Source: Imbricaverruca yamaguchii
Taxonomy: Eukaryota > Arthropoda > Thecostraca > Neoverrucidae
DNA: 64,000 nt
Direction of reading: 5' to 3'
Assembly: GCA_034440575.1 (NCBI GenBank)
Contig: JAOTOL010001598.1
Span: 1,166,001-1,230,000, forward strand
Shown: piece by piece, positions 1 to 64,000 of the stretch
How positions within the stretch are numbered: the stretch's first letter is position 1
Layout: every line of letters begins with the position of its first letter
Translations under genes and position numbers: made by a program
Notes under the pieces: generated by a model
Database searches by the model: none
The model's input: only the letters and a program-made list of their open reading frames with translations
Told to the model about the DNA's origin: nothing

Positions 1-1450
1 ATGTATGTAAAATCAAGGTGGACACATTTTTCCAGATCCAATGTTTTTTTACTCAGTTGTGTAGTTAGGCAGATGGGAATTTAGGTGCATGGAGTTGGAT
101 TGATTGTAGCAGATGTCTTAGCCTATGCTTATGAATGGATAATTATGATATTAACATGTGTGCATGATAGTGGACTCAGCAACTTCCTTCAGGCATGTTA
201 TGCTGATGAGACTGGCCAAGGTAGCACAATGGGGTAGATAGTTCTTGATAAATTTCAGACCACCAGATAACCTCATAGACTGATACATGGCAAAATCTGG
301 GACTTGATCTTGGACCTCTGTCAATCAGGTGGATGCAATAATAATGGATGCAATGAAATCCCTATGAATTCCATAAAAAGATTGCCTTCATTCATCTCAG
401 GAGCCAGGACCAAATACAGTGTCTTTATATTGTTCTTTGCAGGAAACCCAGCATGGCATCTCAGCCTGTTTGGAAGAGGTCAAGAAGAAAGCGACTAGAC
501 TCAGCAGTTGTAGCAATGCCTACAGAACTTGCAGTTCTTCATATCACAGATGGTGAGTTGCTTTACATTTATCCTGATGTAATGCTCATTCTCATTTGCA
601 TTAGGAGCTGACTATTTGTAAGATATTTACAACTGTTGCCATTTTCCAACCATGTTCTCCATTTTACTATGGTTGCAGGCTTATATGATCCCAAATAGAA
701 ATAAGTAAATGAAGCCATGGTAGCTTAGAGGCCATGTATGCTCTTATGTACTCCAAACCAGATGTATTTTTTGAGCTTGTCATTATTTCAAAGGTTGTAT
801 GTTCAGGATTGAATTCCTTCCAATGTCCTGCTCTGGTCACCTGAAGCTGTTTTTGTTCTGTTATTTGATTTAATTGTGTGTCCAGAATAATTAAGAGAAC
901 AACAACCTGAAAATGTTGGCATGCATTAGTGCATGCCTCAGTCGTGAAGCTCAAGCAATGTTCATTTTGTATCCAGAACCAGGGGAACCACTGGACACAG
1001 CCTCCCCATCGGAACTGCAGGTTCTCTGGACGAACCTGTACGCGTCCGAGAGCTCCAGCCAACAGCTGACCTGTCTGAAAGAGGTGAATAAGCATCAGTG
1101 CATGGCCAGTGGAGTCCAGCACCTTCACGACAACATAAATAGCAGCCATATTACGTCCATGGTGTGGATCATCAGGCCTAAAATTGAGCACTTTCAAACT
1201 GCAAGTCCTTTCCCCTACATTGTGATGTCTTGTGGCATTGTGGTAAGGACTGATGTTGAAGAGTCTGCTGGAAACATTATCTGTTGGCATATACCATACA
1301 CTGGATATTCTGAACCCAAAGTGGTCTGTGGACTCCCTCCTGCCCCCCAGGTTGTGAAGACATCTACCAATTATGTGATGCATGTGGGGCATGGATATTG
1401 AGAAAAGCTTTCAAAAGACCATTCAAAGTACTTTTCCTTTTGTTCTCAAC
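1..1450. other. CpG-depleted AT-rich segment
   Basis: I count one CG dinucleotide in the first 900 bases, in contrast to the CpG-rich remainder. A possible short exon runs from about 442 (after tctttgcag) to 552 (donor gtgagt), followed by ttgcag at about 672-677; two frames are open through the first part, including one reading LEEVKKKATRLSS. I do not recognise a product. A 241-codon minus frame and a 162-codon plus frame overlap at 667-1401, unrecognised. Confidence 0.5.
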
Positions 1451-1599
1451 AGACCCCTCATCATGTTTTGATTTGTTTTATTTATCGATATCTTACGTCG
1501 TGCGGAATTTACTTAGATCATGTATATCCCTGGTATGTAAACTTTTAATTGATGTATATAGTTCTTGGCTGCATGGTTATTTTCATGCTTGAATCGCTT

Positions 1600-2550
1600 A
1601 GGCCAGTGCAGCAGTTCTTACGAGCGAGACCAAGGTCCACGCGAGTCTGCATACACGGCGAAAGTTAATTTGAGTCACCCTACTTTGGCCGACCCATATG
1701 AGTCACAATCTTGATACCGATAGTGTTTTATGTAGTTTACAGATCTTGCTTTTACTCAGGAATATATATCTGCATTTTTAATCTCGGTTGCCACCACAGT
1801 TCATCCTAATGTTCTCTCTGAATCCAGCTCTGTTCAAAAAAGATTTTGCGGATGTAATCCTCGTGCTCGCACAGGTAGCGGTGCGGAATCTTGGCACGGG
1901 TCATGCAGAGTGGTTATGTCATCATGTCACGTGACAAACATGCGTGCCCCAAGACTTGGTGGCTGCGTAGCCACTGTCAGTCCAATGGAGGATGCCACGC
2001 CGGACGACGGTTTTGCGGCATCAGCTGAGTGGAGGGTTATGAAGCAAACAGGCCTATCCTGGCATCTATAGTAATTCAACGATTCTACTGCGCATATTGC
2101 ATTGCACTTTGAGATACGTACACGATATTCGGCAGATGAGCCGGATTTCTGCAATAGTTTGTTCAATTTCGGTTGTAACGTACTTTTTACGTGCGTACTT
2201 CGATGCGTACATGACGAAATTGACGGAACTATTTCTGCGGTCGAGCTCATCTGGCGAACAGGGAGTACGAGCGCCAGCTCTGAGCGTTCTGTGCCGAATT
2301 GTCGAAACAGGTTTCACGTGTTTGTAAAATTCATGCGTTTCTACGAAAATTCGACGCAATAAGATACTTCAGCCAACGCAGCCAATGGAGCATAGCTTCG
2401 GTCGGTCCACAAGTTCTTTACCGCAAAGTATGACGCTTGATCCTGGGTCGGCAGCGAGCGGGACATGATGGTCCCCATGGTCCATAGCCCGCCTCCGGCC
2501 CTCTCGTACCCCCGAAGGCACCCTGCCGCGTGGTACTGACCACGAGCGAA
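1600..2550. other. unique sequence, no gene seen
   Basis: CpG content returns abruptly after about 1.45-1.6 kb. Short overlapping frames at 1927-2362 lack recognisable similarity. One E-box palindrome at 1926-1935. Confidence 0.4.
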
Positions 2551-2552
2551 GG

Positions 2553-2880
2553 TGACGTCAAAGCGAGTCCGTTCCGTTGTTTATGCGATAAATATTCGTC
2601 TCAGCGACCCGACCCGACTCAATTCGCCCACCACTCTTCTAACGCCTCAATGTTAGTTTGTGCTACGTTGTAAGCCCTCATTCATTATCGTGCATTGAAC
2701 TCATCCCTTCAATTTCGATGTTTATGAGTTTCAGGTTTCGTCGCAACATTTGCTTTGAAGTGGTCGCATTTCTTGTTCAAAGGAGAGGTTTTGTTTGAGC
2801 CCGGTGTCGGCCGTGTCGGTGCCGACTCGGTTGGCCACTGGCCGCCGGCCGCACGATGACGTCACGTCACGTGACCTATG
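2553..2880 (+). promoter_or_regulatory. possible THADA promoter region
   Basis: TGACGTCA palindromes (CREB/ATF type) occur at 2553-2560 and 2857-2864, and the 10-bp E-box palindrome GTCACGTGAC at 2866-2875 and again at 1926-1935. ATAAATA at 2588 precedes a TCAATT initiator-like site by about 30 nt. This fits the expected position of a promoter for the gene starting nearby, but no transcript evidence is available. Confidence 0.28.
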
Positions 2881-3028
2881 CATGCGGGCTGGTCAGCCGC
2901 CCACCTCACCGACGGTGCTGCAGGAAACGCTGCGTAGGACGGCCGTGAATCTGAACAGCTGCTGGACGGAAATGACCGTGACACGTCGTGCCACGTATGC
3001 GGATTCGGCGACAGTTCTACACGGGTGA
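2795..3028 (+). other. possible upstream exon, unassigned
   Basis: Open frame with coding-like stretch PTVLQETLRRTAVNLNSCW at the position where the missing THADA N-terminus should lie. The phase required by exon 1 is 0. The available donor (gtgatt at about 3027) is weak and I see no clear similarity to the THADA N-terminus. Confidence 0.2.
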
Positions 3029-3229
3029 TTTGACTATGACATGCTTGTGCGATATTCGTCCGGTGGAGGCCAAGTTTGTAGGCAGGGCAAACAAATTATG
3101 CTCAAGCATATTTGTCCAATGTACACATATTGAACGGTGGAATATACTTGCAAAATCGCGCTTTGTTCGATATGATACAAAGGCACACAACAGTTCATGG
3201 TGGCCTCACTGCGTATGCCATGGTACGGC

Positions 3230-3425
3230 TGCTTCACCTGGTGGCGCTCACTGCGCCTGTCACAGCACACAACTTCACCTGGTGGCGCTCGCCGCGCCTG
3301 CCACAGCACACAACTTCACCTGGTGGCGCTGTAGCCACCGCCTGCCACGTCGACGTGGCATTGATGTGGCGTTGATGTGGTATTGATGCGGTATTGATGT
3401 TGCGTTAACGTGGTGTTGATGTGCC
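3230..3425 (+). repeat. two small tandem arrays before exon 1
   Basis: Three ~41-bp copies containing cacctggtggcgctc (about 3233-3340), then a degenerate 9-12-bp array of ttgatgtgg type (about 3355-3424). They end about 100 nt before the exon 1 acceptor. Confidence 0.75.
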
Positions 3426-3527
3426 GCGCGGTGCGCGCCGCGCCGCGGCGAGCCGCGCCAGTCGGCCGGCAGCCCCTGCGTGCGTCGGCACCGGCCACCA
3501 CCACCCGGCATGTGTCTGTGCCGGCAG

Positions 3528-3655
3528 ATCGAGGCGTACGTGCACGGCGAGGGGGCGCGCCTGACGGACTCGGAGGGCGGCACGCTGCGCACGGCGCTGG
3601 CGTGGCTGCTGCTGCAGCCGGAGTCGTCCCACCAGGTCCGCAGCGTCGCCATCAA
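3528..3655 (+). CDS. THADA: THADA exon 1 of those found
   Basis: The acceptor is gtgccggcag before ATC and the donor is gtgagc after AA, so the exon ends in phase 2. It reads IEAYVHGEG...HQVRSVAIK, a helical repeat matching about human residues 75-110. The exon starts in phase 0, so an upstream exon ending in phase 0 is expected. The first base of the next exon completes a Lys codon. Confidence 0.7.
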
Positions 3656-4683
3656 GTGAGCGCCGGCGGTGGGCCAGCAGTCGCGCGGCCGACGTGTGTT
3701 AGTTACTGGGGCTTTAGGGCGCATCGACTGCATTGGTCAGGTAGCGGCCGGGCCACGGTGTGTCGTCGCGGGACCTGGTGCTTGTGCGTCGAGGTATCCC
3801 ACTGTTCGTTTTGTTATACGTTGCGGGTTGCGTGATAGCGGTTTGATTTGCAGATGAAGGTAGCTGAACGTGGATGAACACGGGCAAGTCAAACATAGGA
3901 CATTGCATCGAGGTGCTTGCCGATTGGCGTAAGAAAGCGAGTTTTGGAAGGCGTATCCGTGGTTATAATTTTGGGCTCTGTGTAGGGCGAAATGTCTGTG
4001 CGGATGTAACGCTGGTGACATGTTGCGTCCTCATTATTCTGTCTCGGGTATGACATGGAGGTATATATCTCATTTCAGGGAATTTTTTCCCCAGATTTTC
4101 AAAATCCTCAAGGGACCATCCTTAGAATCCCTCCACGGCCCCAACCATCAGCCTGCCCCTACAGCGGTTGAGAACCTGTCATTTAATCGGTGGCAGAGTT
4201 GAGTGCACAGCTATTTTCTTCTTTTTCAAACTGCAGAGCGTGCTTGTGGCAAAGTGCATTCTAAGTTGCTATCTGCGAAATATGGTTAGGTGGTACCGCA
4301 AATAATTTGACCTATTTGTCCGCAATATAAAATAATACAAAATAAACATGCATGCCACTGTGCATATGTAGCATCCAACTTCTTAATTACGTGATTTCAG
4401 TGTATAATGTTCAGATGTGTCCACGTTCCGCAAGAGGACCAACCCTTGGACCAACCAACCCCTAATGCCCAAGGACTGACGGACGAACCTGTTACCAGTC
4501 ATCATTCGCCGTATCCTACATATGTACGCGGTTCCTGCGACCTGGTCCAGTCACCTGCAATGGGGTGTTCCTTATATCGGCGCTGTGCGTAGCTATCGCA
4601 GATACGCCCTGACTGACGGCCGCCAGCCGCAGCGGCGGTCTGCCGCGGACGCGTGTTCACTCTGCAGCCGTCCCTGCCGACAG

Positions 4684-4887
4684 GATCGACGCCGGTCTGG
4701 GCGGGCGGTCCGAGCCGCTGGAGGAGGGCGTGCGCGCGCTGCTCGGCGCGCCGCCCGGCCCGGCCAGTCTGGACGTGCTCGAGTTCCTGGCCGACAGTGC
4801 GCTGGGCCGGCCGCTGCTGGCGCGCCGCCTGTCCGACGTGCTGCGCTTCCTGCGCGCCGACGTGGAGCAGCAGAGCCGGCTGATCTG
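4684..4887 (+). CDS. THADA: THADA exon 2
   Basis: The acceptor ccgacag and donor gtgggt give phase 2 in and phase 2 out. The block ALGRPLLARRLSDVLRFLR resembles the human NLGRASVNNLLKNVLHFLQ helix pair. Followed by a 2.5 kb repeat-rich intron. Confidence 0.88.
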
Positions 4888-5019
4888 GTGGGTGTGGCGG
4901 CGGCGGCGCGGCGCGGCTTTTGCCGCCGGTCGGACACCGCGGCCGTGCCGGCAGCGTGCTTCCCCCGCGGCGTTGGCGGTCGGTTGGCGGCCTGCCCCGT
5001 CTGTAGCTCCTCACAGTAT

Positions 5020-5360
5020 CTGGAATCAGCCGGACGCCGCACGTCCGTCCCGGGTGTTCCTAGCAGTCTCCAGGTCTCATTCCTCACAGTTATCACGGTC
5101 CCAGGAACCGGACAGGCGCCGTACGCCCTCCCTGGCGGTCCTCGTGGCCTCAGGACGTCCTCAGACGCTATGCGCCATCCACGGCTCTTCCGAGCAATCT
5201 CTGGGATCGGTGAGAAACCATACGTCCTTGCTGGGTGCTTCTCACGGTTTCAGGAGTCTGTCAGGCACCGTAAGCCCTTCCCAGGTGTTCCTCATAGTAG
5301 CAGGAGCCGGTGAGACATCGTACGCCCAACCCGGGTGTTCCCATAGGTACCAGTGGAAAA
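5020..5360 (+). repeat. degenerate ~60-bp minisatellite, intron 2
   Basis: About five diverged copies marked by ccgggtgttcct and cggtgagaca-like segments. The rest of intron 1 (3656-4683) and 5360-5840 shows no feature I can name. Confidence 0.6.
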
Positions 5361-5844
5361 TGGGGCCACACGCTTCCCCGTTCATCCGGGATTTCGAATC
5401 GTGGTTATTATTTAGACACCATCACTGCCATATAAATGGAGCTTATCTGTTACCTCCAGACACCTTTCCGACTCCGTCGTTGTCAGTAATGACAGTACCA
5501 GTCATTACTGAAAGAGGTTCAGGCAAATTTCGACCGGATTCCGATGTAGCATTTCTGGGCGATCTTTCCGAGTGTCGGCTTGCTGCTGGCGTTCCACGTC
5601 ACGGCGGATGCTCTCGTTGTGTGTGGATCCATTCACGAGTGTTGACTTGCTGCTGACTTTATCCGCCGTAGCGGACACCCATGTTATATGTGAATCAACT
5701 TGTGATGCACTGTGTTACGATATGTCATCGAATGGCTGCTGTAGCCGATTCGCCCACAGGCCCAAGCGGCTCACTAACATGACGGTCGACTGACTCAGGA
5801 ACCTGCTCTATGCCGTTCGAGTCGGATTGGCTGGCTGGCTGGCT

Positions 5845-6352
5845 GTGATCCAGTCATGGTGTGCAGTGTGATCTAGCCATGGTGTTCCATGTAATCCAGC
5901 CATGGTGTACAATGTGATGCAGTGGTGGTGTACAGTGTGACCCAGTGATAGCATACAGTGTGATCCAACCGTGGTATGCAGTGTGATCCAGCCGTGGTGT
6001 GCCGTGTGATCCAGCCGTGGTGTGACATGTGATCCGGCCGTGGTGTACAATGTGATCCAGCCATGGTGTACAGTGTGATCCAGTAGTGGTGTGACATGTG
6101 ATCCAGCTGTGGTGTTTAGTGTGATCATCTATGGTGTGACATGTGATCCAGCCATGGTGTACAGTGTGATCCAGCCATGGTGTGAAATGTGATCCAGCCA
6201 TGGTGTATAGTGTGATCCAGCCATAGTGTACAATGTGATTCACCTGTGGTGTGACATGTGATCCAGCTATGGTATACAGTGTAACCCAGCTCGGGTGTAT
6301 AATGTGATGCAGTGGTCGTGTGTCATGTGATTCAGCCGTGGTGTGCCGTGTG
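5845..6352 (+). repeat. 23-bp minisatellite, intron 2
   Basis: About 22 copies of gtgatccagccatggtgta-type units, directly head to tail. Open in several minus frames purely because of periodicity. Confidence 0.9.
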
Positions 6353-6835
6353 CAGGGTTTGCAATACAAATTGCATTCACACACGCTATATTATTACGAA
6401 GAACCGAAAGTGTGATGAACACAATGAACTGCGGTCACGAAGGCTCCCGCAACCCACCCGCACACAGTCTGAAGGAGAAGTGAGCGCTCTGGCGGACGGT
6501 TATCCGACCACGTGCGCCCCAGGTGCTGAAGTGACCGGTGACGCGTCTGCGGCACACTTCGGGCCAGTAAGCACGTTGGCTGACCATAACAATATCCTGT
6601 TTTGGGATTTTTGGCATTCAGAACATTATCTTCTCCAGATAATTGTCCTCTCATTTTTTGTTTCATTTGAGACTAAATCCTGTGATGTGTTCAAAACTCA
6701 CTGGAACGTACAAACTGGCATTCTGATGTCAGATTTGAAGAAAAATGTCCTCACCATATTCAGCTACCCAAAAATGATTTATCTCCACATCCAAGAGTAT
6801 GCATCACAATTCCATCCCTGACCTTTGTCTGCTTC

Positions 6836-7312
6836 AGTGGTGGTGTACAGTGTGATCCAGCTTTAGTGTGCTGCATGCTCCAGCCACGGTGTGCCGTGTG
6901 TTCCATGTAGTGGTGTATCGTGTGATCCAGCTGTGGTAGACATGTGATCCAGCCATGGCGTGCGTGTGACTGCCCCATCTATGGTGTACCTTGTGTTCCA
7001 TGTAGTGTACAGTGTCATCCAGCCATGGTGTACAGTGCGATCCATGTGGTGTGTCGTATGATCCAGCCATGGCATACAGTGCGATCCATGTGGTGTGTCG
7101 TATGATCCAGCCATGGCATACAGTGCGATCCATGCGGTGTGTCGTATGATCCAGCCATGGCATACAGTGCGATCCATGTGGTGTGTCGTATGATCCAGCC
7201 ATGGCGTACAGTGCGATTCATGTGGTGTGTCGTATGATCCAGCCATGGCATACAGTGCGATCCATGCGGTGTGTCGTATGATCCAGCCATGGCATACAGT
7301 GCGATCCATGTG
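6836..7312 (+). repeat. related minisatellite with 44-bp higher-order unit
   Basis: The same 23-mer family, here dimerised: tgatccagccatggca alternates with cgatccatgtggtgtg, about seven tight copies at 7015-7312. Sequence 6360-6830 between the two arrays is unique. The array stops about 58 nt before exon 3. Confidence 0.88.
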
Positions 7313-7370
7313 GTATGCCACGTGTCTGCTCCAGCAGTTGGATTGAATGTGTGACGGTCGGCTGTTGCAG

Positions 7371-7452
7371 CGGTCTGACGTCACCCGTGGAGCTGGCGGC
7401 CGCCGCCGGCCGTGGCCAGCGCTGCGTCAGGCTGGTGATGACCACCCTGCAG
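7371..7452 (+). CDS. THADA: THADA exon 3
   Basis: A short 82-nt exon after ggctgttgcag; its first base completes a TGC codon with exon 2. It ends ...VRLVMTTLQ in phase 0 at donor gtacgg. Its last 18 nt and the donor are the unit of the minisatellite that follows. Confidence 0.9.
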
Positions 7453-7713
7453 GTACGGTACCGACTGTGATGACCACCCTGCAGGTACGGTACCACTGTC
7501 ATGACCACCCTGCAGGTACGGTACCACTGTGATGACCACCCTGCAGGTACGGTACCACTGTCATGACCATCCTGCAGGTACGGTACCACTGTGATGACCA
7601 CCCTGCAGGTACGGTACCACTGTGATGACCACCCTGCAGGTACGGTACCACTGTGATGACCACCCTGCAGGTACGGTACCACTGTGATGACCACCCTGCA
7701 GGTACGGTACCGA
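7435..7713 (+). repeat. 31-bp minisatellite made from exon 3 end plus donor
   Basis: Each unit is the last 18 nt of exon 3 (GTGATGACCACCCTGCAG) plus gtacggtaccact. GT donors fall at 7453, 7485, 7516, 7547, 7578, 7609, 7640, 7671 and 7702, so the true donor has eight near-identical followers. 31 is not a multiple of 3, so downstream donors would usually shift the frame. Confidence 0.96.
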
Positions 7714-7782
7714 CTATGGGTGTTAAGTGATCAGTCCTGGCCGACACGCCTTGCATCAAGACGCTAACGAATTAGTGCACCT

Positions 7783-7963
7783 GGGGCGGGGATGGCCGAG
7801 TGGTTAAGGTGTTTGGCTCTGGGTACCAAAGGTCCCGGGTTCGACACCCGCACCGATCGGGACATTTCCCAATCCCGTGGCCCACCGGCGAAACGGTGTG
7901 GGTAGCGCCATTAGCCGTGAGTGTGCATAAAGTGCGTCGTGAGCCACCCAATAAACAGCAAAC
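7783..7963 (+). mobile_element. tRNA-derived SINE, family A
   Basis: A box tggccgagtggt, B box gggttcgacacc, then a family-specific body (cccaccggcgaaac, gccattagccgtga) and an aataaacagcaaac tail. Flanked by the 10-bp target duplication TAGTGCACCT at 7773-7782 and 7964-7973. Not a functional tRNA gene: the acceptor stem does not close. Confidence 0.93.
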
Positions 7964-8282
7964 TAGTGCACCTAACCAGCAGGCTGTGTGTTTCAAGTCG
8001 CTCCATCTCAGCTGGAATTGCAGCCTGATGTTCATAATGATGTAAGTAATTCCAAACCTTTCCAGGTATATTTAGTTCACGGAGCGTCTTCAGTAGAAAA
8101 CCTAGCCCGTGTTAGGAGTCTACTGGAGAAACTCCGTCAGCGAAATATGTCGAGAATTTTGAATGCATTATGCTATTACTAACATGCGTACCAGACAGGC
8201 ATTTCATTTGATGCCTATCATGTTGTTCATCAATTTCCTGACTTCGCGTATAAAGGCTCGCCCCACCTGTTTGTGTTTACAG

Positions 8283-8453
8283 GCGGTGCAGCCGCTGTCG
8301 CCCGTGTACGACGCGGAGGCGGTGCGGGCGGTGCGCGCGCCCATAGAGCGGCTGCTGACCCGGCCGTCGCTGCCCTGGGACCTGCGCAACAACTGCGGCA
8401 TGGCGCACGTGCTGCTCTGTCGGGCCGCCGGCGACACCGATCTGCGCGCCACG
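8283..8453 (+). CDS. THADA: THADA exon 4
   Basis: Acceptor gtttacag, donor gtgcga, phase 0 at both ends, 57 codons (AVQPLSPVYDAEAVRAV...). NNCGMAHVLLCRAAG is a typical HEAT-like helix. No junction repeat is seen at either end. Confidence 0.9.
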
Positions 8454-9100
8454 GTGCGACACAGACGGCGACACCGCCACGCACCGCTGGCGTACTGTGT
8501 GCTTTTCTTTGCGCTGGGTGCTGCCAATAGCTGCTCCGGTGTTTCTAATAATGTATCATCCTAGCTGCTAAATTAAAAAAGTGCTGGCACCATGAAATGT
8601 TCCCAACAGCTTATCCCGGTCAGTGGAAGCGGTAGAACCAGACCAGAATGTGTGGTGCTTGGGTTATGTTCAGCTAGAATGTGATGCATGATACATGATG
8701 CCCTGCAGATGTCCACTGGAGGGGGCGGCAGAGGTAAAGGTACGCCTGTATGCCCTTACCTGAGCAAGCAACGGGTATGCTTAGGAATTTAGCAGAGTTA
8801 TCGCTATTACGGAAGTACGTTCGTGTAATACTTTACATGGACGATTTCCTGAACGTGAGAGATTCAGATACCTGTACTGTGCAGACGTTCTCATGACAAG
8901 AATATCGTATGTAGATCCAGTGTAGCTCGCACCGATGTATGAAGTCTCCAGCGAGTTGTCCGGATGGCTGGAGGTGGGTCCGCGCTTCACACGTGCGCAG
9001 GCCGATGGCGTGCCGCTTGTGCGGCGGCTGCTCCGTGCGTCAGCCGCGTGAGTCCGTGGGCCGCCGCCGGTCACCGTCACGCCTCCCCTCCCTGCGGCAG

Positions 9101-9300
9101 GTGATAACGGCCGCGTTCGGCGCCGGCTGTATCGAGGGCGTGCCGCTGGTGGCCGTGTCGGGCTGGCCGCTGGAGGCGCAGCTGGCGCTGCTGGCCGGCG
9201 TGGTGCACGTGCTGCCCGCCGACCAGCTGGTGGCCGACGCCGGCGGCGCCGGCACACTCATCGGCCTGCTGCTCGGCTGGCTGCTGGAGCAGGGCATGAG
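9101..9300 (+). CDS. THADA: THADA exon 5
   Basis: Acceptor ctgcggcag, donor gtgcgt, phase 0 in and phase 2 out (AG split codon). Encodes VITAAFGAG...GLLLGWLLEQGM. A GC-rich minisatellite begins about 8 nt inside the following intron. Confidence 0.9.
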
Positions 9301-9308
9301 GTGCGTGG

Positions 9309-9655
9309 CGCGGCCTCCGGCTGTGTGGTGAGGTTGGGGGTCACTGGGGACGCGGCCTCCGGCTGTGTGGTGAGGTTGGGGGTCACTGGGGACGCGGCCC
9401 CCGGCTGTTGGGGGTCATGGAGGCCTCGGGTGGGTTGGGGGTCACTGGGGACGCGGCCCGGCTGTGGGCCTCCGGCTGTGGGCTGGGGTTGGGGGTCACT
9501 GGGGACGCGGCCCCGGCTGTGGTGAGGTTGTGGGTCATTGGGGACGCGGCCCCCGGCTGTGGGCTGTGGTTGGGGTCACTGGGGACGGGGCCTTCGGCTG
9601 TGAGCTGGGATTGGAGATAGTTGGAGACACGGCCTCCGGCTGTAGGCTGGAATTT
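9309..9655 (+). repeat. ~40-bp GC-rich minisatellite at the exon 5 donor
   Basis: Repeats of ggggtcactggggacgcg with ccggctgtg-type and gtgaggttg segments, starting about 8 nt after the donor. Several copies contain gtgagg, a potential decoy donor. Confidence 0.85.
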
Positions 9656-10039
9656 GGGTTCGTGTGGGATGCAGCCAGATATGTGGAACTGAAAATGCGA
9701 CAAGTGTGAGTTACGCGGATGGAGTGACCTGTTGAGTTGTGACCCATTTTCGTCCTGTTTTGTTGACAAGCCAAAACTAGATAGGGGACAGTGGGTAGCT
9801 TAATAAGCTGGAAATCGTGATTGATTGTGATGTTGTAGCTACCCTCGTATCGGTCAGCACTCGCCTATACTTGGAGTTATGTTAGGAGGCTGTCATTGTG
9901 TCTGGTAAATGTTCCCTGCCGGAACATTAGCGCCACCTGTTTTGCGTGCTGTCGTTGAGCCATGTAGTGAGAGGTAGCGCTAACTCCAACATCGTCCACG
10001 CGCTCTTTTAACACCCACGTATCTTTATTTTTTCCATAG

Positions 10040-10272
10040 CGTGTCAGACACGCCTGCCATGCTGGGCTTCTCCCGCGCCGTGCTGTCCGTGCTTAGCCGC
10101 ATCACGCACGCCTCTGACGGCGAGGTGGAGAACTTCGACCTGTCGGCGCTGCTGCCAGATGTCCTTGTGCAGGACCTGCTGCAGTACGTGTGGCGCTTGA
10201 TGAGCGACGATGCGCAGTCGGTCCGCAACGTCGGCACCGACGTGCTGGGGGCGCTTGTGGCGCTGTTCGCCG
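10040..10272 (+). CDS. THADA: THADA exon 6
   Basis: Acceptor ttccatag, donor gtgagt, phase 2 in and phase 1 out. YVWRLMSDDAQSVRN aligns with the human repeat YVYTHWEHPLDALRH, anchoring the register near human residue 420. Four further copies of the donor follow at 44-bp spacing. Confidence 0.92.
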
Positions 10273-10480
10273 GTGAGTCGCCGCTGCTATGGAAATGTCG
10301 CCGTGGTTACTCGCCGGTGAGTCGCCGCTGCCAGTTAAATGTCGCCGTGGTTACTCGCCGGTGAGTCGCTGCTGCTAGTGAAATGTCGCCGTGATTACTT
10401 GCCTGTGAGTCGCCACTGCTAGTGAAATGTCGCCGCGGTCACTCGCCGGTGAGACGCCGCTCCGGTTGAGTGTCGCCATG
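10265..10480 (+). repeat. 44-bp array carrying the exon 6 donor
   Basis: Donor-like GT at 10273 (true), 10317, 10361, 10405 and 10449, each in a tcgccggtgag or close context. The last 6 nt of exon 6 belong to the unit. Confidence 0.94.
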
Positions 10481-10568
10481 GTTACCAATCGTGTTTCACT
10501 GTCAACTGTGCAACTGTGCCTCTGCATCATTAAACAGAGGAGCCTTGTGTTCTTTTGCGACACGTTCG

Positions 10569-10728
10569 AGGACCGCGGTAGCTCAGTCAGTAGGGTGTCG
10601 GACTCGTGACCGTAAGATCGTGGGTTCGCATCCCGCTGCCGGCGGTATTACCAAAGTCCGCCAGCGACCGATCGGCGTGAGAGGTTTGCGATGTCCCATG
10701 ACCTAGCGGTTGAATGCGTCGTAAATGA
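10569..10728 (+). mobile_element. tRNA-derived SINE, family C
   Basis: Head gcggtagctcagtcagtagg and B box gggttcgcatccc resemble a tRNA; the body ends gtcgtaaatgaaccc. A family B SINE is inserted at its 3' end. Confidence 0.8.
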
Positions 10729-10738
10729 ACCCAAGGTT

Positions 10739-10889
10739 GGGGACGCGTAGTCTAGGGGTAAGCTGCCCGTCTCAATCGAAAGGTTGTGGGTTCGAGTCTC
10801 ACGTGCCGCCCGCGACCAATTGGCGTGAGAGACTGGCGACGCTGCATGACTCTACGGTCGATGTGTCGTAAAACCAATAACCAACCAGG
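10739..10889 (+). mobile_element. tRNA-derived SINE, family B
   Basis: Head gtagtctaggggtaag, B box gggttcgagtctc, body gcgaccaattggcgtgagag, tail aaaaccaataaccaacc. The 10-bp target duplication ACCCAAGGTT lies at 10729-10738 and 10890-10899. Confidence 0.93.
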
Positions 10890-11548
10890 ACCCAAGGTTC
10901 TTCTACACGTTCGACTGCCTGACGGCCTGGCGTCGCCAGTCGCATAACGTTGGCTGCAGGTGGACTTGGTGATGCCGCAGGCTGTCGGACTTGAACTTGC
11001 GATCTAGCGATCAGGAGTAGCAGCCTGCCTACGTAGCCACCGTGACCCATTGCTGCATCATTAGCGGAGCTGAAAAACGAGAATGAGTAGGTACCGGCTG
11101 TGGAGACAATTGGCTGAAGTCAACCCATCAGATAGGAAAGAACAGCGTCAGGTCGTATATGCTATCCCGACAGGCATCCCTTATGAACCAACATTAAATC
11201 CCACCTATGTGACGTCCTTTTCAAGGTCTTCCTATTTTATAACCTCCCAAGTTCTCCCCATATTCCAGCCTCCCTAGGTTCTTTTGATATATCGCCGTAC
11301 GGAAGGTCACTGCCGCCTTCCAAGATATGTCAGATATTGACCCTTCCAGCTCTCCCCTATTTTGAATGTACGTATCCTCCGTAGGCCGACTTCCTAAGGT
11401 CCCTAATGTGCTCGTGCGTGTCTGCGCTTCTCCTGTATGTCACTATTGCCAGGTCCTTCTTCCATTTTGGTGGCGACCCATGGTCTCTCCTGCCCGCTAT
11501 CTTCCCACGTCGCTGGTACCCGCTGACGTGCCTCTGCGTCGGCGGCAG

Positions 11549-11739
11549 CCAGCCCGGAGGGGGCGTTCCTGACGGAGCTGACCAGCACGGTGCTGGCGCT
11601 GCCGCTGCACCTGCGGCGGCGCTGCCGGGCGCTGCGCTGCCTGCTGCCGGCGCTGGGCGTGGCGCGCCTGCTGGCCGCCTGTCCGCAGCTGCCGCACCAG
11701 CTGGTCACGGCGCTGCGCGACCCGGCCGTCGTCACACAC
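11549..11739 (+). CDS. THADA: THADA exon 7
   Basis: Acceptor gcggcag, donor gtgagt, phase 1 in and phase 0 out. FLTELTSTVLALPLHLRRRC corresponds to the human FFVELTESLLRLEWHIKGKY region. The acceptor has no clear pyrimidine tract. Confidence 0.92.
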
Positions 11740-12494
11740 GTGAGTCACGCTGCTGGGGGCGGGGAGGACGGCATATTAGGCGCCGCACGCGATAGGTGCG
11801 CTTGGCTGTTGACACATGCTAGGGGATGAAAAACGACTTTGTGATGGATTTGTGTGGATGGATGGAACATGGTCCTCAGGGAAACCATCATTTTGTTCTT
11901 GCTGCGATGTTGGATGATGCTGCTTAGTGATAAAGTGCTCCGGGGTTATTTGAAATTAAGAGTGAAAACTGGTGGGTTTTTCAATCCGGACTTTTGTTAC
12001 AGTAATTGCCACTGGATAGTTGGAAACGGAAACTATGGTCGTATCTTATTCCCGGGTTTATTTTTGTCACATTCGAATTCGATTATCGATGAATTCCAAA
12101 TTGAAATTGGGCACCAAGAGTTGGAGTGCGCAAGGAGGACTTCCTGATTCCTGTAGTACTACTGGCTCCCTGCACGTGGCCGCCATGATGGGCCAGCACC
12201 ACACATCATCTGCTGACCTGACGTACGCCGTTAGTGCGCCTCCACCTGTCATTACGGGCTTTATGTCGTTCTGATACGTGTGGGAGAGTGGAGGACAAGG
12301 CGACACCAGCAATCGTGCACGTCATTGGCATGCAATTTTTATTGTGGGAAAAACAAATGTATTTTGTCCCCCTCCCACAATATGGATGTTACTCGGATTG
12401 CTGTCACGTTATCACCCCTAACCTTCCACGGTATCCATGGTACACAGGCTGTGCCATGTCGTGTCACTTGCACCTTGTCGTGATAACGACTGCT

Positions 12495-13075
12495 GACTGT
12501 CCCGGTACCCGTGGCACACAGGCGGTGGACCTCTACTGTGTGCTGGTGACCACCGCTGACTGTGTCCCGTGGCACACAGGCGGTGGACCTCTACTGTGTG
12601 CTGGTGACCACCGCTGACTGTGTCCCGGTACCCGTGGCACACAGGCGGTGGACCTCTACTGTGTGCTGGTGACCACCGCTGACTGTGTCCGGGTACCCGT
12701 GGCACACAGGCGGTGGACCTCTACTGTGTGCTGGTGACCACCGCTGACTGTGTCCCGTGGCACACAGGCGGTACCTCCGCTGTACCACAGACTTCCCCCG
12801 GTGGACCTCTACTGTGTTGGTGACCACCGCTGACTGTGTCCCGGTACCCGCGGCACACAGCCGGTGGACCTCTACTGTGTGCTGGTGACCACCGCTGACT
12901 GTGTCCCGGTACCCGCGGCACACAGGCGGTGGACCTCTACTGTGTGCTGGTGACCACCGCTGACTGTGCCGGTACCCGTGGCACACAGGCGGTGGACCTC
13001 TACTGTGTGCTGGTGACCACCGCTGACTGTGTCCCGCGGCACACAGGCGGTGGACCTCTACTGTGTGCTGGTGAC
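12495..13075 (+). repeat. ~60-bp array carrying the exon 8 acceptor
   Basis: Units contain ggcacacag followed by the first ~29 nt of exon 8 (GCGGTGGACCTCTACTGTG...). AG-bounded exon starts occur at 12522, 12580, 12645, 12710, 12768, 12861, 12926, 12989 and the true 13047; one further copy has lost its AG. Each copy also contains ctggtgacc, a weak donor. Confidence 0.95.
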
Positions 13076-13397
13076 GGAGCACGCGCGCGTCGCCGAGCGC
13101 GCCGACTGGCTGCGCGCCTGGGTGGACCCGCTGTTCGGCTCGGACGCGCTGCCGGCCGCCGCGCTGGCGCAGATCACCAAGCGCGTGACGCAGCTGGCGC
13201 CCGGCTCGGTGACGTACGTGGCGGCGCGGATCGCGGCGCTGCCGCGTCTGCCGCGCCACCTGCAGCTGGTGCTGCTGACCGCCGTGCAGGCGGCGCACCG
13301 CCAGGGCGCGCTCGACACCGACCGCGTCGACGACAGCTGGCGCGGCGTGCTGCCCATGGAGCGGCTGCGCGCCGCGCTCCGACACAAGGACGACGAG
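13047..13397 (+). CDS. THADA: THADA exon 8
   Basis: Acceptor ggcacacag, donor gtgggt, phase 0 at both ends, 117 codons (AVDLYCVLVTEHARVAERAD...). WLRAWVDPLF and the following helices match the human WHETWVSPLLF block. About 29 nt of the exon start plus its acceptor are repeated upstream in a ~60-bp array. Confidence 0.93.
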
Positions 13398-13569
13398 GTG
13401 GGTGGGGGGAGCGCCGGGGAGGGGGCTGCGGCGCGGTCGCGTCCGTCTGGTGCTTTTACTTGTCGGGAGAGTTCGAACGGTACGGGTGAAAAGCTCGACT
13501 TCAAGTGAATGATGCCTGAAGAGGGCTCACTCTCCAGCGAACTACTGCAAACTGGTGTTCGGTCGAACC

Positions 13570-13675
13570 GTGAACATACCGGCCGTGTACTCCAGCGTAC
13601 CGGCCGCTACTCCAGCGTACCGGCCCTGTACTCCGGCGTACCTCTCGTGTACTCCAGCGTGCCTCCCGTATTGCC
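13570..13675 (+). repeat. ~20-bp minisatellite, intron 8
   Basis: About five degenerate copies of tactccagcgtaccggcc. The remaining intron to 14137 looks unique. Confidence 0.7.
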
Positions 13676-14145
13676 GTGTTGGCTATCATGTGGCCGCAAC
13701 AGTGTTGGCTGCTGATGTCGGTGCAGAATACTAACGGGAAACCACGGTTTGTTGTGGAGATGTCGGGTGCTAGTGTCAACGGCATTGAGTCAGCCGTCTA
13801 GTGAATCTATTGAGTCGACTGTCACACGTTTACGGACTTGCCAGTGCCTAAACATTCACTGCTCACGTTGGACAGTCTAGCAAGTCACAATGCGACATGT
13901 CTATATTCTACCTTATGTCTGTTCTCGACGGGTGTCGCGTGGGACTCCAAGCGTATGGTGCGCTCGTAGGCATAATTAATTGATCAGTGAAGTAGTTGTA
14001 TCATTCCCCTTCCACTTGAATTCTCGAAAGTTGGATGCTAAATCTGTTCACCTCTTGGCCACTTACACCGCGAGAGATATCCCTTTGTGTGTTATATCTG
14101 TGCGTGCCTGATGCATAAGCGGATACCGTTAAGCACTAGCGTCAG

Positions 14146-14304
14146 ATCAGTTATCGGTTATTGATTTTTGGCGACACGTCGACCGTTCAGTCGTGTAGCG
14201 CGCCAATCTCTCACGCCGATTGGTCGCGGGCGAAGATGAGCGACAGGTGAGACTCGAACTCACAATCTTTCGATTGTTAGCTGGCCCCTAGACTACTCGT
14301 CCCA
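14146..14304 (-). mobile_element. family B SINE, minus orientation
   Basis: Reverse complement of the family B element (gagactcgaactcac is the B box on the other strand). Flanked by TAGCGTCAG at 14137-14145 and 14305-14313. Confidence 0.9.
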
Positions 14305-14386
14305 TAGCGTCAGTTCGTTAGCTGTATATGGCATTATATCCGCGCTATTCCATTTCGTCTCTTCATGTGCTGATCCATCTCGCCAG

Positions 14387-14542
14387 GTTCGCATCGCCGC
14401 GCTCACGGTGCTCTCGGACAGTCAGAAGACGTCCGAGCTGTTCGACCCGGTGGAGCTGCGGCTGATCGTGCGCTTCGTGGCCGCCAATCTGACCAATCAG
14501 TCGCCGGCATTCCGCCAGCAGCTGATGGCCGTCATGAAAAAG
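14387..14542 (+). CDS. THADA: THADA exon 9
   Basis: Acceptor ctcgccag, donor gtgggc, phase 0 at both ends. NLTNQSPAFRQQLMAVMKK aligns well with human NLNSQSPGVRQQICSLLKK, one of the best conserved stretches of the N-terminal half. Confidence 0.95.
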
Positions 14543-14867
14543 GTGGGCGTGGCGTCAGGTGACGCCGTGGAGGCGGGGTGGAGTGGCGTGGTTCTGTTCG
14601 CCTCCCCCCCCCCGAGAAGGTGTTTTCGGCGCCGACAACGAAGCAGTGTAGTGGTTGTGGTCAAGCCGCCGTCAGCATTCACAGTACCCATGGCGAATGC
14701 CCGTGAATGGGCTTATACAGACCAACCAATTGTATTACACCATACGATCCTTGCGTATGTTTAAGTTCGTATGCTGCAATCGCCTGCCCTTGCCCTGCGC
14801 AGCCCTTGCACTGGCCTGATGACGACGTCTCCATAGATCACCTTCAGCCGCCGTCTGAAGCCAGTCC

Positions 14868-16168
14868 CGGGTGTGCCAGTGATCTGGAGCCAGTCCCGGG
14901 TGTGCCAGTGATCTGGAGCCAGTCCCGGGTGTGCCAGTGATCTGGAGCCAGTCCTGGGTGTGCCAGTGATCTGGAGCCAGTCCTGGGTGTGCCAGTGATC
15001 TGGAGCCAGTCCCGGGTGTGCCAGTGATCTGGAGCCAGTCCTGGGTGTGCCAGTGATCTGGAGCCAGTCCTGGGTGTGCCAGTGATCTGGAGCCAGTCCC
15101 GGGTGTGCCAGTGATCTGGAGCCAGTCCCGGGTGTGCCAGTGATCTGGAGCCAGTCCTGGGTGTGCCAGTGATCTGGAGCCAGTCCTGGGTGTGCCAGTG
15201 ATCTGGAGCCAGTCCTGGGTGTGCCAGTGATCTGGAGCCAGTCCTGGGTGTACCAGTGATCTGGAGCCAGTCCCGGTGTGCCAGTGATCTGGAGCCAGTC
15301 CCGGGTGTGCCAGTGAGCTGGAGCCAGTCCCGGGTGTGCCAGTGATCTTGAGCCAGTCCCGGGTGTGCCAGTGATCTGGAGCCAGTCCTGGGTGTGCCAG
15401 TGATCTAGAGCCAGTCCTGGGTGTGCCAGTGATCTGGAGCCAGTCCTGGGTGTGCCAGGACCGGTGCCATATCTGGCGTCCAGTGATCTGGAGCCAGTCC
15501 GGGTGTGCCAGTGATCTGGAGCCAGTCCCGGGTGTGCCAGTGATCTGGAGCCAGTCCCGGGTGTGCCAGTGATCTGGAGCCAGTCCCGGGTGTGCCAGTG
15601 ATCTGGAGCCAGTCCCGGGTGTGCCAGTGATCTGGAGCCAGTCCCGGGTGTGCCAGTGATCTGGAGCCAGTCCCGGGTGTGCCAGTGATCTGGAGCCAGT
15701 CCTGGGTGTGCCAGTGATCTGGAGCCAGTCCCGGTGTGCCAGTGATTGGAGCCCGGTGTGCCAGTGATCTGGAGCCAGTCCCGGGTGTGCCAGTGATCTG
15801 GAGCCAGTCCCGGGTGTGCCAGTGATCTGGAGCCAGTCCCGGGTGTGCCAGTGATCTGGAGCCAGTCCTGGGTGTGCCAGTGATCTGGAGCCAGTCCCGG
15901 GTGTGCCAGTGATCTGGAGCCAGTCCCGGTGTGCCAGTGATCTGGAGCCAGTCCCGGGTGTGCCAGTGATCTGGAGCCAGTCCCGGGTGTGCCAGTGATC
16001 TGGAGCCAGTCCCGGGTGTGCCAGTGATCTGGAGCCAGTCCCGGGTGTGCCAGTGATCTGGAGCCAGTCCCGGGTGTGCCAGTGATCTGGAGCCAGTCCC
16101 GGGTGTGCCAGTGATCTGGAGCCAGTCCCGGTGTGCCAGTGATCTGGAGCCAGTCCCGGGTGTGCCAG
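14868..16168 (+). repeat. 29-bp minisatellite, about 45 copies, intron 9
   Basis: Units gtgccagtgatctggagcca plus gtcccgggt with very low divergence (cc/ct variants, few 1-bp losses). It fills the intron up to about 20 nt before the exon 10 acceptor, so branch point and tract probably lie in repeat-derived sequence. It creates a spurious 484-codon minus frame. Confidence 0.97.
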
Positions 16169-16189
16169 TGACGCCGGTGCGGCCGGCAG

Positions 16190-16434
16190 ATCCTGGTCCG
16201 GCTGGTGGACGGCACCAGCGCCCTGCTGCGCCGGCTGGACGAGGCCGAGCGGCGGTCGGCCGCGCTGGACGACCGGCTGGCGCCGCTGGAGCGGCTGCGC
16301 GCCTACGAGACCGGCCTGCGCCGCCTGTTCGAGCTGCCGTTCCGGGGTCTGTTCCCGGGCGCCAACTTCCCGCGCCGGTGCACCAGTCTGAAGCTGCTCG
16401 CCATGATCGAGGACTTCTTCGGCGACTCGTCCAG
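16190..16434 (+). CDS. THADA: THADA exon 10
   Basis: Acceptor ggccggcag, donor gtggga, phase 0 in and phase 2 out. LFELPFRGLFPGANFPRRC corresponds to human LFEALFPGSSYSTRF. The 29-bp intron-9 array ends about 20 nt before the acceptor. Confidence 0.94.
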
Positions 16435-16934
16435 GTGGGAACCCGAAGCGCTTGCGTTGGCTGGCGGGTATAGTTGTGCACGCGTATTGGTTGGTGTTGC
16501 CTGTTATTCACGGAAGCGATGGTCCAGCCATTCAAGGGGGTAACGAACGCTGGATTCTCGCCGATGGATGGTCGAGCTATTTAGAGGGTAGTGTACGCTG
16601 GGCTCTCGCCGGTAATTATCAGTCTGAGGATAACTGGAGGGCCAAATTGGAGCAACTCAGTGTAAAGTTATACCTATTATCTGATCCATCCTCATGTTTT
16701 GATAGCTAAATAAGAAGGTTGACTGTATTTGGTGATGTTCGTTATGCTATCACAGATACACTCTAAGCGATAACTGACACTGGTGCTGCCTTCAGTGGAG
16801 TTTAGCGAATGTTTTCGGGGTATTCTGGCCCAAGTGACCCATGCTGACTTTTTTGTGTGCTGTTTTTTTTTGTTAGTGACAATTTTTGTGCCACAAAGTT
16901 TATTTTGTTACTTCATGTTTTGCAATGCGTGTGA

Positions 16935-17130
16935 TGTATGGCCGAGTGGTCAAATGACCTGACCAACCCTCGGACGCGAGCGATGTCAGAGTCGCGTCAT
17001 CGGGACCACACGTCTCTGAGACTCGTCTCAGTGGATACACCGCCAGGGGGACTCTGACATGCATTGCTCAGGTAGTAATATGCCCCATAAGCAAGCTTAA
17101 ACCTTCGGTGGGGTGAAGTGTAAAATGTAT
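16935..17130 (+). mobile_element. possible degraded SINE
   Basis: tggccgagtggtc resembles a tRNA A box, but no intact B box follows. Sequence 17130-17600 contains only irregular gtgac-rich degenerate text. Confidence 0.3.
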
Positions 17131-17609
17131 GATAACAAAACCGACTAATTTTCACTCTCAAGGCCGCAGAGGGCTAGTCCAAAAGTCCGCCTGATTCCGG
17201 GACGTGCGTCTCTGCCATGACTCGACTAATACGTGACTATTGTCTGATTTGCGAACTTGTGACTTACGGACCGACGGCCTTGTGATGACCTATCATCTTG
17301 CGGCTTACTAGTGAACACTTCTGACCAAGTTATAACCGAAAATGAATTGTGACCTAGGTAACACAACCTTTTTAATGACTAATGACCTTTTGGTTGACTG
17401 ATTTGGCCTTGTGACTGATATGTAATATTGTGAAGAGTGCGTGGACGTACGATTGGCATGCAGCATTGTGGCTGGCCTGGAATCTCTTCACTGATAAGAC
17501 CCGGTGACTAGCATTGTGACTGACCTGCTACCTTCTGGTCCATCCGTGATCCTGCGACTAATCTGTAGCCTTGCGACTGGTCTACGCCCGTTACAGCTGA
17601 TCGCTGGCA

Positions 17610-17895
17610 GTGTGGTTGACCTGTGACCCTGTATGACCCTCAGACCGGTCATGTGTACAGCCACCTGGTACCACCTACTGGCAGTTGACTTGTACAGCCA
17701 CCTCAGACCGGTCATGTGTACAGCCACCGCGACCACCTACTGGCCATGTTGACCTGTGACCCTGTATGACCCTCAGACCGGTCATGTGTACAGCCACCTG
17801 GTGGGAGCGCGACCACCTACTGGCAGTGTTGTTGACCTGTGACCCTGTATGACCCTCAGACCGGTCATGTGTACAGCCACCTGGTGGGAGCGCGA
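17610..17895 (+). repeat. array carrying the exon 11 acceptor
   Basis: Four copies of gaccctcag/ACCGGTCATGTGTACAGCC-type sequence, with AG-bounded starts at 17644, 17707, 17777 and the true 17860. The third copy extends ~50 nt into exon sequence. Upstream copies lead to stop codons. Confidence 0.93.
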
Positions 17896-18001
17896 CCACC
17901 TGCTGGCCATGCTGCACTGCATGGGCGACTGCTACGAGAACAACAAGGAGATGGCGCTGCGCTTCCTGATGTCGCACGATCTCGGTCTGCTCCAGATGGG
18001 G
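17860..18001 (+). CDS. THADA: THADA exon 11
   Basis: The acceptor ends gaccctcag. The alternative AG at gtgtacag, 15 nt further on, would break the frame, so 17860 is chosen. Phase 2 in, phase 0 out (PVMCTATWWERDHLLAML...). The acceptor with up to ~50 nt of exon is repeated three times upstream. Confidence 0.88.
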
Positions 18002-18099
18002 GTGAGGTGGCCGGCTGCCGGCCTAGGGAGCCTGGATGATGTGGTGGCGATGTCGGTGGGTAGGTTTGTTACTGTTCGGTGGTTAATGTATGACTGTTG

Positions 18100-18173
18100 T
18101 TAATGTATCAACGTATGGGCGCTGCATGACCTCGGCAGTCGATGCGCCCCTAAACTCCAATAACCAACCAACC
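18100..18173 (+). mobile_element. SINE 3' tail fragment
   Basis: gggcgctgcatgacctcggc...ccaataaccaaccaacc resembles the 3' end of the SINE families. A similar fragment lies at 20030-20085. Confidence 0.45.
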
Positions 18174-18694
18174 AATGTATCAACGTCTTGGGCTTCCTGT
18201 GGCTGTGGGAACATGGATCGCACGCCCTGCTCTTGCGACAGCTTTTTGGTGTTTGAGTCGGGATCAACCAACGTCCAGCATCAGCGGCATCATGATCCTA
18301 ACATTGTCATAGTACCGTCTTGTGGTGTGGTTAAATACTATCCCGTCAGGAGCATATTCGCAAACCATTTGTGGTTCGTGGCGTATGACCGAAGTGTCGT
18401 CTGGTTCTGATGGCGCTGTTCCCAAGATGATCGGCACATCAGTCTGCCTCTCGCTTCAAGAACATGTACGGGGGACGTTTCGTTGATGTTTGCGTCCGCA
18501 ATTCAGGAACATTTTCTAACGCTGCATCTGGTTTATGCTTGCTGATAGGAGTGTCAGCTTCTAACTTCACCACCCTTCACCGTCATTGACTGACTTATAG
18601 CATCTAATCTGACGCTGGTGTGGCTGGTGGGAGTGCCGTTTTTTATGTCACCACCGTTCTCCGTTTGCCGGCGAGTGTCGGTTTCTGACATTGC

Positions 18695-18995
18695 CAGTTA
18701 CCACCGGACTGTCCGCCGGCGGGGTTGTCGGCTGTTGACGTCACCACCGGACTGTCCGCCGGCGGGGTTGTCGGCTGTTGACGTCACCACCGGACTGTCC
18801 GCCGGCGGGGTTGTCGGCTGTTGACGTCACCACCGGACTGTCCGCCGGCGGGGTTGTCGGCTGTTGACGTGTTGTCTGCCGGCGGGGTTGTCGGCTGTTG
18901 ACGTCACCACCGGACTGTCCGCCGGCGGGGTTGTCGGCTGTTGACGTGTTGTCTGCCGGCGGGGTTGTCGGCTGTTGACCTCACCACCGGTCTCC
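18695..18995 (+). repeat. 43-bp array abutting the exon 12 acceptor
   Basis: Copies of ccaccggactgtccgccgg plus cggggttgtcggctgttgac. The true site reads gtctccgcctgccggcag; the copies have gg in place of the AG, so they are dead acceptor look-alikes. Most units also contain TGACGTCA. Confidence 0.93.
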
Positions 18996-19007
18996 GCCTG
19001 CCGGCAG

Positions 19008-19162
19008 GAGGACGAGCTGCGCACGCTGCTGACGTCGGCGCTCAGTCTGGCCAGCAGTCCCCGGCCGCCCGACCCGGTCACGGCCGCCTACCTGCTGCGG
19101 GCCTACGTCCGCCTGCCGGGCGCCGCCGACGCGCTGCGCCGTCAGCTGGCCAGCGGCGCGGC
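19008..19162 (+). CDS. THADA: THADA exon 12
   Basis: Acceptor gcctgccggcag, donor gtgagt, phase 0 in and phase 2 out. PPDPVTAAYLLRAYVRLPGA matches human KPYDCVTASYLLNFLIWQDA. A 43-bp array runs up to the polypyrimidine tract. Confidence 0.93.
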
Positions 19163-20590
19163 GTGAGTACCGCCGCTGCGGCAGACGTGACGCGTGACGC
19201 GTGGTGGCCGTGACGACACAGTCGCCGCGGGGAGCTTCGATTGTGGCTGCATGTACGCCGGCGTGACGCACGCGGAGGTCGGAGGTGTTGTGGTGACGTG
19301 GGGTGATGTGGGAAACGGGCAGGTGAGAAGTGATTCTCGACATGGGACCGCTGTCACGAGCCGGAAACAGTCAGGCGTGAGGGGCTGCCGCTGGGATGGT
19401 GACCGGAGTAGCCAGGTCCCCTACGGGCACACCAGCAGGTGGTGTCGCTGCTGGCGGCTGTAGTAGGACCGGTGCATGTAGCCGCCTGTGAGTTGGCCCT
19501 TGTGCTTTGTTGATGTTGATGTCCCGTTGATGTGCAGCCTACCGTGCTCGTGTGTGAATCTGCTACCTCACGCAGCAGGGGCTTCAGTCGCCGGTGTGTA
19601 TCAGCAATAGGTGTCCGTTTTACACAAACCAGCATGATTTGGCCTAATGTACGGATGCTTTGATGGAAGCACTTTGTATCATTTTAGGCAGGGTGGTCGC
19701 TGGGGTTGTTTTATGGAAATGGGCCCATGCGAACTAAATGCTGTTCCTTGGACCGAAAACTGACCTTTGCGCCCACGGTGTTCTGACCCGCTTACCGTTT
19801 ATCATGTTTTAATAGGCTGTTTATCATTAGAACCTCCACTACACCAGATTTTAGGACGTGTAAACAGCGACACTGCGTATGCTGCTAAAGGATGACTCTG
19901 AGGTTGTGTCGTCTGGTGACATTTTTACCTTCCTTCGACAAGCAAATTTTGATAGTATCTATCGCCGTCCCCGAATATTTTGTCTTGCTGCCTACTGTAG
20001 GAGCATAGTAGATAGCCTGTAAACACAGTTATGGGCGCAAAATGACCATGGCAGTCGACGCGCCCCAAAACCCCAATTCATCATCTTAGACCGAGAACCA
20101 CTTCCCGATCGAGATATTGCAAGTCTGTGTTGAGACATTCGCACACCAGCCTTGCACAGTAGCTATTCGTGAGCCGTTGCAATTTGAAAAAATGGTACGA
20201 TTAAGCAAAGTCGCATCTGATCTCCCCACTTAAATACTTCAGAATTTCTTGCGGGAAAGGTCTGTCATTAATATTGCAAAATTGTTGTCACAGCTCGCAC
20301 AATTCAGACCCTATCAGGACAATGGCCTGCGATCATGTCAGCTGCTGACTAAACACGAGCGCCAATGGCGGCTCGAGCCCCATCTGGCCAAGAAACGGGA
20401 GACCAGATGTCGCCTCTCTACCAGCCCGAGCAGTCTGCCAGGATAAGGCGGCGGCGGAGAACGTGTCCAGTCCCTTGTGTACGGACGTGACTCACCCTGA
20501 TGACAGCCAGCGCCGGGTCCGAAACCCACCCACAGCCTGGCGCCGAGGGGAAGACGTCGGTCGGAGCGACTCCGCTGACCCTTGTTATCG
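19163..20590. other. intron 12, mostly unique
   Basis: No array and no gene seen. A SINE tail-like segment at 20030-20085 (gcagtcgacgcgcccc). Confidence 0.5.
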
Positions 20591-20599
20591 CGCCGGCAG

Positions 20600-21061
20600 C
20601 TCACCTGGTCCTGCGGCCACTGCCACCGCTGGGGACGCGGCCGGTGTTGGCACGGAGGACACCGACGCCAGCGCCAGCGCATCGAGTGCTGCCGGCGACG
20701 CGCCAGAAGAGACCGCCGCCGACAGTGACAGACCGGAAGAGACCGCCGCCGACAGTGACGGACCGGAAGAGACCGCCGCCGACAGCCCATCGAGTCCTGC
20801 TGCCACTGACGCCGCAGAAGACGCGCCAGAGACCGCTGCCAGCAGTGACGGGCCAGAAGGGACGGCCGCCGTCGGTGACGAGGCAGAGCCGACAGCCACA
20901 GCTGGCCGGCTGCTGCTGCAGCTGCTGCTGCGGCGGCTGCAGGCCGAGGTGACGCTGGCCGAGTCGACGCTGACCCTGGCCGCCGTCGAGGCGCCCGTGC
21001 ACGGCCTGCTGCTGTGCGTTCGCCTGCTGCTGACGGACGGCGCGGCCAGCGCCGACGTCAC
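20600..21061 (+). CDS. THADA: THADA exon 13 (start uncertain)
   Basis: The start at 20600 follows gcgccggcag. AGs leading to 20507 or 20471 are also in frame, so up to 43 more codons are possible. The first two thirds is an Ala/Glu/Asp/Thr-rich low-complexity insert with no counterpart I recall in human THADA. It includes three 10-residue repeats of the type PEETAADSDG (20703-20792). The last ~55 codons (AGRLLLQLLLRRLQAEVTL...) return to conserved helices. Phase 2 in and out; donor gtgagt. Confidence 0.82.
20703..20792 (+). repeat. 30-bp coding minisatellite in exon 13
   Basis: Three in-frame copies encoding PEETAADSDR, PEETAADSDG and PEETAADSPS. 30 bp preserves the frame, so copy number may vary without damaging the protein. 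Confidence 0.93.
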
Positions 21062-21066
21062 GTGAG

Positions 21067-21530
21067 TGTAGTCGGCTGCTGGGGATATGTAGTCGGCTGT
21101 TGGGGATGGGTAGCCGGCTGCTGGGGATATGTAGTCGGTTGTTGGGATGCTTAGTTGGCTGCTGGGGATGTGTAGCCGGGTGCTGGGGATGTGTAGCAGG
21201 TTGCTGTGAACGTGTAACCGTCTGTTTGGGATGTGTAGCCGGCTGCTGGGGATATGTGACTGCTGTGGGATCTAGTTGCTGGGGGATGTGTAGCCGGCTG
21301 CTGGGGATGTGCAGTCTATGGGTACCAAAGGTCCCGGGTTCGACTCTAGCGCCACTCAGGACATTTCCCAATACCGCGGCCCACCGGCGAAACAGTGTGG
21401 GCGGCGCCATTAGCCGTGACTGTGCATAAAGTGTGTCGTGAACCAACCAATAAACAAACAAACAAAGGGGATGTGCAGTCGGTTGCTGAGCACTTGTAGC
21501 TGGTTATCTGGGGATGTGCAGCCAGTTGGT
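21067..21530 (+). repeat. ~22-bp minisatellite at the exon 13 donor, split by a SINE
   Basis: gtagccggctgctggggatgt-like units begin a few nt after the donor and resume after the SINE at 21467. Confidence 0.9.
21317..21466 (+). mobile_element. 5'-truncated family A SINE
   Basis: Starts at gggtaccaaagg of the family A body and ends aaacaaacaaacaaa. Flanked by GGGGATGTGCAGTC at 21303-21316 and 21467-21480. The target lay inside the minisatellite, so the array is older than the insertion. Confidence 0.93.
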
Positions 21531-21670
21531 GGACACGTCGACCGTTGAGTCATGTAGCCTCGCTAGCCTCTCACGCCGATTGGCCGCTGGCGAAGAGTAG
21601 CGACAGGTGAGACTCGAGCCCACAACCTTTCGATTGTGGGACAGACACCTTGCCCCTAGACTACTCGCCT
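21531..21670 (-). mobile_element. family B SINE, minus, next to exon 14
   Basis: Reverse-complement family B body (ctcacgccgattggccgc, cttgcccctagactactcg). Its boundary lies only about 22 nt from the exon 14 acceptor, so the element may provide branch-point sequence. I could not find a clear target duplication. Confidence 0.85.
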
Positions 21671-21691
21671 GACGCCGTGACCGTGCGGCAG

Positions 21692-21962
21692 GTGCACGGC
21701 CGACTGGCGCGGCCTGGGCGGCCGCCTGATCTCGCTGTGTCAGCGCGCCTCGGCCGCCGTGCTGCCGGTGGTGAGCAGCTCGTCGCCAGAGGGCCACCTG
21801 CCGATGGACCACAGCGCGGTGGCCGTGCGCCGGCTGGGCGCCACCCTGCGGCGCGCGCTGGCCGTCGGCCGGCCGCACCAGGAGGGCCGGGAGGACCGGC
21901 AGGACACGTCCGGCGTCACCGCCCAGATGCTGCTCATCTGCTGCTGGCGGACCATGAAGGAG
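21692..21962 (+). CDS. THADA: THADA exon 14 (start of DUF2428 core)
   Basis: Acceptor gtgcggcag, donor gtgggt, phase 2 in and phase 0 out, 271 nt. It carries SSSSPEGHLPMD and DTSGVTAQMLLICCWRTMKE, both hallmarks of THADA. The linker between them is much shorter than in human. A minus-strand SINE ends about 22 nt upstream of the acceptor, and the 3' 75 nt with the donor is duplicated 166 bp downstream. Confidence 0.96.
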
Positions 21963-22165
21963 GTGGGTCGGCGCGGCACCGTCTGCGTGTGTGTCAGAGA
22001 GGGACCAGGAGGAGGGCCGGGAGGGCCGGGAGGGCCGGGAGGACCAGGAGGGCCGGGAGGACCGGGAGGACACGTCCGGCGTCACCGCCCAGATGCTGCT
22101 CATCTGCTGCTGGCGGACCATGAAGGAGGTGGGTCGGCGCGGCACCGTCTGCTGTGTGTGTGTGA
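21882..22165 (+). repeat. duplication of exon 14 3' end and donor
   Basis: The 75 exonic nt ending at 21962, with donor and ~40 intronic nt, recur 166 bp downstream (donor gt at 22129). The copies are separated by a short gggagggcc array. The second copy would be read in a different frame if the first donor were skipped. Confidence 0.94.
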
Positions 22166-22487
22166 GAGAGAGGGGGTGGCATTCCACGATAGGTCGACTA
22201 GCACTGGCCACCTTCATTTCCCAGATTTTTTAGCAAAATTGATGTGCAAGGTTATCGTATGCCCTGAATCCACCGGTGCAAATTTTACTTCGATTAGGTC
22301 AACGGTTCGGGAGTCATAGCCTCGGGCATTTAAGGAAGGTCACGCTGCGAGGCGTACTTCGCAGTACGCCTGGCACGCAGACGTACTGCGAAGGTCTGAA
22401 TAGTGAAGTAGAATTGTGTGGTGAGCCTGGTTGTGATTTATTTTTTAAGCAAGAAAGGTTATGCTCGTTGTAAGATCTTGAATTAAG

Positions 22488-22649
22488 GGGACGAGTAGTC
22501 TAGGGGCAAGTTGCTCGCCTCACAATCGAAAGGTTGTGGGTTCGAGTCTCACCTGTCGCTACTCTTCGCCCGCGACCAATCGGTGTGAGAGATTGGCGAC
22601 GCTGCATGACTCGACGGTCGATGTGTCGTAAAACCAATAACCAATTAAC
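22488..22649 (+). mobile_element. family B SINE
   Basis: Full family B element (ctaggggcaag, gggttcgagtctc, ccaataaccaatt). Target duplication ATCTTGAATTAAG at 22475-22487 and 22650-22662, the longest perfect one of this family here. Confidence 0.93.
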
Positions 22650-22802
22650 ATCTTGAATTAAGCCGTTGACGTCCGTCCGTAAGCCCTCGCTGGCTGGTTT
22701 TGGGAGCAATCATGGAGCAGTCTGTTGCTGTATTCCCCATTGCACCCGTTGACCGCTATGTACGACGACAGAGTGGTGATCCCAAGGTCTGCCGCTCCAC
22801 AG

Positions 22803-23047
22803 GTCTGTCTGTTGCTGGGTGACCTCTCGCAGAAGATGCCGGTGGTGGCTCCGATGGCCGGGGGCGCCGCACGTGACCACGTGACTCCGGACCGGGACCA
22901 GACCACGACCCCAGACCGTCACTTGACCCCTGACGTACTCTTGGAGATCGGTCGGCACTTCATCAGTCTTCTGGCGGAGACAAAACACCGCGGCGCCTTC
23001 GAGCAGGCGTACGTCGGCTTCAGTCGCGTCTGCCAGACCCTCTGGAA
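22803..23047 (+). CDS. THADA: THADA exon 15
   Basis: Acceptor gctccacag, donor gtgagt, phase 0 in and phase 2 out. It contains [13 protein letters not shown] and [18 protein letters not shown], the strongest DUF2428 signature (human QSRHRGAFELAYTGF). GC3 is lower than in neighbouring exons. Confidence 0.97.
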
Positions 23048-24400
23048 GTGAGTCAGCTTTTTGCAACGTCTTAGGTGGTGACCCGCTGAGACTGCTACTG
23101 CATTTGCTACCGACGGTGGATCTGCTCCGACCCCACTGTCACGCCCAGGGTTGGAATAATAGGCCGTTCGTGGATTTTTCACATCCAGAACATTGTCCTC
23201 TTCAGCAAATTGTATGTTCTCATTTGGATCATTTGGAAGCTGAATGATGGTGCTGTTTGACGTGGAATGCCGCATAATGAATTGATCCAGCTTCATTGGA
23301 AGGTGCACACTGAGATTCTGATGTCACAGATTTAAATATAAAATGTCTCCTCCATATTTGATAACTACAACAATTTTCCTCTCCACAACCAGAATTACAA
23401 AGCACAAATCCAACTGGAAACCCGACACTATTGCTACTGCTGTGCTACTCCCAACATCACTTATGCACGATATTACCGCTACACGACACTGCTGTTGCAG
23501 ACCGTGTTGTTTCTGGCATCATGTCTATCCACTATTATTTATTAACCATTTTGCTATTATGTGGTGGCCTGCACGACGCTGCTGTTGCACAATAGTTTAC
23601 TACTGCTGCACTGCCATTTTAGCGGTAATCCTGTGATATTGCTGCTATGAATGTTTTTGCTCTTGACATTACTTCTCAGTGCGATTGCTGTCGTAGATTT
23701 CACAATCACCAGCCCCATCACTAGCTCCATCACCAGCTTCCTCACCAGGTCTCTCACCAGCCCCCTCTCGTGACCTGCGACCTCGGGAGAGAGGGATGTG
23801 GAGGCAGTTGTATGGTTGTATGCATTCTTGTCGAACACTGACCTTGTAGTCTGCGCGCCCTTAAGCCCAAATAATCAATCAATTGTCGAACACTGCAGCA
23901 GGAGCGCACACTAGCGACAAGCAGTACACTGTGCCCAGACCACGATAACAGTGTAGGAAAGGAAGTTTTCACAACATGTAGAAATTATGAGTAGAGCTGG
24001 AGGAATATAGTAAGTTTCTATGTGTGATATCGCATAATTCCGTTTGTGAAGGCAGTTGTCATACGCAACAATTGCAGTATATTCCCTGGTCGCTTTTTCC
24101 TGTTTCTTTATTGGTGTAATTTCCCGTTCGCTTTTCTCCAATACTCTTCTTCTATTGCGGAATGGTTGGAGTGGACATTACTGGTGAATGTATATGACTG
24201 TTTTATATCGTAATGGCAATATTTATATAGTCACCCCTATATAAATACTGCCAATACTAAATGTTGACGTTAAATTATCTTAATTACACCGATGTTCTCG
24301 TGTCGATAAATCAACCTAATTGCACTTATTTTGTATTGTAGTTCATCAGCTGTCTTCCCAAGTGACACTGCTCCCCTGAATTGACTTTGGACAATTCCAG
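23048..24400. other. intron 15, unique AT-rich
   Basis: Lower GC than surroundings, no array, no gene recognised. A SINE tail-like piece near 23845-23884. Confidence 0.5.
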
Positions 24401-24530
24401 ATCACCGCTGCCCGAGCTGAACTGCATGCCGAGCCGCTGGCTGGACGATGTCATAGCTGACATTCGAGGAGAGGGACGACAGACGCTGTGCTCCACCCGC
24501 CGAAGCGCCGGCCTTCCATTCCTGATGATG
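24401..24530 (+). CDS. THADA: THADA exon 16
   Basis: Acceptor acaattccag, donor gtatgc, phase 2 in and phase 0 out. LCSTRRSAGLPFLMM matches human LCATRRSAGIPFYIQ, the end of the DUF2428 core. Flanking introns are AT-rich with no large array. Confidence 0.97.
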
Positions 24531-25018
24531 GTATGCAATCTCAGTTGAGACGCTTGCAGGTCTGAGTGTCTTGGATTACTGAGCAGTTGGCTAGGTAGCT
24601 TCCCGATTTAATTCGTGTTGGCTTGTTTATTGGACGGCGAGGTAAAGAAAGTTTACAAGAAGTTGGAGTTCAATATAAAAAGGACATAAGCCTAAAGGTG
24701 AGTGCGACTTCAGTTAAGATCATGCTTGTGTCTGGGACTAAGATTCTTGGAAATGTATTGTGCCAGATTGAGCAAGATAATTGTCGGAAGTGAACATTGA
24801 GACCAAGAGTTATATTCTGAAGAGGATTCGTCACATTCTGAATGGAAACATCTGTTATGTATCTTGGGGTGATATTTCGACTCTTATCCTCGTGTTCGGT
24901 TCACTGCGCACTGAGTCCGTGCAGTATATGATCAGGCATATAATGCCACAGGACCGCCTAGTGCCAAAACTGTAAAATGCCGACATCGTCAAGTAAAGCA
25001 CTGCTGACGTGGTTTCAG

Positions 25019-25240
25019 GCCTTGCTGACATCAGAGCCATCTGTGATCGGTTCGCCGTACTTCAGTCACGCCATGAGCTCGCTGCTGGCGGCGGCGTCCG
25101 AGGGCGGTGAGACGGCCGTGCATGCCATGAACGTGCTGCGCGCCCTGTTTCGCGACTCGAGACTGGGCGAGAGCGTCTGCTCGCACGTCAGCGCCGGCAT
25201 CAAGACGGCCGTCTGCGGCTTCCGCGCCGACACGTGCACG
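25019..25240 (+). CDS. THADA: THADA exon 17
   Basis: Acceptor tggtttcag, donor gtgagg, phase 0 at both ends. ALLTSEPS and HAMNVLRALFRDSRLGE match human ALLASEP and HALNILRALFRDTRLGE. Two more in-frame copies of the donor lie 69 and 138 nt downstream, and the sequence between them stays open. Confidence 0.97.
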
Positions 25241-25446
25241 GTGAGGGAGCCTGGCCGGTCTGGTGACGAGACCCCCACTGGTCCGTGCACTTCCAGTGCC
25301 GCCAGCACGGTGAGGGAGCCAGGCCGGTCCGGTGACGAGACCCTCACTGGTCCGTGCACTTCCAGTGCCGCCAGCACGGTGAGGGAGCCAGGCCGGTCTG
25401 GTGACGAGACCCCCACTGGTCCGTCCACTTCCAGCGCCGTCAGCCG
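25235..25446 (+). repeat. 69-bp array carrying the exon 17 donor
   Basis: Donor gtgaggg at 25241, 25310 and 25379, each after gcacg. 69 is divisible by 3 and there is no stop in the exon frame until after the array, so use of the second or third donor would add 23 or 46 residues (VREPGRSGDET...). Confidence 0.95.
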
Positions 25447-25808
25447 TATCGGAGATGTAGTAGGAGTGTTTGCTTGAGAACCGTTCGAAAGGATTGTTGA
25501 CGTCGTGTTCTCCGTGTGAAATTCCGAGATAATCATTAGACGTAATTGGAAATGATCGGTACACAATTAACGTGTTTTGCCATGTTTAGTAAACACTTAG
25601 CTTCAGTAAGCGTTTCACAAAACTACTGTGAACACCCATCGGAGTACCTCATCGCATTCCGCCATCATATTTGAGAGCTGCGAATAAACTGCGTCAGGGG
25701 ATCCTACGCTGCCGCGTCAGTGGCCCCTGAGGCTGACGCTCGAGACCCAGCCGTGTGTGAGACCGGCGCCTCGCCGACTCGACCGCTGAGCGCCCCGCTG
25801 TCCGGCAG

Positions 25809-26051
25809 GAGCGCAACTCTGCGGCGCTGCTGTTCGCGGCGCTGGTGACGCGCGTGTTCGGCGTGCAGCGCAGTCGCGACACCCTGGCCAAGAAGAACTG
25901 CATGACGGGCCGCATGTTCTTCCTGCGCTACCCGGACCTGTACGCGTTCCTGTTGGCCGAGCTGGGCGGCGCGCGCGACCCGTTCGCCGTGCTGCTGCTG
26001 CTGGCCCGGCTCTACCCGTCGCCGGTCGACGGCAGCGACGCGCAGTACCGG
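25809..26051 (+). CDS. THADA: THADA exon 18
   Basis: Acceptor ctgtccggcag, donor gtgggt, phase 0 at both ends. RNSAALLFAALVTRVFG, MTGRMFFLRYPDLYAFL and LYPSPVDG all match human THADA closely. Confidence 0.97.
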
Positions 26052-26059
26052 GTGGGTGA

Positions 26060-26250
26060 GCTGGTGGTACTGTGTCGACGGCTGAGGTGGGCTCGCACTT
26101 GGGCGGGTGGGCTGGGTGCCGTGTCGACGGCAGGGGGACTTCCGGGTGGGTGGGTGGTGTGTGTCGACGGCTGCAGGTGGGCTCTTGGATGGTGCGCCGT
26201 GTTGATGGTGTCGACGGCGGCGGGGGGCTTCGGTTGGTGCGGGTGACGCC
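26060..26250 (+). repeat. degenerate array after the exon 18 donor
   Basis: Three or four ~60-75-bp units around tgtcgacggc and ggtgggctc. It begins about 10 nt into the intron. Confidence 0.7.
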
Positions 26251-26670
26251 GCTCAGGTTGCGACGGAGGCGGCGCTGAATGACGGTTGGTTTTGTTTCAG
26301 TGAGTTACAGGGTTTTTATTTACAAACAGTACGCTCCTGATTTTAGCCTTGTGGATCTCGTGGTGTGAGTTCGCATCGTTAAAATATCGATATCAGCATC
26401 CACGATTATGCCAGAGCGTCATTCAGTATACCGGTGTAGCAAAGGCGTCATACACTGGTGGTGCTATGCCGATTGTGGAAGGTCGTGCTCATTGCCCCAT
26501 GCCTTCAGTGTCTGCCGGAAACGTTGCTCCACAACACTGGCTCTGCCACAGTGGTCTTGATTCAAGATCTGAGGCGTCGCAGTGCCCATCTGTGTCATTT
26601 ATTGAGCCATCCATCACATGGTATATGGTAAAAGTCACTTCGATTAACACAACCCGTCTCCGCCGGGCAG

Positions 26671-26862
26671 CTGAACGCGTTTCTGCCGGCACTGCGCGCC
26701 GCCGCCGCCTCCATCGTGCTGCAGGCGCGCGTGCTGGCGGCGCGTGCCATCTGCTCCCTGCTGCCCTACTCCGGCTACCCGGAGGCGGCGCTGGCACTGC
26801 TGGAGGACGTGCAGAGGGACGGCGTCCGCGACCAGAACCTGCTGCACGGCCGGCTGCTGCAG
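26671..26862 (+). CDS. THADA: THADA exon 19
   Basis: Acceptor ctccgccgggcag, donor gtgggt, phase 0 at both ends, 64 codons. Ends QNLLHGRLLQ, equivalent to human QNHIHGTLLQ. A ~97-bp repeat starts at the donor. Confidence 0.94.
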
Positions 26863-27050
26863 GTGGGTGCTGCGCGAGGTGGCCGCTCTGGCGATGGGGA
26901 GCTTGTGGAAGGTGGTGCGGTGCCTGGGGTGGGGAGACCTTTCGGTGGTGGGTGGGGTGCTGCGCGAGGTGCCCGCTCTGGCGACGAGGGAGCTGGTGGA
27001 AGGTGGTGCGGTGCCTGGGGCGGCGAGGCCATTCGGTGGAGGGTGTGTTG
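26863..27050 (+). repeat. ~97-bp duplication starting at the exon 19 donor
   Basis: gtgggtgctgcgcgaggtg...ggaaggtggtgcggtgcctg is repeated once, with a second gtggggtgctgcgcgag at about 26955. Confidence 0.85.
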
Positions 27051-27626
27051 TATGGGATGCCTGTAGGCCGTACTTGCGGCTCACGAGGTGTGTTGGTTAT
27101 AAATTTGTCCCCTCCTGCCTCTCGGGAATAACCACCATGACTAAAAAGGATCAATAGGAACGCTATTAATACCTTGGTTTTGTTTTGGTGCTAGTGAGGA
27201 TCCTGCTTGTTTTTTTATTGGAGGCATACTTGTCCTTGATTCTGAGTGTTCATATCATTACTGAGAAATGTCTCATTGCTGGGCATATGAACATTTCCGT
27301 GGTTCGGATGGCCTAACTGGTATGTAGAAGGAAGACGTTTACCAGCACACCAGCATACCACAACCAAACTATTAATGGCCCCGATACAAAAGCTAGTGTT
27401 GAATAGGACAGAGTTGACGACTGCTGGCGCCATAATCATGGCGTCACGTGTGCATATTTGTTGTGGGTTGCTAGCATGCCACTGTGTTCATATCTGGTCC
27501 GGGCGTATGCTGTGGCCTCATACGTCCCCGTAACGCATGGTGTGCGCCCTCGGGGTTTGGGCGCGTCTGTAAACCGCGACAGCCCCACCACACCGTCCGC
27601 CTCACCGACGCCGTGCGGGCCAACAG

Positions 27627-28430
27627 GTGCTGTACATGCTGCGCCACTGCGTGCGCGAGGCGTCCGCCTACACGCCGTCGGACCTGCTGCGCTGGCAGCC
27701 GGTGGTGGCCGGCTGCCGACCGCTGGTCGCCCTCCTCTCCGACAACCCGTGTCCGGTGACGGCGGCGGCCGCGTGCGACGCGCTGGCGGCGGCGGCGCGG
27801 CTGGGCGGCCTGCTGTCGGCGCCGCCGCCGCCGCCGCCGCTGGCCGCCGCCGCCGCGCGGCTGGCGACCGCGCCGCCGGCGGCGCTGTACGGCGCCGAGT
27901 CGGTGCAGGTGGCGGCCGTGTCGCTGCTGTGGACGCTCGGCGCCGAGGCGGACGTGGACGTGCGCCGGCTGGCGTCCTGCGACGCGCTGCAGCGCCACCT
28001 GCAGCTGCTGCAGGAGCGGCTGGACGCTGCTGGCGGCGGCAGCAGTGCCGGTGCGGCGACGGAGCCGCCGGCGGACGGCGTGCCGGCCGAGTGTGACGCC
28101 GGCCCCACCAGCGGCGGCGCGGTCAGGCACGCGCCGGACGACGGCGACCTGCCCGACACGCCGGCCGCCCTGCTGGACGTGCTGCGGCAGCAGGACGTGC
28201 CGGAGCCGTGTCTGGCGGCCGCGCTGGCCGTGCTGCGGCGGCGGCGGCTGGCCGCCGGCTGGCCGCCGCTGGTGCGCCTCACGGTGCGCCGCATGGCCGG
28301 CCACCAGGTGGCGGCAGAGTCGCCGGCGGCCGCCGCCGTCCGACGCGGTGCCGCCGCGCACGAGCGGGTGCGCGCCGAGCTGCTCCACCTGGCCGTGGCC
28401 GTCATGGACGAGATGGACGAGTCGACTGAG
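27627..28430 (+). CDS. THADA: THADA exon 20
   Basis: The largest exon, 268 codons, phase 0 at both ends (acceptor gccaacag, donor gtgagt). It starts VLYMLRHC and carries Pro/Ala runs near its residues 65-90 and an acidic linker around 130-175, then LAAGWPPLVRLTVRRMAG and a helical end. Sequence similarity to human is weak here, but order and length fit the C-terminal HEAT region. Confidence 0.88.
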
Positions 28431-28569
28431 GTGAGTGCGTGGGGCGTGCGGCGCGGCTGGGCGGTGTGATTTGTGGGCAGATGCTGCTGTCAGCCGGCTG
28501 ATTCGGACCGTATCTTACTGACTCCGAAGGAAATATTTTATTACAACAATATGGAAACCCCTCGCGAGG

Positions 28570-28612
28570 AGGGGGGGGGGGGGCTTAACCCGGAAAAAAA
28601 AAAAAAAAAAAG
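28570..28612 (+). repeat. G and A homopolymer runs
   Basis: A run of about 14 G, then ttaaccc and about 19 A. Possibly a degraded retroposon tail or a low-quality assembly spot. The rest of intron 20 (28431-29400) holds nothing I recognise. Confidence 0.6.
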
Positions 28613-29403
28613 CCTGAAGTATACTGCATCTATACCGACTCCATAGTAGGCGATGTTTCTCTCAGGTCCGGCATCGTTGACCTGTGATTAGGAACAAAAA
28701 TCAAGATTGTTCTTATGCTATGTTGGCTTGCCAATGACGTTTTCTTTGTGTCTATTTTGCATAGTTGCGAAGCGGGTTTTCAATCCGATTCTGACGCGAC
28801 CTGACCTACCTTGTGCTGATCCTGTTTTAATATGATGAATATAAATCCATTGATTTGTGCTATTTATTGAGGAACAATGCCGAAGAAAAACAAGCTCTAC
28901 CTTTTTAAAACTATTTCCAAAGTTTTATGTCAGTGTCTGTATGCTGACCTAATATCACTTACGTCTTTTTCATAATCGGCCAAAATACAATTGTAGGGAA
29001 TGTTTCAAGTTTTTCATGACATAGCTTTCTCATGATGCTTTGCGTTTTATCATAGCGACGTAGTTCGGTATGCAGCCTTCAAGACCCCTGCCACACTCTC
29101 CCACTCGATCATCGGTGATTGACATCGCCATCATTACGTGCCTGTATAGTAACGTTCAGTCTTGACCGGGACTATGATATATGCGCGTGGCACGTTTTTG
29201 CTGGCCAGACTTCAAGTCGTAAATGATGATGCAACTGTTGAGGGGACGCTTATGAACTTCGATTTGCCCTCTGCATGTACAATTCCATCCTGACCACGTC
29301 CCTGTCTGTCGCGATGTCCCCGTACCCCACCCCTTCCACTCGTCCACCGGTACCGACCCTGGCACGTGCCTGTGATCTGACCGGTGCATCCGCCGGTCGA
29401 CAG

Positions 29404-29539
29404 GATCGCTCCGCCGTACTGGACGCCTGGTGCCACCTGGTGTCGCTGGCAGCCAACGTGGACGGCACCGAGCTGGTGCGCGAGGCCGCGTGTCGTGCGA
29501 CGGGCGCCGCTCTGAGCTGGCCTCCGGGACGACTGACTG
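29404..29539 (+). CDS. THADA: THADA exon 21
   Basis: Acceptor ccggtcgacag, donor gtgagg, phase 0 in and phase 1 out. AWCHLVSLAANVDGTELVRE resembles human QWVQLVILSCEDHLPTESRL. The exon end and donor seed a ~400-bp donor-bearing array. Confidence 0.86.
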
Positions 29540-29945
29540 GTGAGGGGCGTGACGACTGACGGGTGATGGGCGGCCGCCGGGACGACTGACGGGTGAGGGG
29601 TAGGCCCCGGGACGGCTGACTGGTGAGGGGCGTGACGACTGACTGGTGAGTGGGCGGACGACTGACGGGTGATGGGCGGGTGAGGGGGGCCGCCGGGACG
29701 GCTGACGGGTGAGGGCGGGACGGCTGACGGCGGGACGGCTGACGGGTGAGGGGTGGGCCGCCGGGACGGCTGACTGGTGAGGGGCGTGACGACTGACGGG
29801 TGAGGGGTGGGCCGCCGACGGGGTGAGGGGGCCGCCGGGACGGCTGACGGGTGAGGGGTGGGCCGCCGGGACGACTGACGGGTGGGGTCGGCCGCCGGGA
29901 CGGCTGACGGGTGAGAGGCCGCCGCTCTGAGCTCGTGAGGCACTG
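29520..29945 (+). repeat. array carrying the exon 21 donor
   Basis: About thirteen degenerate ~25-35-bp copies of gggacgactgacgggtgagg, each preserving the exon end plus gtgag/gtgat. The last copy (about 29918-29940) reaches further into exon sequence (gccgctctgagct). Confidence 0.94.
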
Positions 29946-30356
29946 GTGGGCCGCCCTGTACTGGCACCTCGGAACGGGTCATGGATGCGGCGATGCGTTG
30001 GGTCGGCCTTCTGAACGCTGCTTGTTTCGAGTGGGCGACGTGGCGCGAAATGAGGCGTTACGTCCCCCGCAGATATATTGACCAACTTCTGTACTCACTA
30101 ATTGTCAATGTGACTATAATAAATGCGTGGCAAATATTTCAGACGGCATAAGTAAATCCCAGCATTTGTTACTTGTGCATGGTATAACGTGGTTTGTGTT
30201 CTCTCGTGTGACCTAACTGCTCGCAGCTTCACTCGCAGGTAATTTGCTGCTGACGCTGGATCCTCGCCACTTGCCACCAACTCCTTCGTGACGTGTCCCT
30301 TCACTTCAGTTCAATGAGCTGTGCACATGATACCCTGACGACGAGATCTCCCACAG

Positions 30357-30495
30357 TGGCACAGGAGGTGGCCATGTGGAAGAACCTGATGACGCTGTTG
30401 GTGGACGACGAAGCACACATTCGGAATGGCGCCGCCGAGATTGTCGACTCTCTGCCATACAGCAGTAGCGAACCAGACCCCCCGGATGAGGACAG
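30357..30495 (+). CDS. THADA: THADA exon 22
   Basis: Acceptor gatctcccacag is chosen because it alone restores phase 1. Donor gtcagt, phase 2 out. AMWKNLMTLLVDDEAHIRN aligns with human ALWKCVLTLLQSEEQAVRD. The last ~25 nt and donor recur 71 bp downstream. Confidence 0.92.
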
Positions 30496-30625
30496 GTCAG
30501 TTCAGTTATGCTGTGTGGTAGCGAAACAGACCCACGAGAAGAGGAACCAGACCCGCTGGAGGACAGGTAGGCTATGTTCGGCTGTGTGGTAGCGAACTAG
30601 ACCCTCCGGAAGAGGATTACATTAT
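30470..30625 (+). repeat. 71-bp duplication of the exon 22 donor
   Basis: The exon end GAACCAGACC...GAGGACAG with donor gtcagt at 30496 is repeated with donor gtaggc at 30567. A third, degraded copy lies at about 30590-30622. Confidence 0.92.
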
Positions 30626-30769
30626 CACTGTGGGTGGGGTCAGATTCACCGTGCGGTCACAAGTCCGACCAGTATGGGACGGCATCACTTGGATTATTTG
30701 TGTGATGTCGTAGTGTTAGCAAACACACGCCCGGCAACAATCCTGGCTTCGTTCATCATGCGGAGTGTA

Positions 30770-31220
30770 GTGGCGTTGTCCGGCACCTCCAATGTATATG
30801 CGTCAGACCGTGCCGTCAGCTGCCTCCGAGGTGTTGCCCGGCACTTATATGACGTAGAGACGACCCGTGCCGCCAGCTTGGCCTCCGAGTGGCGTTCGGC
30901 ACCTCCCATGTATATGACGTAGCAGGCAACTGACCCGTGCCACCTTGTTTCTACAGCAGCTGACTAGTGGCGGTGCCCGGCACCTCCGATGTGTGTGGCG
31001 TAACAGACACAGCTGACCCGTGCCGCCAGCTGCCCGGTACCTCCGATGTGTGTGGCGTCACAGACACAGCTGACCCGTGCCGCCAGCTGCCTGGCACCTC
31101 CGATGTGTGTGACGTGCCACAACGACCCGTGCCCCCAGCTGGACCGCCAAGATGTGTGACGTAACAGACACAGCTGACCCGTGCCGCCAGCTGGACGGCC
31201 GAGTGGCGGTGCCCGGTACA
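30770..31220 (+). repeat. ~57-bp array carrying the exon 23 acceptor
   Basis: acccgtgccgccag/CTG units with exon-like tggcggtgcccgg in some copies. AG-bounded starts at about 30820, 30877, 30961, 31030, 31087, 31139 and the true 31191. None of the six upstream offsets is a multiple of 3. Confidence 0.93.
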
Positions 31221-31338
31221 GCGGGCCGTGTCGGCGTTCTGCGCGGCGCTGTCGGGCCGTGATCTGCGCGTCACCATCCGTACCCTGCTCGAGTGGACGT
31301 TCACAGACGACGACGGCGGACAGATCGGCCGACTGCAG
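31191..31338 (+). CDS. THADA: THADA exon 23
   Basis: Acceptor gtgccgccag, donor gtcaga, phase 2 in and phase 0 out (WTAEWRCPVQRAV...). The helix VSAFCAALSGRDLRVTIRTL fits the human LALALAVLCDLLQQW region. The acceptor with ~30 nt of exon is repeated upstream at about 57-bp spacing. Confidence 0.84.
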
Positions 31339-33200
31339 GTCAGATAATTGTCGAGCAGTCGGTGACGAAAATGACCGCCAACATTTCGTTACTCTGAAAA
31401 TGCCAACCTTCCAATAGTGATGTTAAGGTAAAACTTCCGTTAGTTTGGTTACACCAGGCGCCCGTTCACATGAGAGAAAGTTCGCGTGAAAGAAAAATGG
31501 CATACCCATTACGTGATGCTATATTGATGTAAACGGGGTACTTGGTATATGTTTACATTTCTTTCTCATGGAAGGTACATCCTTCACCATTACCTAGAGC
31601 AAGAAAGCGGGAAGATTCGCCTTTGCTATTAAAATATCTTGCACTGACTTGGCTACCTTTACTGCGATATATCGTTGCCTCTCAGTACGGTGGAGTTGCC
31701 ATATCACTTGGACGATTGGGATCTACGTAAATTGTGCACTTTACTTTCAAGAGGCAACTGATTAGTCAGCAGGTGTTCTGGTTGAACAACAGCAAAATGA
31801 GCAATCTCAGCTTGACTTCTTGCCGCTCCCTGCGAACAAACAAAAAGCATACCAGGAGTCAGCTTGGCACGGAACAAGGATATTTGAAACAGCTAGAGAA
31901 AGCGAAAATGTCAAGAAAGGACTTACAGCTTTCACCAAGTCACGAAATGACTCGTGTTGACCTACCGGAATGTGAAGAGGAATGATTTCAGAAGGCGCCG
32001 ATCATACCTACAAGTGACGCACTGACCGTCAATTTCGCTAAAGCGCCATCAGGCCGTGCAACCGAACCAAGAAAATCCTTTGTTGAGCATTCATGTTCTA
32101 GATAGCCGTCAACCCATTTGTATAGACGTCATTGGTTAGTAGCGAGCGTCTCTGCTCGTCCGCTCGCGCGCCGCCTGGTGGCGGGTTCCGACAAAGATTG
32201 GTGCGTGGTCAAGGTTCCCGTAACAGCGGTTCTCAGACCTTGCTGAAATTTTGCGTGCAGCCTTTTAAAGGCCACTTGTTCAACAGGTGTACTTAGCATT
32301 TTTAAAGTTGATTTTCGCCGCCCCTATGACGGTCGCGTATCACCACGTAGCATGCCACACCTGGAACATGAAATCCAGGAAACGTAAATCAGTTAAGTCA
32401 GCACTCGCGACTTTGCGGTCTTCATCTCGTGCACGAGGAACAGATAAAGTGTTGCACTCTTTCGTCGAACTGGCACGCAGTAGTGACACACAAAGGTACC
32501 TGTTTATGGCAGGTGGCCGCCCTGACCATGCTGTTCCACCCCATTCGGTGTATCTCGAACTCCTTGGCTGTCCGGTACTGGAACGGTACGCCTCGGATAT
32601 CCCGGTGCCGGAAATGTTGATATGTAGCTGCGACAAATGCTAGGAGATGAGTCCGTGATATTTGCACCTGGGGACATGTTTACATTCCTTCAAATGATAC
32701 ATTTTGACTGCCTATCGCTCATCTTATTCCATCAGACAATCGCACTCAGACATGAGATAGGCCTCTTTCAACCACAGGTCAGTGTTAAAATAATGTTTTT
32801 CTTTTTGTTAGGTGGCAGATAACGAAGCGAGAACAGATGGATGTCCAAAATTTGCCGTAGAATTAGTGTTATTTCAGATGCTTTTGATGACTCAAACTTG
32901 AGCCAATGGCCTACTTATGACTGCACCATCATCATTTGCTGTGATATTCGTAGTTCAGGAAAAGCTCTTCGGTATAGCGAGAAAAACATATATGCTATAC
33001 ACTGGTATTGTATGCCATACCACATTATCGGTATTCCCTTCACCTGAAATTGCGGTGCGATATGTTCATGTATTACTGTGCCATATCCAGAGCATGATCA
33101 TAATACATATAAACGATGCTCTATTAGAAAGGAGACAAGAAGGCGTCATAAGCACGCAACAAGAGCAGAGTGATTAGATGTTCGAATGGTATATTCTATT
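31339..33200. other. intron 23 proximal part, unique
   Basis: The longest intron. A 118-codon plus frame at 32287-32643 (with SRKRKSVKSALATLRSSSRA) could be a decayed element but is not recognised. Confidence 0.4.
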
Positions 33201-33205
33201 TCACG

Positions 33206-33336
33206 GAGAAGGATGTCGAGTTGTTAAGGTGTTGGGCTCTGAGTACCAAAGTTACCGGGTTCGACACTGCGCCGCTCGGGAATTATTCCGCAGCGAACAT
33301 ACATTTCACCGTGAATCACCCAATAAATAATACATT
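33206..33336 (+). mobile_element. diverged family A SINE
   Basis: tcgagttgttaaggtgt, gtaccaaag, gggttcgacact and caataaataatac preserve the order of the family A element, with losses in the middle. Confidence 0.75.
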
Positions 33337-33774
33337 GCCACAGGATGGTGACAGGTCACGCCATGGAAGCAAAATGAACGAAATAGTATTGAAAAAAAGT
33401 GTATGCTGAATAGAAAGCAGGTAGTTTCTCATTAATAGTACGATGTTCTTTAGACGTCTGACGAGAGAATGAAAATTTAAAAAGGAAACGCAGCAATATT
33501 AGAACACGTAGTATTTTGTCCATCATCGTCACAAATGAGTCCCTTGCTTGCGCACAAACGTCTCAGGCGGTGTAGACCGCTTGGGAGGAGGGGCCTGAGC
33601 AGCGTGAGACCCGTTGGATTGCGCAAAAACGTGCGCGCGCCACAATGGGTGCGTTATGACAATAATACAAACAATGCTAAAATGTTCACGTTCAAGTATT
33701 GTTAACTTGGTTATTTGGTGCAAGCGTTTAAAGAAACATGTCAGATAATGCCAGACGAGGCAGCACGGTAGGCG

Positions 33775-33922
33775 GGGAGGGGCGAGTGGTTGAAGTGTGG
33801 CTGGACCGAAGGTCCGGGTTCGACTCTAGCGCCACTCAGACATTTCCAATCCCGCAAACAGTGTGGGGGCGCCATTAGCCGTGAATGTGCATAGTGTCGT
33901 GAACCAACCAATAAACAATAAA
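33775..33922 (+). mobile_element. family A SINE
   Basis: gcgagtggttgaagtg, B box gggttcgactcta, gccattagccgtgaa and tail aataaacaataaa. Perfect 14-bp target duplication CAGCACGGTAGGCG at 33761-33774 and 33923-33936. It ends 84 nt before exon 24. Confidence 0.94.
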
Positions 33923-34006
33923 CAGCACGGTAGGCGCATATGGAGCGTGGTTCGGTGAGCACGCCTGGTGTGCACGCGTCAGCGCCTGACGACCGCCTCT
34001 GTCCAG

Positions 34007-34450
34007 GACGAGGATCGCGTCTTCGACAAGGGCGAGATGAACATCCACTCGGAGGACGTGCTGCTGGTGCGCGCGTGCACGGACGCCCTGCTCGAGCTGC
34101 TGGCCGAGCTGCCCGAACAGCCGCTGCTGTTCCCCGTCGGCGAGCTGTCGCCGCTCAGTCTGGTGCGCCATCTGCCGGACGTCTACGAACTCGAGCTGTC
34201 GGACATCCTCCGCGAGGCGGCGCGCCAGGCGCTCGCCTGTCTGCGCGAGCTGGCGATGGGCGGCGCCGGCGTGGCGCAGCGCGGCTACGCGCTGCTCTGC
34301 CTGCGCGCCTTCCGGCGGCTGCGGCTGGCGGCCGTGCTGCGCGAGTTCTTCCTGGAGCCGGCCGTGGCGGAGCTGTGGGCAGAGTGCGTGGCGCTGTTGC
34401 AGCACGAGACCCGCTTCCCGGCGCTGTGGCCGGAGGTGGTGGACTCCTGA
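34007..34450 (+). CDS. THADA: THADA terminal exon 24
   Basis: Acceptor cctctgtccag, phase 0, 147 codons and a TGA at 34448-34450. DEDRVFDKGEMN matches human EEDYLFEKAEVN, followed by a helical C-terminus ending WPEVVDS. A SINE with a 14-bp target duplication sits about 70 nt upstream of the exon. Confidence 0.95.
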   Translation, partial: DEDRVFDKGEMNIHSEDVLLVRACTDALLELLAELPEQPLLFPVGELSPLSLVRHLPDVYELELSDILREAARQALACLRELAMGGAGVAQRGYALLCLRAFRRLRLAAVLREFFLEPAVAELWAECVALLQHETRFPALWPEVVDS

Positions 34451-34830
34451 TGGTGCGCGGCGGCGCCGGCCGGGCGCAGCCGCTGTCGGCTGCAGTGAGG
34501 TGTCGCCGACCTCGCCCCCGAGAACGTCTGGCGTCCTGCGATCGGCGGGGCCGCCGACGGAAAGGCTGTGGTTGTCTGCGGCCAAGTGCAGAGGCCGTTC
34601 CAAGCTTTTGTAGGGACTGTTCCGGACTGTTGTCTCCCCCCCCCCCCCTCCACCACCGACATTCACAACAGCCACGCCGCCAATAGGATGCTCTTGCAAT
34701 TGTGATAGCGAGAGGGAGGAGTGTCGTACTTGTGTTGTGAAGAAAATGTTGTGCTTGGTGTTATGTTGATTTCTTTCAGTTTTTACAGTAATATATTAAT
34801 CATGTGATTGGAAACGTTTGCTCGGCCGGG
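34451..34830 (+). other. THADA 3' UTR (inferred)
   Basis: About 350 nt of falling GC content after the stop, with a C run near 34640. No AATAAA is present; AATATA at 34790 followed by T/A-rich sequence is the best poly(A) candidate. The 3' end is not determinable from sequence alone. Confidence 0.4.
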
Positions 34831-34839
34831 GCAAGCGGA

Positions 34840-35690
34840 ACTGTCCGTACATACACGTGACGGTCGGCTGCACGGGGCTGTCGCTCGCGCTTCCGGACAT
34901 GCGATGTTGTCCGCGGAGATCAGCGAGGGATGTGCGACGCCTGATCATGCCTGCGACTCCGCTGTACTGAGCTGTCCCCTGGAACACCGAGATCATCAAT
35001 GTGTCGCTCAGCATCACCGAGTTATTCGCGGAGACGTCGAAGGTGCCGAACTGCCCGCATGATGCTAAGAATGCTGAGCTGTCCGTATAGATGCCGAAAT
35101 TACTGAGCTGTGCGCGATATGTCGAGATAATCCGCATTTACACGAAGGTCGCTGAGCCATGTGAGGATAGCAATAGTACACTGCTTTCCGTATGAACATC
35201 AAGAATGCCGAGCCGTGTGTGTGGAAACAGGTTGCTATAGCTGTTTGCAGACGAAGTAATCGAGCTCTCTACTGAGTGCAGCTGAGACAGATTACCGAGC
35301 TGTCTGCGGACACCGAAGTAATAGGCAGAGATAATAGGCACCGAGGTAGTAGGGAGGGGGCAGTTGAGACTGATTCCCGGCCGTCTCCAGACACAGGTAA
35401 TCGATAGAGACGCTGAGACAGATTACCGAGCTGTCTGCGGACGACGAGATACTGAGATAATGGGACTAGATGGACATCAAATTGTCCGCTGAGCGGCGAT
35501 TACCGAGCTATCTGCGGACACCAAGATGCCGCTGTGCGCATAAACACGAGATTACCTAGCTGTCTGCAGACACCAAGATAGTCGAGCTGTCTGCGGAGAC
35601 ACCGAAATCACCGAGCTGTCCGCACTAGCGTGTAGATTGCCGAGCTGTCCGCACAGTCACCGAGATTACCGAGCCGCCCCTCGAGACCGC
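34840..35690 (+). repeat. irregular minisatellite after THADA
   Basis: Degenerate repeats of accgagctgtctgcggacac with variable spacing (25-60 bp). Strongly diverged, hence old. Confidence 0.75.
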
Positions 35691-35714
35691 CGACGTCTAC
35701 ACACGTGACCGGCG

Positions 35715-35995
35715 AGATACATCGTAAACAGTTGGGCATGTATGCGGCGCCGCCGCCCGCCGACAGCAGTCCCGTGCAGCGGCGTCCCTGCTGCCTCTGC
35801 GACAGGTCCCCTGGCGGCCGCTGCCGTCCGCCGGCCCGCTCGGACGTCGTCACGGTGGTGACGGCGACGCGCGGCAGACCGGCGAGACGACGGACGCGTC
35901 GCAGGTCGCCCGGTGACGGTGTCCAGAGCAGCCGGCCGACAGGGCGCGTGTACGGCGGCAGGTTCACGCGCCACCTATCGCTCCCGACAGCTGTT
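35715..35995 (-). other. coding-like island, minus strand, unidentified
   Basis: A GC-rich minus frame reading RWRVNLPPYTRPVGRLLW, PSPGDLRRVRRLAG and NCLRCISPVTC, with GC3 like the THADA exons. Its start follows ccagccaacag on the minus strand, an acceptable acceptor. I recognise no family. The opposite strand is also open, which weakens the call. Confidence 0.35.
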
Positions 35996-36649
35996 GGCTG
36001 GTGTGGCGCTTCAAAGGGCGTCGTTCGACTTTGTGTAGACACAGGAATTCATGGAGCGGAGGAACGGAGGGATTCACGTATGCACTGCACCACATTGCAC
36101 ATTCATGCACTGAAATATATGCTAGACATGGGCAGAGAGGCTTACGGACAATGCAAGAGGTGGCCGCTGGAGACCAAGAACAAATGCTTGGGTCGTAGGT
36201 GGGTTTCATCCTTGGCGAGTTTCAAGATAGATTGTCGGTTTTTGATCATAGGTTGGCTTCACGCGTGGCTTCCTGTACCTACTATAGATCAATTAACGAC
36301 CCTCGACAAGATTGAGCAATTGCTCGAAGTGTGCATTGCTGCTACTATTTTCGCCACCCGGGAGTAGTCAATTTTAGTGAATTTTAAAAATTGCGGTGTT
36401 TTCCTGATCAACGAGGAAGTACGACACATCCCTCATTATCCACTACTCTTAAATGAGCTCCGAATGAATTCAAGACTCTGTTCCTGGCGCTCCCAATCGC
36501 TCTGTCACCCGCGTGTTTTTCTGCCACAACGGCGGCGATTGCAGACGACGGCGGCCACCGTCTCCAGAAGCAGTGTTGGCCGGCAAGCGACCGGAGATGA
36601 TCTGTCTCACAGACCCCGTGATGGTGGACAGGCAGTGATGTCACAATGG

Positions 36650-36875
36650 CGTGGCTGACGTCACACTGACACGGCTGATGTCACACCGGCACGGTTGACG
36701 TCACACCGACACGGCTGATGTCACACCGGCACGGCTGACGTCATACCAACACGGCTGACGTCACAATGACACGGCTGACGTCATACCGACATGGTTGACG
36801 TCACACCGACACGGCTGACGTCATACCGACACAGTTTACGTCACACTGATACGGCTGACGTCACACCAACGCTGC
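36650..36875 (+). repeat. 20-bp minisatellite with CRE palindromes
   Basis: About twelve units of cacggctgacgtcacaccga; eight contain the perfect palindrome TGACGTCA. Confidence 0.93.
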
Positions 36876-37039
36876 CGACGTCAGTGGGACAGGCCGGCTG
36901 GGCCCTGATGAGGCCCGCGGCCATCAGCGGTCGCCGGTGGACTGCGTGACTGCCGGTAATGCTCAGCGCCCGACCCCAGCACGGTCTGCCGGGGGTGCGC
37001 CGGTCATGGAGCGCCCCCCCCCCGGAGCGCTCTGTCTCG

Positions 37040-37330
37040 GCAGTGGTGGCTTATGGGCGGCTGCGACTCTGCCTGCCGTCCGGTGGTACGGCGGTGCCGC
37101 TCGCCGAGAGAGTTGATCGGTACGTCGCCGTCGACCACTGTCGCACGGCGTTGCAAATCGTCACAAATTGGCGCCGTTCACCGCTAATGGTCACAAATTG
37201 TCGCCGCCCGTCACCACTGACCATCAAGTCACCAAGTGTCACCAGCTCCCATCAGTCGACATCGACCGTCACCAGTTGTCACATTGCCACCAATTATCAC
37301 CAATGATCACCAATCACCTACCACTCGTCG
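37040..37330 (+). other. coding-like segment and gtcacca-rich repeats
   Basis: After ctctgtctcggcag (ag 37044-37045) a plus frame reads LPSGGTAVPLAERVDRYVAV. From about 37170 to 37460 degenerate gtcaccaattgtcac repeats follow. A diverged copy of the first part is at 38005-38110. Confidence 0.3.
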
Positions 37331-37754
37331 GTACAATCGCCACCCATCGTCAACAATTGTCACCACTCGCCACAAATTGTCACCCCAATTGTAGCCAATT
37401 GTGGCCAATTGATACCGCTGGTCACCACTTGTCAAAACTGGCCCAAAGCCGTCACCAACCAACAGCAGTTGTCACCGATCTCCAAAGAAACCACTCACCT
37501 CGTCGCCAGAACAAACGGACCAACCGTTCAGCGCGGACCGTCGACTAGCGGCATGTCCGTCAGCCTCGTGCGCCGCTATGATACGCGAACAGGCGGACAA
37601 ACAGCCGGCCAGGCATATCACCAGTCGCCACGAACGAACTGGGAACGAACGGCGAAACTGTCTCGCAAGTGGCTGGGTACGGAGCCGGAGTTGTTCCCGT
37701 TCCCATGCGAGGCTGCTCCCGCTGGACCGCTGCACTTGTGGACGGCTGCGGCCC

Positions 37755-38012
37755 CGTGGTACGGCGGTGGTACGGCGGTGGTACGGCGGTGGTACGGCGG
37801 TGGTACGGCAGTGGTACGGCGGTGGTACGGCGGTGGTACGGCGGTGGTACGGCGGTGGTACGGCGGTGGTACGGCGGTGGTACGGCGGTGGTACGGCGGT
37901 GGTACGGCGGTGGTACGGCGGTGGTACGGCGGTGGTACGGCGGTGGTACGGCGGTGGTACGGCGGTGGTACGGCGGTGGTACGGCGGTGGTACGGCGGTG
38001 GTACGGCGGTGC
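37755..38012 (+). repeat. 11-bp minisatellite (ggtacggcggt)n
   Basis: About 23 nearly perfect copies, open in all frames. It expands the ggtggtacggcggtgcc segment that is single-copy at about 37082. Confidence 0.96.
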
Positions 38013-38807
38013 CGGGCGAGCTGGTCGGCACGTCGCCGTCGACCACAGTCGCACGGGTTCCCGCGGCGTCACAAATTGGCGCCACCTGTCACCACTGACC
38101 ATTAACACGCGCACTGGAGGGGGGAGGGGCGAAATCCTCCCACCCATCCGGTTTTTTTCAGAGGCCCTCCAGGGCGCGTGTTAAGTCACCAAGTGTCACC
38201 ACACCGACACGGCATCACCAGCCGCCACGACGATCGGGAACGATCGGAGAAAGTGTCTCGGAAGTGGCTGGGTATCGAGCTGGAGTTGTCCCGCCCCTCC
38301 CCCCCCCATTCCTGTATGCCTGAGCGGAGTAGAACATGTTGCCTGTGGAGTGGGACACGTGTTATTGGTGTTGCTGTACCGACATTTCGCCTTCTGTTAC
38401 ATAATCACAGGTAGTGAGATTCTCAGGTTTCTGCTTGGCCTCCCATATTTTGCCAATTGCTGTCACGTGATAGTTTTGCTCCAGATTTAACGCATAGAAT
38501 GCTTCGGATGGGAGTTCGTTGGGAAAATGCGATTATTCAATTCGGTGATTAGTTCTCTTCTTCCCACATTTTCTGGTCGCAAAGAAACCCGGAGACCCGC
38601 TGAGCTTTGATGCACCTCATCTCATTGGTTAAGCATGCTCCCAGGTTGGCTATCAAACACAAGTGCAGCGATAGTGGAGCGCACGCAATTCATATTCATA
38701 TTCGTATGCAATTCCATATGCATGGAACTGCCTAGGTAGGTCCCAAGGTGCTTATCACTCTCAAGACTACATACCTAGGAACATAGGTAGCAACATGCAT
38801 GATAAAG

Positions 38808-38946
38808 ATGAAGATGAAGATGAAGATGAAATGAAGATGAAGATGAAGATGAAGATGAGATGAGATGAAGATGAAGATGAGATGAAGATGAGATGAAGAT
38901 AAATGAAGAGAAGTGAAGTAGATAGATGAAGATGAGATGAAGAGTG
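38808..38946 (+). repeat. (GATGAA)n microsatellite
   Basis: Interrupted gatgaa/gatga runs. Confidence 0.95.
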
Positions 38947-38964
38947 CCAGAGTGTCAGATGTAA

Positions 38965-39236
38965 GAGTGTCACTGTCGTGTCAGCTGTCGCTGTCAGCTG
39001 TCAGCTGTCAGAGTGTCGCTGTCGCTGTCAGACTGTCGCTGTCGACTGTCAGACTGTCAGCTGTCAGCTGTCGCTGTCAGCTGTCGCTGTCCAGAGCTGT
39101 CGCTGTCGCTGTCAGCTGTCAGCTGTCAGCTGTCGCTGTCGCTGTCGCTGTCTGTCTGTCCTGTCCTGTCGCTGTCCTGTCGCTGTCCTGTCCTGTTGTC
39201 CTGTCTGTCCTGTCGCTGTCGCTGTCGCTGTCCTGT

Positions 39237-39299
<63 letters not shown>

Positions 39300-39328
39300 T
39301 GCTGTGCTGTCGCTGTCGCTGTGCTGTG

Positions 39329-39391
<63 letters not shown>

Positions 39392-39411
39392 TCTGTCCTG
39401 TGCTGTCCTGT

Positions 39412-39456
<45 letters not shown>

Positions 39457-39481
39457 TCTCTGTCTCTGTCTCTGTCGCTGT

Positions 39482-39568
<87 letters not shown>

Positions 39569-39640
39569 TCGTCTGTCTCTGTCTCTGTCTCTGTCTCTGT
39601 CTCTGTCTCTGTCTCTGTCTCTGTCTCTGTCTCTGTCACA
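38965..39640 (+). repeat. (CTGTCG)n / (CTGTCT)n simple repeat block
   Basis: Hexamer array of ctgtcg with ctgtcagctgt variants at the left, changing to ctgtct at about 39578. The 327-codon frames here are artefacts of 6-bp periodicity. Confidence 0.97.
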
Positions 39641-40231
39641 GACAGATAGACAGACTGAAAGGCAGAGTGACCGGGGACTGTCGGAGGGCTATTCGTGGCT
39701 GCTCTACACCCGAGCAGCTGTGCCCTCGGTGCAATGTCAGGAGAGGAAGATACGACCCCACGGTGAGCCGGCTTGCTCGAGGTCCACTTTATCACACATC
39801 ACATCGGGCCATCCCTCGCACGGACGTCCGGCTGGCTCGATAGTCTCGTCAGCCAGTTTAATGTGTTATTATCTGATGTGCTGTATGCAATTCAGCACCG
39901 CTTGGGCGTCGTTGGAATGAATTTGAATTAGAATCAAGCTTTTCAGCCATCTCGGCGCCGTACGACGAAGCTTGCGCACCTTTCACCGGCACGTTTATCA
40001 TGCTGCCTTCCAGCGGCAAAATTGTGTCAGTCGGTTACGAGGATGTTCGGTGCACGCATGTCCGGCCACGGCCGTGTTGTTGTGTCAGAAGGTGGCGCAC
40101 CCCTCTGTCGCCGTCGCCACTTCTGACGACTACGGTGACCCGGTTCGTCGACTTCGGGCTGTGGCCGTGGAGGAAGGGCCGGCAGTGGAGCCGGCGGAGC
40201 GAGTCAGCGGAACACGGGCGACCTCATTGTC

Positions 40232-40920
40232 GCCGGAGCCTGTCCACGGGGATCCGGCTGAGGTCCGGTCCGGAGTCGCCAGAGCCCGTCCACGGGAATC
40301 CGGCTGGGGTCCGGTCCGGAGTCGCCAGAGTTCACGGGGATCCGGCTGGGGTCCAGTCCAGAGTCGCCAGAGCCCGTCCACGGGGATCCGGCTGGGTCGT
40401 CCGAGTCGCCAGAGCCGTCCACAGGGAATTCTCCAGTCAAGCGGTCCACGGGGATCCGGCTGGGGTCCAGTCCAGAGTCGCCAGAGCCCGTCCACGGGGA
40501 TCCGGCTGGGGTCCAGTCCGGAGTCGCCAGAGCCTGTCCACGGGAATCCGGCTGAGATCCGGTCCGGAGTCGCCAGAGCCTGTCCACGGGGATCCGGCTG
40601 GGGACCAGTCCGAGTCGCCAGAGCCTGTCCACGGGGATCCGGCTGGGGACCAGTCCGGAGTCGCCAGAGCCTGTCCACGGGGATCCGGCTGAGGTCCGGT
40701 CCGGAGTCGCCAGAGCCCGTCCACGGGGATCCGGCTGGGGACCAGTGAGTCGCCAGAGAGTCCCGCCACGGGATCCGGCTGGGGTCCGGTCCGAGTCGCC
40801 AGAGCCTGTCCACGGGGATCCGGCTGAGGTCCGGTCCAGAGTCGCCAGAGCCCGTCCACGATCCGGCTGGATCGGAGTCGCCAGAGCCCGTCCACGGGGA
40901 TCCGGCTGCGGTCCGGGGTT
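40232..40920 (+). repeat. ~45-bp minisatellite
   Basis: About 15 copies of gagtcgccagagcccgtcca plus cggggatccggctgggg. Flanks 39650-40230 hold a coding-like stretch of uncertain frame and nothing recognisable. Confidence 0.94.
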
Positions 40921-41035
40921 CGTGATGAAGCTAATGGCCTCGACACGGTATCTGCGCTCGACTGCGCGTCACCGAAGACATGGCTGCTACAGTTGGCGGG
41001 TCAGTCGAAACCCATCTGCAGCTGATGTGTCTTGG

Positions 41036-41585
41036 GTTATCAAAACACATCTGCACGTCAGATCAGACAAGACACATCTGCACGTCAGATCAGACATGAC
41101 ACATCTGCACGTCAGATCAGACAAGACACATCAGCACGTCATATCAGACAAGACACATCAGCACGTCAGATCAGACATGACACATCAACACGTCAGATCA
41201 GACAAGACACATCACGTCAGATCAGACAAGACACATCAGCACGTCAGATCAGACAAGACACATCACATCAGATCAGACAAGACACATCAGTACGTCAGAT
41301 CAGACAAGACACATCTGCACGTCAGATCAGTAAAGACACATCACGTCAGATCATACAAGATACATCAACACGTCAGATCAGAAAAGACACATCAGCACGT
41401 CAGATCACACAAGACACATCAGCACGTCAGATCAGACAAGACACATCACGTCAGATCAGACAAGACACATCAGCACGTCAGATCAGAAAAGACACATCAG
41501 CACGTCAGATCAGACAAGACACATCTGCACGTCAGATCAGACAAGGCACATCAGCACGTTAGATCAGACAAGGCACATGAAACGT
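41036..41585 (+). repeat. 27-bp minisatellite
   Basis: About 20 copies of cacgtcagatcagacaagac plus acatctg. 27 bp keeps the same frame, giving a 9-residue repeat in silico. No unique spacers, so not a CRISPR-like array. Confidence 0.95.
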
Positions 41586-41599
41586 ATCATGAAATCCGG

Positions 41600-43360
41600 C
41601 ATGAATAGCAGTAGGAAATAGGCGCACAGGTTTAAGTAGATGAAATCGTGCGAAAAGAGGAATTCAAGAGCACATGATCCTCTGATTTGCATCACTCAAC
41701 GCGGCGTGACGTTAATCCAGCAGCTTGTTATGGCTTCGCAGTCAGGCCAGGCGACCTTTCCGACTTCCATCCGGCTTTGCCCCACCATGAGGCTATGCAC
41801 GTATTAGTTGCCGCAGAACAACACCGCTGCACCACTTCCACTGCGAATTCTAGTTGATAGGCAACACACCGATAGTAACGTTGTATATCACCAGAAACCG
41901 ATCGCTTAGTTTAGTAGGCCTGTGGTGGTTTCCTTGGTTACCGGACACCAATGCGATGTAAAAACGCCAGCAACTACAATCGATCACGTGATCACTGCCT
42001 GAGAATAATTCACGGCGACGTAGCGGATAGGAAAGAAGTGCATTGCGTGCCGGACATCACTTTGTCACAAGCTACGTCGTATTCTTTCAACCTTACATGA
42101 AAAAATGCACATGTCGTACAATTATTCGGACGCTATTCAACATGCAACACATCCGATCACCATCAGCCTCGTGCACGGGTAAGCAAGATCCGATTTGGGC
42201 ATACACCCTGCAGTTGGCACTGAGGTGCAGACGTGCGTGCATGCAGTTTAATTCCATATTCGTAAATCTGGCATTCGATCTGATGCTCTGGCAACTTTTT
42301 ACGTCGGATCATGGTCCACATCCGGAAAACGAGCAATGCATCTGGAAAACGAGCAAAACCGCTGGCATGTAGAACATACAGCACATACCATGATCGCAAA
42401 ACTATCGAAGTAAAATAATGGCTACTAAGAAAGAAAACAAAGCATATTTGTATGCAACTCGTGAACATTAAAATCTGATACGAATATAACCTGGAAATCG
42501 TTTGTATTGGAGTTTTTTGTCTAACCAACATGCTTTTAACTGTTGGCTGTTTGTCTGGTGGTGAAAGCAATTCACTTAGCGAGAAAGAACCTTGTTTCCC
42601 ATATTTGCAACTATGTTTCAAAAAGCTCGAGTATCACGAGTGAATCTGCCACGAACAACATTTCCAAATCAACCGCTGAGCTTTACAAACGGATCCTCCT
42701 TCGAAGAGCCCAAGGATGTAGGGTGCACTGCATACGCATACGCACGAGCGGAGATGCTCACGGGTTGATGGGATATTAACACGATGCATTGATGCACGTT
42801 CGAACAGCTCTCCCGCTCTCATCGTCACAACTGGAGGCCGGCTTCGCCCTGCCTGTATTGGAAAGGTGCGACGTACGGCCGGACGGGCGGATGGACGACC
42901 CATCTGTGTTGTGTATTGGACGCCGTGCTTTCGCTTTGTGAAAGAAGCGTTCACCAGGCTGTCCGCTCGTCGTTGCTGTTCGCCAAGTTGCTGTTCGTCC
43001 ACGCTCTCTTTCCTCCTCCTGTTGCTGTTCTCTGCGGCGACGCTGAGCCTCCGATTGTCGCTTCCGCCCCCCCCCCTCTCTCTCTCTTCTCCTCAAGTTA
43101 CTCATGGACCTGCGACTGCCGCTATGACTCTTCTTCTCCTGGTTTAGCCAGACTCTGTGATGGTGCTGCACCAAGCCGCATTGCTTCTTCCGGTAGCTTC
43201 CATACGTGCATAGCAGCATCATCTGACGTCACCGGGCCGACCGGACGTTCACCACTGTGGCACAACGACGCTGCACTCGTGTTCGGCCGTGCCGGTCTCG
43301 TGGCGTCTTGTCGAAGCGACGACTCGCGACGAATGACTCGCGACGCGCTGAAAGGAGTCC
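41600..43360. other. unique sequence with pyrimidine tract
   Basis: No gene recognised. A C/T-rich stretch at about 43005-43110 (ccccccccctctctctctc). Confidence 0.4.
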
Positions 43361-43369
43361 AATTTCGGC

Positions 43370-43790
43370 CGGCCCCGGCCGCCGCCGGGTCAATTTGTGC
43401 CGGGCGGCAGTTGGGCCGGAGCCGACTGCGACCTTCAGTCGCAATCCCCGACCTCGCCCCGGCTCGGTCAGGCCAGCCGACCTCGCCCCGGCTGGGTCAG
43501 CCCACCCGACCTCGCCCCGGCTGGGTCAGACTAGCCAACTCCGGCCGCCGCCGGGTCAATTTGTGCCGGGCGGCAGTTGGGCCGGAGCCGACTGCGACCT
43601 TCAGTCACAATCCCCGACCTCACCCCGGCTGGGTCAGCCCACCCGACCTCACCCCGGCTGGGTCAGGCCACCCGACCTCGCCCCGGCTGGGTCAGGCCAG
43701 CCGACCTCGCCCCAGCTGGGTCAGGCCAGCCGACCTCGCCCCAGCTGGGTCAGGCCAGCCGACCTCGCCCAAGCTGGGTCAGGCCAGTCG
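43370..43790 (+). repeat. 29-bp minisatellite within a ~170-bp duplication
   Basis: ccgacctcgccccggctggg units; the block with gggtcaatttgtgccgggcg occurs twice (about 43388 and 43552). Confidence 0.9.
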
Positions 43791-43797
43791 GACAATG

Positions 43798-44102
43798 CTC
43801 TGCCGCACCGTGTAGTCGCCGCCATATTCCCGCACCGTGTAGTCGCCACCATATTCCCGCACCGTGTAGTCGCCACCATATTCCCGCACCGTGTAGTCGC
43901 CACCATATTCCCGCACCGTGTAGTCGCCACCATATTCCCGCGCCGTGTAGTCGCCGCCATATTCCCGCGCCGTGTAGTCGCCACCATATTCCCGCACCGT
44001 GTAGTCGCCGCCATATTCCCGCGCCGTGTAGTCGCCGCCATATTCCCGCGCCGTGTAGTCGCGGCCATATTCCCGCGCCGTGTAGTCGCCGCCATATTCC
44101 CG
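43798..44102 (+). repeat. 27-bp minisatellite with YY1/Pho-like cores
   Basis: About eleven copies of ccgcaccgtgtagtcgcc plus accatattc. On the minus strand many read aatatggcggc, close to the YY1 consensus. Confidence 0.94.
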
Positions 44103-44544
44103 GCACCCGTCACATTGCTGTCGGGCCGCAGTTCGAACACGCGACACGACATGCAAAAGCGCTATCTACGTATCGGTGCTGGCGCGTGCAGCACAACACC
44201 CTACCTTAAGCCGTGTTCCACATCCTTAATTCCTCCCGGCCCTCCAGGACCGTACACAGCAGCGCAGACCAGTGCACTGTCAGCTGAGCTGTCAGGGCAG
44301 CAGAGACAATTTCGTCTGACAAGATGCAAGGTAACTTAGCGTGCCTTTGAGCATTTGGTAGAGTAGACCATCGCTTTAAATTGATATTTGGTAAGTGATA
44401 AGCTCTCCGTTCCAAGCATCGGTGTTTTGTTCAGCTATGCAATAGTTCTGCTGCTGAGTAGCATGGCGGTAGTCGTTTCAATAGGTCACCAGTTCAGCAG
44501 TTCAGTAGTTTATCCAGAGTCATGCTATACATAGTATTTTGACC

Positions 44545-45440
44545 AGGGATGCGGAGCCGGGAAAATTTTGGACGGCTCCGGCTCCGACTCCGGCTCCGGG
44601 GAAGTATCCTGGCTCCGACTCCGACTCCGGCTCCGAGTAAAATGTCTCGGCGGCTCCGGCTCCGGCTCCGGCTCCGGGGAAAATGTACCGGCTCCGGCGC
44701 TTGCTCCGGCTCCGGCTCCGACTCCGGCTCCGACATCCCAAACGTGATCGATCCATTAAGTAAGAGCTAGGGGGATGTAAAAAAGCTAGCCGCGACCACT
44801 CAAGGGCGCAAACTTCAGACAATTATAAGACGAGCTGAAAGCGAGTGACGCATCTCCCATGCCGACTCGAGATGCAGACAGTAATCCAACTCCGGCAGAA
44901 GGCACCGTGCAGGACGTGTTCATATTCAAGGGCGTGACCAGGTACGAGCAGGAAGCAGAGGGACGAGCAGTTCCAATTAAAGTCGCTGGACGCTATCGCA
45001 GAGCTACTAGTGGAGCGGGGAGAAATCCCGTCGATGGGCAGCATTGAATCGAAATTGTAATGCTTGACCTCATCTCTAATAAGGTACAACAACCCGGTGC
45101 TGATGGAAACAATGACCTCCACTAAACTAAACATGGAAATATTGCATTGTCTAATGAGGCTAGAATATGGTTATTGGTTATTCTACCACTATTTGATGAT
45201 ATTTTGACATGATATTCGTATTTAAACATTTTGCCTTTTAAAAATGAGTTTTCATACGATACCATAGCGTACTGTGTATCATGTGTTCATTTCACGTTTG
45301 CTAATTTTGTTTAGTTTACACCTCCTTCTGAGTCGGAGCCGCCCTGCTTTTGACGGCTCCGGCTCCGACTCCGGCCCCAAGTAAAATGTCCCGGCAGCTC
45401 CGGCTCCGGCTCCGGCTCCGGCTCCGCATCCTTGATTTTG
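44545..45440. mobile_element. possible element with inverted GC-rich ends
   Basis: The left end reads ccagggatgcggagccgg, and the reverse complement of the right end (about 45418-45440) reads tcaaggatgcggagccgg. Both ends run into (ggctccggctccgactcc)n repeats (44563-44740, 45350-45425), enclosing ~600 bp of unique DNA with no clear transposase. Confidence 0.5.
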
Positions 45441-45669
45441 ACTCATTTAGCAAAAAACGTTGCTCTAAATAATACTTCTGTAACAATCCATTGGTGCGAC
45501 ACGGGTTCACAATCCGAGATGAAGAAAGTCTTCATCTGCAAGTCTTGTTACAAGACTACATCATACCCATCGTTCACATAATGGGTCCCGTCACGTAATA
45601 ACTTCGCAGCGCGCATCACGCGCGCATCTGCAATATATGCCGGACGGACTTTCTCAAACAGTAGACTGC

Positions 45670-46430
45670 TCTACAGCGGCGATTTGGTCTTCCGTCTCGT
45701 CGCTTTTGATCCTTCCAAGTCATTCCTTGCTTGAACGAAAACATTCCAAATATGAATGAAAAAAGTGCATCGGAGAACATTTAATATTAATATGAATTGG
45801 TTTCTGTCAAGTTTCTCAGCTTTTTCGTTGCCGAAAACCGTTTCTTGGTCGTGGGAATAAAACGATTGTAGACGGATTGTTTTAGTACAATTTTCCTTGA
45901 ACCATTTCATCTTCCTAAACCCATATCCCAATAGACGGCAAGTAACAAATCAGTCGGTACACGAGCGTCCTACTCGTGAGGTGTCTTGTGAATATTCATT
46001 AGTTGTGCGGTGTTAGCGTGTCGGGAGTATTAGGCACGGAGTTTAAGAACTTGGTTGACGTCGATTGAGCATAATTGTGTTATCATTTTCTCTACAGTTG
46101 CTCAGGAAGTTTGCTGATAATCGCTCCTTCGCTAATTTAATCATAACGCCAATTTCTCATCTGGCAGTCGCCTATCTGCTGCTAGATGCCGTAGAACTGA
46201 GTGCAGTCTCCACGCAAATCAGAAAGCGTATTGCAATTTGCTGATGTTGGTAAGTTTAATTTTACTTATTTCAGCAGCGGCGATAGTAAAACCTATTTGG
46301 TTATTAAAACTGATGTGATAATTATATTTGATGGTCACTTTTAATGTATGCGGATCATTATGCCAGGTCTTCTCCCTTTATCTTGTTCCTGAGGTCGTGC
46401 GACCTGAGAGCAAAAAGCCGCTGTAAAACC
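45670..46430 (+). mobile_element. MITE-like element, copy 1
   Basis: Bounded by ctacagcggcgatttgg at the left and gagagcaaaaagccgctgta at the right, which are inverted relatives. Internal sequence aligns over its whole length, inverted, with 48110-49165. No intact ORF; its relative of the FYSGNLLSRL frame is broken by stops. Confidence 0.75.
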
Positions 46431-46934
46431 ACCTAGTGGCCTCTAGACTGTTTTTTTTTTACTGATTTCCGCTTTGACTGACTTCTTCAGTTTTGTACTA
46501 TACCTTTCATCCGGGACATATACCTATCGCTCCACTTTCAGATATTTGCATACACGCTTCGAAGCATACTTACATACGTTTTGAAACATGCTTGAAGTTC
46601 ACTGATGGTCTGTTTTGCAAGTTTAATTGCTTGACACGCATAATTGTAACTCCTATCCTTGACTTCTGAAAGGTATGGTCGAATTCTGCAACGACGAACA
46701 TAGTGTGTCGAGAATGTATTTTGTAGTTGTAATAGGTCTCAAACTGCATGCTTTGGCAGTTGGACGCGGCCAGAATTTCTGTTCGATTATGTCAGAATAC
46801 ATAGAGCACTTAAAGCATTCGTCCGAATTCGTACATATGAGTTATATGCTTTTCATATGTTATCAAGCAATATTATTTTGATGCATCGAAAGGATATTGC
46901 TAGCGAGTGTGGCTCAATGGTAACTTACCGCTCA

Positions 46935-48108
46935 CGGAGTCCGCATCTGCGCCCCTTGCCGCCGCTACATCCATCACCACCATAGCGTCCCTCACCGCTG
47001 CTACGTCCCTCGCCACCACAGCGTCCCTCACCGCTGCTACGTCCCTCGCCATCACAGCGTCCCTCACCGCTGCTATGTCCCTCACCACCACTACGTCCCT
47101 CACCGCTGCTGCGTCCCTCGCCACCACATCGTCCCTCACCGCTGCTGCGTCCCTCGCCACCACATCGTCCCTCACCGCTGCTGCGTCCCTAGCCACCACA
47201 TCGTCCCTCACCGCTGCTGCGTCCTCGCCACCACAGCGTCCCTCACCACCGCTACGTCCCTCGCCACCACAACGTCCCTCACCGCTGCTGCGTCCTCGCC
47301 ACCACATTGTCCCTCACCGCTGCTGCGTCCCTCGCCACCACAGCGTCCCTTGCCACCACAGCGTCCCTCACCGCTGCTACGTCCCTCACCACCGCTACGT
47401 CCCTCTCCACTACAGCGTCCCTCGCCACCACAGCGTCCCTCACCACCGCTACGTCCTCACCACCGCTACGTCCCTCTCCACTACAGCGTCCCTCGCCACC
47501 ACAGCGTCCCTCACCACCACAGCGTCCCTCACCGCTGCTGCGTCCCTCACCGCTGCTGCGTCCCTCGCCACCACAGCGTCCCTCACCGCTGCTGCGTCCC
47601 TCGCCACCACAGCGTCCCTCACCGCTGCTGCGTCCCTCACCACCGCTACGTCCCTCACCACCGCTACGTCCCTCACCACCGCTACGTCCCTCACCACCGC
47701 TACGTCCCTCACCACCACCGCTACGTCCCTCACCACCGCTACGTCCCTCTCCACTACAGCGTCCCTCGCCACCACAGCGTCTCTCACCACCACAGCGTCC
47801 CTCACCGCTGCTGCGTCCCTCGCCACCACAGCGTCCCTCACCGCTGCTGCGTCCCTCGCCACCACAGCGTCCCTCACCGCTGCTGCGTCCCTCGCCACCA
47901 CAGCGTCCCTCACCGCTGCTGCGTCCCTCACCACCGCTACGTCCCTCGCCACCACAACGTCCCTCACCACCACAACGTCCCTCACCACCACAACGTCCCT
48001 CACCACCACAACGTCCCTCACCACCACAACATCCCTCACCACCACAACGTCCCTCACCACCACAACGTCCCTCACCGCTGCTAGTTCCCTCGCCACCACA
48101 GCGTCTCT
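46935..48108 (+). repeat. 18-bp minisatellite between the MITE copies
   Basis: More than 60 units alternating cctcaccgctgctgcgtc and cctcgccaccacagcgtc. Open in several frames on both strands only because of periodicity. The tract before it (46430-46930) is unique and ends with a tRNA-like gtgtggctcaatggtaa. Confidence 0.96.
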
Positions 48109-48109
48109 A

Positions 48110-49165
48110 GTCGGTTTTACAGCGGAACTTTGCTCGCAGGTCACAGGGCTCTTTCTTAAGACCTGAGACGGGATAAAGGGAGAAGACCTGGCATAATGAT
48201 CCGCATACATTAAAAGCGACCACCAAATATAATTATCACATCAGTTTTAATAACGAAATAGGTTTTACTGTCGACGATGCTAAAATAAGTAAAATTCAAC
48301 TTACGAACATCAGTAAATTGCAACACGCTTTCTGATTTACGTGGAGACTACACCCAGCTCTACTGTGTATGTCAGCCGACGAATGAATGCCAGAGAGCAA
48401 ATTGGCGCCATGGTTAAATTAGCGAAGAATGTGGTTGTAAGCCAACTTCCTGAGCAACGGCAGAAAAATAACAACAAAAGTATACTTAATCGATGTCAAC
48501 CAAGTTTATCAATCTATACCTGATTCTCCCGACATGCTCCCACCACATAGCTAGTAAATATTCACAACACACCCCATGAGTAGTGTTCGAGTGTCGATTC
48601 CTCCTGATTCCGTGACACACGACTTTCCAGAGAGACTGGATCTTCGGTCTATGGTTTATTCTTCCGCCCTGCTCACTCCTCCAGCTCCAAACGACCAATG
48701 CCGCCACGCCCTTATTGTTTTCCCGGTTCCCATTTCCGCCTCAGGCGGCAGCACCTAACGGACCGGTGAGGTCATCTAGTAGCCCCGCCACCTAGCGGTA
48801 TCATGCGAAGCTGAACTTCATATTCAGTTCGCGGCATGCACACTCAAACAAGTAGGACGCGCGCACCGACTGACTTGTTACTTGCTCTCTATTGGCATAT
48901 AGGTTTCCGAATATAAAATAGTTTAAGAAAACTTATACTAAAGCGATCCGTCTAAAATGGTTTAATTCTCACCACCAAGAATCAATTATTTTGCATTAAA
49001 AAGCTGAGAAAATTGATCGAAACTAGTTTTTATGAATAATAAAAGTTCTTCGATGTGCTTGTTTAGTTCATGTCTGGAATGTTTAGTTGAAGCAAGGACC
49101 GACTTGGAAGGATCAAGAGTGGCTAGACGGGAGAGCAAATTGCCGCTGTAAAACCGACTACTAAC
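48110..49165 (-). mobile_element. MITE-like element, copy 2, inverted
   Basis: The left end agtcggttttacagcgg and right end ccgctgtaaaaccgact are perfect inverted repeats. It carries ~250 bp (about 48600-48840) absent from copy 1. The minus strand has a 57-codon stretch FYSGNLLSRLATLDPSKS...NAK that stays open to a stop. Confidence 0.8.
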
Positions 49166-49189
49166 AGCCGATAAGTCCTTCGACACCAC

Positions 49190-49490
49190 TGCGTACCTCA
49201 CCATTTCTGCGTCCCTCGCCGCCACTGCGTCCCTCGCCGCCACTGCATCCCTCGCCGCCACTGCGTCCCTCGCCACCACTGCGTCCCTCGCCGTCACTGC
49301 GTCCCTCGCCGCCACTGCATCCCTCGCCGCCACTGCATCCCTCACCGTAACTGCGTCCCTCGCCACCACTGCGTCCCTCGCCGTCACTGCATCCCTCGCC
49401 ACCACTGCGTCCCTCGCCGCCACTGCGTCCCTCGCCACCACTGCATCCCTCACAGCTGTTAAGTCCCTCACCACAACAGCGTCCTCCTCC
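49190..49490 (+). repeat. 18-bp minisatellite, second block
   Basis: About 16 copies of ccctcgccgccactgcgt, the same family as 46935-48108, directly outside copy 2. Confidence 0.94.
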
Positions 49491-49499
49491 GTCACCGCA

Positions 49500-49935
49500 C
49501 CCTCAACACGGCACGCGCCGCCCGCCCCTCCACACGCTGTCCCAGCCGCCGACGGATAAGCGGCCGGGGAGTGGCCGCCCACTGACCTGGGTCGACCTGA
49601 CCTCGCACGGGCGGCACCAGGTGCCGGTCGCAGGCGGACGGAGGCCGATCTTGCCCGTCGCCGATGACATTCTCCACTTGGTTCAGGCTGTTATCTAGGT
49701 CGTCAGCATTTGCCAGCACGGAGGAGCGACGGCATCTTCGCAGATGTTCAGCATGTAAATAGCAATGCTGGTGGTCAGCGCCAGGGGGAACATGATGATC
49801 ACTGCCCATCTCCCATGCCGCCTGGATAGCGACTTTATGGTGCTGCAAAGGCTTCCAGCACTTAGGCCAACCAGCAACTTTACTTCTGCACGGCGAACGA
49901 CGCCGGACAGAAAAAGTTGTCGCGCAGCGACAGCT
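49500..49935 (-). other. coding-like island, minus strand, unidentified
   Basis: One minus frame reads QLFLSGVVRRAEVKLLVGLS, a basic stretch (SRRHGR), then WAVIIMFPLALTTSIAIYML, a convincing membrane helix. The next part is open in another frame (NQVENVIGDGQDRPP). It could be exon(s) of a membrane protein or chance. No family recognised. Confidence 0.3.
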
Positions 49936-50468
49936 GTTTTAGTTAATATATATATATATATATATTATTCAAAATGACCGTATTTTTTCAACAAGTTTAT
50001 TTTTAGGCACACTAGACCTAATTATATCCTTCAAAACTTCTTCGTCTTTCTTGTAGAGACGAAATCATCGAGGCCCTTCTTATCCGCCAGCAGCTTCCCC
50101 TTCTCAACGCCCAGCATAATCTGAGAGGAAACCTCGCATGATGTGCTTTTCTTATAAATATCTTCTGTATGAACCTCTGAAATGAATACGCTTTTGCAAA
50201 CGTAGCATGGCAACATTCAGAATGAATCGTTATGCATGACTAATTTGTATTTCATCTGTTGGCCCGACGATGTGAAAGGTTGACGAGACTTCGCAATGAA
50301 GTACCGCGGTATATATGGAAATTATTGGCGATTTGGTATGTTCATTAAATGAGAATGTGAAATGCAATACCTGGGCATAACAAAATCCAAACGAAGCTGA
50401 TTAATGCAGAGCCTACCGTCATTCTCTATGAGTGATGTCTGGCTGAAGAACTGCTTCCAAGGAGGTCA

Positions 50469-50590
<122 letters not shown>

Positions 50591-51639
50591 GTGGCTTATG
50601 GCACCACGTACATTTGCATGGAGTCACATATGTCCGTTACTGGCGGTGCCTCCTCACGGCGGATGATTGCGTCAGCTAATGTGGTACTGTTGCCAAACAT
50701 TGCGACAAACGTCTACGACAGCTCGACCAAATGCAAAACCGAATCCTAAAATCGATTGCACTACAGCCATGCTGCATTTGAATAGGCGTTCACCAGCCCG
50801 CGTGCTGCATAATTCAAATCGCAATGTCTCGGGTAGGTGGCATCTGTTTAATCAGCAATGAGCTCACTTCGTCTCTTTGGTTTAGCCTTCGCTACTGAGA
50901 GCGTTGCACTACCCGTTCCATCGGTAGGACACTGGGAACGCTCTCTAAGAGCCGATTGCGAGGCGATACACGAATTAACTATGAAGCCCCCAAGCATTCA
51001 GCGCCAGCTCTATACGACCGTGGGGTGCATCCGGGATTTTCTTAAATGGGCCCAACCAAAATCATGTGAAAAAGAGAACGCTTTCGGCGCGCGATGAGCG
51101 CGTAAAATGTCTGGTTGTACGAGGTTAAAATGTCAAAATTTGTTATTTCCTTTGGAAATCGGGGGGGATGGGTGGGCACCCCCAGCCCCTCCTCTGCTGC
51201 GACTCTGATACGGCCGCAGGCTACGTTTGGGAAATACCAAGGTGGGGCCAAATCAGCATTGACAGGACAATGGTCAGGTCATAAGCATACAAGACGACAC
51301 GCTTTCAGGCAGGGTCTACCCGCCGCCATTCTTGGCCGGTCTGTTTTGCGGTGGCGAAGCAAAAACCTGCGAACACTGGCCACAAGATTATTCCGATAGT
51401 ATTCGACTTGTACGCCTTAGTTTAATCGGTGACCTTCCACTAAAGATCGAATGCAAAACGGCTGAGCGTCAGGGCAGTTAGCGCGGCCCAGCACTGAGTC
51501 TGTTGAAGGGAGGCTGCACGCCGAGCCCCAGCCTGTCGGCAGCTCTGACAGCACGCCTTCGCCAAGGAAGCATCGCCTCGGACGGCTTCGCAGTACCGGC
51601 CGTGCTGAGGCGGAGATGAAAATGCCCGTCATAGCACCA

Positions 51640-52950
51640 GCCGTCAGGCACCAGCACGTCAAGCACCAGCCGTCAGGCACCAGCCGTCAGGCACCAGCCG
51701 TCAGGCACCAGCACGTCAAACACCAGGACGTCAAACACCAGCACGTCAGGCACCAGCCGTCAAGCACCAGCACGTCCAGCACCAGCACGTCAGGCACCAG
51801 CCGTCAGGCACCAGCACATCAGGCACCAGCCGTCAAGCACCAGCGCGTCCAGCACCAGCACGTCAGGCACCAGCACGTCAGGCACCAGCGCGTCCAGCAC
51901 CAGCCGTCAAGCACCAGCACGCCAAGCACCAGCACATCAGGCACCAGCACATCAGGCACCAGCACGTCAGGCACCAGCACGTCAGGCACCAGCACGTCAA
52001 ACACCAGGACGTCAAACACCAGCACGTCAGGCACCAGCCGTCAAGCACCAGCGCGTCCAGCACCAGCACGTCAAGCACCAGCCGTTCAGGCACCAGCACG
52101 TCAAGCACCAGCACGTCAAGCACCAGCACGTCAAGCACCAGCACGTCAAGCGCCAGCACGTCAGGTACCAGCCGTCAATCACCAGCACGTCAAGCACCAG
52201 CCGTCAAGCACCGGCACGTCAAGCACCAGCACGTCCGGCACCAGCACGTCAAGCACCAGCACGCCAAGCACCAGCACTCAAGCACCAACACGCCAAGCAC
52301 CAACACGCCAAGGCAAGCCGTCAAGCACCAGCACGTCAAGCACCAGCACTTCAGGCACCAGCACGTCAGGCACCAGCCGTCAGGCACCAGCACGTCAAGC
52401 ACCAGCACGTCAAGCACCAGCACGTCCAGCACCAGCACGTCAAGCACCAGCACGTCAGGCACCAGCACGTCAAGGCACCAGCACGTCAAGCACCAGCCGT
52501 GACCAGCACCAGGCACCAGCCGTCAAGCACCAGCCGTCAAGCACCAGCACGTCAGGCACCAGCACGTCAAGCACCAGCACGTCAGGCACCAGCCGTCAGG
52601 CACCAGCCGTCAGGCACCAGCACGTCAGGCACCAGCACGTCAAGCACCAGCACGTCAAGCACCAGCACGTCAGGCACCAGCACGTCAGGCACCAGCACGT
52701 CAAGCACCAGCACGTCAGGCACCAGCACGTCAGGCACCAGCCGTCAGGCACCAGCACGTCAAGCACCAGCACGTCAGGCACCAGCACGTCAGGCACCAGC
52801 ACGTCAGGCACCAGCCGTCAAGCACCAGCACGTCAGGCACCAGCACGTCAGGCACCAGCACTTCAGGCACCAGCACGTCAAGCACCAGCACTTCAGGCAC
52901 CAGCACGTCCAGCACCAGGACGTCAAGCACCAACACGTCACCACACCTGC
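51640..52950 (+). repeat. 14/15-bp minisatellite
   Basis: Nearly 90 units of caccagcacgtcagg and caccagccgtcagg. The 459-codon Ser/Thr/Gln/Ala frame is a by-product. Confidence 0.97.
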
Positions 52951-52959
52951 CAAAGCACG

Positions 52960-55130
52960 TCTGAAAATACTGCTAATTATGTCCTACGCACATAGTCGGG
53001 CAGAAACGTTCGGTAGGTGGGGTAGGCAGGGACACAAAGTTAGGCGGGAAGCATGTTTCATCTTCGAGCCTGGGTTGCGCTCGTAGTTCATTGACTCTAG
53101 CAGTCGCTGTCACGAGCATGCTTAGCGAGCTAAGTCACGAGACTATCTGCAGCGAACACGAAGCTCGATATGCCATGGCACTACCTTGCTGTTAACATCA
53201 AGCTCAATATGTCATATTACCACGCTACGCTGTACTTCACACCAAGCTCAGTATACCATAGTATCACCCCTTTGTTCACATTAATATGCTATAACACCAC
53301 GGTTTTGTTCATATCAAGTTCAATATGCTATAAGACCACCCTTTTGTTCACACCAAGTTCAATATGCCACTTGACGTAAAGAATGCCCTGCTTGCTGTAA
53401 AGAAGTCTGACTTCAGCAACTTTTCACCTGGAGCACCAACATGCTTTCTGTTTGTATTTTGGGGGAAAAGTTTTATCTTCAGCTGCTCGCAGGCTCAGCT
53501 TCTGCTGTTCCCATCTTGCTATCATACTGTTTAACCCAGTCACCTCCCTGTCGTAGAGATAACCAACGTTTTTTTTCTCAGGCGCTACAAAGGTAGGCTA
53601 TTGCGCATGTCCTATGCGTTTATACGTGTACGGGCTGGCATTCCTGCCATGCCATCGCTGATTTTAATTCTTGACTTTTGCCATAGGGACACCATTTATT
53701 CGGCAATTGTCGACGGAGCCACAATGGAAATGACCGTTCCTGTAATATCGCGGAGAATGGGAACAATCAGATTTCCAGTTTTGTAATGCACAATAATATA
53801 CAATAGCTGCACAGACTCGTCAAAGGTAGCACATCATCAAGGGCAGGCCAGAGAGACAGACAGTCCCACTCGTCGGGAACGCCGCAGAACATGGCGGCAT
53901 TGACCGGGAAGCAGACCCGCCCCGCCGACCTGTGGCCTGACCCTCGGGAGAGTGCACTGACCCCATTCCGAGGTCACCTGATGCAGACACGTGATATCTT
54001 CAGGAAGACGCCGCATCTTCCCGAAAATTGCCAGCTCTTCAGGTGGGGTCGGATCCCACCAAAGCAAACACCAGATGAAGTTCGAACCCCAGGGACCCCA
54101 TGTGGTGACATGCATGCTCACACAGAATCATTCCGGGTGCAGGCCCTGTTCCGATAACAATTATCCCGCTCTACATGACTGTTCCTCTGATGCAACACCT
54201 GCCTTGCATCAGTCACCGGCCTACCAAGAATCACTTACAACAAGCCAGATGTGTTTCATCAGCACGACAGCACACTGTCTTGCCATGGTGGATGTACACG
54301 AACGTACGCACCCTCTCCTTTCTCGCTTGGCAAGTTATTAGTGCTGCTGGGAGGAGGAAAGCAAAAGCAGACGGACAAAATTAAATGAACAACCCCAATA
54401 TTTAGCGCCAGTACCGAAAATTGTCTAAGTTTATAGGAGATAAATTGCTCCATTAAAATACATTGTACGAGATTTGCTCCATCACATTTGCTACACGCGC
54501 CGTGAAATTTCCTTGCTACGTTCCACACAATTGGTTTTAATGAGTCTGCTTTTCTAAAAAGAGATGCGAGCGATTTGTACAGAAAAACACTCGAAAGGAA
54601 TGAAATATTTCATAGAAGGTACAATATATGCGTAAAGTTGAAGTAGTTTTGCGTGTGATACCTGATTATGTTCATATCTGGCTTTCATGTTAACATGAAA
54701 AACAAAGGATCGAGGGATATGGAGGGGTAGAACTAACCGACACATTCACGTAGATCATTTATAAGCAACATCCAGTGGTTAATGGCCTAAAATAGTTTCC
54801 AAAAAAGCATGGCAGTACGATCTGTTTCCTGCTTCACCAACTCTCCTATCCGTCCTTCTGTCACATTCATGCACCTTTTTTGGTTGTACTGATAGCAGTT
54901 GGACACAGACGGCTGCCGCAGTCTCCCCGTCTCGCTAACAGTCTTCTTAAACTTGAGATATTTCGTGAACCGCTCATACTTTGAGTGGAATTTTGGTCCG
55001 TACCAGGTCCCTGCAAGGTTTTCCAGTTACTTCTTGCAACCCTATCCATAGTTTCAGGCGTTATGTGCACTTCTCATCTACCGCGTTTCTCGAGCCCGCA
55101 CACATTCGCCCTCGGATGGTGTGAGATATG
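52960..55130. other. mostly unique sequence
   Basis: Degenerate repeats of caagctcaatatgc at about 53160-53375. A possible SINE remnant near 54060-54110 on the minus strand (ggggttcgaacttc). No gene recognised. Confidence 0.4.
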
Positions 55131-55144
55131 CACCACATCCCACC

Positions 55145-58025
55145 ACATCCTTACGCTAAGACAGGTGTACAACACCGTGTGACACACCCGGGAGTCGCTG
55201 TGAAGACGCCACACCCTGACACTAGGACAGGTGCTCAACACCGTGTGACACACCCGGGAGTCGCTGTGAAGACGCCACACCCTGACACTAGGACAGGTGC
55301 TCAACACCGTGTGACACACCCGGGAGTCGCTGTAAAGACGCCACACCCTGACACTAGGACAGGTGCTCAACACCGTGTGACACACCCGGGAGTCGCTGTG
55401 AAGACGCCACACCCTGACACTAGGACAGGTGCTCAACACCGTGTGACACACCCGGGAGTCGCTGTGAAGACGCCACACCCTGACACTAGGACAGGTGCTC
55501 AACACCGTGTGACACACCCGGGAGTCGCTGTAAAGGCGCCACACCCTGACACTAGGACAGGTGCTCAACACCGTGTGACACACCGGGGGTCGCTGTAAAG
55601 GCGCCACACCCTGACACTAGGACAGGTGCTCAACACCGTGTGACACACCCGGGAGTCGCTGTGAAGACGCCACACCCTGACACTAGGACAGGTGCTCAAC
55701 ACCGTGTGACACAGCCGGGGTCGCTGTGAAGGCGCCACACCCTGACACTAGGACAGGTGCTCAACACCGTGTGACACACCGGGAGTCGCTGTAAAGGCGC
55801 CACACCCTGACACTAGGACAGGTGCTCAGCACCGTGTGACACACCCGGGAGTCGCTGTAAAGGGCCACACCCTGACACTAGGACAGGTGCTCAACACCGT
55901 GTGACACAGGGGGTCGCTGTAAGGCGCCACACCCTGACACTAGGACAGGTGCTCAACACCGTGTGACACACCGGGGTCGCTGTGAAGGCGCCACACCCTG
56001 ACACTAGGATAGGTGCTCAACACCGTGTGACACACCCGGGAGTCGCTGTGAAGACGCCACACCCTGACACTAGACAGGTGCTCAACACCGTGTGACACAC
56101 CGGGGTCGCTGTGAAGGCGCCACACCCTGACACTAGGACAGGTGCTCAACACCGTGTGACACACCCGGGAGTCGCTGTAAAGGCGCCACACCTGACACTA
56201 GGACAGGTGCTCAACACCGTGTGACACACCCGGGAGTCGCTGTGAAGGCGCCACACCCTGACACTAGGACAGGTGCTCAACACCGTGTGACACAGCCGGG
56301 GTCGCTGTGAAGACGCCACACCCTGACACTAGGAATGTAGCCCAGGTGCTCAACACCGTGTGACACACCCGGGAGTCGCTGTAAAGCGCCACACCCTGAC
56401 ACTAGGACAGGTGTCAACACCATGTGACACACCCGGGAGTCGCTGTGAAGACGCCACACCCTGACACTAGGACAGGTGCTCAACACCGTGTGACACACCC
56501 GGGAGTCGCTGTGAAGGCGCCACACCCTGACACTAGGACAGGTGCTCAACACCGTGTGACACACCGGGGTCGCTGACGCCACACCCTGACACTAGGACAG
56601 GTGCTCAACACCGTGTGACACACCGGGTCGCTGTAAAGGCCACACCCTGACACTAGGACAGGTGCTCAACACCGTGTGACACACCCGGGAGTCGCTGTGA
56701 AGGCGCCACACCCTGACACTAGGACAGGTGCTCAACACCGTGTGACACACCCGGGAGTCGCTGTAAAGACGCCACACCCTGACACTAGGACAGGTGCTCA
56801 ACACCGTGTGACACACCCGGGAGTCGCTGTAAAGCGCCACACCCTGACACTAGGACAGGTGCTCAAACCGTGTGCACACCCGGGAGTCGCTGTAAAGCGC
56901 CACACCCTGACACTAGGACAGGTGCTCAACACCGTGTGACACACCCGGGAGTCGCTGTAAGGCGCCACACCCTGACACTAGGACAGGTGCTCAACACCGT
57001 GTGACACACCCGGGAGTCGCTGTGAAGGCGCCACACCCTGACACTAGGACAGGTGCTCAACACCGTGTGACACACCCGGGAGTCGCTGTAAAGACGCCAC
57101 ACCCTGACACTAGGACAGGTGCTCAACACCGTGTGACACACCCGGGAGTCGCTGTAAATGCGCCACACCCTGACACTAGGACAGGTGCTCAACACCGTGT
57201 GACACACCCGGGAGTCGCTGTGAAGGCGCCACACCCTGACACTAGGACAGGTGCTCAACACCGTGTGACACACCCGGGAGTCGCTGTAAAGGCGCCACAC
57301 CCTGACACTAGGACAGGTGCTCAACACCGTGTGACACACCCGGGAGTCGCTGTAAAGGCGCCACACCCTGACACTAGGACAGGTGCTCAACACCGTGTGA
57401 CACACCCGGGAGTCGCTGTAAAGGCGCCACACCCTGACACTAGGACAGGTGCTCAGCACAGTGTGACACCCCGGGAGTCGCTGTGAAGCTGTAATGCGCC
57501 ACACCTGATACTGCGGTGCTCACACCGTGTGCACACCCGGGAGTCGCTGTAATGCGCCACACCCTGACACTAGGACAGGTGTACACACCGTGTGACACAG
57601 CCGGGAGTCGCTGTGAAGACGCCACACCCTGACACTGGACAGGTGCTCAACACCGTGTGACACACCCGGGGTCACTGTGAAGACGCCACACCCTGACGCT
57701 AGGACAGGTGCTCAACACCGTGTGACACACCCGGGAGTCGCTGTGAAGCTGAATGCGCCACACCCTGACACTAGGACAGGTGCTCAACACCGTGTGACAC
57801 ACCCGGGAATCGCTGTGAAGACGCCACACCCTGACGCTAAGACAGGTGCTCAACACCGTGTGACACACCCGGGAGTCGCTGTGAAGGCGCCACACCCTGA
57901 CACTAGGACAGGTGCTCAACACCGTGTGACACACCCGGGAGTCGCTGTAAAGGCGCCACACCCTGACACTAGGACAGGTGCTCAACACCGTGTGACACAG
58001 CCGGGGTCGCTGTAAAGGCGCCACA
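55145..58025 (+). repeat. 66-bp minisatellite, about 44 copies
   Basis: Units contain gtgtgacacacccgggagtc and acactaggacaggtgctcaa. Very homogeneous, with scattered 1-3-bp losses in the centre (55860-56900) and at 57480-57580. Confidence 0.97.
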
Positions 58026-58104
58026 TGCTGCCGCATCCGGGTGTCGAGATGCTCGTGTCAACACGGCCAGGCCTCTTCAGACGCTACGATCACCGCCGAC
58101 TCTG

Positions 58105-58172
58105 CTCAGCTCAGCACAGCTCAGCTCGGCTCAGCTCGGCTCAGCTCAGCTCAGCTCGGCTCAGACCTGCTG
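58105..58172 (+). repeat. (CTCAGCTCGG)n short array
   Basis: 5/10-bp repeats of cagctcagctcgg. Confidence 0.9.
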
Positions 58173-58383
58173 AGCACACAGCGCAGACAGGTGTGGCCGG
58201 TTCGTGATGTTTAGGCTGTGTGGCCTCGTGAACAACGGATGGCTAGCCAGTCCGCTTACTGATGAATCACATCAGGCTGGCGGTCAAGCACATGGACGGC
58301 ACTATCGGCAAGCTTCCTCTCCTTCCTCTCTATCTGTAGTCTTCACGTTTCCTCCCACTATCTTGCGCTTCCTCCCTCTTTGT

Positions 58384-58387
<4 letters not shown>

Positions 58388-58452
<65 letters not shown>
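58388..58452 (+). repeat. (TA)n microsatellite
   Basis: About 32 TA dinucleotides followed by a T run. The stretch 58500-59495 is unique with no gene recognised. Confidence 0.97.
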
Positions 58453-58453
<1 letters not shown>

Positions 58454-59499
58454 TTATTTTTTTTTGTACTTCTTGTCCCTGTTGCTTTGCGGGGGGGGAA
58501 GATGTAATAAAAAAATACAAACGCAATAACAAGGTACGTCAGTCAAAGGATTCTCTCGAGGCTTCCTTGGAAATGTCTAGCATAAATATCATCGGATGTG
58601 TACCTTCTCGGATAGGTAGTGTTGCTGGGTTGACCGTTTTGCGACGTGGTGGTGATGTCAGCTGATGTTCTTTTTGTGGGAACGGTAATGAGACTGATTG
58701 TATTTACCTTTCCAACCAAGTAGTCAATCACCTGGGAACTGGCAGCTACTAATCGGAAGTTTTTTTTTTAAAGCCAGCAGCTTTATGCCGGAAAAAGACG
58801 ACGGCTTGAGTCGTACCAAACGATAAGGACAATTGGTGAGGAAGTACTGAGAATTTGGGGCGGTATTGGAGTACAAGCGAGCTACATGTAGTGCAATGGA
58901 ACACAAAATCGGTTCAATGGTGGCCGAAATATATTGGCAGAACTTATGGCGAGAGTAAATGCCAAGCGATATTGGATGAGATCGTGGAAGGTACGCTGTG
59001 TGGAATGTTTTATAGGCAAAGAAATTTTGCCGGCTGGTGTTGCTGACCTTGTTTTGATACAGAATAAAAATCGGTGGTCGAAATATCCAAAGAAAAATAT
59101 GAAAAGGAACCCCAATCGTGCTACCGTACTCTCGTTACCTTGCAATTGAAAATTCGTTTCAACTCTGAAACATTCGTCTCTAATTTACTGATGGAGTAAA
59201 CTTTTTTTTAATCCTCTAGGCCGAATTTCAACCAGCAACCCATGGATACCTGTTCTGGGCTTCTACAGAGGGCTGACAGCGTAGCAAGTTTTGCAAGCAT
59301 TGCAAGTTGTGTGCTAGTGAACTATATTTGACCGCACCTCCCGGACGACTGCCTTCATCTTCTTTGCATGCATTGGGATATCGTGGGTTTGTAGCATGCA
59401 ACCTGCGGTGATGTCCGAGGCCACCCGCGACCACTTTGCACGAAACTTTTGCGGCGCTATATGATCTAGTTACTGAATACGTGGCAAAATAATCCAAGG

Positions 59500-59868
59500 T
59501 TCATCTTCTCCTCCTCTCTCCCTCTCCCCCTCCCTCTCCGTCTCCCTCCCTCTCCCTCTCCATCTCCATCTCCATCTCCATCTCCATCTCCATCTCCATC
59601 TCCCTCTCCATCTCCATCTCCATCTCCATCTCCATCTCCTTCTCCTTCTCCTCTCCCTCTCCTTCTCCTTCTCCTCTCCCTCTCCATCTCCCTTCCCTCC
59701 CTCTCCCTCCCTCTCCCTCTCCCTCTCCCTCTCCCTCCCTCTCCCTTCTCCTCTCCCTCTCCCTCTCCCTCTCCCTCTTCTCCCTCTCCCTCTCCCTCTC
59801 CCTCCTCTCCCTCTCCCCATCTCCCTCTCCCTATCCCTCTCCATCCTCTCCCTCTCCCTCTCTCCCAT
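59500..59868 (+). repeat. (CTCCCT)n / (CTCCAT)n pyrimidine array
   Basis: Hexamer-based C/T array, almost purely pyrimidine on the + strand, ending next to a possible 3' splice site. Confidence 0.96.
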
Positions 59869-59872
59869 GCTC

Positions 59873-60063
59873 AGCCAGACGTGCCGAAGCCGTACCATCT
59901 GACCGTCGTAATGGCCGCAGCCACGGCCGCTCCGTCGCCGCCTGCCGCGCTCGCGCTCGTGAGGCCGAGTGCTGCCGACCGCAGCACCTTCCCGCGCAAT
60001 CCCTTCGCGGCGGCGGGAGAGGCAACAGCGACGGACGGCGCCGGTACTTGCAGCGCGAGCTGA
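59873..60063 (+). other. possible terminal coding exon, unidentified
   Basis: After cccatgctcag (ag 59871-59872) an open frame reads [20 protein letters not shown] and ends GAGTCSAS at a TGA (60061-60063). It has GC-rich codons like the THADA exons, and AT-rich sequence follows. The frame is Ala-rich and not recognised. Confidence 0.35.
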
Positions 60064-60964
60064 GGGTGAACAGCGCACTGTGGAGGATGTGGCGTGGAGT
60101 TCGACCCGCGCTACTAATGACACACTCTTACCGTGCATAAGTGCTTTAATTATTAGTGAGCGTGCACCTATTGCGTACTTTAAGAGCGTCATAATTATCG
60201 GGCAAATGACTAGTGGGCATATTACTCAGCAGTGTAATTTATTGAACATTTTGCCAGTTCCGATTAGTCTAATTTATGTTTACTATAATTCACCTTGTTA
60301 CATTTATGTAATGGTATGCCATTCACAGCTGCCAGGCTGATGTTTTATTAGGCTTTTAAATGTAATTCATATTACATAATGTGGATCAGATGCAAAGTTT
60401 GCACCTTGTCTGTGGTATGGCTGAGGGAGTATAGGAATGTACATACGTGAGCTAGCACGATCTTCGGCCGATCTCTCGCCAGCATGGACGACGTTGTAAT
60501 ACTAACTGCCACAGGTTTCGTGTTGTATGTATCTGTCACCGTCCAGTGGGTCCAACTATTGCTGAAGGACTACCAGAAGTTGTTCGGACACTACCTGCTG
60601 GATTGAAAGCTGAGCAACCAATAAAATGAGTACCCACCCCCGGAAAAACAGCCTTCGAAGTGTCCCGAGACCCAGAGCCCTTTTCGAGTACAGGAAGATT
60701 GTCACTGAAAATTCAGAACACTTTGTCTCCGAGGAAGCACACCAGCATTTCATTAATGCTTCGGGCACATTTGGCTACTGAAGCACTCCTGGCTATTTTC
60801 ATAAGACGACGTCACTGCCCAGTGGTCTTGGATGCTTTGCAACCTTCGTCTGGACGATCCCAAGTTGCCACGTCCCAGGCAGCGCCGTCAGTCGCCGGTA
60901 CGACTACGCTTGAGCAGCTGAATAGGCATACATCAGGCATCATCAATCACCAGCTCCACTGAGG

Positions 60965-61280
60965 TCCCGTCAATAATCCACTGCAGAATCTGACTGCCGT
61001 CACCTTCACCTCGCCCTCCACCGGCAGATAAACCCCCACTGCAGAATCTGACTGTCGTCACCCTCACCTCGCCCTCCACCGTCAGATCAACCCCCACTGC
61101 AGAATCTGACCGCTGCCACCTTTACCTCGCCCTCAACCGTTACATCAACCACCACTGCAGTATCTGACTGTCGTCACCTTCACCTCGCCCTCCACCGTCA
61201 GATCAACTCCCACTGCAGAATCTGACTGCCGCCACTTTTATCTCTCCCTCCACCGTCACATTAAACACCACTGCGGCACC
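60965..61280 (+). repeat. ~60-bp minisatellite
   Basis: Five copies of cactgcagaatctgactg plus cacctcgccctccaccgtc. Confidence 0.92.
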
Positions 61281-61624
61281 GAACTCGTGAGATGAGTGAA
61301 CTGGATTAGAGTATCGCACCCAAGGCCAGCATGCCTAGGAAATATATTGAGCTTGATCGTATTAGTGTCTGCAAGTTTCGTTCATTACGGTTTGGTCTGG
61401 TCGTGGAGATTTCTGAGCATGAGGAAAATGAAGTGAATGGATTATGTTAAACATATTCAGCATAAGAAATAGGGTGCGAGACGGAATAGGGTGCGAGATT
61501 ATGGATGAAGGGCATATTTTCACTTGGATGAAGGACACGCGGTTTCCGGACATATTTTCAATGGACCGGTCACGACACCATGATCACAATAGCTGTTCGC
61601 TTCAAAACCATCCAGAACGGATCC

Positions 61625-61870
61625 TACTGGCGATCGGAGGTCAGACCGACGGCCACTAACAATCTGAGATGAGGCCTTCGGCCACTGGTGATCGGAGGCC
61701 AGGCCACAGGCCACCTCCGGCCGCTGGCGATCGGATGTCAGGCCACCGGCCACTGACCACTGTCGATCTGAGGTCAGGCCGCCGGCCACTGGCGATCTGA
61801 GGTCAGGCCGCCGGCCACTGTCGATTTGAGGTCCGGCCGCCGGTCACCTCCGGCTGCTGGCGGTGACCTG
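61625..61870 (+). repeat. ~30-bp minisatellite
   Basis: About eight copies of ggtcaggccgccggccac plus tggcgatctga, running up to the candidate minus-strand donor at about 61868. Confidence 0.9.
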
Positions 61871-62041
61871 CCGACCGCGCCGTGCCGGGCCCGTCGTCCA
61901 GTCACGTGCTCCGGTGTCGGGACCACACAGGCAGCTGACCGAGAGCCGGCCAGTGGATGCGCCGCGATCACTGACCCCGGCGGCGGCGGCGGTGGCCGCA
62001 CTCTCCGCCGCACACAAGGTGACGCTCAGCCCCATTAGGAT
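61870..62041 (-). other. possible first coding exon, minus strand
   Basis: A minus-strand ATG at about 62041 opens MGLSVTLCAAESAATAAAAG, resembling a short hydrophobic leader, and continues to CGGCAG followed by gtcacc (possible donor). Arrays abut both sides. No family recognised. Confidence 0.25.
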
Positions 62042-62149
62042 GACGCCGCCGCCAGTCCACCTGTCCCGAGTGTCGCACGCCTTTGTTGGCGGGCTCGCCG
62101 CTGCCGCCAGCTGGCCGGCCCGCCGGCGGCGGCGGTAGCCCGCGCTAAT

Positions 62150-62355
62150 GGTCTTCTGATCGGCGTGACGAGCTGGGCCGTGGGCCGTGGGCGATGCGGC
62201 GGCTCGGCGTGACGAGCTGGGCCGTGGGCGATGCGGCGGCTCGGCGTGACGAGCTGGGCCGTGGGCCGTGCGGCGGCTCGGCGTGACGAGCTGGGCCGTG
62301 GGCCGTGCGGTGGCTCGGCGTGACGAGCTGGGCCGTGGGCCGTGCGGTGGCGTCA
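62150..62355 (+). repeat. ~45/34-bp minisatellite
   Basis: Five copies of ggctcggcgtgacgagctgg plus gccgtgggccgtgcggc. Confidence 0.93.
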
Positions 62356-62479
62356 CGAGTCCGCTCGTGATCTACGGAGGCGTGCCGTAGCGCGTGCTCA
62401 GGGTGTTACCACCGCGCGGCGGGCGCTGCGTCACCACGGCAGCTGCTAGTGACTCAAGGAGCGCCGTCGTTCAGAGCGG

Positions 62480-62800
62480 CGTCATGCCAGCATCAGGTCG
62501 GCGTCAGATCGATGTCCTGACAGCGTCAGGCCAGTGCAAGGTCAGCATCAAGTCAGTGTCGGATCAGCGTCAGATTGGTTTTAGATCTGTGTCAGGTCTG
62601 TGTCAGCTCAGCGTCGGGTAGATACCAGTTCAGCATTAGGCCAGATTAATATGTTGTCAGGTTTGTCTGGTCACTACGCGTCCGGCCTGTGTTCGGTCAG
62701 TGTCGGGTCAGGTCAACATCGAGTGCGTGCTCGCGCTCATCAACATTGAGTTAGTGTCAAGCTAGTGTGAAGTTGATGTCAGGTCAGCATCAGACTCGTT
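62480..62800 (+). repeat. degenerate gtcag-rich repeats
   Basis: Irregular 10-13-bp units such as gcgtcaggtcagtgtcag. Confidence 0.65.
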
Positions 62801-63534
62801 CAGATTAGAACTTGTACATGCACTGTGTGTACTTACAATGTTTCTAATAAGACTTCAAAATTAGCCATCTAAACGTAAGTTAATTGCTGTTTTATTGGCT
62901 GGTCCGCCACCTGCTGGGCCATTTGTCAGGCCGGTCGTCTCTACCATAGGAGGTCCGGGCCGACGAAGGCATCAGCAGGGGCCGAAAGCTCCAATAAAGC
63001 AATATTAACTGGAAACATAAATAGCTTCTTTGGATACAAAGCATGTCCAAGATGAAAAATCAAATACCGATAAGAAATAGGAGTGTTTACCTTCAAGTAC
63101 GTAGGCGCTTCATCTGCGTCGGCTTTTCGTCTCACAGCTGCAGATACCGTTCCTGGTCCAGCCCAAGCAAGCACCAGCAGTGCACCATAATGCCTTTAGA
63201 CAGGGGTACGCCATTATGAATGTGATGGCCCCTACCGGGCCGTTATAATCTATAAATCACAATCCAACGTCGGCGGTATCGGGACGGATCGGACGGTCGG
63301 ACTTAATGACTTCATACCCTAGCCGGCCGACGGCCGCTCCTGCGGTCCGAACTCCGAGCGGCGCGGCCGCGTCTGCGGCCCACCGTCCGGAACGCACGTC
63401 ACGTGCACCCGACACCTGTGACGCGAACGTGACACGTGTCACGTGTGACGCGCACGTGCCGCGCGTGCAGAGTGCGCGGGCCACGGCGTCGCGTGGGGGA
63501 TTATACAAATGGATCATCGGGCCGACATAGTCCG

Positions 63535-64000
63535 GCTGTCAGGTCGGGTGGTGGTCAGGTGGTGGTCAGGCGGTGGTCAGGCGGTGGTAGGGCGGTGGTC
63601 AGGCGGTGGTCAGGCGGTGGTCAGGTGGTGGTCAGGCGGTGGTCAGGCGGTGGTCAGGCGGTAGTCAGTGGTGGTCAGGTGGTGGTCAGGCGGTGGTCAG
63701 GCGGTGGTCAGGTGGTGGTCAGGTGGTGGTGGGTGGTGGTAGGTAGTGGCCAGGCGGTGGTCAGGTGGTGGTCAGGTAGTGGCCAGGCGGTGGTCAGGTG
63801 GTGGTCAGGCGGTGGTCAGGTGGTGGTCAGGTGGTGGTCAGGCGGTGGTCAGGCGGTGGTCAGGCGGTGGTCAGGCGGTGGTCAGGCGGTGGTCAGGTGG
63901 TGGTCAGGCGGTGGTCAGGCGGTGGTCAGGCGGTGGTCAGGCGGTGGTCAGGCGGTGGTCAGGTGGCGGTGGTCAGGCGGTGGTCAGGCGGTGGTAGGTG
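63535..64000 (+). repeat. 11-bp minisatellite (gcggtggtcag)n, runs off the window
   Basis: About 40 copies with gcggtgg/gtggtgg variation. The true end is beyond the window. Confidence 0.97.

Follow-up and report, generated by a model that had tools for sequence, protein, structure and literature searches.

The locus examined here raises the question of why minisatellites with unrelated units should lie at one exon-intron boundary after another within a single gene. The preliminary description of the window, which is the whole stretch of 64,000 nucleotides that was analysed, placed such repeats in "about nine introns" and proposed a recurrent process that starts at splice junctions. The boundary-minisatellite observation is confirmed in this gene, a predicted THADA homologue.

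Host gene and boundary arrays

The gene was modelled as follows.

443..34450, + strand: THADA/TRM732 homologue (spliced open reading frame, Pfam domains, match to PDB 8y2o)

The spliced reading-frame model has 26 exons within the window and a stop codon ending at 34450, and joining these exons gives 1969 codons without a stop. The start of the gene may lie upstream of the window. The predicted product contains the Pfam domains TPR_Trm732 (1.6e-23), DUF2428 (4.6e-67) and TPR_Trm732_C (5.7e-36); DUF2428 scored 226.5 bits and the Trm732 TPR domains 83.9 and 124.2 bits, all above the Pfam cut-off of 27. Its C-terminal half matched the THADA entry PDB 8y2o (E 1.3e-79). Judged by these matches, the array-bearing gene is THADA/TRM732. 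Relatives were drawn from the best 120 of 367 above threshold, with 55 used in the tree and 10 in the alignment. The tree nested the gene in Pancrustacea (support 0.999), and the next node within Pancrustacea had a support of only 0.43. Ten open reading frames at 35.6-62.4 kb gave nothing above the Pfam cut-off, an Rfam search of the window gave nothing at gathering score, and a tRNA search of the window called zero tRNAs. In addition, tRNA-like box-B motifs are recurrent in the window.

The exon coordinates were picked by hand with the list in the preliminary description as a guide and then tested by frame and alignment. Exon n of that list, referred to below as original exon n, is exon n+2 of the 26-exon model because two further in-frame upstream exons with AG/GT borders (443-552 and 977-1083) were added. 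The arrays that span or abut junctions are listed here.

7429..7716, + strand: 31-bp array in which exon end and 5' splice site occur 9 times, donor of original exon 3 (7452/7453)
9302..9661, + strand: 42-bp array starting from the donor of original exon 5 (9300/9301), no clear junction copies
10259..10486, + strand: 44-bp array in which exon end and 5' splice site occur 5 times, donor of original exon 6 (10272/10273)
12426..13080, + strand: array with a unit of ~65 bp, in which 3' splice site and exon start occur 10 times, acceptor of original exon 8 (13046/13047)
14848..16177, + strand: 29-bp array, 46 copies, stopping 12 bp short of the acceptor of original exon 10, junction uncopied
17609..17920, + strand: 83-bp array in which 3' splice site and exon start occur 4 times, acceptor of original exon 11 (17859/17860)
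18692..18997, + strand: 43-bp array stopping 10 bp short of the acceptor of original exon 12, no clear junction copies
21061..21321, + strand: 21/42-bp array from the donor of original exon 13 (21061/21062), no clear junction copies
21813..22172, + strand: 166-bp duplication, 2 junction copies with ~150 bp of exon plus 5' splice site, donor of original exon 14 (21962/21963)
25228..25446, + strand: 69-bp array, 3 copies of the 5' splice site, donor of original exon 17 (25240/25241)
26860..27050, + strand: 91-bp duplication beginning 3 bp before the donor of original exon 19 (26862/26863)
29514..29924, + strand: irregular array of mostly 23-37 bp units, in which exon end and 5' splice site occur 13 times, donor of original exon 21 (29539/29540)
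30461..30618, + strand: 71-bp repeat in which exon end and 5' splice site occur twice, donor of original exon 22 (30495/30496)
30854..31206, + strand: 57-bp array in which 3' splice site and exon start occur 5 times, acceptor of original exon 23 as corrected (31190/31191)

All nine junction repeats first described are present, at the donors of original exons 3, 6, 14, 17, 21 and 22 and the acceptors of 8, 11 and 23. These junctions fall in eight introns and not nine, since the donor of original exon 22 and the acceptor of 23 border one intron. The start first assigned to original exon 23 (31222) breaks the frame and 31191 restores it; the exon begins at 31191, and its junction therefore falls within the repeat unit. 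This junction is ungapped against the solved THADA, but the segment is low-scoring (19 bits); 0 of the 10 relatives align gap-free there. The unit range of 31 to 166 bp was accurate for dominant lengths, but units in the donor array of original exon 21 are mostly 23-37 bp.

The nine spanning arrays reach 13-150 bp into the exon and cover six donors and three acceptors. The counts rise to nine donors and five acceptors with the five abutting arrays, each of which has an end no more than 12 bp from a junction but no clear copies of that junction (donors of original exons 5, 13 and 19, acceptors of 10 and 12). The cases at original exons 14 and 22 have just two junction copies each. The former contains a nested 9-bp array (21813..22172), and the 71-bp repeat of the latter (30461..30618) is not listed by TRF. 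Only one of 153 array pairs was similar, both members being interior arrays of one intron. A single mobile satellite spreading through the introns was rejected on this count, in agreement with the preliminary description.

Misassembled or falsely expanded repeats beside exons could give a similar picture, and an array of this kind at BflGb6 was misassembled in a draft genome, as noted in the consulted text of PMC3087553. However, an artefact would need the independent misplacement of unrelated arrays at 14 junctions, the 26-exon reading frame is intact, and copies differ among themselves in most of the spanning arrays. This explanation is considered extremely improbable.

Concentration of arrays at exon edges

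Duplicated 24-mers (at least 19 of 24 positions matching within 1.5 kb) make up 17% of the first 34.8 kb, versus 0.05-0.07% in two Markov-shuffled copies. The array set comprised 18 intronic arrays of at least 100 bp, and clusters below 100 bp or less than 40% intronic were excluded. For example, the exon 15 cluster (20591-20944), the only exonic cluster to reach 100 bp, was excluded; smaller clusters occur in exons 10, 22 and 26. In the null model, arrays were slid within their own introns in 20,000 placements. Nine of the 18 arrays span a junction versus 2.6 expected; three runs gave P values of 5e-5, 2e-4 and 3e-4. Counting arrays within 20 bp of a junction as well raises the number to 14 of 18, versus 4.1 expected (0 of 20,000 placements). 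The spanning excess at other length minima had P values of 5e-5 to 0.003; lowering the minimum to 24 bp gave 26 arrays, of which 9 span a junction versus 3.58 expected (P = 0.003) and 14 touch one versus 5.49. Across 15 threshold settings, the excess within 20 bp had P ≤ 0.0002 in every case (13-15 arrays of 16-22), and spanning arrays numbered 6-9 versus 2.8-3.9 expected. The P values come from a single gene and are inflated by selection because that gene was flagged for showing the pattern itself.

Per-base coverage at junctions is ordinary, and the enrichment concerns the positions at which arrays begin or end. Of 50 junctions, 8 (16%) have a duplicated 24-mer centred on them, and the duplicated share of 24-mers is 18.3% in intron interiors and 8.0% in exon interiors. 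Array rates were also compared with DNA downstream of the gene. Intron interiors hold four arrays in 21.4 kb of array-free intron sequence, or 0.19 per kb, versus 1.18 per kb of array-free sequence downstream, and are thus about six-fold poorer. At the downstream rate, 3.5-5.9 junction arrays would be expected in zones of 60-100 bp, and 14 were seen. These rates bear on tolerance, one of the possibilities named in the preliminary description. Taken as the whole explanation, it would mean that duplication is uniform and that duplications at junctions survive since a duplicate site still splices. By reading frame, the exon-proximal site can indeed serve despite many intact copies. Tolerance alone nevertheless does not account for the excess over intron interiors, which should tolerate repeats equally well or better, yet are array-poor. 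We regard it as highly improbable.

Minisatellites might instead arise in any GC-rich DNA, with selection purging exonic arrays, arrays at exon edges surviving and no process specific to junctions. Several observations agree with this. The GC content is 72% in exons, 64% in arrays, 58-66% in exon-flanking intron (up to 60 bp) and 46-52% in intron beyond 200 bp. The two exons of lowest GC (exon 1, 46%; exon 2, 59%) lack junction arrays, exonic clusters do occur, and the exon share of arrays varies widely, as it would from random seeding over the edge. However, other observations oppose it. First, the junction effect persists at matched GC. In the band 0.55-0.75, junctions had 13 arrays and 17 array-free windows of 60 bp, and other positions had 2 and 80 (odds ratio 31, P 2.6e-7); two other bands gave odds ratios of 19 (P 1e-4) and 13 (P 5e-4). 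Of the 18 arrays, the three bands cover 15, 11 and 12. Secondly, one array (two in 3 of the 15 settings) ends in the fairly GC-rich flank 20-100 bp from a junction, versus 13-15 at the edge. Third, exon 24, with the third lowest GC (59%), bears a donor array. Lastly, GC does not predict which junctions bear arrays. The deviance of a logistic model with GC fell from 117.6 to 94.7 once junction was included, and that of a model with junction fell only from 96.4 to 94.7 once GC was included. The enrichment is not fully explained by raised GC near exons, and the concentration above chance placement noted in the preliminary description also holds at matched GC. Survival of arrays from GC-rich DNA in general is judged possible, though unlikely, as the full explanation.

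Junctions with and without arrays were alike in exon-side GC (P 0.35), intron-side GC (P 0.21) and intron length (P 0.44). G-skew after donors was rejected as a predictor, as it was equal at donors with and without arrays (0.251 and 0.258). Because GC, intron length and donor skew are alike in the two classes, none of them identifies a local cause. The acceptor-side skew was 0.032 at five acceptors with arrays versus -0.130 at 20 without, values measured partly inside the arrays themselves.

Copied splice sites and reading frame

All 34 donor copies counted in six arrays keep GT, and all 19 acceptor copies counted in three arrays keep AG. Both counts include the authentic sites, and most copies score close to these. 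These 53 copies from nine arrays were chosen by likeness to the authentic site, which biases the count toward kept GT/AG. The donor of original exon 19 was excluded from the GT count, as it has two weak matches beyond the authentic site, one of them without GT.

In the reading-frame test, which omitted the farthest copy of the acceptor of original exon 8, 41 of 43 alternative sites led to a premature stop. The two exceptions are alternative donors of original exon 17, which add 23 or 46 residues with the frame open, and this is the only tested array with such donors. At four of eight introns, the query and at least 9 of the 10 animal relatives were gap-free within 5 residues on either side of the exon-proximal junction; at the remaining four, alignment gaps lie within 5 residues of it. 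Reading frame and, at the former four introns, protein alignment favour use of the exon-proximal copy. An extra intron is unnecessary for an intact frame.

Alternative splicing, intron sliding or the birth of introns could also draw on the copied sites. The GT/AG kept in the counted copies and the two open-frame donors of original exon 17 are compatible with such a role, for which models exist in the consulted text on amphioxus globin genes (PMC3087553) and a potato gene (PMC4974935). The premature stops argue against it, as does the lack of an insertion in at least 9 of the 10 relatives at the four clearly aligned junctions. An intermediate of this kind is thought improbable.

Proposed origin and comparison with known systems

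The reading given an even chance here is that tandem duplications are born preferentially at exon edges, expand intronward and are tolerated through exon definition. Each array would be a minisatellite in its own right that began as a short tandem duplication (~20-170 bp), and seeding at an exon edge would be commoner than elsewhere in the intron. The most likely cause of the seed would be repair or slippage where a GC-rich exon meets an AT-richer intron in transcribed DNA, and slippage or unequal exchange would then raise copy number. Copies would accumulate on the intron side because the protein fixes the exon side. The copies in spanning arrays appear to be usable splice sites, yet the exon-proximal one would be chosen, presumably by exon definition, and the array would therefore be nearly neutral. 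That the process starts at splice junctions, as first proposed, is unsupported, since the exon part of the arrays varies from none to ~150 bp; for the same reason the hot zone would be the exon edge and not a fixed breakpoint. A seeding bias alone does not account for the roughly six-fold array poverty of intron interiors relative to downstream DNA.

The THADA arrays match the amphioxus repeats known as mirages, reported from a handful of lancelet genes, now in an arthropod. Adh3 and TnC are reportedly further amphioxus cases, the Adh paper being attributed to Canestro et al. 2002. The precedents mentioned in the preliminary description do exist: in the consulted text of PMC3087553 and PMC3902484, mirages are tandem units of 10-160 bp that contain either an exon end with its 5' splice site or a 3' splice site with the start of its exon, AG/GT is kept in many copies, and splicing is reported to be undisturbed. 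The THADA arrays likewise contain boundaries and affect both 5' and 3' sides. Each THADA locus also has its own unit, a likeness in our wording and not a criterion given in the consulted text. The THADA gene differs in its pancrustacean host and in the nine spanning and five abutting arrays that it holds by itself; cephalochordates are the sole group named for mirages in those portions of PMC3087553 and PMC3902484.

A wider reading, offered tentatively and doubtful at present, is that junctions are genome-wide minisatellite hot spots in this animal because exon edges suffer a lesion linked to transcription or splicing, with ignored decoy arrays in a large share of its genes and an independent origin in lancelets. 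If it were true genome-wide, the birth of tandem duplications would be non-random and biased to exon edges, intron sliding and intron gain would have a natural source of duplicated splice sites, and mirages would be extended from lancelets to arthropods. It would also offer a natural experiment in splice-site choice, with up to 13 like donors of which the tested frame permits the first only. Junction arrays give a handle on the birthplaces of short repeats and on how splicing ignores decoys.

Two other systems involve repeats near splice sites. In the potato RdRp gene and Drosophila near intron pairs, a short tandem duplication lies over or near a splice site (consulted text of PMC4974935 and PMC2891723); there a copy turns into a new intron, whereas the THADA arrays sit in existing introns. 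Human segmental-duplication genes have variable internal tandem repeats at exon-intron boundaries, and in the portions of PMC2812944 consulted these alter transcripts and are often exonic, whereas in THADA nearly all of the alternative sites (41 of 43) would break the frame.

Gene structure and array positions

Joined exons on the + strand give an open frame of 1969 codons that ends at position 34450. The spliced product matches TPR_Trm732, DUF2428 and TPR_Trm732_C in Pfam, and its C-terminal half had THADA (8y2o) as its sole match among PDB sequences. On these matches, the gene is assigned to THADA/TRM732. The 24 exons of the preliminary description were correct with the exception of exon 23, whose true start is 31191; its exon n is exon n + 2 in our numbering. 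Two additional in-frame exons were found upstream of that set:

443-552, + strand, exon, open frame
977-1083, + strand, exon, open frame

A 30-bp repeat (20591-20944) lies in frame in our coding exon 15 and encodes an acidic Ala/Thr/Ser-rich stretch.

Arrays (tandem repeats) were called by clustering duplicated 24-mers (19/24 within 200 bp), which gave 18 mainly intronic arrays of at least 100 bp. Nine of these span a splice junction, including 13 to 150 exon bases. Five start or stop within 12 bp of a junction without clear junction copies. The remaining four are more distant and include a related pair that shares an intron. All nine junction-spanning repeats described previously were recovered, but they occupy eight introns rather than about nine. 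The unit sequences are unrelated, as had been claimed: only 1 of 153 array pairs showed similarity, and the 14 junction arrays therefore look mutually independent. The gene also contains repeated tRNA-like sequences, which we take to be SINEs, probably of two families. Exact pattern matches to their box-B-like motif number six, all on the + strand (7838, 10789, 21337, 22539, 33258 and 33817); by eye, reverse copies seem to lie near 14250 and 21600.

Enrichment and its confounders

Placement was evaluated by sliding every array along the intron in which it lies and letting it overhang the exon by at most one unit. All enrichment figures given here come from this one gene, selected because the pattern was present. 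Nine spanning arrays were observed against 2.6 expected (three runs, P 5e-5, 2e-4 and 3e-4). Fourteen arrays spanned or lay within 20 bp of a junction against 4.1 expected, a number equalled in 0 of 20,000 runs. The latter excess was maintained in all 15 threshold settings. Within this gene, the concentration noted earlier is beyond chance placement. Per-base coverage at junctions was no higher than in intron interiors (8/50, 16%, versus 18.3%); what is peculiar to junctions is the position of array starts and ends.

The 29.5 kb downstream of the gene (34451-64000) is dense in arrays: 21 reach 100 bp or more, and BLAST matched none of them to an intronic array. One of them is:

55141-58035, 2.9-kb array with a 66-bp unit

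Downstream arrays occur at 1.18 per kb of array-free sequence, and intron interiors (gene 443-34450) hold 0.19 per kb, about six-fold fewer. Junction enrichment over the downstream background is just 2.4- to 4-fold, because the downstream rate already predicts 3.5-5.9 junction arrays (P 2e-5 to 0.003).

The favoured view is that short tandem duplications would be seeded preferentially at exon edges and would then expand intronward, with exon definition leaving the arrays near-neutral. The preliminary description had the process starting at splice junctions. However, the exon content of arrays ranges from none to about 150 bp; thus the splice site is not a fixed breakpoint, and the hot zone would be the exon edge. 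The strongest rival, a GC-island model, holds that minisatellites are born wherever sequence is GC-rich, edge arrays being what is left once selection has purged those inside exons. GC is a genuine confounder, being 0.58-0.66 within 60 bp of exons and declining to 0.46-0.52 past 200 bp, yet the junction odds ratio at matched GC was 31, 19 and 13 in three GC bands, and GC did not separate array-bearing from array-free junctions. Neither did intron length or donor G-skew; acceptor-side skew differed in a raw comparison.

Splice-site copies within arrays

Counting the authentic sites, six arrays carry 34 donor copies with GT and three carry 19 acceptor copies with AG, mostly scoring close to the authentic site. 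For introns 5, 9, 16 and 19 of our numbering (donor of exon 3, acceptor of exon 8 and donors of exons 14 and 17 in the preliminary numbering), the query aligns gap-free around the exon-proximal junction, as do nine or more of the ten relatives; the alignment there contains gaps in the other four introns with spanning arrays. A premature stop resulted from 41 of the 43 alternative copies tested. The other two, both donors after preliminary exon 17, keep the frame open and would add 23-residue repeats: the 69-bp array there (25241-25378) is open in the exon's frame, and use of its alternative donors would add 23 or 46 residues. The cell presumably passes over the decoy sites.

Lineage and known boundary repeats

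In a tree of the query and 55 animal THADA proteins, the query fell inside the insect and crustacean clade, with chelicerates and myriapods outside (support 0.999), the level at which the tree's resolution ends. This position rules out a lancelet as the source animal.

The amphioxus precedent mentioned in the preliminary description is confirmed by PMC3087553 and PMC3902484. The former describes junction-spanning minisatellites, called "mirages," in globin genes and cites Adh3; the latter adds PGBD5 and cites troponin C. PMC2812944 treats boundary repeats in human genes, and PMC4974935 and PMC2891723 treat intron gain through tandem duplication. No arthropod mirage was reported among the literature matches listed, a weak negative since subscription journals were mostly outside the search. 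The THADA/TRM732 arrays are the same kind of structure as the amphioxus globin mirages, but they occur in a different phylum and at a density exceeding the cited boundary-repeat cases.
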